DNA from: Sulfurimonas sp.
GTDB lineage: Bacteria > Campylobacterota > Campylobacteria > Campylobacterales > Sulfurimonadaceae
Reading direction: 5' to 3'
Assembly (NCBI GenBank): GCA_024513425.1
Contig: JANEIH010000009.1
Location: 1-35,071 of the forward strand
DNA: 35,071 nucleotides
Part shown: piece by piece, positions 1-35,071 of the stretch
Position numbering within the stretch: position 1 is the first letter of the stretch
Layout: each line of letters opens with the position of its first letter
Translations under genes and position numbers: made by a program
Notes under the pieces: model-generated
What the model was told of the DNA's origin: nothing
What the model saw: only the letters and a program-made list of their open reading frames with translations
Database searches by the model: none

Positions 1-4
1 AACC

Positions 5-1252
5 ATGAGTTTTTTAAAAGAGTTTGACGAAGAAGTATATAATTTATGCGAAAAAGAGTTAGAGAGACAAACAGACCACTTAGAGATGATTGCATCAGAG
101 AACTTTACACTTCCTGCAGTTATGGAAGCTATGGGTTCTGTATTTACAAACAAATATGCAGAAGGCTACCCTGCAAAACGCTACTATGGTGGATGTGAAT
201 ATGCTGATAATGTGGAACAACTAGCAATAGACAGAGCTTGTAAGCTTTTTGGATGTAAATATGTAAATGTACAGCCTCACTCAGGCTCTCAAGCAAATGG
301 TGCAGTTTATGCAGCGCTTTTAAAAGCGGGTGATAAACTCTTGGGTATGGATCTAAGTCATGGCGGACATCTTACACACGGTTCTAAACCAAGCTTTTCT
401 GGTAAAAATTACTCATCATTTACATATGGTGTTGAGCTTGACGGTCGTATCAATTATGAGAGAGTTTTAGATATTGCTAAAATTGTTCAACCTAAGATTA
501 TCGTATGTGGCGCTTCTGCATATGCACGCGAGATTGACTTTGCAAAATTCCGTAAGATCGCAGATGAAGTCGGTGCTATTTTATTTGCTGACATTGCACA
601 TATTGCAGGTCTAGTAGCCGCGGGTGAACACCCTAGCCCATTTCCTCACGCAGATGTGGTCACTACGACTACACACAAAACTCTTGCGGGTCCTCGTGGT
701 GGTATAATTATGACAAATAATGAAGATATCGCTAAGAAGATCAACTCTGCAATCTTTCCTGCTCTTCAAGGTGGTCCACTTGTTCATGTGATCGCCGCAA
801 AAGCTGTTGGTTTCAAACATAACCTTAGCCCAGAATGGAAAGAGTATGCGCAACAGGTAAAGAAAAATGCAGCTATTCTTGCTGATGTCCTTATAGAGCG
901 TGGTTATAATGTTGTATCGGGTGGCACAGACAATCATCTTGTACTTGTAAGCTTTGTCGGTAAAGAGATCTCTGGAAAAGATGCAGATGCTGCTCTTGGA
1001 AATGCCGGCATCACTGTCAATAAAAACACTGTTCCGGGTGATACAAGAAGTCCATTTGTAACTTCTGGTATTCGCATAGGAAGCCCTGCCCTTACAAGTC
1101 GTGGCATGAAAGAAAAAGAGTTTGAACTTATTGCAAACCGTATGGCTGATGTTTTAGATGATATTAACAATACAGAACTCCAAGCAAAAATCAAAGAAGA
1201 GCTAAAAGAGTTGGCACAAAACTTTGTCATTTACAATCGAGCAACATATTAA
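5..1252 (+). CDS. glyA: Serine hydroxymethyltransferase
   Basis: This cytosolic PLP enzyme converts serine and tetrahydrofolate to glycine and 5,10-methylene-THF, and so supplies one-carbon units. The 415-aa length is normal for bacterial GlyA. The family signature [14 protein letters not shown] carries the PLP lysine at about residue 225, and the N-terminal stretch [10 protein letters not shown] and the [13 protein letters not shown] motif are classic SHMT. The start lies four bases from the window edge, so its ribosome binding site and promoter cannot be seen. The next gene follows after a 76-base gap that carries a promoter-like sequence, so glyA probably ends or belongs to an upstream operon. 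Confidence 0.97.
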
Positions 1253-1270
1253 GTAGGCCAATAGACTGAC

Positions 1271-1299
1271 TTGTTTCTTTAGCCTATTTCTGGTATTAT
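1271..1299 (+). promoter_or_regulatory. Candidate sigma-70 promoter for the SPOR gene
   Basis: TTGTTT and TATTAT are separated by 17 bases, just upstream of the SPOR-domain gene, with about 30 bases left for a leader. Called by consensus only. Confidence 0.45.
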
Positions 1300-1328
1300 A
1301 AACAAGAGATTTAACAAGAGGTAAAATT

Positions 1329-1967
1329 ATGGATGAGAAAAACGAACTGAGTGATATTATACTTGACAAAGGAAATGCGTCAGGTTCTAATAAAAAAATC
1401 ATACTGACAATAGCAACATTGGGTGTAGTTTTAATTGTTGTCTTGATGTTTATGAGTTCTGTAAACTCGGACTCAGCTAGTAACTTGCCTCACGCAGTCT
1501 TACCGCCAAAACCACAAAAAGAAGCTGTTAAGGAGAGTATTCAGGAAGAACCGCTTTTTGAAGAGGTGCAAGTATTAGAAGATGACTCTTCAACTGGTGC
1601 CGGTCTTGATAAAATCACGCAAAGAGTCAAAGAAAAGAGTCAAACAGAAGTATCTACTGCTCCTGTCAAGAGAGCTCCTGTTGCTACAAAGAGAGTAAAT
1701 AAGCCAGTAAAAACAACAACGAAAAAAGTTGCACAAACAACAACAGATATCAAGTATTATATTCAAGTTGGTTCTTTCTCAAGATATGAACCAAATAAAA
1801 AATTCTTAAGATCTATTGAAAATTTAGGCTTTAACTATGAATACCGTAAGGTTAGCAATCTCAACAAAGTTCTTGTTGGTCCGTTTAATACAAGAAGAGA
1901 AGCTAACAGTGTTAAAAGGGTTCTTCGTGCCAAAGTTGAACCGGGTGCATTCTTGGTAAAACTATAG
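1329..1967 (+). CDS. SPOR-domain membrane protein (FtsN/DedD-like)
   Basis: The 212-aa protein has a short cytoplasmic N-terminus, one transmembrane helix at about residues 22-43 (IILTIATLGVVLIVVLMFM), a long Ser/Lys/Thr/Pro-rich periplasmic linker, and a C-terminal SPOR domain from about residue 140 (YYIQVGSFSR ... VLVGPFNTRREA). SPOR domains bind denuded peptidoglycan glycans, usually at the division septum, so a role in division or wall remodelling is likely but inferred. The start follows an AAGAGG-type ribosome binding site. trpE begins 33 bases downstream, so this gene may share a transcript with trpE-aroE. Confidence 0.88.
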   Translation: MDEKNELSDIILDKGNASGSNKKIILTIATLGVVLIVVLMFMSSVNSDSASNLPHAVLPPKPQKEAVKESIQEEPLFEEVQVLEDDSSTGAGLDKITQRVKEKSQTEVSTAPVKRAPVATKRVNKPVKTTTKKVAQTTTDIKYYIQVGSFSRYEPNKKFLRSIENLGFNYEYRKVSNLNKVLVGPFNTRREANSVKRVLRAKVEPGAFLVKL

Positions 1968-2000
1968 TAGTTTATTAACAAATATTTCTCAAGGCAGACT

Positions 2001-3416
2001 TTGATACACTCAAAACAATTTACGCTTGATCAGTTAGCACCAATAGCGGTCTATTCAAAAATACGCGAGATATTTTCAGATGAAATATCCTATCTTTTTG
2101 AAAGTGCCGGTGGAAGCGAGGGTAACTACTCTTTCATCTGTATTGGCGCTAGAGAACGCTTACAATATATTGATGATAAAACAGTCTATACTGACATAGA
2201 AGGCGTACAACATACAAAAGAAGAGAATCCGTTTACTTTTTTAAAAGAGTACTATAAAAAGATAGATACAACCATCTACAGGCAAGCTACAAAAGAGCTT
2301 GGTGTCGGTTATATAGATGGATTTATCGGTTTTATCGGTTATGATATGGTAAAAGTCTTTGAACCAAAACTAGGCTCTAGTATGGATCACTTAGTCGATG
2401 AACTGCATACTCCTGATTTGGATCTAATATTACCTAAACTTGTTTTGGTTTACTCACATAAAAATCATAAAATCACACTCATCTCTACACTTAAAGAGTA
2501 TGCAGAGAAGTTTGAGAACATTGAAGCAGATCTCAAAGCTACCTATACCTACAAACACAGAGTTTATAATATCGGTAATGACAAAGGCAGTTATGCTCAC
2601 TCTAAAGAGAAGTTCTTTGAGATGCTAGATAAATCAAAAAAGATGATAAAAAGCGGTGATGTTTTTCAAATTCTTATGACAAACCGTTTCACTCGTCATA
2701 TTAAAGTAGATCCATTCTCTTTTTATAGAATTCTCCGTACTAAAAACCCTTCACCATATATGTTTTTAATGGAGTATGAAGATTTTAGCATCGTTGGTTC
2801 TTCTCCGGAGGTTATGGTTCGTCTGACTGATGGTGAGCTACTATTGCGACCGATTGCAGGAACAAGAAAACGCGGTAAAACAAAAGAGCAAGACAAAGAG
2901 TTAGAAGCGGAACTTCTTAATGATCCAAAAGAGCTAGCAGAGCATTTGATGTTAATTGATTTGGGGCGTAACGATGTTGGTCGTGTTGCAAAAACAGGAA
3001 CTGTTAAAGTAGAAGATATGATGCATATAGAGCGTTTTTCCCATGTGATGCACATCGTCTCTGATGTTGTTGCCGAACTTCGAAATGATAAAAATATGTT
3101 TGATCTCTTTATGGCAACTTTTACAGCTGGGACAATGACTGGTGCTCCAAAAATTCGAGCAATGGAGCTCATCGCTAAACATGAAGGTCTCAAGCGTGGT
3201 TTTTATAGTGGAAGTATCGGCTACTTTGGATTTGATGGAAATATGGATAGTGCTATTACTATTAGAACCGCTCTTGTAACAAAAGAGAAGGTAGTACTGC
3301 AAGCCGGTGCCGGTATAGTTGCAGATAGTATTAATGAGTTGGAGTACATGGAAGTGAAAAATAAACTTGGTGCACTTATTCACTCTTTAGAAGATCTTGA
3401 TCCAAAAGACTCATGA
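2001..3416 (+). CDS. trpE: Anthranilate synthase component I
   Basis: The 471-aa chorismate-using enzyme has an N-terminal Anth_synt_I_N domain and a C-terminal chorismate-binding domain. It makes anthranilate for tryptophan with the glutaminase TrpG. The motif PIAGTRKRG (with Ala where PabB commonly has Lys in PIKGT), DLGRNDVGRV and TMTGAPKIRAMELI support TrpE over aminodeoxychorismate synthase. The start is TTG after AAGGCAG; no better ATG exists near the expected N-terminus. The stop overlaps the aroE start (ATGA), so the two aromatic-pathway genes are translationally coupled. No trpG is present in the window. Confidence 0.9.
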   Translation: MIHSKQFTLDQLAPIAVYSKIREIFSDEISYLFESAGGSEGNYSFICIGARERLQYIDDKTVYTDIEGVQHTKEENPFTFLKEYYKKIDTTIYRQATKELGVGYIDGFIGFIGYDMVKVFEPKLGSSMDHLVDELHTPDLDLILPKLVLVYSHKNHKITLISTLKEYAEKFENIEADLKATYTYKHRVYNIGNDKGSYAHSKEKFFEMLDKSKKMIKSGDVFQILMTNRFTRHIKVDPFSFYRILRTKNPSPYMFLMEYEDFSIVGSSPEVMVRLTDGELLLRPIAGTRKRGKTKEQDKELEAELLNDPKELAEHLMLIDLGRNDVGRVAKTGTVKVEDMMHIERFSHVMHIVSDVVAELRNDKNMFDLFMATFTAGTMTGAPKIRAMELIAKHEGLKRGFYSGSIGYFGFDGNMDSAITIRTALVTKEKVVLQAGAGIVADSINELEYMEVKNKLGALIHSLEDLDPKDS

Positions 3417-4204
3417 AACTTTTTACAATTTTTGGAAATCCTGTATCACACTCCCGTTCTCCATTAATGCACAACAGTGTATTTAAACACCTTGGCTATC
3501 CAGCTTGCTATACGCGTACATATCTTGAAGATGGCTCAACTCTGCGTGAGACTTTTTTTAATTTAAAACTAAGTGGTGCAAATATAACGATCCCGCATAA
3601 AGAAGTAGCCTTTGCGGCCTGTGATGAGATACGCGGTTTTGCAAACAAAGTTGGTGTTGTCAATACTATTATAGAAGAAGATGGAAAGCTCATCGGTTAC
3701 AATACTGATGCTGATGGCTTTTTATATGCCATCTTAGAGTTTGAAAATATTAAAAGCGTACTTATTCTTGGTGCAGGCGGTACTGCAAAAGCATTAGCAA
3801 CAAAATTTTTAGAAGAGAGTATGCAAGTAAGTGTTTTAAATAGAAGTATTAAACGGCTTGAGTTCTTTAAGACGGTTGGCTGTAAAACATTTACATGGAG
3901 TGATTTTCAACTCTCATCCTATGATTTAGTTGTAAATACAACAAGTGCAGGATTAAATGACACAAAACTTCCTGCTCCAAAAGAGTTGGTTACATCTATT
4001 TTAGATGCTACTCGCTACACAGCAGATGTTATCTATGGGAAACTCACCCCTTTCTTGACACTTGCAAAAGAGAAGAGTCTTCCATATAAAGATGGTTCAG
4101 ATATGCTTCTAGGACAAGGTATTCTTGCTAACGAACTTTTTGTTCAGGGTAAATTTAAAAAACAGCAGATAAAAGCATCAATGCAAAAAAGCTTTCTTCT
4201 TTAA
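3413..4204 (+). CDS. aroE: Shikimate dehydrogenase (NADP+)
   Basis: The 263-aa enzyme reduces 3-dehydroshikimate to shikimate in the chorismate pathway. The N-terminal substrate domain carries NPVSHSRSPLMHN and GANITIPHKE with the catalytic lysine near residue 63; NTDADGF provides the conserved Asp near 99; the Rossmann loop LILGAGGTAKA marks the NADP domain. Its start overlaps the trpE stop by four bases. It makes the precursor of the chorismate that TrpE consumes. Confidence 0.95.
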   Translation: MKLFTIFGNPVSHSRSPLMHNSVFKHLGYPACYTRTYLEDGSTLRETFFNLKLSGANITIPHKEVAFAACDEIRGFANKVGVVNTIIEEDGKLIGYNTDADGFLYAILEFENIKSVLILGAGGTAKALATKFLEESMQVSVLNRSIKRLEFFKTVGCKTFTWSDFQLSSYDLVVNTTSAGLNDTKLPAPKELVTSILDATRYTADVIYGKLTPFLTLAKEKSLPYKDGSDMLLGQGILANELFVQGKFKKQQIKASMQKSFLL

Positions 4205-4214
4205 AACCTTTAGC

Positions 4215-4244
4215 ATAAGAGAGTCTAATCAACAATACTCTTAT
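4215..4244. terminator. Weak hairpin between convergent aroE and recR
   Basis: A 7-bp inverted repeat ATAAGAG / CTCTTAT lies in the 51-base gap between the convergent ends of aroE and recR. The loop is long and the flanking A and T runs are modest, so terminator function is uncertain. Confidence 0.3.
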
Positions 4245-4255
4245 AAAAACTTTAT

Positions 4256-4825
4256 TTATACCCTCACTCTATCTTCTAAAGCTCGTGTCAACGAAAGCAA
4301 GTCAATATTTTCCAAGCTTACTCCGGTAGGAACACCTTGAGCAATTTTAGAAAAATTCACATGATAACCACTTAATTTATCTTCAATATAAAGAATAACA
4401 GCATCATTTGCAATAGAAGGGGTTAAGGCAAAAAGTATCTCTTCTATGCCACTTTTTACTATATTTTCAAGATGTGATACAGAGAGCCCTTCTAGTGAAT
4501 CCATAACAAAATATTTTCCGTCAAACAAGCCATTCTCTTCTAATAGTAATATATCTTTTGCATTTTCAACGATACACAAAAGTGTAGTATCGCGTGTTTC
4601 ATCAGAGCATATATGGCAGAGTTCATCTTCACTCATTCCACCGCATATGCGACACTTTTTCAAACTCCCTATCGCATCCTCTATTGCGTGAGATATTTTC
4701 AAACCGACATATGTATCGTTCATAATCATAAAATAGGCAAGTCTTGTAGCAGATTTTTTACCAATCGTAGGTAACTCTTGTAGTGCATCAACAAGCCTAT
4801 TGAATTTTTCTAATGAATTATTCAT
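4256..4825 (-). CDS. recR: Recombination mediator protein RecR
   Basis: RecR works with RecO or RecF to load RecA on gapped DNA. The 189-aa protein has the N-terminal helix-hairpin-helix region (LPTIGKKSATRLAYFM), a four-cysteine zinc finger (CRICGGMSEDELCHIC) and a Toprim domain with CIVENAKDI. It is slightly shorter than the usual 195-200 aa, as in other epsilonproteobacteria. Its start overlaps the end of the upstream mltA by eight bases, so both come from one transcript. Confidence 0.95.
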   Translation of the reverse strand: MNNSLEKFNRLVDALQELPTIGKKSATRLAYFMIMNDTYVGLKISHAIEDAIGSLKKCRICGGMSEDELCHICSDETRDTTLLCIVENAKDILLLEENGLFDGKYFVMDSLEGLSVSHLENIVKSGIEEILFALTPSIANDAVILYIEDKLSGYHVNFSKIAQGVPTGVSLENIDLLSLTRALEDRVRV

Positions 4826-5924
4826 CTCTATCTACTGCTTTCTCTTTAGGGACGAGCAACCAGAGTTTTAAGGGTCTATTGAGCCTGCCTGCAAGCCGGA
4901 GTGCTTCATCGCCACTTCCTGCAAACAGATCAGCTCTTACACTTCCTTTGATTGCACCACCCGTATCTTGTGCAAATACAACTCTATTGATACTCTTCTC
5001 TTGTGAATTTGCACTCAAATATAACATACTTCCCAATAAAATATACTTTTTATCTACTGCAATAGATCGCATCGGTGTCAACTCTATGCCCAAAGCTCCT
5101 GTAGCACCCTGCTCTCTTTTTGAAAAAAAGATCATCGAGTCGTTATGGTTGAGTACTTCATCAAGTTCTTGCGGATGTTCCTGCAGCCATTTTTTTATGC
5201 TTTGGAGTGAGACCTCTTTGAGTGTCAGATCACCTCTCTTTACAAGATATTTACCAATAGATCGATATCTATGCCCATTTTGATTATCATACCCTAAATA
5301 GATGGAGCTGTTATCATCAAATTTTGCGATTCCCGATCCCTGTACTTCTAAAAAAAACTTATCTATTAAAGAGTCACAATAGCAGATTACCGACGCATTC
5401 AAATCATTATGAGCCGCCTCTCTTCGAGCGTAGTAAGGCACAACTCTATTCCCTGCCAAACGACCACGCAGTCTGTAGTGCTTAAGTTCAGGATATATAC
5501 TTGCTAGATCAATAGTAACCAAATCTTTCGGAGTCGCATATACCGGATATCTGTAACGCTCTGTCTGTTTATAAGAGGCGTGAATTTCGGCTTCATAGTA
5601 GCCTGTAAGTGTTCCTTGATTATCTTCTTTGTCATTTAAAATAAGAAAAGGTCGGAAGTTTGTTGTAATGAATTTTTGAGCGTTTTGTGCTTCTTGTGCT
5701 TTATTGCACAAATCTGTATAGGTATCAAAAACTTTTTTAGTTTGACAATTTTTTACAAACAGCTGTAACACCTCATCAAAATTCTCCTTATAAAAATCAG
5801 GCAAAGATTTAAAAGTCGTTTTTTGCAATTCTGTATTTGGCAACTCTTTGAGATATATTTTTGACTCTTTTGAGCAAGATACAAAAAAGAGAAAACAGGA
5901 TAAGGTGATGATTACTATTTTCAT
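4818..5924 (-). CDS. mltA: Membrane-bound lytic murein transglycosylase A
   Basis: The 368-aa lipoprotein cleaves peptidoglycan glycan strands to 1,6-anhydro products. The N-terminal signal peptide ends in a lipobox-like FVSC with the lipidated cysteine near residue 17. The MltA barrel region contains GTLTGYYEAEIHAS, VQGSGIAKF and a C-terminal 3D domain (AQDTGGAIKGSVRADLFAGSGDEA) with its conserved aspartates. A TATAAT box lies only seven bases before the ATG and no ribosome binding site is seen, which hints at a leaderless message. recR follows with an eight-base overlap. Confidence 0.93.
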   Translation of the reverse strand: MKIVIITLSCFLFFVSCSKESKIYLKELPNTELQKTTFKSLPDFYKENFDEVLQLFVKNCQTKKVFDTYTDLCNKAQEAQNAQKFITTNFRPFLILNDKEDNQGTLTGYYEAEIHASYKQTERYRYPVYATPKDLVTIDLASIYPELKHYRLRGRLAGNRVVPYYARREAAHNDLNASVICYCDSLIDKFFLEVQGSGIAKFDDNSSIYLGYDNQNGHRYRSIGKYLVKRGDLTLKEVSLQSIKKWLQEHPQELDEVLNHNDSMIFFSKREQGATGALGIELTPMRSIAVDKKYILLGSMLYLSANSQEKSINRVVFAQDTGGAIKGSVRADLFAGSGDEALRLAGRLNRPLKLWLLVPKEKAVDRDE

Positions 5925-5931
5925 GAGTGAA

Positions 5932-5937
5932 ATTATA
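5932..5937 (-). promoter_or_regulatory. -10 box immediately upstream of mltA
   Basis: Reading the minus strand, TATAAT is followed by seven bases and then the mltA ATG. Normal spacing would put the transcription start at or next to the start codon. No clear -35 was found. Confidence 0.4.
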
Positions 5938-5971
5938 TCATCAAAGTATTTATTTTAAATTACAAAATGGG

Positions 5972-5977
5972 TATAAT
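5972..5977 (+). promoter_or_regulatory. -10 box upstream of dnaJ
   Basis: TATAAT in an AT-rich stretch 35 bases before the dnaJ ATG, followed by an AGGA ribosome binding site. The -35 is poor, as is common in Campylobacterota promoters. Confidence 0.45.
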
Positions 5978-6012
5978 TTCATAAAAATTTTAAACTACTA
6001 TAGGATATACGA

Positions 6013-7137
6013 ATGGAAAAGTTAAGCTATTATGAGATTTTAGAAGTATCACACAATGCAGATAAAATAACAATCAAAAAAGCTTATAGAAAAATGGCAA
6101 AAAAATATCATCCCGATAAAAATCCGGGAAACAAAGAAGCTGAACATAAATTCAAGCTCTGTAATGAGGCCTATCAGTGTCTTAGCGATGACCGACAAAG
6201 AAGCATCTATGACAGATATGGCAAAGAGGGTCTTCAAGGTATGGGTGGAGGTGGTGGTGCTTCTCACGCAGGATTTGATGACTTAGGAAGCATCTTTGAA
6301 GAGATGTTTAGTGGTTTTGGAGGCGGTAGCAGAAGACGACAAAATCCGTCTGCTATGGATAAATATCCACTTGATATGAATGTCGATATGAATATCAGCT
6401 TTCAAGAGGCCATCTTTGGTTGTGAAAAAGAGATAAACTATACTTACAAAAAAGCCTGTGAAACTTGCAAAGGCACAGGCGCCAAAGATGGCAAGCTCTC
6501 TACCTGTTCACAATGCAAGGGGCAAGGTCAGGTCTATATGAAACAAGGCTTTATGACCTTTTCACAAACTTGTCCGGTATGTCACGGAACAGGCTCTTCT
6601 GTAACCCAAAAGTGCAAAGCATGTCACGGTAGTGGTTATGAAGAGATAAAGGAGAAAATCACCATCACCATTCCAAAAGGGATCGATTCCGGAAATCGCC
6701 TGAGAGTCTCTGCTAAAGGTAACATTGGCAAAAACGGCAACAGAGGTGATCTCTACATCACATTTGAGGTCAAACCAGACAAACACTTTATAAGAAACGA
6801 AAATGATATCTATATTGAAATTCCACTCTTCTTCACGCAGGCTGTAAAGGGCGACACTTTAACAATTCCATCACTTACAGGTGAGCTTGAATTAAAGCTT
6901 GATATTGGAACAAAAGATAAACAACGCTATACTTTTAGAGGTGAAGGTATCGATGATGTTCATGGACATGGAAAAGGTGACTTGATTGCTATCATTAACA
7001 TCCAGTATCCTAAAAAACTGAGTGATGAGCAATTGGAGTTGCTCGATCAACTCCAAGAGTCCTTTGGTATTGAGTCAAAACCGCATGAGAATCTGCTTGA
7101 CGCTGCCATAGATAAAATGAAAAATTGGTTTACATAA
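6013..7137 (+). CDS. dnaJ: Chaperone protein DnaJ
   Basis: This is a full-length type I Hsp40 (374 aa), the DnaK co-chaperone. The J domain has HPD at residues 33-35, followed by a Gly/Phe-rich stretch (GMGGGGGA ... FGGG) and four zinc-finger repeats ([32 protein letters not shown]) and the C-terminal substrate-binding domain. The ribosome binding site AGGAT precedes ATG. It is separated from dnaK/grpE, and the following aldolase-fold gene begins six bases after its stop, so the two are co-transcribed. Confidence 0.97.
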
Positions 7138-7143
7138 AATATC

Positions 7144-7734
7144 ATGAATAAACAACATCTTAAAGATAAGCTCTCATCACTAGCTCTCTCTATGTTTCGG
7201 AAAGATTTTTTTGGAATATATCACGGTTCACTCTCAGCAAAAACAGAATCAAGCCGTTTTCTTATCAACACAAAAGAGGCGATCTTTGACACAATTGATA
7301 ACAATCTGCTCATTGAACTCTACTTTAAAAAAGATTACAGATGGAATCAAGCAAGTATTGATGCAAGTATTCACCACTCTATCTACTCACAAATATCAGA
7401 AGCAAAATTTGTCTGCTTCTCTATGCCTCAATTTACAACTGCTTATTCACTTAACCATAACATCATCACTCCTAAGGACTATTTTGGGCATAAAGAGATT
7501 GGCTCTATTGAGATTTTTGACCCAAAACAGTTTGAAGATTGGTATGAGAGGGCACAGAGTGAAATAGCCTACTATTTTCAAACAAACAAAACAAACATTA
7601 TGGTAATTCGTGGATATGGTGTTTATGCCTACAGTAGAGATATGCATGAGATGGCCAAACAGTTGTCCATCTTGGAGAAAAGTTGTAGGCTTCTAATGCT
7701 TGGCAATAATATAGCCCATTGTGAATTTGACTAA
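7144..7734 (+). CDS. Class II aldolase/adducin-fold protein, metal site degenerate
   Basis: The 196-aa protein resembles the class II aldolase (FucA/AraD/adducin) fold: an N-terminal IYHGSLSAK takes the place of the GGNLS phosphate-binding motif, followed by LINTKEAIFD. The central segment KFVCFSMPQFTTAYSL aligns with the family's HxH zinc-binding stretch, and IRGYGVYAYSRDMHEM aligns with the HGxxxxG stretch, but the histidines are missing at both. It is therefore probably not a zinc aldolase; function unknown. The gene lies six bases after dnaJ and ends four bases before the convergent bioA end. Confidence 0.7.
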   Translation: MNKQHLKDKLSSLALSMFRKDFFGIYHGSLSAKTESSRFLINTKEAIFDTIDNNLLIELYFKKDYRWNQASIDASIHHSIYSQISEAKFVCFSMPQFTTAYSLNHNIITPKDYFGHKEIGSIEIFDPKQFEDWYERAQSEIAYYFQTNKTNIMVIRGYGVYAYSRDMHEMAKQLSILEKSCRLLMLGNNIAHCEFD

Positions 7735-7737
7735 TTT

Positions 7738-9033
7738 TTAAAGTGTTTTAATAGCTCTATAAGCCACATCCATTATCTTCTTTATCTCCTCTTTGCTAAT
7801 AATATACGGTGGCATAAAATAGACGATATGTCCAAGCGGACGCAAAAGCACTCCATTATCAAGCGCATACTCATACACTTTTAGCCCTATGCGTTCTTCT
7901 GCCGTGTATCCTTTGAGTTCAACCGCACAAACCATACCGGTTTGGCGTATTTCTGCCACATTTTTCAAGCTTTTAAATCTCTCAAGCTCTTTTGCCATCA
8001 GAGCTGATTTTTCTCTGTTTTTCTCAATAATATTTTCATTTTCAAAGATATCTAGAGTTGCATTTGCAGCAGAACATGCCAAAGCATTACCCGTATAGGA
8101 GTGTGAGTGCAAAAATGCTTTATGCTCATTATAGTCACAATAAAACTTTGCATAAATATCGTTAGAAGTAAGCACCACGGAGAGTGGAAGATATCCGCCG
8201 GTAAGCCCTTTTGAAAGTACTAAAAAATCAGGTGAAATTCCAGCCTTTTGAGAAGCAAAAAGCTCACCTGTCCGACCAAAACCAACCATTACCTCATCTG
8301 CGATAAGATGCACATTAAATCTGTCACATATCTCACGCAATTGAACTAAAAAGTGAGAATGATACATATGCATATATCCTGCCCCTTGGATCAAAGGCTC
8401 AACAATAATAGCACTTATCTCATCGGCTCTTTGTTGACAAAGTAGCTCAAACTCCCGAGCTGCTACTATAGCACTCTTTTTGCTCATATCTTTTGGCACG
8501 GGAGTTTGAATGGTGTTCATAAGAAGTGGTTCATAGGTATCTTTATAGAGCTCAACATCACCGACACTGAGAGCTCCTATTGTCTCTCCATGATATGAAT
8601 TTGTTAATGAAATAAAGAGTGATTTTTTTTCTCCTGAGTTCAAATGGGCGTGATAGCTCATCTTAAGTGCGACCTCAACTGCAGATGAGCCGTTATCTGA
8701 GTAAAAACACTTATCTAAACCATTGGGTGTTAGTTTCACAAGACGCTCAGAGAGCCTTACAACCTGTTTATGGGTAAACCCTGCAAGTATAACATGCTCT
8801 AATGTATCTAACTGCTCTTTTATCTTTTCATTTATATAGCTGTTGGTGTGTCCAAAGATATTTACCCACCATGAGCTTATGGCATCAATATAACGATTTT
8901 CTTCAAAATCTTCTAGATAGACTCCATGAGCTTTCTTTATCGGTATTAGCGGCAATCTCTCGTGATCTTTCATCTGCGTGCAGGGATGCCAAAGAACATC
9001 TAAGTCTCTATTTTTCAATTCTTCATTTTTCAT
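7738..9033 (-). CDS. bioA: Adenosylmethionine-8-amino-7-oxononanoate aminotransferase
   Basis: A PLP-dependent fold-type I aminotransferase (431 aa) that makes 7,8-diaminopelargonate from KAPA for biotin. The N-terminal LWHPCTQMKDHE is typical BioA; ISSWWVNIFGHTN, SDNGSSAVEVALKM, the Asp of ADEVMVGFGRTG and the PLP lysine of LVLSKGLTGG (about residue 275) follow in order. No other biotin gene is in the window. A TATAAT box sits six bases upstream of the ATG with no ribosome binding site, suggesting a leaderless message. Confidence 0.95.
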   Translation of the reverse strand: MKNEELKNRDLDVLWHPCTQMKDHERLPLIPIKKAHGVYLEDFEENRYIDAISSWWVNIFGHTNSYINEKIKEQLDTLEHVILAGFTHKQVVRLSERLVKLTPNGLDKCFYSDNGSSAVEVALKMSYHAHLNSGEKKSLFISLTNSYHGETIGALSVGDVELYKDTYEPLLMNTIQTPVPKDMSKKSAIVAAREFELLCQQRADEISAIIVEPLIQGAGYMHMYHSHFLVQLREICDRFNVHLIADEVMVGFGRTGELFASQKAGISPDFLVLSKGLTGGYLPLSVVLTSNDIYAKFYCDYNEHKAFLHSHSYTGNALACSAANATLDIFENENIIEKNREKSALMAKELERFKSLKNVAEIRQTGMVCAVELKGYTAEERIGLKVYEYALDNGVLLRPLGHIVYFMPPYIISKEEIKKIMDVAYRAIKTL

Positions 9034-9039
9034 AGCAAA

Positions 9040-9045
9040 ATTATA
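9040..9045 (-). promoter_or_regulatory. -10 box immediately upstream of bioA
   Basis: On the minus strand TATAAT is followed by TTTTGCT and the ATG, leaving no room for a Shine-Dalgarno leader if transcription begins at the usual distance. Confidence 0.4.
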
Positions 9046-9128
9046 TCTTTCTCTCTCCTCTTTATCAAGTTTAAAGGCGAATTTACATAGAATTACATAA
9101 ATTTAACAAAAGAAGGCTTTTTACTATT

Positions 9129-10595
9129 ATGATTACATGGATGCAAAGACATAAGAAATGGCTTATTATAACCATTTGGATTTCAACTATTGCTTTTATC
9201 GGTGCTGGTTTTGTCAGTTGGGGACAATATAAATATGGAGATAAAGCAAGTGCTGTTGCAAAAGTCAATGATGTTGAGATATCTATGAGTGAACTGCAAA
9301 AAGCCTACTCTCGTCTCTATCAGCAATACAATCAGATGATGCAAGGTAATTTTGATAAAGAAAAAGCAAAACAGTTTGGCTTAAAAAAACAGGCTCTACA
9401 ACAACTCATCCAACAGGCGTATCTTCTTAATCTTGCAAAGTCGTATGACCTAATGGTCAGTGATTTAGATCTTTTTGAAGTTATAAAATCACAAAAGGCT
9501 TTTTATGAAAACGATGCTTTTAATAAAGATAGATATAAGCAGGTTCTTTCACAAAACAGAATGACTCCAAAAGAGTATGAAGCAGGACTTAGAAAAAAAC
9601 TGCTTATACAAAAAACACTTGCTCTTTTTTCCGTAAAAACTTCAAAAAATGAAGTAAAAATATTAGATACACTGCTAAACATTGCAGATAAGATTGAATA
9701 TAAAATACTTTCAGAATCGATGGTTCATGTTACTACATCAAATGCAAAACTCAAAGCATTCTGGGAGAGTATGAAAGAGAACTTTATGACAGATGTAAGT
9801 TATGAGATCAACTTTATCAAACAGTCTCCTGTGGCAAAAAAGTACGATAAAGCTACTATTGCAAAATATTATCAAGAGAACAAAACACACTTTAAAGATA
9901 GTAAAGGCAAGATACTTCCACTCAAAAAAGCAAGAGGAGCAGTAAAAAAAGAGTTAAACGCAAAAGCATCTAAAGATACGGCACTCAGAACATACATCGC
10001 TTTCAAAAGAGGAAAACTTGATCCATCGATACACAAAAAGAGATTAACAATTTCAGCATCCAATAACCCTTTAGGAAAAAAGGTACTCAAAAAAATAAAG
10101 TCTCTTTCTGCTACAAAACCGTATGCAAAACCTATTCTTGTTAACGATACTTATTATATAATTATGTTAGCTAAAATAAACCCTGCAGTACCAAAATCTT
10201 TTAAAGCTGCACGCACGGAAGTTTTACCACTCTATCTAAAACAAAAAAAGAGAGAGAAGCTCTTTGAATTAGTAGATAATTCTCTAGCTACATTCAAAGG
10301 AAAAACTACCAAATTTATCACTGTTGATTCAGCAGATGCAATAAATGGTCTTTCAAAAGCAGAGACAGCAGAGTTTCTTCAGAAGCTTTTTATTTCTGAT
10401 AAAAAAAGAGCTTCTATAGCATTAAAAGATGGAAAAGTTGTTTTGTATAACATTTTAAAACAGAAACTGCTTAACAAAAAAAATAGCAATCAGAGTGATG
10501 CTATTGATCAATTAAAAAATACAATGTTTGGTCAAGGTCTTCTAAAAACCCTTCAAAACAAGTACCAAACTGAGATATTTATCCAAGGACTCTAA
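9129..10595 (+). CDS. SurA/PpiD-type periplasmic chaperone (SurA_N domain)
   Basis: The 488-aa protein begins with a single membrane anchor at about residues 11-30 (WLIITIWISTIAFIGAGFVSWG) and a SurA_N-like helical domain (VNDVEISMSELQKAYSRLYQQYNQMM, then MTPKEYEAGLRKKLLIQKTL), the arrangement of PpiD. PpiD proteins help newly exported proteins fold at the inner membrane. I cannot see a convincing parvulin PPIase core in the middle (the region at 240-360 is Lys-rich and lacks the family motifs), so enzymatic activity is doubtful. ftsA begins one base after the stop. Confidence 0.8.
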   Translation: MITWMQRHKKWLIITIWISTIAFIGAGFVSWGQYKYGDKASAVAKVNDVEISMSELQKAYSRLYQQYNQMMQGNFDKEKAKQFGLKKQALQQLIQQAYLLNLAKSYDLMVSDLDLFEVIKSQKAFYENDAFNKDRYKQVLSQNRMTPKEYEAGLRKKLLIQKTLALFSVKTSKNEVKILDTLLNIADKIEYKILSESMVHVTTSNAKLKAFWESMKENFMTDVSYEINFIKQSPVAKKYDKATIAKYYQENKTHFKDSKGKILPLKKARGAVKKELNAKASKDTALRTYIAFKRGKLDPSIHKKRLTISASNNPLGKKVLKKIKSLSATKPYAKPILVNDTYYIIMLAKINPAVPKSFKAARTEVLPLYLKQKKREKLFELVDNSLATFKGKTTKFITVDSADAINGLSKAETAEFLQKLFISDKKRASIALKDGKVVLYNILKQKLLNKKNSNQSDAIDQLKNTMFGQGLLKTLQNKYQTEIFIQGL

Positions 10596-10596
10596 A

Positions 10597-11955
10597 TTGA
10601 GTAGAACTGTTTTAGCTATTGACATTGGCTCAACAAAAATTTGTGCTATTATCGCCGAAATTGCTAACGATAACACTATCTCTATTACAGGAGCAGGAGA
10701 GACAAAAGCACAAGGTCTCAAAAAAGGAAGTATCACAAATATTGAACTTGCCTCTCGCAGTATCAAAACAGCTGTTGAAGACGCAAAAAGAGTTTCTGGT
10801 GCAAATGTAACAAGTGCAATCGTATCAATTTCAGGAGCTTATACAAAAAGTCTAAACTCTAACGGCATTGTAAACATTCAATCAAAAGAGATATCTTTTG
10901 AAGAGATTAAGCGTGTTATGCATACATCTCTTTATAATGCAAATATTCCAAATGAGTATAAAGTACTTCATGCTTTACCATTTAACTTCAAAGTAGATGA
11001 TCAGGACTATATAGAAGACCCACTTGGAATGAATGCTTCTCGTTTAGAAGTTGAAACACATATTATTACAACACAAAAATCAAATCTTAACAATCTCAAA
11101 AAAGCTGTCAAAGGTGCAGGAGTAGAAGTAGAAAATATAGTGCTTAACTCATACGCATCCGCTATTGCGACACTTAATGAAGATGAACGCGAACTTGGTG
11201 TTGCAGTTATTGACATGGGTGGCAATACTAGCAATATCGCGATATACTCTGGAAACTCCGTTAGATACAATGAGTATCTTGGCGTTGGCTCCAACCATGC
11301 CACAAATGACCTCTCAATGGCACTACATACACCGCTCAATATTGCAGATAAAGTAAAACTAGAGTATGGCTCACTTTTTACTCCAAGTGATGACTTGATT
11401 GAACTCCCTGTAATCGGTGATGGAGAGACAACACATGAAGTCTCTTTGAGAGTTGTTCATAATGTCATCTTTGCAAGAGTGGAAGAGACATTGATGATAC
11501 TTGCACAGTTTATTGAAAAGAGTGGCTTAAAAGATCAAATTGGTGCGGGAGTTGTTCTCACAGGTGGCTTTTCAAAAATGAAGGGCATCTGTGAATTGGC
11601 AAATGCTACCTTTGGATCTATGCCGGTGCGTCTTGCTAAGCCGCGTGAGATGGATGGGCTCTTTGAGACACTCAAAGAGCCTGAATATGCAAGTGCAATT
11701 GGTTTGATTATGTATGCTGCATATCCATATACACCATATGAGATTGATGTAAATAAGCGTGTGCGTCATACAAATGAAACACCGACACAAAGTACAACTG
11801 TAGATCTTTCTAATACAACAGAAAATCTCCTTACTCCCCTTATAAAAGAGGAGAAAGAGGCAAAAATGATCAATCTTGAAGAAGTTCAGAGTAAAAAAAG
11901 TGATGAAACAGGAAGCTTAAGCAAATTTTGGAATTGGGCAATCCAGTTATTTTAA
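10597..11955 (+). CDS. ftsA: Cell division protein FtsA
   Basis: This actin-like ATPase (452 aa) tethers FtsZ to the membrane. The N-terminal phosphate-1 motif AIDIGSTKICAII, phosphate-2 VIDMGGNTSNIAIY and the adenosine motif VVLTGGFSKMKGI are visible. A disordered linker of about 60 residues leads to a C-terminal amphipathic membrane-targeting helix (SKFWNWAIQLF). The start is TTG with AAGGA eight bases upstream, directly after the stop of the SurA_N gene. ftsZ follows after 11 bases. Confidence 0.95.
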   Translation: MSRTVLAIDIGSTKICAIIAEIANDNTISITGAGETKAQGLKKGSITNIELASRSIKTAVEDAKRVSGANVTSAIVSISGAYTKSLNSNGIVNIQSKEISFEEIKRVMHTSLYNANIPNEYKVLHALPFNFKVDDQDYIEDPLGMNASRLEVETHIITTQKSNLNNLKKAVKGAGVEVENIVLNSYASAIATLNEDERELGVAVIDMGGNTSNIAIYSGNSVRYNEYLGVGSNHATNDLSMALHTPLNIADKVKLEYGSLFTPSDDLIELPVIGDGETTHEVSLRVVHNVIFARVEETLMILAQFIEKSGLKDQIGAGVVLTGGFSKMKGICELANATFGSMPVRLAKPREMDGLFETLKEPEYASAIGLIMYAAYPYTPYEIDVNKRVRHTNETPTQSTTVDLSNTTENLLTPLIKEEKEAKMINLEEVQSKKSDETGSLSKFWNWAIQLF

Positions 11956-11966
11956 AGGAGTGAAAT

Positions 11967-13079
11967 ATGGAACCGTTTGTAGTTGAAGAGACACATAACC
12001 CAAGTGGAGCACGAATCATAGCTGTAGGCGTCGGCGGCGGCGGCGGCAATATGATTGGACATATGATCAATGAAGGTGTCAGTGGTATTGAGATGATGCT
12101 TATCAATACTGATGTACAGGTATTAAACGAAACAAGTACTGCAACCAAGATACAAATTGGAGCAAAACTTACAAAAGGGCTAGGTGCCGGAATGAAACCA
12201 AACATTGGTAAAGATTCTGCACTAGAAAACTATGATGATATTCGCTCAGCTCTTGAGGGTGCCGACATTGTCTTTATCTCTGCTGGTCTTGGTGGTGGTA
12301 CCGGAACAGGAGCCGCTCCTGTTGTTGCACAGATTGCCAAAGAGATTGGTGCACTTACAATCTCTATCGTTACAAAACCTTTTATGTTTGAAGGACGCAA
12401 GCGTCTTAAACTTGCTGAGAGTGGTTTGGAGGAGCTTAAAAAAGAGAGTGATTCCATTGTTGTTATTCCAAATGACAAACTCCTCTCAATTATTGACAAA
12501 AAACTAGGACTCAAAGAGAGCTTTAAAATTGTTGACTCTGTTTTAGCACAAGCAGTAAGTGGAACTTCTGGTGTAATTCTCTCAAGTGGCGAAAATGATA
12601 TTAACCTTGACTTTGCCGACTTGCAAACTGTAATGAGCCATAAAGGTATGGCACTTATGGGTGTTGGTGAGCATGAGGGTGAAAATGCTGCTTATGAGGC
12701 AATCAAAGCGGCTATTGAATCACCACTTCTTGACAATATGTCCATCAATGGCGCAATGGGTGTACTTGTGCACTTTAGTATGCATCCTAACTTTCCAATG
12801 ATGGAACTCGCAGAAGCTATGGAGGTAGTTCATGAGAGTGCACATGATGATGCCGAAGTTATCTGGGGGACATCTACTGATGCTACACTAAATGAGAATT
12901 ATGTAAAAATCACAATTGTTGCAACAGGTTTTGAAAAAGATCTGGCAATCGATGAAGATTTGGCAACAGAAAACATAGCTCCAAAAATTGAAAAAATCCG
13001 TCCTCGCCTTGTAGTTGGTGGTGATTTAAATAGTGACTATCTTGATATGCCTGCATATATGAGACAACAACAAGATTAA
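11967..13079 (+). CDS. ftsZ: Cell division GTPase FtsZ
   Basis: The tubulin homologue (370 aa) that forms the Z ring. It has the N-terminal GVGGGGGNMI, the tubulin signature GLGGGTGTGAAPVVA, the T7-loop region with NLDFADLQTVM, and a C-terminal conserved peptide LDMPAYMRQQ that binds FtsA. An ideal AAGGAG ribosome binding site precedes the ATG. Five consecutive GGC codons encode part of the first glycine loop, unusual codon choice for this AT-rich region. A J-domain gene starts two bases after its stop. Confidence 0.97.
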   Translation: MEPFVVEETHNPSGARIIAVGVGGGGGNMIGHMINEGVSGIEMMLINTDVQVLNETSTATKIQIGAKLTKGLGAGMKPNIGKDSALENYDDIRSALEGADIVFISAGLGGGTGTGAAPVVAQIAKEIGALTISIVTKPFMFEGRKRLKLAESGLEELKKESDSIVVIPNDKLLSIIDKKLGLKESFKIVDSVLAQAVSGTSGVILSSGENDINLDFADLQTVMSHKGMALMGVGEHEGENAAYEAIKAAIESPLLDNMSINGAMGVLVHFSMHPNFPMMELAEAMEVVHESAHDDAEVIWGTSTDATLNENYVKITIVATGFEKDLAIDEDLATENIAPKIEKIRPRLVVGGDLNSDYLDMPAYMRQQQD

Positions 13080-13081
13080 TC

Positions 13082-13387
13082 TTGTCTGCTTCTTTTGAAA
13101 AGATTATGAAGGCCAAATCACTCCTTGGCCTGCGTGAGAAATCCACCCTTAAAGAGATTAAAGACAAATATAAAAACCTTATAAAAAGATGGCATCCTGA
13201 TAAATTTAAAGATAATGTTGAAAAAGCTACAAAGATGAGTGCCAAAATCAATGAAGCCTACAAAACCATCCTTGAGTACACAAACCACTACGAATACCCT
13301 TTTGATGAAGAGAGTATAAAAACAAAGTGCCAATCACCCTCAGATTGGATGAAAGAGAGATTTGGCAATAAGAAAGAGACTATTTAG
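13082..13387 (+). CDS. Small J-domain protein downstream of ftsZ
   Basis: A 101-aa protein that is essentially one J domain: SLLGLREKSTLKEIKDKYKNLIKRWHPDKF with an intact HPD, then helix III/IV (EKATKMSAKINEAYKTIL). It lacks Gly/Phe and zinc-finger regions, so it is a type III J protein expected to stimulate a DnaK ATPase. The open frame begins with TTG two bases after the ftsZ stop and has no clear ribosome binding site; ATG at 13106 is an alternative start and still leaves the J domain intact. Its stop overlaps the end of the convergent membrane gene. Client unknown. Confidence 0.82.
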   Translation: MSASFEKIMKAKSLLGLREKSTLKEIKDKYKNLIKRWHPDKFKDNVEKATKMSAKINEAYKTILEYTNHYEYPFDEESIKTKCQSPSDWMKERFGNKKETI

Positions 13388-14343
13388 AGCCATACCCCAT
13401 TTTTCAAATAATATGTCAATGGATAATAGCTAACAGTCACGACATAAACTGTATTGTAAAAAAGTGAAATATGAAAATACTTTCGTAACTCTTTAGCGTT
13501 AAACTCTATGATACCAATAACAAAACCAAAAAATGTTCCGACAAAAAGCACTATATATAAAAAATATCCTATATAGTTATAATCGCTTTGTAAAATACAA
13601 AATGGGCAGTGGTGTGTTGGTTGTTCATAAATATATGTACCAAAAAATGCAATAAGTGTTATCAATGCAATAAGTAAGAATAAAATATTTGCAACAGCAT
13701 AGATATATCTGTTTTTTAGTAGATTTAAAAGCATTAAAAGTGCAAAAAATCCATAAAAAATTGTCACTAAAACTTTTGGAGATGCACTTAGTATCTCTGC
13801 TAAATATGTTGCTGAAGTGGTAGAGAAAATTGCCCCGCAACAATCCACTACACTACCTATGTCTATAGCATTGAACATAGAGCTCTCTAAGACTATCTCA
13901 GATATAAGAAGAAAATAGGAGATACAAAAAAGTAAAAACTTCTGCTTGAGATAAGGTTGATATTCATACTTAATATCTTCACTATTGAGCACTATCCAAA
14001 AGGCAAAAATATAAAAGTTGAGTATCTTTAAAAAGAGTAGCGGTGTTCCATATCCTGTAGCACTGACAACACCAGCAGCACACATTGCCCCAGGAAGAAT
14101 ATTTGAGATATCATCTAGAGTATAGACAAAAAAGATAAAAAGCGGTATCTTTACATAAAATATAAATTTAATGATAGTTGCAGAGAGATAGCTCTTTTTT
14201 TCCAAAGCATACTGATGAGAAGTTGTTGTATCTGCATCATACTTCAAAACAATTTTTAGAGAGTTACCGAATGCTATTGTCGCAAAAATGACAAAAAGAA
14301 GATTTAAAACGCTCAATGTAATTGTCTCGGGCGTTAAAAACAT
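13384..14343 (-). CDS. Polytopic membrane protein with CPFC motif
   Basis: The 319-aa protein has about eight hydrophobic segments. Cysteines cluster in three places: AMCAAG (about 88), DCCGAI (168-169) and HHCPFCIL (246, 249). The CC and CxxC pairs, with a CPFC at the mouth of a membrane helix, recall VKOR/DsbB-type quinone-linked thiol enzymes, but I cannot confirm the family; metal binding by HHCPFC is the alternative. It is the last gene of a four-gene overlapping operon with an ABC transporter and a NosL-domain protein, and its ATG overlaps the end of the ATPase gene. Confidence 0.75.
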   Translation of the reverse strand: MFLTPETITLSVLNLLFVIFATIAFGNSLKIVLKYDADTTTSHQYALEKKSYLSATIIKFIFYVKIPLFIFFVYTLDDISNILPGAMCAAGVVSATGYGTPLLFLKILNFYIFAFWIVLNSEDIKYEYQPYLKQKFLLFCISYFLLISEIVLESSMFNAIDIGSVVDCCGAIFSTTSATYLAEILSASPKVLVTIFYGFFALLMLLNLLKNRYIYAVANILFLLIALITLIAFFGTYIYEQPTHHCPFCILQSDYNYIGYFLYIVLFVGTFFGFVIGIIEFNAKELRKYFHISLFYNTVYVVTVSYYPLTYYLKNGVWL

Positions 14344-14999
14344 TAGAGTAATTTTCCATGTTCAAGATTAATAACCCTATCAACAAAATCAAGCTCAAAA
14401 AAGAGCGGATCATGCGTTGCAACAATAATTGTTCGTTTTTTTGACTTTAGCTCACGCAGTATCTCTATAAACTCACGGGAGAGTTTTTCATCAAGATTGG
14501 CCGTTGGCTCATCTGCTAAAATAATTTTTGGATCATTAATATTTGCTCTAGCAATTGCAACACGCTGTTGTTCTCCACCTGAGAGGTTTCTAACCATCAA
14601 AGATACTTTATGTGCTATAGAAAATATCTCTAGCACTCTCTTTGCTTTTTGACGCATAAGCTCACGCGATAGGTTGAGAGGAAAAAGCGGCAAAAGTACA
14701 TTCTCTTCTACACTTAAATCAGGAATGAGATTGTACTTTTGAAATACGATACCGATATTCTCTCGTCTATATGAAGCTGTAAAATGATCCAACATTTTTG
14801 ATATCTTCTTACCATCTACGATTACTTCACCGGCTGTTGGCTTAGAGAGCCCTGCTATTAGAGACAAAACGGTACTCTTTCCACTTCCGCTCACTCCTTT
14901 TAGAACAATAAGCTCACCCTCGCTAAACTCCAATGAGATATCTTGCAGTGCTTTGATGTTTTTACCATAGATTTTTGAAACATTTTTTAGCTTTATCAT
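14343..14999 (-). CDS. ABC transporter ATP-binding protein (LolD/MacB type)
   Basis: The 218-aa ATPase has Walker A GVSGSGKST, Q-loop VFQKYNLIPDL, signature LSGGEQQRVAIARA, Walker B IILADEPTANLD and the switch His in ATHD. Size and sequence fit the LolD/FtsE/MacB group that partners FtsX-like permeases. It overlaps the upstream permease gene by four bases and the downstream membrane gene by one base, so the three are a coupled unit. Confidence 0.93.
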   Translation of the reverse strand: MIKLKNVSKIYGKNIKALQDISLEFSEGELIVLKGVSGSGKSTVLSLIAGLSKPTAGEVIVDGKKISKMLDHFTASYRRENIGIVFQKYNLIPDLSVEENVLLPLFPLNLSRELMRQKAKRVLEIFSIAHKVSLMVRNLSGGEQQRVAIARANINDPKIILADEPTANLDEKLSREFIEILRELKSKKRTIIVATHDPLFFELDFVDRVINLEHGKLL

Positions 15000-16171
15000 C
15001 GCATTACCTCATCAGCATCAAGTGTTGCAACTCTCCATGAAGGAATCAGTGTCGCTGCAATATAAACAGGTACAGAGAGTAGAAATATAAGTAGAATATA
15101 TGATAATTCAATATGTATATTTAATTGAAAATTATGAATCTCAAGCATATTTTCATGGATAAATATTCTACCAAGCAGTGGCGCTTTAAATATAAAAACA
15201 TAGACAAATGCGATACCCAATCCTAAAATAAAAGAGAAAAATGAGAGGAGTGTAGCCTCATAGAATTTTGCGTGCAGTACATCTTCTATACACCACCCTA
15301 TCGCTTTTAATATCCCTATCTCACGCTTCTCTTCACTGCTAAGTCCATTTGCTTTATCATAAATAATGATAAAAAATGTAAAAAGTGCTATAACAAAGAG
15401 TGAGAGAAAAACACCGCTATCATAGTTAAAAAGCTTTTCATACTCTAGTAGTAGTTCATCTTTGGATGTTACTTTTGCATTTGGCAACAACAGACGAATC
15501 TTTGAGCTAATAGACTCTAGTTCATTTTTATTTGCAACACTCAGAGCAATACCACTTCCCTCATCTACACCATATCCAAAAATCTCTCGCGCTGTATCTT
15601 TGTTCATTATGATAAGATTTTTCAACTCCACTCTCTCGCCTACATCAAAACTAGCTTTTATACTGACCTTTTGCAAGCTTCCATCAGGCTTTATAAAATT
15701 AAAATACTCTTTATAATAGGCTTGATGCATAATATCTTGGACATTTCTACTCACTAATATTTCTGAATCGCTCAGCTCATACTTTTCTAAAAGCTTTATG
15801 ACCATAGGATCATTCTGCATCTCAAAAGCATCAACGCCTAGCAGATAAAATATACTCTCTTTGGGTTTAAAATAATACTTTCCGTCTATTTCTAGTTTTC
15901 CTGCTGTAACACCCTTTATCTCCAAAAGCTTATTAAGCACACTTATATCTATAGCCGCAGGCATTCCGGCTTTGTAGTTTTGTATGATGATATCACTTTG
16001 GTTTGCTATACGCTCTTTTAGTTCATAACGCAGAGAACTTGTTACAAAAAAAAGCGTGGTAAGCAGTGCAACCAAAAGTGTAAAGATAGTGACAATAAAG
16101 ATATTTTTGTTTTTATGCCGTAAAATATAACTGTAGGCGTATTCTAAAAGATAGAAGTTTATTTTACTCAT
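14996..16171 (-). CDS. ABC transporter permease, FtsX/MacB family
   Basis: The 391-aa permease has the MacB-like plan: TM1 at about residues 27-45, a periplasmic MacB_PCD-like domain of about 200 residues, then three TM helices in the FtsX domain (about 250-272, 305-330, 355-378). The cytoplasmic segment KREIGILKAIGW is the coupling-helix motif seen in FtsX-like permeases. Such systems act by mechanotransmission on lipoproteins or envelope substrates rather than by classical import. It overlaps the NosL-like gene upstream by eight bases. Substrate unknown. Confidence 0.9.
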   Translation of the reverse strand: MSKINFYLLEYAYSYILRHKNKNIFIVTIFTLLVALLTTLFFVTSSLRYELKERIANQSDIIIQNYKAGMPAAIDISVLNKLLEIKGVTAGKLEIDGKYYFKPKESIFYLLGVDAFEMQNDPMVIKLLEKYELSDSEILVSRNVQDIMHQAYYKEYFNFIKPDGSLQKVSIKASFDVGERVELKNLIIMNKDTAREIFGYGVDEGSGIALSVANKNELESISSKIRLLLPNAKVTSKDELLLEYEKLFNYDSGVFLSLFVIALFTFFIIIYDKANGLSSEEKREIGILKAIGWCIEDVLHAKFYEATLLSFFSFILGLGIAFVYVFIFKAPLLGRIFIHENMLEIHNFQLNIHIELSYILLIFLLSVPVYIAATLIPSWRVATLDADEVMR

Positions 16172-16835
16172 AGAGCTTATGCACCATGGCAGTTGTTACA
16201 TTATCAAAATGAATGATTGCTCTGCCTCGATGGTCAAGCAAAAACTGTTTTGCATTTTTTCTATTTTGAAATCCTATCAACTCATGCCCCATAGGTCCAT
16301 ATACATCACCCCCTATGACATAGTCGGCATCTTGTGCATCGATTGGCTCTTGCGTGTAGTAGGCTCTAGTATAGATATTTCTAATGCCCTCTTTGTGCTT
16401 GAAATAGTATGTAAAGAGATCTTTCATACCATCAAAGTAGAGTTTTTTGCCATCTTGATACTCTATCATAGAGACCCACCGTGGATACTTATATAAAAAC
16501 ATACCGCATACCGGGCACTTCTCTTTTTGTGAAACATTTAAATCAGGGTATCTTCTCTCTACTTTTGCTTCTCTTTGTACATCCCATAAGTAAAGAGCCA
16601 AAGCTTCTTGATAACTGCTTTTTAAATCTCCACACTCTTTTGTCTCTTTTATGAAAGTCAAAAGTGCCTCATAGCTTTTAAATATACCCGTATTGAGCTT
16701 TGAACATCTCTTTTGAAATATTTTTTTACCCATTGGATATATCTTTTTAGATTTCAGTGCATCTGAATAATCTGGATACGCAAAAAGATTGGCAATAAGA
16801 ATAAAAAAGAGAGATGCAAATTTAGAGAGCGACAT
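16164..16835 (-). CDS. NosL-domain protein
   Basis: The 223-aa secreted protein has an N-terminal signal peptide (FASLFFILIANLFAYPD) without an obvious lipobox cysteine, an extra region of about 80 residues, and a C-terminal NosL domain: EKCPVCGMFLYKYPRW (Cys 107 and 110, Met 112), LYFDGMKDLFTYY and GPMGHELIGFQN. NosL family proteins bind Cu(I) and serve nitrous oxide reductase, but no nosZ, nosD, nosF or nosY of the usual type is in the window. It heads a four-gene operon with an FtsX-like ABC transporter, so it may hand metal, haem or another cofactor to that system. That role is inferred. Confidence 0.85.
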   Translation of the reverse strand: MSLSKFASLFFILIANLFAYPDYSDALKSKKIYPMGKKIFQKRCSKLNTGIFKSYEALLTFIKETKECGDLKSSYQEALALYLWDVQREAKVERRYPDLNVSQKEKCPVCGMFLYKYPRWVSMIEYQDGKKLYFDGMKDLFTYYFKHKEGIRNIYTRAYYTQEPIDAQDADYVIGGDVYGPMGHELIGFQNRKNAKQFLLDHRGRAIIHFDNVTTAMVHKLYE

Positions 16836-16862
16836 TATATGACCTTACTATGATTTAATAAG

Positions 16863-16868
16863 ATAATA
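16863..16868 (-). promoter_or_regulatory. Candidate -10 box for the NosL operon
   Basis: Minus-strand TATTAT about 27 bases before the ATG of the NosL-domain gene; an AAGG ribosome binding site follows. No good -35. Confidence 0.35.
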
Positions 16869-16901
16869 TCAAAAAAGAGTTAAAAAAGTGTTAAGAAGAC
16901 T

Positions 16902-17384
16902 CTAATCTATGCGTAGCAGCATCAATCTGCGTATGAAAAGAACAAGAAGAGCAACAGCCAAAAATTTGAAGTCTATCTCACTGGCAATATGAATATTTGC
17001 AAATGTATCACTCTGTATTGCCTCTCTCCCCATAGACTGCATCGCTAAAATCTTAGGTACATAGATAGTAGCAAACATCAATGATGAAAAAAGAGCAGTA
17101 GCAGCCGCTCCAAATAAAATGGCATCACGCTGTCCATATTTATACATATAAACCTCATAAAAGGTGATATATCCTGCTAGAAAATAAACCCAGTAAGAAA
17201 AACGGTAAAATATCTCACCCATAATAACACCCATATTATAATGATCTATCAGTATGCCCACTAAAATTTTATCACTATGAAACACGACAGGTGCTACAAC
17301 TGCACCAAGTACCAAAACAGCACCGAAACTTGCAGCAATGACAAGTAGGTAACTAAAATCCAAATAAATATTTCTTTTTAACAT
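16902..17384 (-). CDS. DUF4149-type membrane protein
   Basis: The 160-aa protein has four predicted TM helices with the DUF4149/TMEM205-like pattern: LVIAASFGAVLVLGAVVAPVVF in helix 1, GEIFYRFSYWVYFLAGY in helix 2, a third helix and a C-terminal helix ending in positively charged residues. The family is widespread and uncharacterised. It lies three bases after the prmC stop on the same strand and is probably the last gene of the M48-prmC operon. Confidence 0.8.
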   Translation of the reverse strand: MLKRNIYLDFSYLLVIAASFGAVLVLGAVVAPVVFHSDKILVGILIDHYNMGVIMGEIFYRFSYWVYFLAGYITFYEVYMYKYGQRDAILFGAAATALFSSLMFATIYVPKILAMQSMGREAIQSDTFANIHIASEIDFKFLAVALLVLFIRRLMLLRID

Positions 17385-17387
17385 ATG

Positions 17388-18221
17388 CTATACCTTTAGT
17401 GTAAAGCCTCTGTCAAATGAAGAGTAGTCTTGATAAAATTCGAGGCTTTGAATTTCTGCGTTGTGTAGATAAGAGTGTATTTTATCTTGTTGATCATAAC
17501 CCATCTCACAGCTAAAAAACTTAATCTTTTGCCTTAAGACTTCATCAAGAAGTTGCTGAATGATTTCATCACCGATTTGACCACCAAAAAGGGCATTTTG
17601 TGGTTCAAAAGAGAGGTTTAATCCAAGCTCTTCACCCTCTGCAATATAAGGAGGATTTGATACCAAATAGTCAATTTGCTCATTCAGAGGTTCTAAAAGT
17701 GACCCCTCACGCAACTCTATTTGATTTTGCAAACCAAAGTTTTCAATATTTTTTTGAGCAACCATAAGTGCTTTTTGGGAGATATCAATGGCGATTATCT
17801 TTGCATTTGGAAGATGAAGTGCAAGCATAATAGAGATGATTCCACTACCAACCCCCACTTCGGCTAATCTGATTGCTACCTCTTTATCTTCAATATTTTT
17901 TAAAACTTCATCAATTAAAAGCTCAGTTTCAGGACGCGGAATAAGAGCACCCTCATCTATATAAAACTGTTGTGAATAAAAACTGACACGATTGACGATA
18001 TACTCAAAAGGCTCACCCCTGCTTCTGCGTGCAACCCAGTCAAAAAAAGCATCATCAAGCTCTACTTCACTCTTTTGATTTGTAAGTAGCCATAACTCAT
18101 CTTTATCAAAATAAGTCATCAGAAGCAGTTGTGCCTCACGCACAGCTCTTGGAATCTGAGAGGCTTGTAGCGTCTGCGTTATCTCACGCAATAACGCTTC
18201 GACTATATATTTGCGTCGCAT
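17388..18221 (-). CDS. prmC: Release factor glutamine methyltransferase
   Basis: PrmC methylates the GGQ glutamine of release factors RF1 and RF2. The 277-aa protein has an N-terminal helical domain (ARRSRGEPFEYIVNRVSFYS with the family's PxxYI-type stretch), SAM motif I EVGVGSGIISIMLA and the catalytic NPPY in LVSNPPYIAEGEEL. The start lies inside the last 19 bases of the upstream M48 gene, indicating coupled translation. prfA, its frequent neighbour, is not in the window. Confidence 0.94.
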   Translation of the reverse strand: MRRKYIVEALLREITQTLQASQIPRAVREAQLLLMTYFDKDELWLLTNQKSEVELDDAFFDWVARRSRGEPFEYIVNRVSFYSQQFYIDEGALIPRPETELLIDEVLKNIEDKEVAIRLAEVGVGSGIISIMLALHLPNAKIIAIDISQKALMVAQKNIENFGLQNQIELREGSLLEPLNEQIDYLVSNPPYIAEGEELGLNLSFEPQNALFGGQIGDEIIQQLLDEVLRQKIKFFSCEMGYDQQDKIHSYLHNAEIQSLEFYQDYSSFDRGFTLKV

Positions 18222-19462
18222 TTACCCTCAAGTCCACTCTCATCTATATACCCAATATCCACACCAAGCTCTTTAAGACGCTCAATTACAGGAGGATGAG
18301 TATAGTGAAAGAAGATATAGAGTGGGTGTGAAAGTGGAAAACTTCTGTTTTGTGTAACAAGTTTCCGTAAAGCATTTGCAAGCTCAATCGCTCCGGAAGC
18401 TCCACCAAGTTCACTACCCATTCTATCTGCTTCGTACTCATTGTGTCTGCTGACCACTCCCATAATCGGCATCATGATAAAGCTAAGAACCGGCATAAAA
18501 AGCATTAAGAGTATCATAATAACATACGGCTCTCTTGAGAGTCCCATCTCCATATAGAGTGAGTTGGGTAGATTTCCGAAAATCGCAAACATTGCAAAGA
18601 GCATTCCACTGACTAGAGCTATATTTTTATAGATATCTCCGTGAGCAAAATGTCCAAGTTCATGCCCAAGAACAGCTAAAAGTTCTTTTCTCGAGAGCTT
18701 CTCTAAAAGTGTATCAAAAAGAACTACTCTTTTTGTCTTGCCAAATCCACCAAAATAAGCATTTAGGCGTACATCACGCTTACTTGCATCACTGACAAAC
18801 ACACCTGAACTTATAAAACCCGTTGCATCCATTAGACGCTTTATCTCACCGTTAAGCTCTTCATCTTCAAGTGGTTTAACCTTATCAAAAAATATTGCAC
18901 GAAATGTCGGATAGAGCATATTTATAGCGATAACTACCGCAAATATAAAAAGAGAGCTCCAGAGCCACCACAATGCAACATTTGTCATAATCGCATAGAT
19001 ACCCCATACAACCAAAAAGCCAAAGAGAATCATCGTAATAAAAGATATTGCTGTATCTTTTATCCATTGTCCGAGTGTCGATTTGTTAAAGCCGTACTCT
19101 GTATCAATAACAAACTTTTCATAGTAAGAAAAAGGCAGTGACATAATGAAATTGATAACAACAAAACCCATAACAATTATGATATTTTTCATCACTTCAT
19201 TTTCCAACATAAAAAACTGATACTCCAAGGCTTTGATACCAACACCCATCCACGCAATGAAAAGAAGATAATCTATAAAAGTATTAACAATTGCAAGCTT
19301 CTCTTTTGCAACAGCATAATTACCTGCTTTTAAAAATTCACTTGCTCCTAAGAGAATCGGGGTTTTTCTTTTTGCTATATTGATATAACCGATCTGCATC
19401 ACACTCGTATATATCGAAATAGCGACATAAAGAGTATATATACCTATAATTGTCATTAACAT
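18203..19462 (-). CDS. M48-family membrane zinc metalloprotease (Ste24/CAAX-like)
   Basis: The 419-aa protein has several TM helices in the first 190 residues (CAAX prenyl protease N-terminal domain), then a zinc site HELGH at residues 267-271 (LAVLGHELGHFAHGD) with the third ligand Glu in NEYEADRMGSEL, and more TM helices. Length and arrangement match bacterial Ste24-type M48A proteases, which are implicated in membrane-protein quality control; the true substrate is unknown. An AAGG site precedes ATG. The gene overlaps prmC by 19 bases. Confidence 0.93.
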   Translation of the reverse strand: MLMTIIGIYTLYVAISIYTSVMQIGYINIAKRKTPILLGASEFLKAGNYAVAKEKLAIVNTFIDYLLFIAWMGVGIKALEYQFFMLENEVMKNIIIVMGFVVINFIMSLPFSYYEKFVIDTEYGFNKSTLGQWIKDTAISFITMILFGFLVVWGIYAIMTNVALWWLWSSLFIFAVVIAINMLYPTFRAIFFDKVKPLEDEELNGEIKRLMDATGFISSGVFVSDASKRDVRLNAYFGGFGKTKRVVLFDTLLEKLSRKELLAVLGHELGHFAHGDIYKNIALVSGMLFAMFAIFGNLPNSLYMEMGLSREPYVIMILLMLFMPVLSFIMMPIMGVVSRHNEYEADRMGSELGGASGAIELANALRKLVTQNRSFPLSHPLYIFFHYTHPPVIERLKELGVDIGYIDESGLEGKCDANI

Positions 19463-19485
19463 CTATCTACCTTTTTATTTTATTG

Positions 19486-19510
19486 GCACTGTATGTACGC
19501 CAAACAGTGC
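19486..19510. other. Intergenic hairpin between Dabb and M48 genes
   Basis: The 7-bp arms GCACTGT and ACAGTGC are perfect complements with an 11-base loop. A second possible stem, TTGGC with GCCAA, shares bases with it, so the two pairings exclude each other. It lies in the 65-base gap between two same-strand genes. There is no T-run, so simple termination is not supported. Confidence 0.35.
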
Positions 19511-19527
19511 TGTTTCAAACTTCTCTT

Positions 19528-19830
19528 TTAAATATTGGCTCCACAATAATCTACCACTTTTGACTCTAAGGTTACCTCTTTAATAAGCTCTACTACTTTG
19601 AGGTGTTCTGGATGCACGGCATAGGCCTGTAGCTCTTCTTTAGTCTCAAAAGTCGAATAGAGAGAGAGATCCATGGCTCTCTCGGACTCATTAAAGTTGA
19701 TACCGACCTCCATCGTTTTCAAAACATCTATCTTCTCTTTTAACTGCTCAAGCCTATCTCGAACTTTTGCAATATTTTTTGCTTTGTTTTCCTCTTTGAA
19801 CTGAAACATTACAATATGTACTATCATCAC
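19528..19830 (-). CDS. Dabb (stress-responsive A/B barrel) family protein
   Basis: The 100-aa protein begins IVHIVMFQFKEENK, matches the dimeric alpha/beta-barrel (Dabb) pattern with the conserved central VGINFNESERAMDLSLYSTFETKEELQAYAVHPEHLKVV, and is a typical length. Function in bacteria is not settled. The frame opens with GTG immediately before ATG, so the start is uncertain by one codon; an AAGG-like site lies just upstream. It is divergent from the small membrane gene at 19894 and may be co-transcribed with the M48 gene. Confidence 0.85.
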   Translation of the reverse strand: MMIVHIVMFQFKEENKAKNIAKVRDRLEQLKEKIDVLKTMEVGINFNESERAMDLSLYSTFETKEELQAYAVHPEHLKVVELIKEVTLESKVVDYCGANI

Positions 19831-19881
19831 GCAACCTTAAAAAAATTTCTAAATTTTACCGAGTTTTTCATTATTTTTTGA

Positions 19882-19887
19882 TACTAT
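19882..19887 (+). promoter_or_regulatory. Extended -10 box directly before the small membrane ORF
   Basis: TGATACTAT (TGn plus TACTAT) ends six bases before the ATG at 19894, which would put the transcription start close to the start codon. Confidence 0.35.
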
Positions 19888-19893
19888 AGGGGT

Positions 19894-20091
19894 ATGAAAG
19901 AGTTGTATGGTGTTGGCATTTTATTTTTTTATTTTCTAAAGTGGCCTATCTTTTTAGGTTATATCTACCTACGCCTAAACGGATATAAAGAGAGTTATAT
20001 TCTCGATGCTCTATGGCTCTACTCTCTCTTTTTAATACTCAAAGATTTTTATACTTTTTATAAAAGAAAAAAAGAGAAAAAGTGCTGTTAA
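19894..20091 (+). CDS. Small membrane protein, 65 aa
   Basis: Not recognised. The product has two hydrophobic stretches (about residues 6-27 and 38-54) with a Tyr-rich composition, then a strongly basic tail KRKKEKKCC. It is oriented away from its neighbours and has its own promoter-like sequence. A GGGG lies only one base before ATG, too close to act as a normal ribosome binding site. The reading frame is coherent, but being short it could still be spurious. Confidence 0.5.
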   Translation: MKELYGVGILFFYFLKWPIFLGYIYLRLNGYKESYILDALWLYSLFLILKDFYTFYKRKKEKKCC

Positions 20092-20131
20092 GATTTTAAA
20101 ACTTCGATCTATACTCAGCCATCATTTTCAA

Positions 20132-21019
20132 TTAGTTTGTTAGTAAATCTCGTAAAGATTCCTGTGGGGATTTTCCTTCAAGCGTTGCGTGTACCTCTGT
20201 AGCAATAGGGAGATAGAGACTCTCTTTTTGTGCAATTTCTCGAAGTGCATACGCAGTACCGATACCCTCAGCTACTTCACCAAGCTCACGCAGAATATCC
20301 TCTTGAGAGTCTCCACGGGCAAGTCCTAGTCCTACCCGAAAGTTTCTACTCATTGTTGATGATGCCGTAAGAAAAAGATCTCCTGCACCACTAAGTCCTA
20401 AAAAGGTATCTTTTTTTGCTCCATAGACAGCACCAAAACGCTTCATCTCTACAAGCCCACGCGAAATAAGTGCAGCTGCGGCATTGTTTCCAAGCTCAAG
20501 TCCTGAACAGATTCCAGCGGCAATGGCAATGACATTTTTATAAGCCCCTGAGATCTCTGCACCAACAACATCACTAGATATGTATGTTTTGATAAATAGA
20601 GGAAAAAACTTTGTAAACTCTTCTGCAAGCTTCTCATTGGTAGAACTTATAACTAGAGCCGTAGGGAGTGACTGCATCACTTCTGCGGCAAATGACGGTC
20701 CTGAGAGAAAAGCGATATTTTCATCTGGAACATATCGACTATAGATCTCATTTAAAAATCTGCTGGTTTTTGCCTCTATTCCTTTGGATGCAACAAGAAT
20801 TTTTTGATTGCTAAAGACAAAGTTTTCCTCCAACCAAGATGCAATCTGCTGTGCAGGTACCGTAATAACAAGATATTCGCACTTAAGAATCTCTTCCAAT
20901 GAGACAAAATTCTTTATATCTCTTGGTGTTCGAGAATTAATAACAACATCACTCTTTCGTGAGAGTGCAAATGCAAGTGCACTTCCCCATTTACCAGCTC
21001 CAATGACTCCAATTAACAT
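20132..21019 (-). CDS. gpsA: Glycerol-3-phosphate dehydrogenase [NAD(P)+]
   Basis: GpsA reduces dihydroxyacetone phosphate to sn-glycerol-3-phosphate for phospholipid synthesis. The 295-aa enzyme has the Rossmann GAGKWGSALAFALSR, the FLSGPSFAAEV segment and the catalytic lysine in ISGAYKNVIAIAAGIC, then TFLGLSGAGDLFLTASS. The start is constrained because the Rossmann loop begins at residue 7; it lies 29 bases inside the end of the upstream TrkA-like gene, so the two are strongly coupled. It is the last gene of the gatB operon. Confidence 0.95.
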   Translation of the reverse strand: MLIGVIGAGKWGSALAFALSRKSDVVINSRTPRDIKNFVSLEEILKCEYLVITVPAQQIASWLEENFVFSNQKILVASKGIEAKTSRFLNEIYSRYVPDENIAFLSGPSFAAEVMQSLPTALVISSTNEKLAEEFTKFFPLFIKTYISSDVVGAEISGAYKNVIAIAAGICSGLELGNNAAAALISRGLVEMKRFGAVYGAKKDTFLGLSGAGDLFLTASSTMSRNFRVGLGLARGDSQEDILRELGEVAEGIGTAYALREIAQKESLYLPIATEVHATLEGKSPQESLRDLLTN

Positions 21020-21710
21020 ATCGTTTACTCCCTATTCTCTTTTCAAATTCAGCGATATCGGCTTCATATCCCACGATAATCAATATATCGCCCTCCTGAA
21101 TAATATGATTTTTAGCTTTTGAAGAGTAAATAAACTCACTTTTCATATCTTTATGCATAACCGATAGCACTATAATACCATTATAACGCGTCCAATCAAC
21201 ACTTGTTAATTGCTCATTTTTAAAATGGCTCTCTTTATCAATCTTAATCTGTGCTATTTTCAACTCACTCTCTTCATATAAAATACTATGTAAAATTTTA
21301 CTTGATATTGGCTTTTCAAGCATATTTGTAATAATATCTGATGTTGTTTCCACAATGGCAATCACCTTGTTGGCACCTGCCATTTTGAGCTTGTTGGCAT
21401 TCTCATTATTTGAAGCTAGTGCAATAATTTTCAGATTTTTAAAATTTGCACGCAAGGAGATGGTTAAAAAGATATTTTGAGCATTCTCTTCAAGCAGACA
21501 AAATGCCATAGAGTTCTCTATATCTACCTCTTTATGAACCTCAAGCCACTCATCACTCAGATCAAAAACCTCAACACGACCACCACTTTTTTCCACATCT
21601 TCTTCATGTAGAGAGTATATTTTCACACATTTATACCTGTCAACAACATTTGCTACAATCTCATGTGCATATTTGTTGTACCCAAAAACCAGTGCTGTTG
21701 TCTTAGTCAT
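20991..21710 (-). CDS. TrkA-N/TrkA-C (RCK) domain protein
   Basis: The 239-aa soluble protein (track ORF trimmed to ATG at 21710, which has a GGTTAGAG site upstream) has an RCK/TrkA-N domain at about residues 1-130 (LVFGYNKYAHEIV in place of a canonical GxGxxG) and a TrkA-C domain at the C-terminus (IIQEGDILIIVGYEADIAEFEKR). Such proteins bind nucleotide or ions and gate K+ channels or transporters. It overlaps the end of the voltage-sensor channel gene by eight bases, so it may be that channel's regulator. The dinucleotide-binding loop looks degenerate. Confidence 0.85.
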   Translation of the reverse strand: MTKTTALVFGYNKYAHEIVANVVDRYKCVKIYSLHEEDVEKSGGRVEVFDLSDEWLEVHKEVDIENSMAFCLLEENAQNIFLTISLRANFKNLKIIALASNNENANKLKMAGANKVIAIVETTSDIITNMLEKPISSKILHSILYEESELKIAQIKIDKESHFKNEQLTSVDWTRYNGIIVLSVMHKDMKSEFIYSSKAKNHIIQEGDILIIVGYEADIAEFEKRIGSKRYVNWSHWSW

Positions 21711-23265
21711 CTCTAACCCTTGTACGCAGATATTTTTCAAATTCTAAAATCAAAATCTCATATCCGACAACTAAAAGATAATCCCCTGCTTCAAGCAGTG
21801 TAGTATCAATAGGATTGAAAAAGAATCGGTCATTATTATATTTATTGATTCCTAAAAGAACAATCTGAAAATCTTTATTTCCAAGATCACCAACTGTTGG
21901 AAAATTATCGACAATATGCTGCGTGATACTAAGCTCATCAATCTTTACATCAAGATTTTCACTACGCAGTTCATGAATTACCTCAAAAGCAACAGGCTTA
22001 CCGACAATCTCCTTTGTAATAAGCCCTACAAGCTCCTGAGGATAGACGATTTTATCTATCCCTGCAAAATCAAGTTTCTTACGATTTGTATCACTCATAA
22101 GCAAAGAGAGAATAAAGACATCTTTATTGATAGAGCGGATTGTAAGTGCAGCATATACATTTTCAATATCATCCTCACGCAGACACAAAACTGCTTTGAT
22201 CTGTCTATCTATATCGATATTGAGCTTTTCATAGCTCTCTACTCTTCCTGGATTGTAATGAAGTGCTGTATAACCATCTTTTTTTGCCATCTCAATACGA
22301 CCTTGATCATCATCCATAATAATGATTGAGCTATCTTTTATAGAGAGTTTTTTTGCAACCTCACGCGAGATCTTTTCATATCCGCAGATAAGATAAAAAC
22401 GCTTGAGCTTTGAGACATCTTCAATAGTTTTCATCTCTCGAATCTCATCAAGTTTTTCTGTAAATGCAGAGACAAAGAGTGATGTTGTAAATGCCAAAAC
22501 AGCCATACCGGCAACAATGACCAAAATAGCAACAAATCTACCTTCTGCCGTAACAGGGGTAATATCTCCATACCCGACAGTTGAGATGGTAACGATCGAC
22601 CAATAAAAAGCTTGAAAAAGAGTATTTACAGAAGATGCCGGATTATTTGCTTCCATCACGTAGATAAGCACCGAAGAGACAAAAATTACAACCGAAGCAA
22701 AAATTCCAAGTGTTAAAAATTCAAACTTTTTCGCAGCAAGAACAGAAGAGAGCGTCTGAAAACTTTTTGCATATCGAAAGAGTTTAAAAACACGAAAGAG
22801 GATGAAAATTCGAAGAAGTCGCAACTGATGAAAGAAAGGTAGTATCGCCAATAAGTCAATAATTGCTTTTGGCGATATCATATAGTTTAGTTTTACTTTT
22901 AAGATCTGCTTAAAAGCCTTTGCAAGATTAACCTCTCGATGTAAAAAAGTATCATGTTCTGCGTGAGTTACAATAATCTTACTAACACTGCTATTCACCC
23001 ATAACCGTAACATATACTCAACAAAAAATATAAAAGAGATGATATAGTTACTAAAGAACATAAGGTAGTCGTTCACATGGAACTTTACCTCGCGTATAAG
23101 GACACTTACACTGATAAAGATAAGTGTAATCATAAAAATATCTATATATTTTTTATACCTGTTTTTATCATCTTCTAAAATACTATAAAAAAAATGCTTA
23201 GACTTCTGATACGATTTTGATGCATCTAAATAATAAGCAAACTCAAGTATCTGGTGTTTTAGCAT
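21703..23265 (-). CDS. Voltage-sensor K+ channel with RCK/TrkA domains
   Basis: The 520-aa protein has six TM helices. S4 (about 148-164) carries regularly spaced arginines and a lysine (LRLLRIFILFRVFKLFR), as in voltage-gated channels. The pore has the K+ filter TVGYGD at 229-234. After S6 comes an RCK domain from about 289 (YLICGYEKISREVAKKL) and a TrkA-C domain at the end (LEAGDYLLVVGYEILILEFEKYL). It is a plasma-membrane potassium channel gated by voltage and probably by a ligand. gatB lies five bases upstream and the second RCK gene overlaps its 3' end. Confidence 0.93.
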   Translation of the reverse strand: MLKHQILEFAYYLDASKSYQKSKHFFYSILEDDKNRYKKYIDIFMITLIFISVSVLIREVKFHVNDYLMFFSNYIISFIFFVEYMLRLWVNSSVSKIIVTHAEHDTFLHREVNLAKAFKQILKVKLNYMISPKAIIDLLAILPFFHQLRLLRIFILFRVFKLFRYAKSFQTLSSVLAAKKFEFLTLGIFASVVIFVSSVLIYVMEANNPASSVNTLFQAFYWSIVTISTVGYGDITPVTAEGRFVAILVIVAGMAVLAFTTSLFVSAFTEKLDEIREMKTIEDVSKLKRFYLICGYEKISREVAKKLSIKDSSIIIMDDDQGRIEMAKKDGYTALHYNPGRVESYEKLNIDIDRQIKAVLCLREDDIENVYAALTIRSINKDVFILSLLMSDTNRKKLDFAGIDKIVYPQELVGLITKEIVGKPVAFEVIHELRSENLDVKIDELSITQHIVDNFPTVGDLGNKDFQIVLLGINKYNNDRFFFNPIDTTLLEAGDYLLVVGYEILILEFEKYLRTRVRDD

Positions 23266-23270
23266 GATGC

Positions 23271-24701
23271 TTAACCTAGCTTAGCTTTGAGTATTTCGTT
23301 TACGGCTTGCGGATTTGCACTTCCTTTTGAAGCTTTCATAACCTGCCCGACAAAGAATCCAAAAAGTTTCTCTTTTCCAGCTCTATACTGCTCTACTTTG
23401 TCTTGATTTGCGTTAACTATCTCATCACACATCGCCTCAATAGCACCGGTATCTGTAACCTGTTTCAATCCTAGTCTATCAATGGCATCATCAACACTAA
23501 CCGATATATTTTCCATTAGATAATCAAGAACCTCTTTGGCAGCTTTTCCGGATATTGTCTTATCATCAATACGCTTTACCAAAAAACCAAGCTTTTTCGC
23601 ATCTACCGGGGAATTTATGATATTAACATCACCTTTAAGGCGAGCTTGCAGCTCAACTGTAAGCCATGTGGTGGCAGTTTTTGCACTTACGCCATCTTCC
23701 TCCATCATGGTCTCAAAAAAGTTTGCCATCTCTACGGACGATGTAATAACAGAAGCGTTATATTGATTCATACCATATTCAGATACAAAACGCTCTTTTT
23801 TTGCATCTGGAAGCTCTGGAATTTTTGTATATTTTTCAATCATTTCATCAGTAACTTCACATTTAAGAAGATCAGGTTCTGGAAAGTATCTATAATCGGC
23901 AGCTTCCTCTTTTCCACGCATAGAGCGAGTCTCTTGTTTTACCTGATCAAAAAGACGCGTCTCTTGGACTATCTCTTCATCATAGGTACCATCTTCCCAT
24001 GCTTCAACTTGACGAGAGACCTCTACTTCTATTGCTTTTTGAATAAACTTAAAAGAGTTGATGTTTTTAATCTCAACGCGGGTATAGAGCTTCTCATCAC
24101 CTTTTGGACGAATTGAGACATTTACATCAACACGGAAACTTCCTTCTTGCATATTTGCATCACCAATGTCAATATAGCGGATAATAGAGTGCAACTTTTT
24201 CAGATAGAGAATTACCTCTTCTGCACTTCTCAAATCTGGCTCACTTACAATCTCTAAAAGTGGTGTTCCTGCACGATTTAAGTCAACCTTTGAGATATCA
24301 CCATCATGAATATTTTTACCGGCATCGGCTTCAATATGTGCACGATTTACACGAATAGTCTTGTTTGAACCATCTTCAAAATCAATTTGAAGTTTTCCAT
24401 GTTCTACTATTGGCATATAGAGTTGTGTTATCTGATATGCAGATGGGGAATCTGGGTAGAAGTATGACTTTCTGTCAAAATATGAAACTCTGTTGATCGT
24501 AGCATCTAAAGCCGTTCCAAGCATAATAGATTTATGCACAACTTCTTTATTAAGCACTGGAAGTGCACCTGGTAGTGCCAGGCATGTAGGGCAGGTATTT
24601 GTATTTTGTTTATGATTAAAACTCGTGGGACACGAGCAAAAAAGTTTTGTTTTTGTATTGAGTTGAACATGGACCTCAAGCCCTATTACGACTGCAAACA
24701 T
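23271..24701 (-). CDS. gatB: Aspartyl/glutamyl-tRNA(Asn/Gln) amidotransferase subunit B
   Basis: GatB, with GatA and GatC, converts misacylated Glu-tRNA(Gln) and Asp-tRNA(Asn) to Gln- and Asn-tRNA. The 476-aa protein has the N-terminal [16 protein letters not shown], the zinc-site cysteines in CSCPTSF and [20 protein letters not shown] and the C-terminal GatB/YqeY helical domain. An AAGGA ribosome binding site precedes the ATG. A long AT-rich palindrome occupies the leader just upstream. It is the first gene of gatB-channel-RCK-gpsA. Confidence 0.96.
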
Positions 24702-24709
24702 AGTTTTCC

Positions 24710-24746
24710 TTAGATAAAATAGATTAAATTTATCTATTTTATCTAA
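24710..24746. repeat. 15-bp-arm palindrome in the gatB leader
   Basis: The arms TTAGATAAAATAGAT and ATCTATTTTATCTAA are perfect complements around a seven-base centre. The element lies eight bases before the gatB ATG, adjacent to its ribosome binding site. On the minus strand the arm also contains a TAAAAT that could be a -10. It could be an operator or an mRNA hairpin. It is not followed by a T-run in the gatB direction. Confidence 0.6.
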
Positions 24747-24805
24747 TAAATGCTTTAAAATATGTTATTTTCAGAAAAAAAGAATTTAAAAGCAATAAGA
24801 GCATA

Positions 24806-24829
24806 AGGGGAGTTTTTTAATGCTCCCCT
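24806..24829 (-). terminator. Candidate terminator overlapping the atpB stop
   Basis: AGGGGAG and CTCCCCT pair over seven GC-rich bases around a ten-base loop containing the atpB stop codon. Downstream sequence on the minus strand is only moderately T-rich (TATGCTCTTATTGCTTTT). Confidence 0.5.
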
Positions 24830-25491
24830 ACGATGACTGCACCGGCAAGATAAACATAAGTAAGTATCATAAAGATAAATGCCTGTAAGAATGCACCAAA
24901 TGTCAAAAGAGCAAATGGGATTAATGGCATCACCCATGGAACAAGCATTAAGATTACTGCCAAGAACATATCATCACCTTTGATATTACCAAAAAGACGG
25001 AAACTAAGAGAAACAATGCGTGAAAAGTGTGAAACAATTTCAACAGGGAACATAAGCCATGCCAACCACCATACAGGCCCAGAAAAGTGTTTAAAATAGT
25101 TGATAATGCCATGTGTTTTGATACCGACAAAGTTATAATAAACAAACACAGAAAGTGCTAAAGTAAGTGTCATATTTAAGTTTGAAGATGGTGCTTCAAA
25201 ACCTGGAACAATACCGATTAAGTTTGCAATACCGACAAAAAGCCCGATTGTTGCGACTAATGCGAGGTATTTAGGGGCGTGTAGCTTACCCATTACATCT
25301 ATACCCATCTGTAAAACACCGTTAATATATGCTTCCATCAAATTTTGTGTACCTTTTGGCACAAGTTGTAAGTTTGACATAGCAACCCTTGCCAATACTA
25401 TTGCAATTAATGCTGCTAGAACCATATGTGTCAAAAAAAGAAAATCATGATTTTCTGAAATCAGTCCGAAAAAAGTAAATATTTCACCCAT
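24817..25491 (-). CDS. atpB: ATP synthase F0 subunit a
   Basis: Subunit a forms the proton half-channels next to the c-ring. The 224-aa protein has about five TM helices; the essential arginine lies in [16 protein letters not shown], the usual epsilonproteobacterial form, and the last helix region [22 protein letters not shown] is typical. It has an AAGGGAG ribosome binding site and its own -10. It stands alone here, away from the other F1F0 genes, as is common in Campylobacterota. Confidence 0.94.
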
Positions 25492-25523
25492 GAACTTGCT
25501 CCCTTGTCTTTAAAAATTACGGA

Positions 25524-25529
25524 ATTATA
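25524..25529 (-). promoter_or_regulatory. -10 box for atpB
   Basis: Minus-strand TATAAT about 33 bases before the atpB start. It lies back to back with the -10 of the divergent DUF3365 gene. Confidence 0.45.
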
Positions 25530-25562
25530 TTTAAAATTGCATTAAAACATTATAAGTTTTGC

Positions 25563-25568
25563 TATAAT
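25563..25568 (+). promoter_or_regulatory. -10 box for the DUF3365 gene
   Basis: TATAAT 33 bases before the ATG at 25602, followed by a GGAG ribosome binding site. Confidence 0.45.
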
Positions 25569-25601
25569 TAGTAATAAAAATCAGAGAGTTGGAGAAAGAG
25601 T

Positions 25602-26156
25602 ATGAAGCTAATAAAGTCTATCGCATTAGTGAGTTTAACAACATCGCTACTTATTGCTCAAGGGCAAAGTATAGTAGACATAGGAGAGCAAAGTTCAAAA
25701 CTTCTGTTAAAGACACTTGGGTCTAGTATGAAAAAAAATATGAAAGCCGGCGGTCCAATGAAGGCTTTGGATTTTTGTTCACAAGAAGCTTACACTCTGA
25801 CAGAGAAAGTAAACAAAAAGCTTCCAAAAGGTGTTACGGTAAAGCGTATCAGTATAAAGTACAGAAATCCGGCAAACAAACCTGAAGCAGATGAAGTAGC
25901 TGTTTTAAAAGCACTTGCAAAATTAAAAAGTGCCAATGTCATTCTGCCTCAACAGATAATCCAAAAAATAGATACAGATAGCTACAAATACTACAAACCT
26001 TTGACTATCAACAAAAAAGTATGTATGAAATGTCATGGTAATATTCAAAATGTTGCATTAAAACATGCGATTAAAGAGCGTTACCCAGCAGACAAAGCAA
26101 CACACTATAAAATGGGTGACCTGCGTGGAGCTATTGTAGTTACTATTAAAAAATAA
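25602..26156 (+). CDS. Periplasmic monohaem DUF3365 (Tll0287-like) protein
   Basis: The 184-aa protein has a signal peptide (IKSIALVSLTTSLLIAQG), a DUF3365/Tll0287-like domain (KAGGPMKALDFCSQEA, VKRISIKYRNPANKP) and one c-type haem site CMKCHG at about residues 141-146. These proteins are thought to be haem or redox sensors or small electron carriers in the periplasm; the partner is unknown. It is transcribed alone and ends at a strong terminator shared with rny. Confidence 0.88.
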   Translation: MKLIKSIALVSLTTSLLIAQGQSIVDIGEQSSKLLLKTLGSSMKKNMKAGGPMKALDFCSQEAYTLTEKVNKKLPKGVTVKRISIKYRNPANKPEADEVAVLKALAKLKSANVILPQQIIQKIDTDSYKYYKPLTINKKVCMKCHGNIQNVALKHAIKERYPADKATHYKMGDLRGAIVVTIKK

Positions 26157-26159
26157 GCC

Positions 26160-26181
26160 AAACGAGGAAAACTCCTCGTTT
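26160..26181. terminator. Bidirectional terminator between DUF3365 gene and rny
   Basis: AAACGAGGA and TCCTCGTTT form a perfect 9-bp stem with a four-base loop. T-runs lie on both sides in the respective directions. The two genes are convergent, and the repeat overlaps the rny stop codon. Confidence 0.8.
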
Positions 26182-27736
26182 ATTTTGCAAACTCTACTGC
26201 TCTACTCTCCCGAATTACATTGACTTTAATTTCACCTGGATATTGAACTTTTTGCTCTATCTCTTTTGCTATCTCTTTAGCCATTAAAACCGACTCATCA
26301 TCATTAACAAGTATTGCATTAACAATGACGCGTACTTCGCGTCCTGCATTGATGGCATAGGCCTGACGAACACCGATATGTCCAGAAGCGATATCTTCGA
26401 TCTCCGTAACTCGTTTTAAGAAGCTCTCTAACACCTCACGGCGCGCTCCAGGGCGTGCCGCAGAGAGGGCATCTGCCGCACACACTGCACCACACTCAAC
26501 AGATTGAATCTCTTGCTGTCCATGGTGCGCATAGATTGCATTAATGACGACTTCACTTTCATCGTAACGACGACATATCTCTACACCCAAATCTACATGG
26601 TTTCCATCAACATCATGGGTAAGCGCCTTGCCAATATCATGCAGAAGTCCCGCACGCTTTGCCAAAATCGGATCACCGCCCATCTCAGCAGCCATAATAC
26701 CAGCTAGGTGAGCCACTTCAAGTGTATGTACTAATGCGTTTTGTCCATAAGAGGCACGATAGCGTAGGCGACCAATGAGCTTCATAAGCTCTGGATGCAT
26801 CACTCCGATATTTAGCTCTGCTACTAGCTCTTCACCCTCTGAGAGAATCTTTGACTCAAACTCATTTGAGACCTTCTTAAAAATCTCCTCAATACGAGCC
26901 GGTTGAACTCTTCCATCTTCTATAAGCAGTTGTAATGTTTTTGTCGCTATTGCACGACGATAGAGATTAAAACTACTCACAAGAATTATATTTGGTGTAT
27001 CATCAATGATAATATCAACACCTAAAAGTGTCTCAAGCACTTTGATATTACGCCCCTCTTTGCCGATGATACGACCTTTTAACTCATCATTGTCAAGGTG
27101 TACCGAGTTTGTCAATCTCTCTGCTGCAAACTCTCCTGCATAACGGTTTGTTGCCTGAGCTAAAATATAATTTGCTCTTCTCTCTGCCTGCTCTTTTGCC
27201 TCATTTTCATAGCGTCGTACAATATGCGCTATCTCTGCACGCGATTTCTCTTCTATTGTATTGAGTAGTATCTTTTTTGCTTCATCTTGTGTCATTCCTG
27301 CATAACGCTCTACTGCGTGGAGTGCTTCGTCTATCTTTTGTTCATATTTTTTTTTCAGTAAATCAAGGGACTTTTCGTTTCTCTCTAAGTTTATTTTTTG
27401 GGCTTTCAAGGCTTTAAATTCTAGCTGAATCTTTTTTTCTTCATTCTGCTTATAACGCAAGAAGTTCTGCTCTTTGCGAATCAATTTATCTTCTCTTCGA
27501 TTTATATCCGCTTTTGCAGCATCAAACTTTTTCTTTGCTTCAAGTTCTATCTCACGAGACTTCAGATGCACACGCTTTAGGAACATTTGTGCCTCATTCT
27601 CGATCGCTTTTGCTTTTGCCTGAGCCTGTTGGACATAAATGTCAAAATTAGCACCCGTATTTTTTTTAGAGATGAAAAAGCCCGCTACTCCGCTGACAGT
27701 GGCAATTCCACCACCTAGTAGTATCTCATTTAACAT
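26180..27736 (-). CDS. rny: Ribonuclease Y
   Basis: RNase Y is a membrane-anchored endoribonuclease that starts mRNA decay. The 518-aa protein has an N-terminal TM anchor (ILLGGGIATVSGVAGFFI), a long charged coiled coil (about 30-200), a KH domain (GRIIGKEGRNIKVLETLLGVDI) and an HD domain with the metal pair in LLHDIGKALTHDVDG. Length is as expected. Its start overlaps the upstream cyclo-ligase stop by seven bases. Confidence 0.96.
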   Translation of the reverse strand: MLNEILLGGGIATVSGVAGFFISKKNTGANFDIYVQQAQAKAKAIENEAQMFLKRVHLKSREIELEAKKKFDAAKADINRREDKLIRKEQNFLRYKQNEEKKIQLEFKALKAQKINLERNEKSLDLLKKKYEQKIDEALHAVERYAGMTQDEAKKILLNTIEEKSRAEIAHIVRRYENEAKEQAERRANYILAQATNRYAGEFAAERLTNSVHLDNDELKGRIIGKEGRNIKVLETLLGVDIIIDDTPNIILVSSFNLYRRAIATKTLQLLIEDGRVQPARIEEIFKKVSNEFESKILSEGEELVAELNIGVMHPELMKLIGRLRYRASYGQNALVHTLEVAHLAGIMAAEMGGDPILAKRAGLLHDIGKALTHDVDGNHVDLGVEICRRYDESEVVINAIYAHHGQQEIQSVECGAVCAADALSAARPGARREVLESFLKRVTEIEDIASGHIGVRQAYAINAGREVRVIVNAILVNDDESVLMAKEIAKEIEQKVQYPGEIKVNVIRESRAVEFAK

Positions 27737-28311
27737 CTTTTATTTCCTCTTTTTCGTATAGTCCTGTTTTTTATTATCTTTGTTGGTGTAATGAGCAGAT
27801 CGCCGACAACATCATAAACATCACAAATCTTCTCTTTTGTGTGGCAAAGTTGTAACTGCACAAAAATGGTATAAGGTCTCTTTGGTAATTTTTCAAAGAA
27901 ACGATCATACATTCCTTTTCCAAAACCAACTCTCTGCATAGCACCATCCACCCCAACGACAGGCACTATGGCAATATCAATTTTTTTAATATCTTTTAAT
28001 GTATTTCCCGCTTCAAAAATACCAAACTTTTTTTTCTTAAGCGGTAATCTAAATGGTATCATTTTAAAACTTTTACCAACCATAAACGGTATGAAAATAT
28101 TATGTTTTTTTCTTAATTTTTTCAATGTTTTTATAATGTTTGCTTCACTTTGCAATGGATAATAGAGGAGAATATCAGCTCTTTTTTCATCCTTTAAAAT
28201 ACTCTGTAACTTTTTATTTAAAAGGTACTCTCTATATATTCTATTGTGATGAGGTATATTTTTTATCTTTTTTAGACAATTTTTTCTAAATTCACTTTTT
28301 GTAAGAGTCAT
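27730..28311 (-). CDS. 5-formyltetrahydrofolate cyclo-ligase family protein
   Basis: The 193-aa protein belongs to the MTHFS family, which converts 5-formyl-THF to 5,10-methenyl-THF with ATP. The C-terminal motif GVDGAMQRVGFGKGMYDRFF corresponds to the substrate and ATP-binding GxGxGxYD segment; ILLYYPLQSEANI is the family's central motif. The N-terminus is Lys-rich (KSEFRKNCLKKIKN). It is the first gene before rny and overlaps it. It is divergent from the TlpA-type gene at 28369. Confidence 0.88.
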   Translation of the reverse strand: MTLTKSEFRKNCLKKIKNIPHHNRIYREYLLNKKLQSILKDEKRADILLYYPLQSEANIIKTLKKLRKKHNIFIPFMVGKSFKMIPFRLPLKKKKFGIFEAGNTLKDIKKIDIAIVPVVGVDGAMQRVGFGKGMYDRFFEKLPKRPYTIFVQLQLCHTKEKICDVYDVVGDLLITPTKIIKNRTIRKRGNKRC

Positions 28312-28327
28312 ATTAAAACTTTATGGA

Positions 28328-28333
28328 TATAAT
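28328..28333 (+). promoter_or_regulatory. -10 box for the TlpA-type gene
   Basis: TATAAT 35 bases before the ATG at 28369, with AAGG between them. It serves the TlpA-type gene and probably ftsY. Confidence 0.45.
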
Positions 28334-28368
28334 TTCAAATATTCTACACAAATTAAGGTTAAATTTTC

Positions 28369-28929
28369 ATGTTAAAAATTACACTTCTATCATCTTTACT
28401 TACTTTTTCTCTTCTCTTTCAAGCCTGTTCGTCTGATGAGGACAAAACAGCAGAGGCAAATGCTCTACTAGCTAAAAATGAGATCGTTCTTACAGCAACA
28501 GACAGCAGTCAATATCTACTCAAAAAAGTCAATGACGGCTTCAAACTTGACAACTCAGATGCAGAAATTCTTATCTTAGATATCTTTGCAACATGGTGTC
28601 CGCCATGTCGGGCTGAGGCATCACACCTCACTTCACTGCAAAATAAGTACAAAAACAGGATCAAAATCATTGGTGTAACCATCGAAGAGAATATCCAAAA
28701 TACAAAACTTGAGAACTTTAAAAGAGATTATAATGCCAACTATACATTAGTTAACACTCCGGAAAATAAGCATTTAATCGATGAAGTTGCCAAAAAACTG
28801 CAACTTGGAAGCAACTTCGGAATTCCCCTGCTTGTTATCTACAAAGATGGTAAACTTATACACTACTATCAGGGTGCCGTCGAAGAGGAGTTTATTGAAA
28901 GTGATATCAAAAGAGCGTTAGAGATATAA
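28369..28929 (+). CDS. TlpA-family thiol:disulfide lipoprotein
   Basis: The 186-aa protein has a lipoprotein signal peptide with a lipobox-like FQAC (Cys 20) and a thioredoxin fold with the active site WCPPC (Cys 77 and 80) in LDIFATWCPPCRAEASHL. The cis-proline segment is FGIPLLVIYKDGK. It is a membrane-tethered reductase, the type often used in cytochrome c maturation or periplasmic thiol reduction; the partner is not evident. ftsY starts 14 bases downstream. Confidence 0.92.
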   Translation: MLKITLLSSLLTFSLLFQACSSDEDKTAEANALLAKNEIVLTATDSSQYLLKKVNDGFKLDNSDAEILILDIFATWCPPCRAEASHLTSLQNKYKNRIKIIGVTIEENIQNTKLENFKRDYNANYTLVNTPENKHLIDEVAKKLQLGSNFGIPLLVIYKDGKLIHYYQGAVEEEFIESDIKRALEI

Positions 28930-28943
28930 GGAACTTAACAAAT

Positions 28944-29825
28944 ATGTTTGGATTTATAAAAAAATCACTCGGTAAAACTGTTGAGACTATCAAAACAGTT
29001 GCACCAAAAAAGAAGATCACTTTTACAAAGGGCGAACTCGAAGATATTTTACTTGAAGCTGATGTAGAATACGAACTTGTTGAAATTATCCTGCGTGAGA
29101 TATACCAAGAACAGGTAACACGCGAGATACTGCGTTCAAAACTTTTAGCAACACTGCGTTATGCCGACTATCAAGAGCCGAAGTTTACACCGCCTTTTGT
29201 TGAGCTTGTCGTGGGTGTTAACGGTGCAGGTAAAACTACAACTATCTCAAAACTCACTTACAAATACAAACAAGAGGGAAAGAGTGTCCTTTTAGGGGCA
29301 GGTGATACATTTCGTGCTGCTGCCATTGAGCAGATTACTCTCTGGGCAAATAAGCTTGACATTCCCATTGTTGCTTCAAAACAGGGACATGACAGCTCAG
29401 CAGTTGCTTATGATACCATAGACTCTGCCAAAGCAAAAAATATAGACCATGTTATTATAGACACGGCAGGACGACTCCACACGCAGACAAATCTTGCAAA
29501 TGAACTCAAAAAGATAAAGCGTATCTGCAATAAAGCACACGCAGGCTCTCCACACAGAACACTTTTAATCATTGACGGTACACAAGGAAACTCTGCTATC
29601 ACGCAGGCGAAAGCCTTTAATGAAATAATAGGCATAGATGGCATTATTATCACAAAACTCGACGGTACGGCGAAAGGTGGAAGTATCTTCTCTATCGCTT
29701 ATGCTTTAGAACTTCCAATACTCTATGTAGGAACAGGAGAGAAGCCTGAGAACTTCGCACCATTTAATAAATTTGAATTTGTTGATGGACTTTTAGATGC
29801 GCTTTTTATAGAAGAGAGTGAGTAA
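28944..29825 (+). CDS. ftsY: Signal recognition particle receptor FtsY
   Basis: FtsY is the SRP receptor GTPase for co-translational membrane targeting. The 293-aa protein lacks the long acidic A domain of enterobacterial FtsY and starts almost directly with the N domain. G motifs are GVNGAGKTTT, the IBD segment DTFRAAAIEQ, DTAGR, and TKLDGTAKGG. An AAGGA ribosome binding site lies upstream. It is probably co-transcribed with the TlpA-type gene. Confidence 0.96.
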   Translation: MFGFIKKSLGKTVETIKTVAPKKKITFTKGELEDILLEADVEYELVEIILREIYQEQVTREILRSKLLATLRYADYQEPKFTPPFVELVVGVNGAGKTTTISKLTYKYKQEGKSVLLGAGDTFRAAAIEQITLWANKLDIPIVASKQGHDSSAVAYDTIDSAKAKNIDHVIIDTAGRLHTQTNLANELKKIKRICNKAHAGSPHRTLLIIDGTQGNSAITQAKAFNEIIGIDGIIITKLDGTAKGGSIFSIAYALELPILYVGTGEKPENFAPFNKFEFVDGLLDALFIEESE

Positions 29826-29872
29826 AGAGCACCTCTAAATTCTCCTTTTTATATGACAAAATGCCATATTAT

Positions 29873-29901
29873 TTACCTCTTTGTGTAAAAAAATTTATAA
29901 T
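29873..29901 (+). promoter_or_regulatory. Candidate promoter for radA
   Basis: TTACCT and TATAAT with a 17-base spacer, 30 bases before the radA ATG. A second TATAAT one base before the ATG is too close to serve radA. Confidence 0.4.
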
Positions 29902-29931
29902 TATTCCAAATTTTTCATAAAAGATATAATC

Positions 29932-31278
29932 ATGGCTAAGAAAAAAATACTCTTTGAGTGTCAACATTGTGGGCTTACCACTCCTAGGTGGATGGGAAAA
30001 TGTACCAACTGCGGTGCATGGGACAGCTTTATAGAGCTTAATGAACAGCAGCAAGAGGTCATCAAACAGACAAAATCAACATCAGCTACTTCTGCAAAAG
30101 CGATAAGCATCAATGAAGTCATAGAAGAAGAAGTTTTTCGTTTCTCTAGTCTTGATAAAGAACTTGACAATGTTTTAGGTGGCGGTATCGTTCCGGGAAG
30201 TCTGACACTTATCGGCGGAAGTCCCGGTGTCGGAAAGTCCACCCTGCTTCTAAAGATCGGCTCAAATATCGCTTCGGGCGGTAAAAATGTACTCTATGTT
30301 ACAGGAGAAGAGTCCACTTCTCAAATAAAACTGCGTGCAAATCGTCTGAAGTCAAACCATAACTCACTCTATCTGTTGAGCGAAATACGCCTTGAGCAGA
30401 TTTTAGTTGAGCTTAAATATAGAGAATATGACTTTCTAATCATCGACTCTATTCAAACCATTTACTCTGAAAATATCACCTCTGCACCAGGATCTGTCAC
30501 GCAGGTACGCCAAATCACTTTTGAGTTGATGCGTATTGCAAAAGAGAAAGATTTAGCCATTTTTATCATTGGACATATTACTAAAGAGGGTTCGATTGCC
30601 GGACCAAGAGTACTTGAGCATATGGTTGACACGGTTCTCTATTTTGAAGGGGACTCATCTCAAGAACTCCGAATTTTAAGAGGATTTAAAAACCGTTTTG
30701 GTGCAACAAGTGAGATAGGTGTCTTTGAGATGAAACAAGAGGGACTAGTGAGTGCCACAGATATCGCCTCACGCTTCTTTAACCGTAATTCACAACAAAG
30801 CGGATCGGCTCTTACTGTTGTGATGGAGGGGAGTCGCCCTATTATACTTGAAGTCCAAGCTCTTGTCTCTGAATCACACACACCAAACTCAAAACGGCAA
30901 GCTACCGGATTTGATAATAATCGTCTCAATATGCTCTTAGCCCTTTTAGAGAGAAAACTTGAAATTCCACTCTCGGGGTATGATGTCTTTATTAACATCA
31001 CAGGAGGTATCAAAATCACTGAAACCGCAGCAGATTTAGCCATTCTCGCAGCAATCATTTCAAGTTTTCGTGACCGTGCAATTTCAAAAGAGACCATCTT
31101 TATCGGAGAGGTCTCACTCGTTGGTGATGTGCGTGAGGTCTATGCCCTTGATGCAAGACTCAAAGAGGCTAAAATGCAAAATATCACAAAGGCACTAGTT
31201 GCTAAAAAACCATTAGAAAAAAGTATGATTAAAACATATATAGTCGATGAAGTAACAAAACTCTTGGAATGGTATTGA
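29932..31278 (+). CDS. radA: DNA repair protein RadA
   Basis: RadA is a RecA-like helicase that promotes branch migration in recombination. The 448-aa protein (start moved from TTG at 29881 to ATG at 29932, because RadA begins with AKKKILFECQHCG) has a four-cysteine zinc finger (CQHCGLTTPRWMGKCTNC), Walker A GGSPGVGKST, the RadA-specific FKNRFGATSEIG and a C-terminal Lon-like domain (EVSLVGDVREVYALDARLKEA). It lacks a strong ribosome binding site. Confidence 0.95.
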   Translation: MAKKKILFECQHCGLTTPRWMGKCTNCGAWDSFIELNEQQQEVIKQTKSTSATSAKAISINEVIEEEVFRFSSLDKELDNVLGGGIVPGSLTLIGGSPGVGKSTLLLKIGSNIASGGKNVLYVTGEESTSQIKLRANRLKSNHNSLYLLSEIRLEQILVELKYREYDFLIIDSIQTIYSENITSAPGSVTQVRQITFELMRIAKEKDLAIFIIGHITKEGSIAGPRVLEHMVDTVLYFEGDSSQELRILRGFKNRFGATSEIGVFEMKQEGLVSATDIASRFFNRNSQQSGSALTVVMEGSRPIILEVQALVSESHTPNSKRQATGFDNNRLNMLLALLERKLEIPLSGYDVFINITGGIKITETAADLAILAAIISSFRDRAISKETIFIGEVSLVGDVREVYALDARLKEAKMQNITKALVAKKPLEKSMIKTYIVDEVTKLLEWY

Positions 31279-31294
31279 TTTCATCAACAGTAAG

Positions 31295-31322
31295 TTGAAT
31301 TTATCTATATTAGTTGTATAAT
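31295..31322 (+). promoter_or_regulatory. Candidate promoter for the 87-aa gene and carbonic anhydrase
   Basis: TTGAAT and TATAAT with a 16-base spacer, ending 27 bases before the ATG at 31350. Confidence 0.5.
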
Positions 31323-31349
31323 AAAACAATAAAATTTTGAAGGTAAAAA

Positions 31350-31613
31350 ATGATTGATACTGAATTTAGAAGCGAAGAGAGATTTGCACGGTTGTCTATT
31401 GCTTATGATACAACTGAAGAGAAAGAGTGTGTAAATGAACATGTTGACTCTATCCTTGCAAAATATATCCGTAAACCTGAAGAGATATATACAACAAAGG
31501 TCTCTAACGGCAAAGAGGTATTGGTTATTGAGTATCATGATGATTGTGGTCGTGAAGCTGGTGATATCTTTGAAGATATCATAAAATCTTTAGATATTAC
31601 ATGTTGTTCATAA
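31350..31613 (+). CDS. Small acidic protein of unknown function, 87 aa
   Basis: Not recognised. The protein is acidic and predicted soluble, with alternating helix and strand pattern (EERFARLSIAYDTTEEKECVNEHVDSILAKYI, then EVLVIEYHDDCGREAGDIFEDIIKSL) and ends with CCS. It has a GAAGG ribosome binding site, a good promoter, and is followed after ten bases by the carbonic anhydrase gene, which supports it as a real coding gene. Confidence 0.65.
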   Translation: MIDTEFRSEERFARLSIAYDTTEEKECVNEHVDSILAKYIRKPEEIYTTKVSNGKEVLVIEYHDDCGREAGDIFEDIIKSLDITCCS

Positions 31614-31623
31614 AGGTTCTAAA

Positions 31624-32271
31624 GTGAATCTACAAAAGTATGCAACAGGAAACGAACTCTTTAGGGTATACTTTAAAAAAAACAAAGAATCTCTTCTTGA
31701 GCTTGTAAAGAGTGGACAATCCCCAAAAGCTCTTTTTATAGGCTGTTCAGACTCTCGTGTCATTCCTGATATGATGCTGCAGACAAATCCAGGAGATCTT
31801 TTCGTCTTGAGAAATGTTGGTAATTTCGTACCACCATACAAACCCGATGAGGATTTTCATGCTACGGCATCAGGTATAGAATATGCTGTCAGTGTTTTAA
31901 GCGTACAAGAGATCATTATCTGTGGACATACTCATTGTGGAGCGTGTAGAGCTCTCTATGAGCCCATTGAAGATAGATCGCTCATTCATACAAAAAAATG
32001 GCTAAAGCTTGGTGAAAATGCAAAAAAATCAGCAATTTTAAGTCTTGGAGCTGATGCCGATAAAGAGGAGCTGTTGCGTCTAACAGAAAAGCTCTCGGTA
32101 ATTAATCAGATCGACAATATTTTAAGTTACCCAAGTGTAAAAACACATTTCAAAGATGGCTTACTGCATATTCATGGATGGTGCTATGATATTGAAACAG
32201 GCAAAATAGAGTACTATAATGCGGATACTTATGAATTTTTACCGTTAAAAGAGTTAGTTTTACAAGATTAG
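31624..32271 (+). CDS. Beta-class carbonic anhydrase
   Basis: The 215-aa enzyme interconverts CO2 and bicarbonate. Zinc ligands and dyad are intact: CSDSR (Cys 41, Asp 43, Arg 45) and GHTHCGAC (His 102, Cys 105). No export signal, so cytoplasmic. The start is GTG after a weak AGG. It may supply bicarbonate for carboxylation, which fits an autotrophic relative but is not shown here. It follows the 87-aa gene after ten bases. Confidence 0.95.
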   Translation: MNLQKYATGNELFRVYFKKNKESLLELVKSGQSPKALFIGCSDSRVIPDMMLQTNPGDLFVLRNVGNFVPPYKPDEDFHATASGIEYAVSVLSVQEIIICGHTHCGACRALYEPIEDRSLIHTKKWLKLGENAKKSAILSLGADADKEELLRLTEKLSVINQIDNILSYPSVKTHFKDGLLHIHGWCYDIETGKIEYYNADTYEFLPLKELVLQD

Positions 32272-32332
32272 CCTAAATTATTTTTCATAATTTTCGATAT
32301 AGCAATAAATTTATACAACTCAAGGAAGAAAT

Positions 32333-32890
32333 ATGGCCAAAGAAGAGATAACAGAAGAAAAATCTGCACCCAAAGAGAAGAAATCAAGTCATTTACTGAT
32401 GATAATTATCATAGTTATGTTGATTCTCATCATTATAATCGGAGCTGTTGTGGCTGTTTTATTGATGAATGGTAATGATGGGGCAATTGAATCGACTGCC
32501 GTGCCTCAGGCAAAAGAGAAAACAGTGTCAAAATCTACGACACGAAGTTCAAGTAGTAGTTTTAATGATGCAAGAAAACTTGATGAGATAGGCATACTCT
32601 ACTCATTAGATACATTTACAGTCAATCTAAAAAGTGACTCTGGAAGAAGATATCTCAAAACTACAATATTTTTAGAACTTGAAGATGAAGAGTTAAATTT
32701 AGAACTTGATGCAAAAGCACCTGTACTACAAGATAAAATCATTCGTATCTTATCATCAAAAACATTAGAAGAGGTATCTTCAAAAAAAGGAAAGCAAAAA
32801 GTCTCTGAACAGATTACAAATACGCTCAATGCTATGCTTACGGATGGCAAAATAAAAGCTATCTACTTTACTACTTTTGTTATTCAGTAG
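32333..32890 (+). CDS. fliL: Flagellar basal-body protein FliL
   Basis: FliL surrounds the stator units and modulates flagellar torque. The 185-aa protein has a short charged cytoplasmic N-terminus, one TM helix at about residues 21-46 (LLMIIIIVMLILIIIIGAVVAVLLM), a Ser/Thr-rich linker and a periplasmic FliL domain (YSLDTFTVNLKSDSGRRYLKTTIFLELED, then ending KIKAIYFTTFVIQ). AAGGA ribosome binding site. No other flagellar gene is in the window; a terminator and an integrase remnant follow. Confidence 0.92.
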   Translation: MAKEEITEEKSAPKEKKSSHLLMIIIIVMLILIIIIGAVVAVLLMNGNDGAIESTAVPQAKEKTVSKSTTRSSSSSFNDARKLDEIGILYSLDTFTVNLKSDSGRRYLKTTIFLELEDEELNLELDAKAPVLQDKIIRILSSKTLEEVSSKKGKQKVSEQITNTLNAMLTDGKIKAIYFTTFVIQ

Positions 32891-32922
32891 GCTAATTTAA
32901 GCAAATTTCCTCAAATCTCTCT

Positions 32923-32945
32923 AAGCCCCTTGAAATAGGGGTTTT
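32923..32945 (+). terminator. Rho-independent terminator after fliL
   Basis: AAGCCCCT pairs with AGGGGTTTT around a six-base loop and ends in TTTT, 33 bases after the fliL stop. Confidence 0.65.
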
Positions 32946-32949
32946 CCTA

Positions 32950-32958
32950 TGATATACT
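32950..32958 (+). promoter_or_regulatory. Extended -10 upstream of the integrase remnant
   Basis: TGATATACT fits an extended -10 (TGn plus TATACT), 65 bases before the integrase ATG. Confidence 0.3.
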
Positions 32959-33023
32959 ATCTTCAAATCTAAGCTAAAAAAGTCACTTATTTTCATATTG
33001 AGCGGACTTGAAAGGTAGTTATT

Positions 33024-34004
33024 ATGACATTATTAAGCCCCAAAATCCCCACTTCTTACACAGGTATTTTCTACAAAGAGATAGTGAACGATGATAAAAA
33101 AGTAGTTGATAAGGTATTTCTTATCAGATATAAAGATGAAATAGGTAGAGATAAGCAAAAAACTATAGGTAAATATTCACAAGGTATCAGACTTACCTAT
33201 TGTAAAGCTATTCGAGATGAAACTATAGCAAAAATAAAGTTAGGTGAAAATCTTCCAAAAGCTACAGCAAGTAAACCAAAATATACTCTTCATGATTTAG
33301 CCATAAAATGGCTAGACCTCAAAAAAGCAAATAAAACTTATGAGGGAGAACTACAAAGATATACTGCAACACTCAAAGGTCTAATAGGCTCAAAAATAGC
33401 GGAACATCTTAAGAAACAAGATATTATCAATCTACAAGCAAAACTTATGAAGATGGGCTATGCTCCATCTACTATTCAGCATTTTCTTACTATGATATCA
33501 GGTATATATCAATTTGCCATAGAAGAAAAACTCATAAAAACATCAAATCCTTGTGAGAATGTAAAAACAATTAGATTTAATAATGAAAGAGAAAGATATT
33601 TGACTACCGATGAGATAGAAACCCTCAAAGATGCTTTATCTCACGAGTTAGAACTTTTACTTTTTGTTGAAATAGCACTCAGTACTGGTGCAAGACTTGG
33701 TTCTATCATGGAGATGAAAAAGTCTGATATAGATTTTAAAAATGCAAGTATCAAAATAAATAATTTTAAAACGAGTGATAAATATATCGGCTACCTAAAC
33801 GATAGCACTTTAAAAATTTTAAACCTACATTGTAAAACATTAAAAAAAGAGCAAAAACTTTTTTTAGTATCAAGAAGTTATATCTCATACAAAGTAAGAG
33901 GAGTTATGAAAAAGTTTTTTAATGATGGTATAACAGATGATTATCAAAAAGTAGTAATTCATACCCTGAGACATACTTTTGCTTCTCATTTGGCGGGACT
34001 GTAA
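33024..34004 (+). pseudogene. Tyrosine recombinase/integrase, 3'-truncated
   Basis: The 326-aa product is a phage/island-type tyrosine integrase: N-terminal Arm-binding-like part, a SAM-like core-binding domain (about 85-175) and the catalytic domain with Arg in STGARLGSIME (about 224), a lysine in the NFKTSDK hairpin and the box II HTLRHTFASHLA (His 313, Arg 316). The frame then ends as GL-stop. The second His/Trp position and the nucleophilic Tyr, normally about 30-40 residues further on, are missing in every frame downstream, so the gene is inactive. The end coincides with a sequence resembling an IS256-family terminus. AAAGG precedes the ATG. Confidence 0.85.
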
Positions 34005-34187
34005 ACAATTCTGTGTCAATTAGATAAAATATTAAACACAGAAGGAAGAACAGATGAAGACGGAAAGATATGCAAAACTTGCTCCAAATCAAGGTAAAAT
34101 ACAAGTACAAAATCTCTATCAAAAGCAAAAAAGGAGTTGCACTACTTGCACCACAACTGACTTTTTTAGTGCAGTTTACACGAGACA
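33995..34187. mobile_element. Possible IS256-family end or internally deleted remnant
   Basis: GGGACTGTAAACAATTCTGT begins exactly where the integrase homology stops and resembles the left end of IS256-family elements. A facing GTTTACA with an upstream AACTGAC at 34155-34180 partly mirrors it (TGTAAAC ... GTCAATT on the left). No transposase frame is intact and I see no matching 8-bp target duplication. The rest of this 200-base gene-free stretch holds nothing else I recognise. Confidence 0.35.
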
Positions 34188-34204
34188 CTATCCTAAATAT
34201 AAAA

Positions 34205-34681
34205 ATGATGACTGCTAATACCTACTACTTTTTTATAACACTTTATTACAAACTCATTAGGTTTATTCACTGGGTACAATCTATTCCTAAGTTGATACAG
34301 ATCTTTTTTACAACCCTTGGCTCTAAAAAAGAAGAGTATCATCAAGAAGAGAAAAGCTCTTATAACAAAAAATCTCATTATGAGAAAAGTGAAAAATTCT
34401 ATGAAGAAAAAGAAGAAACTTACAAGGAACAACACACAGACTTTTCTCAAAAAGAAACATCACAACAAGAGCATGGAGAGTTTGCACAATTTTATAGTGA
34501 GAGTGCTTATACTATTTTAGGAGTAAGTAGCGATGATGATTTTAAAACAATAAAAAAAGCCTATAAAAAACTAATACGAAAATATCATCCTGACTTGAAT
34601 CCTGAAAATATTAAACTCTATACCGAAATTACTCAGCAACTCAATGATGCTTATGAAAAAATAGAGCGATGGAAGAAGTGA
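34205..34681 (+). CDS. J-domain protein with low-complexity linker
   Basis: The 158-aa product (start set at ATG 34205 rather than 34070, since the upstream part runs into mobile-element debris) has a hydrophobic/aromatic N-terminus (YYFFITLYYKLIRFIHWV), a Lys/Glu/Ser/Tyr-rich low-complexity linker of about 65 residues, and a C-terminal J domain (AYTILGVSSDDDFKTIKKAY, HPD in IRKYHPDLNPEN). It would work with DnaK; the N-terminus may attach to a membrane. No clear ribosome binding site precedes the start, so the true N-terminus is uncertain. Confidence 0.68.
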   Translation: MMTANTYYFFITLYYKLIRFIHWVQSIPKLIQIFFTTLGSKKEEYHQEEKSSYNKKSHYEKSEKFYEEKEETYKEQHTDFSQKETSQQEHGEFAQFYSESAYTILGVSSDDDFKTIKKAYKKLIRKYHPDLNPENIKLYTEITQQLNDAYEKIERWKK

Positions 34682-34685
34682 TTTA

Positions 34686-34694
34686 TGATATAAT
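34686..34694 (+). promoter_or_regulatory. Extended -10 for the zeta-toxin-like gene
   Basis: TGATATAAT (TGn plus TATAAT) 43 bases before the ATG at 34737, beginning just after the J-domain gene stop. Confidence 0.45.
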
Positions 34695-34736
34695 GCAACT
34701 AATAATGAGAACTAAAAACAACTCTAAGAAGAGATT

Positions 34737-35071
34737 ATGTCAAAAAATTTAGATGAACTTGAAATAGAAAAAAGAGCTATAGATTATATCAACAAAAATA
34801 AAAAATTATTTTTAGAAAAATTTACACAAGGAATAGAACCACAAAATGAAAAGATAGCTATTTTTACTGCTGGGATGAGCGGTGTAGGAAAAACAGAGTT
34901 TGGAATATTTTTAAAAGAGATAAATACTAATTTACTTCATATTGACACAGATAGTATTAGAGATTTTTTTGAGCCTATTGGATACGATGGTAATAATGCG
35001 GATTTATTTCAGAAACCTGCAAGTAAAGGTTTTAGCAAACTCTTTGATTATGCTGTAAAGAAAAAATATTC
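34737..35071 (+). CDS. Zeta-toxin-like P-loop kinase, partial
   Basis: An open frame of 111 codons runs off the window end and is missing from the ORF track. The product starts MSKNLDELEIEKRAIDYINK and has a Walker A GMSGVGKT at about residues 46-53 (IFTAGMSGVGKTEF) followed by LLHIDTDSIRDFF, the arrangement of zeta-toxin/UDP-GlcNAc kinase-like P-loop proteins. Zeta toxins phosphorylate UDP-GlcNAc and are usually held by an epsilon antitoxin. No antitoxin-like gene is seen upstream; it could lie downstream, or the protein may be a non-toxic kinase. GAAGAG precedes the ATG. Confidence 0.75.
   Translation, partial: MSKNLDELEIEKRAIDYINKNKKLFLEKFTQGIEPQNEKIAIFTAGMSGVGKTEFGIFLKEINTNLLHIDTDSIRDFFEPIGYDGNNADLFQKPASKGFSKLFDYAVKKKY

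Follow-up and report, generated by a model that had tools for sequence, protein, structure and literature searches.

To our knowledge, DNA uptake sequences have been described for two families, the Neisseriaceae and the Pasteurellaceae. According to the available text of two sources, the DNA uptake sequence (DUS) of the Neisseriaceae is a short, non-palindromic word that occurs about once per 1-2 kb in the core genome, symmetrically on both strands, is scarce in mobile elements and exists as related dialects within the family (PMC3630211, PMC7371117). The uptake signal sequence (USS) of the Pasteurellaceae has a 9-base core that is found genome-wide, comes in at least two versions within the family and is suspected to have a minor pilin as its receptor (PMC12616744). 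No earlier report of such a sequence in Sulfurimonas or the Campylobacterota was found in the open-access literature searched.

The window analysed here is a stretch of 35,071 nucleotides from a Sulfurimonas sp. contig (JANEIH010000009.1). In it, the initial annotation noticed 14 copies of the octamer CTGCGTGA, where fewer than one was expected, and took them for a genome-wide signal, which could be a DNA uptake sequence, a Chi-like or segregation motif or a protein-binding site. All 14 copies, nine on the minus strand and five on the plus strand, lie exactly where it placed them, and dinucleotide shuffles of the window average 0.52 copies and never exceed 3. The true core is TGCGTGAG, shifted by one base relative to that octamer, and the consensus word is YTGCGTGAG. 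The window contains 16 cores. Ten of the 14 CTGCGTGA sites carry the core, the other four (6833, 21919, 29599 and 30497) lack the final G and fall into a weakly enriched class, and six cores (4685, 8332, 17706, 18135, 18183 and 31130) lie beyond the earlier list of 14. Four of these six had been noted there as near variants, TTGCGTGA. The sites are as follows.

645-652, minus strand: core TGCGTGAG (as CTGCGTGAGG), within glyA; the orthologue with the B word (see below) has GGCATGTGG at the matching position
1489-1496, minus strand: core TGCGTGAG
3543-3550, plus strand: core TGCGTGAG
4685-4692, plus strand: core TGCGTGAG (as TTGCGTGAG)
6263-6270, minus strand: core TGCGTGAG
6833-6840, minus strand: CTGCGTGA followed by A, off-consensus
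8332-8339, minus strand: core TGCGTGAG (as TTGCGTGAG)
13131-13138, plus strand: core TGCGTGAG
14451-14458, minus strand: core TGCGTGAG
17706-17713, minus strand: core TGCGTGAG (as TTGCGTGAG)
18135-18142, minus strand: core TGCGTGAG (as GTGCGTGAG)
18183-18190, minus strand: core TGCGTGAG (as TTGCGTGAG)
20285-20292, minus strand: core TGCGTGAG
21919-21926, plus strand: CTGCGTGA followed by T, off-consensus
22174-22181, minus strand: core TGCGTGAG
22960-22967, plus strand: core TGCGTGAG
29092-29099, plus strand: core TGCGTGAG
29599-29606, minus strand: CTGCGTGA followed by T, off-consensus
30497-30504, minus strand: CTGCGTGA followed by C, off-consensus
31130-31137, plus strand: core TGCGTGAG (as GTGCGTGAG), the last copy in the window

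It is true, as had been remarked, that no copy occurs after about 31.2 kb, but the remaining 3.9 kb are too short for this to carry any meaning. The accessory end of the window starts with a phage-type integrase gene (PF00589) at 33024-34004.

The signal is indeed genome-wide, as the window's own genome (G000, 1.35 Mb in 91 contigs) contains 433 copies of CTGCGTGA, 220 on one strand and 213 on the other, whereas its reversed control occurs 27 times; the count is about 16-20 times the expectation. Markov analyses were carried out on stretches of 289 kb from G000, 380 kb from G108 and 400 kb each from G055 and G099. The top octamer in the G000 stretch is TGCGTGAG, with 170 copies against 7.7 expected, and the same word occurs 172 times in the G108 stretch against 8.2 expected, with a core density of about one per 1.7-2.2 kb. 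The base before the core is usually C or T, the two being equally frequent (CTGCGTGAG 75 and TTGCGTGAG 77 in the G000 stretch, against 3-5 expected), and one-base variants within the core stay near background, making the signal sharp. The gaps between cores follow an approximately random pattern, with slight clustering at most (CV 1.06 and 1.15), which rules out regular spacing and therefore a periodic function. In the 289 kb of G000, 165 of the 170 sites (about 97%) are genic, and with just five intergenic sites a role as terminator pairs was ruled out as well.

The word is missing from parts of the genome. The carrier G108 consists of a single chromosome contig of 2,029,060 bp and a second contig of 49.8 kb (L198-L200), which carries, as judged by eye, a ParA/ParB-type gene pair besides a cluster of NiFe hydrogenase and maturation genes. 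This plasmid-like contig has no cores against 22.5 expected (P=1.6e-10). Cores are also absent from a 17.8-kb low-GC chromosomal stretch, the longest empty one sampled, which is an O-antigen ligase/glycosyltransferase region. The absence from islands that had been suggested as a check was found for this one island, together with depletion on the plasmid, in one genome, and the word thus belongs to the shared chromosome and not to everything in the cell.

The distribution of the word was surveyed in about 100-115 Sulfurimonas genomes and 397 genomes drawn across the phylum; the neighbours by FtsZ bear the name Sulfurimonas. Strong enrichment of TGCGTGAG among the surveyed genomes is restricted to G000, G007, G013, G021, G026, G108 and G134, of which the five included in the concatenated protein tree form one clade, and the genomes drawn from the rest of the phylum showed no enrichment. 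Other Sulfurimonas genomes have other words. The B word GGCATGTGG occurs 905 times in G055 against 7 for the control, and in the 400 kb of this genome GGCATGTGGA reaches 120 copies against 0.3 expected, with one-base variants nearly absent. The A word, TGCGTTT(G), counted as CTGCGTTT, occurs 2331 times in G099 against 83 for the control, and the palindrome TTACATGTAA 425 times in G093 against 3. In the genomes examined there is mostly one dominant word per genome. The TGCGTTT word is found in three separate groups of the concatenated protein tree and TTACATGTAA in separated groups of the FtsZ tree, therefore changes of word occurred more than once.

Several further observations were made on these words. 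The palindrome TTACATGTAA is present in hundreds of copies per genome (G011, G093, G043, G033 and others; L047, L065, L070, L085). Five genomes (G034, G035, G040, G068 and G094) have GGCATGTGG at intermediate levels, 85-179 copies against 2-9 for the control, which would suit a word in the course of gain or loss. In two carriers of TGCGTGAG, CTGCGTTT is in 3-fold excess as well (101 against 32 in G007 and 97 against 34 in G026), which may be a relic of DNA exchange with a different dialect group. A palindrome made of two overlapping word halves, CTCACGTGAG, occurs 9 times in G108 (L001-L019) against 0.2 expected, and in G000 it does not rank with the top palindromes. Over-represented CAAACCGTCA, TATTCACA and GTTGCAAC in other Sulfurimonas (L108, L111, L113 and L114) are possible further dialects.

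Conservation at orthologous positions was found within the clade, where word boxes are exactly kept in 49% of aligned coding sites, compared with 17-23% for ordinary 8-mers. For comparison across words, clade sites were codon-aligned to genomes with other words. The B genomes have their own word GGCATGTGG at the same place and in the same register in 13 of 83 cases (0.29 expected), and the reverse comparison, from B sites to the clade, gave 13 of 109. Against the A genomes, the corresponding figure is 18 of 264 (0.97 expected). At the clade sites aligned to A or B genomes, words of a non-matching dialect are almost entirely lacking, with none in the comparison with B, and TGCGTGAG is absent in 235 alignments to genomes without any of the four words. 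As these pair counts include orthologous repeats, they were redone on larger single-genome samples, which gave 9 of 80 for the clade against G055, at about 8 distinct positions (0.14 expected), and 2 of 54 against G099 (0.18 expected), with few independent positions. In-place replacement is therefore seen for GGCATGTGG and, less strongly, for TGCGTTT. In the glyA of the window, ATCTGCGTGAGGAAA is aligned with GTGGGCATGTGGAAA, and in a second example TTCTGCGTGAGGTTT is aligned with TTCGGCATGTGGATT; the words in these alignments, TGCGTGAGG, TGCGTTTGG and GGCATGTGG, have a common skeleton, NGCRTKWGG. The palindrome TTACATGTAA coincides modestly with TGCGTTT and shows no excess at TGCGTGAG sites (1 of 209, 0.84 expected). 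As it is palindromic and does not share sites with TGCGTGAG, it may represent something distinct from the non-palindromic words.

Comparison with competence genes showed ComEC, DprA, a secretin and type IV pilins in the carriers checked. All 36 Sulfurimonas genomes tested for it have ComEC, and in a set of 16 DprA, secretin and prepilin-type (N_methyl) pilins were each found in all and a ComEA-like HHH protein in 15. G000 has ComEC, DprA, the secretin, the ComEA-like HHH protein and pilins. The competence genes are found also in genomes without any of the four words. In most of the genomes inspected, two or three pilin genes lie next to priA, at a distance of about 8 kb from comEC. Neither the two minor pilins close to comEC nor those encoded in a second operon simply track the word; the priA-linked pilin gives a weak and unconvincing hint, and priA itself has the same tendency. 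The comEC of G108 (L165 14863-15948) has an in-frame TGA, which suggests that the gene is disrupted or the assembly faulty, and the dnaB of G134 (L166 217-2235) has what by eye looks like an intein-like insertion that is absent from the G108 copy.

Taken together, YTGCGTGAG probably serves natural transformation as an uptake signal sequence. Among the functions first proposed, this fits best because of the dialects, the in-place switching with two other words, the absence from the plasmid and the O-antigen island, and the presence of competence genes. On free DNA, the word would be the target of a receptor that reads its sequence and is probably a minor type IV pilin; the pilus and secretin would pass the bound DNA on to ComEC, after which DprA and RecA would recombine it into the chromosome. 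DNA from kin that carries the word would be preferred, and such biased uptake and recombination could drive the spread of the word and keep it in exchanged core genes, while DNA arriving by other routes would stay without it. Where the specificity of the receptor changed in other lineages of Sulfurimonas, TGCGTTT(G), GGCATGTGGA and perhaps TTACATGTAA could have arisen, with part of the existing sites converted in place upon a change of dialect. With slightly less confidence, we favour the view that Sulfurimonas has at least three related, mutually exclusive uptake dialects (TGCGTGAG, TGCGTTT(G) and GGCATGTGG, sharing NGCRTKWGG) that have switched in place between lineages, and that uptake specificity arose here independently for a third time.

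If true, this would be a third case of uptake specificity, outside the Neisseriaceae and Pasteurellaceae, in deep-branching and environmentally abundant sulfur oxidisers. The presence of several words in one genus together with homologous replacement would make receptor-word co-evolution and molecular drive directly testable, and the word could serve as a genome-wide marker of barriers to gene exchange among Sulfurimonas species.

It is also conceivable, though unlikely, that the word is a Chi-like hotspot, which an enzyme of the AddAB/RecBCD type reads in one direction while it resects DNA ends, so that self DNA is spared and RecA loading is promoted. A non-palindromic word of 8-9 bases inside genes, enriched on the chromosome and absent from one plasmid, would suit such a role, which is disfavoured by the strand bias. 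In G108, where the GC skew flips sign near 0.95 Mb, the leading strand holds 103 cores and the lagging strand 69 (65:60 when counted with the octamer CTGCGTGA). This 60% is under the 64-70% that composition alone predicts and the 64% of anagram words, so the skew of 60:40 shows no polarity beyond base composition. Chi in E. coli is about 75% on the leading strand, and the value here is significantly lower (P=1e-5). Chi words do vary by species, as stated in the available text of PMC3630211, but multiple words within a genus imply a quicker turnover than a conserved enzyme would give, and TTACATGTAA is palindromic.

A HIP1-like iterated word, kept by methyltransferase-linked repair and replaced by other words where the methyltransferase differs, is improbable. 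The cyanobacterial HIP1 does show the same genome-wide word replacement and is tied to a methyltransferase (PMC4390886), and the palindromic nature of TTACATGTAA would fit with it. In a Sulfurimonas-like contig (L063 1-21119, WTBY01000060.1), the HIP1 palindrome GCGATCGC is itself the top octamer, with a count of 6 over both strands, that is 3 sites, against 0.07 expected. However, TGCGTGAG is non-palindromic and does not occur on a plasmid that shares the cell with it, although the methyltransferase and repair would act there too.

There is little chance that the word is bound by a protein that organises or segregates the chromosome (KOPS-, matS-, SlmA- or parS-like), even though it is chromosomal, genome-wide and missing from one plasmid. 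A KOPS-like role is effectively excluded because there is no strand polarity beyond composition and no strong switch at dif. Cores are present in every 20-kb sample round the circle, without clustering at ori or ter, and at a density far above that of known matS, SlmA and parS sites, which are far sparser.

Sites occur in both orientations and in five of the six reading frames, the sixth being unoccupied because an in-frame TGA would be needed, and the commonest frame, LRE (YTG CGT GAG), covers 37% of them; no single codon context accounts for the copies, as the initial annotation had argued. An origin in codon usage, shared peptide motifs or mutation bias, for which only the LRE frame could speak, is refuted by these frames and orientations, by synonymous one-base variants that are not enriched, by exact words conserved above background and by the lack of cores on the co-resident plasmid, and has next to no probability.

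The word is like the Neisseriaceae DUS, which has ComP as its receptor, in shape, density, symmetry, core-genome location, scarcity in mobile elements and dialects, so far as the available text on the DUS describes them, and differs from it in sequence, in phylum and in its receptor, which is putative. Few sites are at terminators (5 of 170 intergenic), in contrast to many DUS. One-base variants are commoner in known DUS and USS than around the Sulfurimonas word. Some positions in Sulfurimonas have switched dialect in place, for which no statement was found for Neisseria in the available text of the DUS literature. A 9-base core, genome-wide distribution, multiple versions and a suspected minor-pilin receptor are shared with the Pasteurellaceae USS (candidate receptor ComN/PpdA), to which the word is unrelated in sequence and taxon. 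AT-rich flanking tracts, as in the Hin-USS, were not seen in the flank composition in Sulfurimonas. Chi sites are similarly over-represented, octamer-sized and species-specific, whereas the present word has no orientation bias beyond composition and one genus has several words. With HIP1 and the alternate HIPs of cyanobacteria it shares the exchange of a genome-wide word for another in relatives (PMC4390886); HIP1, however, is palindromic and methyltransferase-linked, while this word is non-palindromic and absent from a co-resident plasmid. To summarise, the word matches the DUS and USS in its sharpness, symmetry, place in the core genome, absence from a plasmid, dialects and in-place switching, as far as these are described in the available text of the sources (PMC3630211, PMC7371117, PMC12616744), and is best read as a putative uptake signal with species dialects that would act like the DUS of Neisseria or the USS of Haemophilus.

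Follow-up and report, generated by a model that had tools for sequence, protein, structure and literature searches.

A conserved operon joining a NosL-domain protein, a type VII ABC transporter and a cysteine-rich membrane protein, with a probable role in loading copper enzymes in Campylobacterales

What does a NosL-domain protein do in an operon that contains an ABC transporter but neither nosZ nor NosD? The question is raised by four minus-strand genes, here A to D (Table 1), in a 35,071-nucleotide stretch of Sulfurimonas sp. (assembly GCA_024513425.1, contig JANEIH010000009.1, positions 1 to 35,071; hereafter the window). A sequence-only reading had taken these genes, which according to the ORF coordinates do overlap by 8, 4 and 1 bases (A/B, B/C and C/D), to be one functional unit. 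The matter is of some weight, as copper delivery into the sulfite reductase MccA and into NosZ, the sink for the greenhouse gas N2O, is understood only in part. NosDFY is the known ATP-driven copper route.

Table 1. The four genes of the module in the window and the genes on either side of it
Feature	Coordinates	Strand	Remarks
A, NosL-domain protein, 223 aa	16164..16835	-	PF05573 match
A, parts			signal peptide; middle domain of about 70 residues, two of them Cys (44, 68); NosL domain at the C-terminus, its CPVCGM at 107-112
B, type VII ABC permease (LolC/E- and MacB-like), 391 aa	14996..16171	-	TM1 - periplasmic domain - TM2-4
C, FtsE/LolD/MacB-type ABC ATPase, 218 aa	14343..14999	-	conserved motifs: Walker A, LSGGE, Walker B, H-loop
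D, membrane protein with 8 TM helices and without a known family, 319 aa	13384..14343	-	invariant GAMC88, C168C169, H244-x-C246-P-x-C249, each predicted to face the periplasm
DUF4149 protein, outside the module	16902..17384	-	upstream edge of the insertion site
Short DnaJ-domain protein, outside the module	13082..13387	+	downstream edge of the site; convergent with D, 4-base overlap

Among the 298 genomes of the class that were surveyed, D is present in 106, and each of these also has a NosL gene (106/106). B and C lie directly upstream of D at 79 of 83 distinct loci, and a NosL-like gene is found within ten genes of D at 70 of the 83, with none that near at the other 13. In three relatives exactly the four genes A to D are missing and the neighbours abut, which gives a clean present/absent site. 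The operon is not a chance arrangement, because relatives keep its gene order and, in those three, A to D are gone together. These genes are a discrete, conserved unit, in agreement with the sequence-only reading. The only module-free genome of the same genus in the first survey lacks any NosL and lacks nosZ as well. The DUF4149 gene was considered as a fifth member and rejected, since it was found in 12 of 12 genomes tested, whether the module was present or not. In the window the module is by itself, next to htpX-prmC-DUF4149; fuller versions of it also carry E, a NosL-like protein, and a second NosL domain.

Regarding the individual proteins, the NosL profile of Pfam matches A at 2e-29 (103 bits against a cut-off of 24), and C is matched by the ABC ATPase profile at 1.2e-35, its Walker A, LSGGE, DEPTANLD and H196 being conserved across 85 sequences. 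B contains the FtsX C-terminal domain (PF02687, 5.7e-11) and matches FtsX only, whereas NosY of relatives matches ABC2_membrane. A Foldseek search with the structure model of B, which is only moderate (pLDDT 68.7, with a low C-terminal part), returned LolE (9.6e-10), LolC (3.9e-9) and MacB (2.9e-6), and there is also a resemblance to the haem exporter HrtB. As judged from this model, B folds like LolC/E and MacB, the type VII ABC class, and unlike NosY. The ABC pair had been called MacB/FtsX-like and different from NosF/NosY; the difference and the FtsX type stand, while by fold the pair is closest to LolCDE and not to MacB in particular. B has no MacB_PCD match, and no MacA/TolC partners are adjacent.

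The nearness of B to LolC and LolE, by fold and by NCBIfam (LolCE as best match, 1e-6), might suggest a LolCDE paralogue specialised in sorting NosL-like lipoproteins. This is very improbable: B reaches only 27.9 bits against the LolCE equivalog cut-off of 362.45, the genome has its own separate LolCE-type permease (TIGR02212, 5.9e-74), and D has no Lol counterpart. Moreover, A has no lipobox when read by eye, its signal-like N-terminus being followed by FAYPDYS, without a Cys.

The fourth protein, which had been described as a cysteine-bearing polytopic membrane protein, can now be specified further. Its structure model has eight TM helices and places all five Cys (88, 168, 169, 246 and 249) in the periplasm, and these five are invariant in 86 homologues; H244-x-CPxC249-x-L-Q is invariant or nearly so, and its CxxC, predicted periplasmic, adjoins a TM helix. 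D matches no Pfam or NCBIfam family, and the best hit of a PDB fold search was an unrelated protein (E 0.87). Homologues were searched for within Campylobacterota, and none was found on plasmids. The CPFCxLQ motif and the further invariant Cys, predicted periplasmic, might speak for a DsbB/VKOR-like thiol oxidoreductase, and hence for a helper of thiol-redox or haem/cytochrome maturation, in which the ABC unit handles haem or maintains the Cys of haem-copper enzymes in reduced form, copper being touched only indirectly. The likeness of B to HrtB, the CcsA1 haem lyase adjoining the mcc copies, and the haem c of MccA and cNosZ point the same way; that these two enzymes and cbb3 oxidase also carry haem counts against a reading by copper only. 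We nevertheless consider such a helper unlikely, for the resemblance of D to DsbB/VKOR is one of motif only, without a family profile, PDB or fold match, NosL is the constant partner, and cytochrome-rich relatives, such as genomes with type-2 MccA, lack the module.

The strongest linkage is with mccA. All 48 genomes with type-1 MccA, the haem-copper sulfite reductase of the Wolinella succinogenes type, have the module, in 47 of them within 20 kb, which makes these 47 copies the largest linked group; the gene order there is mccA-FeS-nrfD-ccsA-...-NosL-small-B-C-D-E. The L050 MccA is identical to the crystallised enzyme (4rkm) over 702 residues. In genus g8, D occurs in 29/29 genomes with type-1 MccA versus 0/9 with only type-2, and in genus g15 in 2/2 versus 0/8. 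The idea that MccA homologues without the module have lost the presumed copper cysteines failed, as the non-haem Cys 411 and 507 are present in every type-2 MccA examined; that type-2 MccA keeps both and yet its genomes lack the module argues against copper loading. The linkage with mccA also bears on the suggestion, drawn from the cysteine-rich D and from the nos and sulfite-reductase contexts, that the module supplies sulfur or sulfide to copper-sulfur centres such as CuZ. The copper site of MccA is not known to contain inorganic sulfide, and we give this suggestion very little credence.

For a smaller part of the module copies, 14 of 125, nosZ is no more than 20 kb away, and some of these are placed in the nos cluster itself. 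For this minority it is right to speak of a nos-cluster variant, not for the larger group at mccA. The second Wolinella copy comes after ccoG, a Cu(II) reductase gene (PMC7558416). On the other side, 21 nosZ genomes are without the module, and in 27 genomes the module occurs in the absence of both nosZ and type-1 MccA; multicopper oxidases, tried as the target in the latter, occur in 4/27 and are not enriched. The idea that NosL of nos clusters lost CxxCxM only alongside the module failed too, the motif being missing in all nos-cluster NosL found, either way. Three further candidates among the neighbours were dismissed: a 700-aa protein in Sulfurospirillum taken for CopA is a GGDEF protein, the MacA/TolC-like neighbours at L119 are an aconitase, a MobA-like transferase and a GGDEF/EAL protein, and the 676-aa neighbour of TonB-linked copies, thought of as a copper receptor, has no family match.

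The window genome itself holds nosZ and a full nosZBDGC1C2HFYL cluster on another contig, with an E-type NosL-like protein bearing CxxCxM beside nosL; a third contig carries a first NosL domain by itself. To call the operon one without nosZ, as in the sequence-only reading, is correct for the operon and misleads for the organism, because the complete nos cluster is elsewhere in the same genome. NosZ is the best candidate for the target here.

An ABC transporter, a Cu(I) chaperone and a cysteine-rich membrane protein together, with one copy beside ccoG, could also make an exporter that removes Cu(I) from the inner membrane or the periplasm and passes it to NosL-type proteins. This seems quite improbable, as the neighbours are respiratory enzyme operons with no recognisable resistance genes, multicopper oxidases are not enriched, and type VII ABC transporters have been described as lacking a central pore (PMC12646458).

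Since the module sits with MccA or nitrous oxide reductase in relatives, it is probably an envelope machine that loads periplasmic enzymes with Cu(I), along a route unlike that of NosDFY. Copper is common to the neighbourhoods (MccA, NosZ, CcoG), which favours one part of the earlier proposal of a distinct system for copper, haem or a sulfur cofactor; a system separate from nosZ in general it is not. Most likely this is a variant form of the ABC-assisted assembly of copper sites, which brings in a new family of membrane proteins. More tentatively, we suggest that a type VII (mechanotransmitting) transporter is here devoted to the maturation of cuproenzymes and forms a second ABC-powered machine for copper insertion, independent of the first. 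D would then be the founder of a new family of Cu(I)/thiol membrane proteins that face the periplasm, and the machine would serve nitrous oxide reductase, haem-copper sulfite reductase and one or more further copper enzymes in Campylobacterales.

We infer copper as the cargo, the direction of its transfer and the following division of labour. A would hold Cu(I) at CPxCGM, joined in fuller versions by the second NosL domain and E; C would spend ATP in the cytoplasm, and B, LolC/MacB-type and without a transport pore, would relay this energy as movement of its periplasmic domain. The periplasmic cluster of five Cys, Met and His in D would take up Cu(I) or keep the thiols of chaperone or target reduced, and A to D would jointly push Cu(I) from the chaperone to the apo-enzyme. 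If so, there would be a second type of machine, a genetically tractable test bed in the W. succinogenes mcc cluster and a new family of membrane proteins sharing one invariant set of Cys, and the 27 sampled module genomes with neither enzyme would point to a further copper enzyme.

Compared with known systems, the module shares with type VII ABC systems (LolCDE, MacB, FtsEX, YbbAP-TesA, BceAB) the fold of B, the TM1-periplasmic domain-TM2-4 layout and a separate FtsE/LolD-like ATPase, and differs in its partners, which are NosL and D; MacA/TolC, LolA, EnvC and TesA were not found beside it. With NosDFY-NosL it has in common a NosL-type Cu(I) chaperone and an ABC permease/ATPase at or near nos genes, a cytoplasmic ATPase and assembly of a periplasmic copper site (CuZ of nitrous oxide reductase), but its permease is FtsX/LolC-like instead of ABC-2, NosD is absent and the cysteine-rich D is extra; the window genome holds a separate complete nosDFYL besides the module. 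The downstream part of the W. succinogenes mcc cluster is the same NosL-small-B-C-D-E module, accompanied there by MccA, the small protein and E, all three of which the window copy lacks. In the nos clusters of Sulfurospirillum cavolei a five-gene insertion between nosL and nosY was reported, as an insertion only and with no function given (PMC4794192); it has the same kind of ABC permease/ATPase pair as the window module, and is very probably the same module as A to D.

Reading of the open reading frames in the window confirmed the four minus-strand genes described by the sequence-only reading, with overlaps of 8, 4 and 1 bases. In profile searches A carries a NosL domain (PF05573; score 103 bits, cut-off 24), B matches the FtsX C-terminal domain and C is an ABC ATPase, and the membrane protein D gave no sequence match in Pfam, NCBIfam, PHROGs or PDB. 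That the genes form a single unit, as was proposed, is real and is borne out by their conserved order and by absence of the whole block in three relatives. D is present in 106 of 298 genomes of the class, in 26 of 58 genera, and in a phylum-wide sample (n = 397) the D carriers among the matches listed all came from the same order. Among 83 distinct D loci, C and B lie directly upstream of D in the same direction in 79, a NosL protein is found at most three genes upstream of B-C in 58, a NosL-like gene at most ten genes away in 70, and the NosL-like E directly downstream in 37; all 106 genomes with D also have NosL. Within Sulfurimonas the module occurs in 16 of the 17 genomes of the first survey, with or without nosZ. 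The three module-less sites, one in the window's genus (G265) and two in its family (G115 and G162), show the order htpX-prmC-DUF4149 followed directly by a dnaJ-like gene and ftsZ, with a gap of about 20 bases or fewer between DUF4149 and dnaJ, so that exactly A to D are absent. The DUF4149 gene itself was ruled out as a member and belongs to the host site, since it was found in all 12 genomes tested.

The commonest layout, whole or partial, is A-S-B-C-D-E. A often has two NosL domains, each with one CPxCGM, and between them a middle domain that carries two cysteines; the window's A consists of the middle domain and the second NosL domain. S, a small protein of about 60-130 aa with a single hydrophobic segment, ends in a conserved FVY or similar motif in many copies, and E is short, with CxxCxM and FDDxGC motifs in many copies. 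Both S and E were lost from the operon in the window lineage. In the window organism's genome (1.35 Mb, 91 contigs), E is kept on contig C64 beside nosL (58% to the E of the Sulfurimonas locus L062) and a lone first NosL domain on C32 (47% to domain 1 of the L062 A), hence these two parts are dispersed in the genome, not gone.

Features with coordinates
Locus	Coordinates	Strand	Feature
Window	16164-16835	minus	A, NosL-domain protein
Window	14996-16171	minus	B, FtsX-type permease
Window	14343-14999	minus	C, ATPase
Window	13384-14343	minus	D, 8-TM protein
Window	13082-13387		Short DnaJ-domain protein between ftsZ and the module; 4-base overlap with D
L050	10463-10651		S, one TM, between A and B; no family assigned (equivalents at other loci)
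L058	12772-13104		S, as above
L150	11789-12259		Window organism's own nosL, downstream of nosY; no Cys
L051	5786-11920		HTH protein, CcoG, SLAC1 anion channel, 105-aa protein, then B-C-D; NosL absent
L151	G055:C1:850001-866000		mccA missing, mccC truncated, beside two IstA/IstB-like transposase ORFs; downstream NosL-B-C-D-E intact

As to the ABC pair, every ATPase motif is kept in C. The AlphaFold model of B (pLDDT 68.7), confident in the periplasmic domain and poor in the C-terminal TM part, matches the folds of LolE and LolC (E 1e-9 to 1e-8), MacB (3e-6), YbbAP and BceAB. B falls far below the LolCE equivalog cut-off, and the same genome encodes, apart from B, a LolCE-type permease (5.9e-74) as well as an FtsX-like permease adjoining an FtsE-like ATPase; B therefore counts as a separate kind of type VII transporter. 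Published work (PMC12646458) describes such systems as poreless, with ATP powering movements on the periplasmic side.

An alignment of 86 D sequences, with identity down to about 30%, left G85-A-M-C88, C168-C169, P242, H244, C246, P247, C249, Y255 and G259-Y260 invariant; the most divergent D, that of L051, keeps them all. The D model (pLDDT 81.9, pTM 0.75, built on a 14-sequence alignment) has eight long helices and found no fold match among PDB structures (best E 0.87). Loops 2-3, 4-5 and 6-7 contain all five cysteines together with Met87 and His244, and are predicted to face the periplasm, because the positive charges cluster in loops 1-2, 3-4, 5-6 and 7-8. The CPxCxLQ motif is similar to that of the DsbB/VKOR enzymes, and the likeness ends at the motif.

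The neighbourhoods of the module point to copper enzymes. At L050 an octahaem protein is identical across 702 residues to W. succinogenes MccA (PDB 4rkm), the haem-copper sulfite reductase, and is followed by an FeS protein, NrfD, a CcsA-type haem lyase, UPF0093, Sel1, a two-domain NosL, a 62-aa protein, B, C, D, E and a thioredoxin-like protein. Among the 298 genomes this type-1 MccA is present in 48, each of which also has D; D lies within 20 kb of mccA in 47, and in the remaining one the MccA gene starts at a contig end. In genus g8, D is found in 29/29 genomes with type-1 MccA, whereas none of nine with type-2 only has it; in genus g15 the counts are 2/2 with type-1 MccA against 0/8 with nosZ only. 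The mcc-linked copies form one supported group in the D tree, and the association across genomes is strong, uncorrected for descent. Type-2 MccA, in 38 genomes, adjoins a hexahaem cytochrome without the module; its two non-haem cysteines, 411 and 507, are both conserved and are putative Cu ligands, their numbers being 12 off the ligand positions C399 and C495. At L070-L083 the partner of the type-2 MccA (about 50% identical) is a hexahaem protein some 690 aa long, a haem lyase of the CcsA type is frequently encoded there as well, and the module is absent.

The description of an operon without nosZ holds for the operon itself, but the window organism has one nosZ and two further NosL genes on other contigs, and nosZ is found no more than 20 kb from 14 of the module copies, some of which stand within the nos cluster itself; the claimed independence from nosZ thus needs correction. 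In the Sulfurimonas loci L062, L063, L142 and L146 the module sits at the window's prmC-DUF4149 site and points at the nos cluster. The D-nosZ association across genomes is strong (odds ratio 14, uncorrected for descent). A five-gene insertion including an ABC pair was reported in the nos clusters of S. cavolei (PMC4794192). In all nos clusters examined, with the module or without, the protein at the nosL position lacks CxxCxM, and many clusters have a second NosL-like protein that bears it; from these motifs it is likely that the chaperone work in the order is done by those NosL-type proteins that have CPxCGM. Such a nosL downstream of nosY is seen at L150, L052-L063, L110-L116 and L153-L192, and the gene for the CxxCxM protein is commonly placed between nosF and nosY, or else nearby.

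In W. succinogenes a second copy comes after genes for a SLAC1 channel and a protein of the CcoG/FixG type; the CcoG of R. capsulatus acts as a cupric reductase (PMC7558416). Copper is the common factor of the MccA, NosZ and CcoG neighbourhoods. In one family the module is preceded by ExbB-/ExbD-like genes, so named by size and N-terminus, and a TonB (L092, L094, L096 and L124; TonB_C confirmed by Pfam in L096), with an unassigned protein of about 680 aa near three of them, a setting of possible dedicated energised uptake. Since 21 nosZ genomes lack D and type-2 MccA does without the module, it is not strictly required for either centre; nosZ and type-1 MccA are both missing from 27 of the genomes with D.

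The computations establish the unit and its conservation, the fold class of B, D's topology and invariant residues, the copper-enzyme linkage and the co-occurrence with NosL. The unit picked out by the sequence-only reading is real and of interest, and its guess at the module's nature was broadly right. We propose that the cargo would be Cu(I), which the CPxCGM site of A (or of E) may pass on to the apo-enzyme by way of D or jointly with it, the hand-over being energised by C via B. NosDFY with NosL is the functional parallel of this mechanism. The defining permease of NosDFY and NosD were sought in the module and neither was found, in agreement with the early view that the ABC pair is unlike NosFY; for this reason we class the module outside NosDFY, as a probable new form of copper-site assembly assisted by an ABC system.
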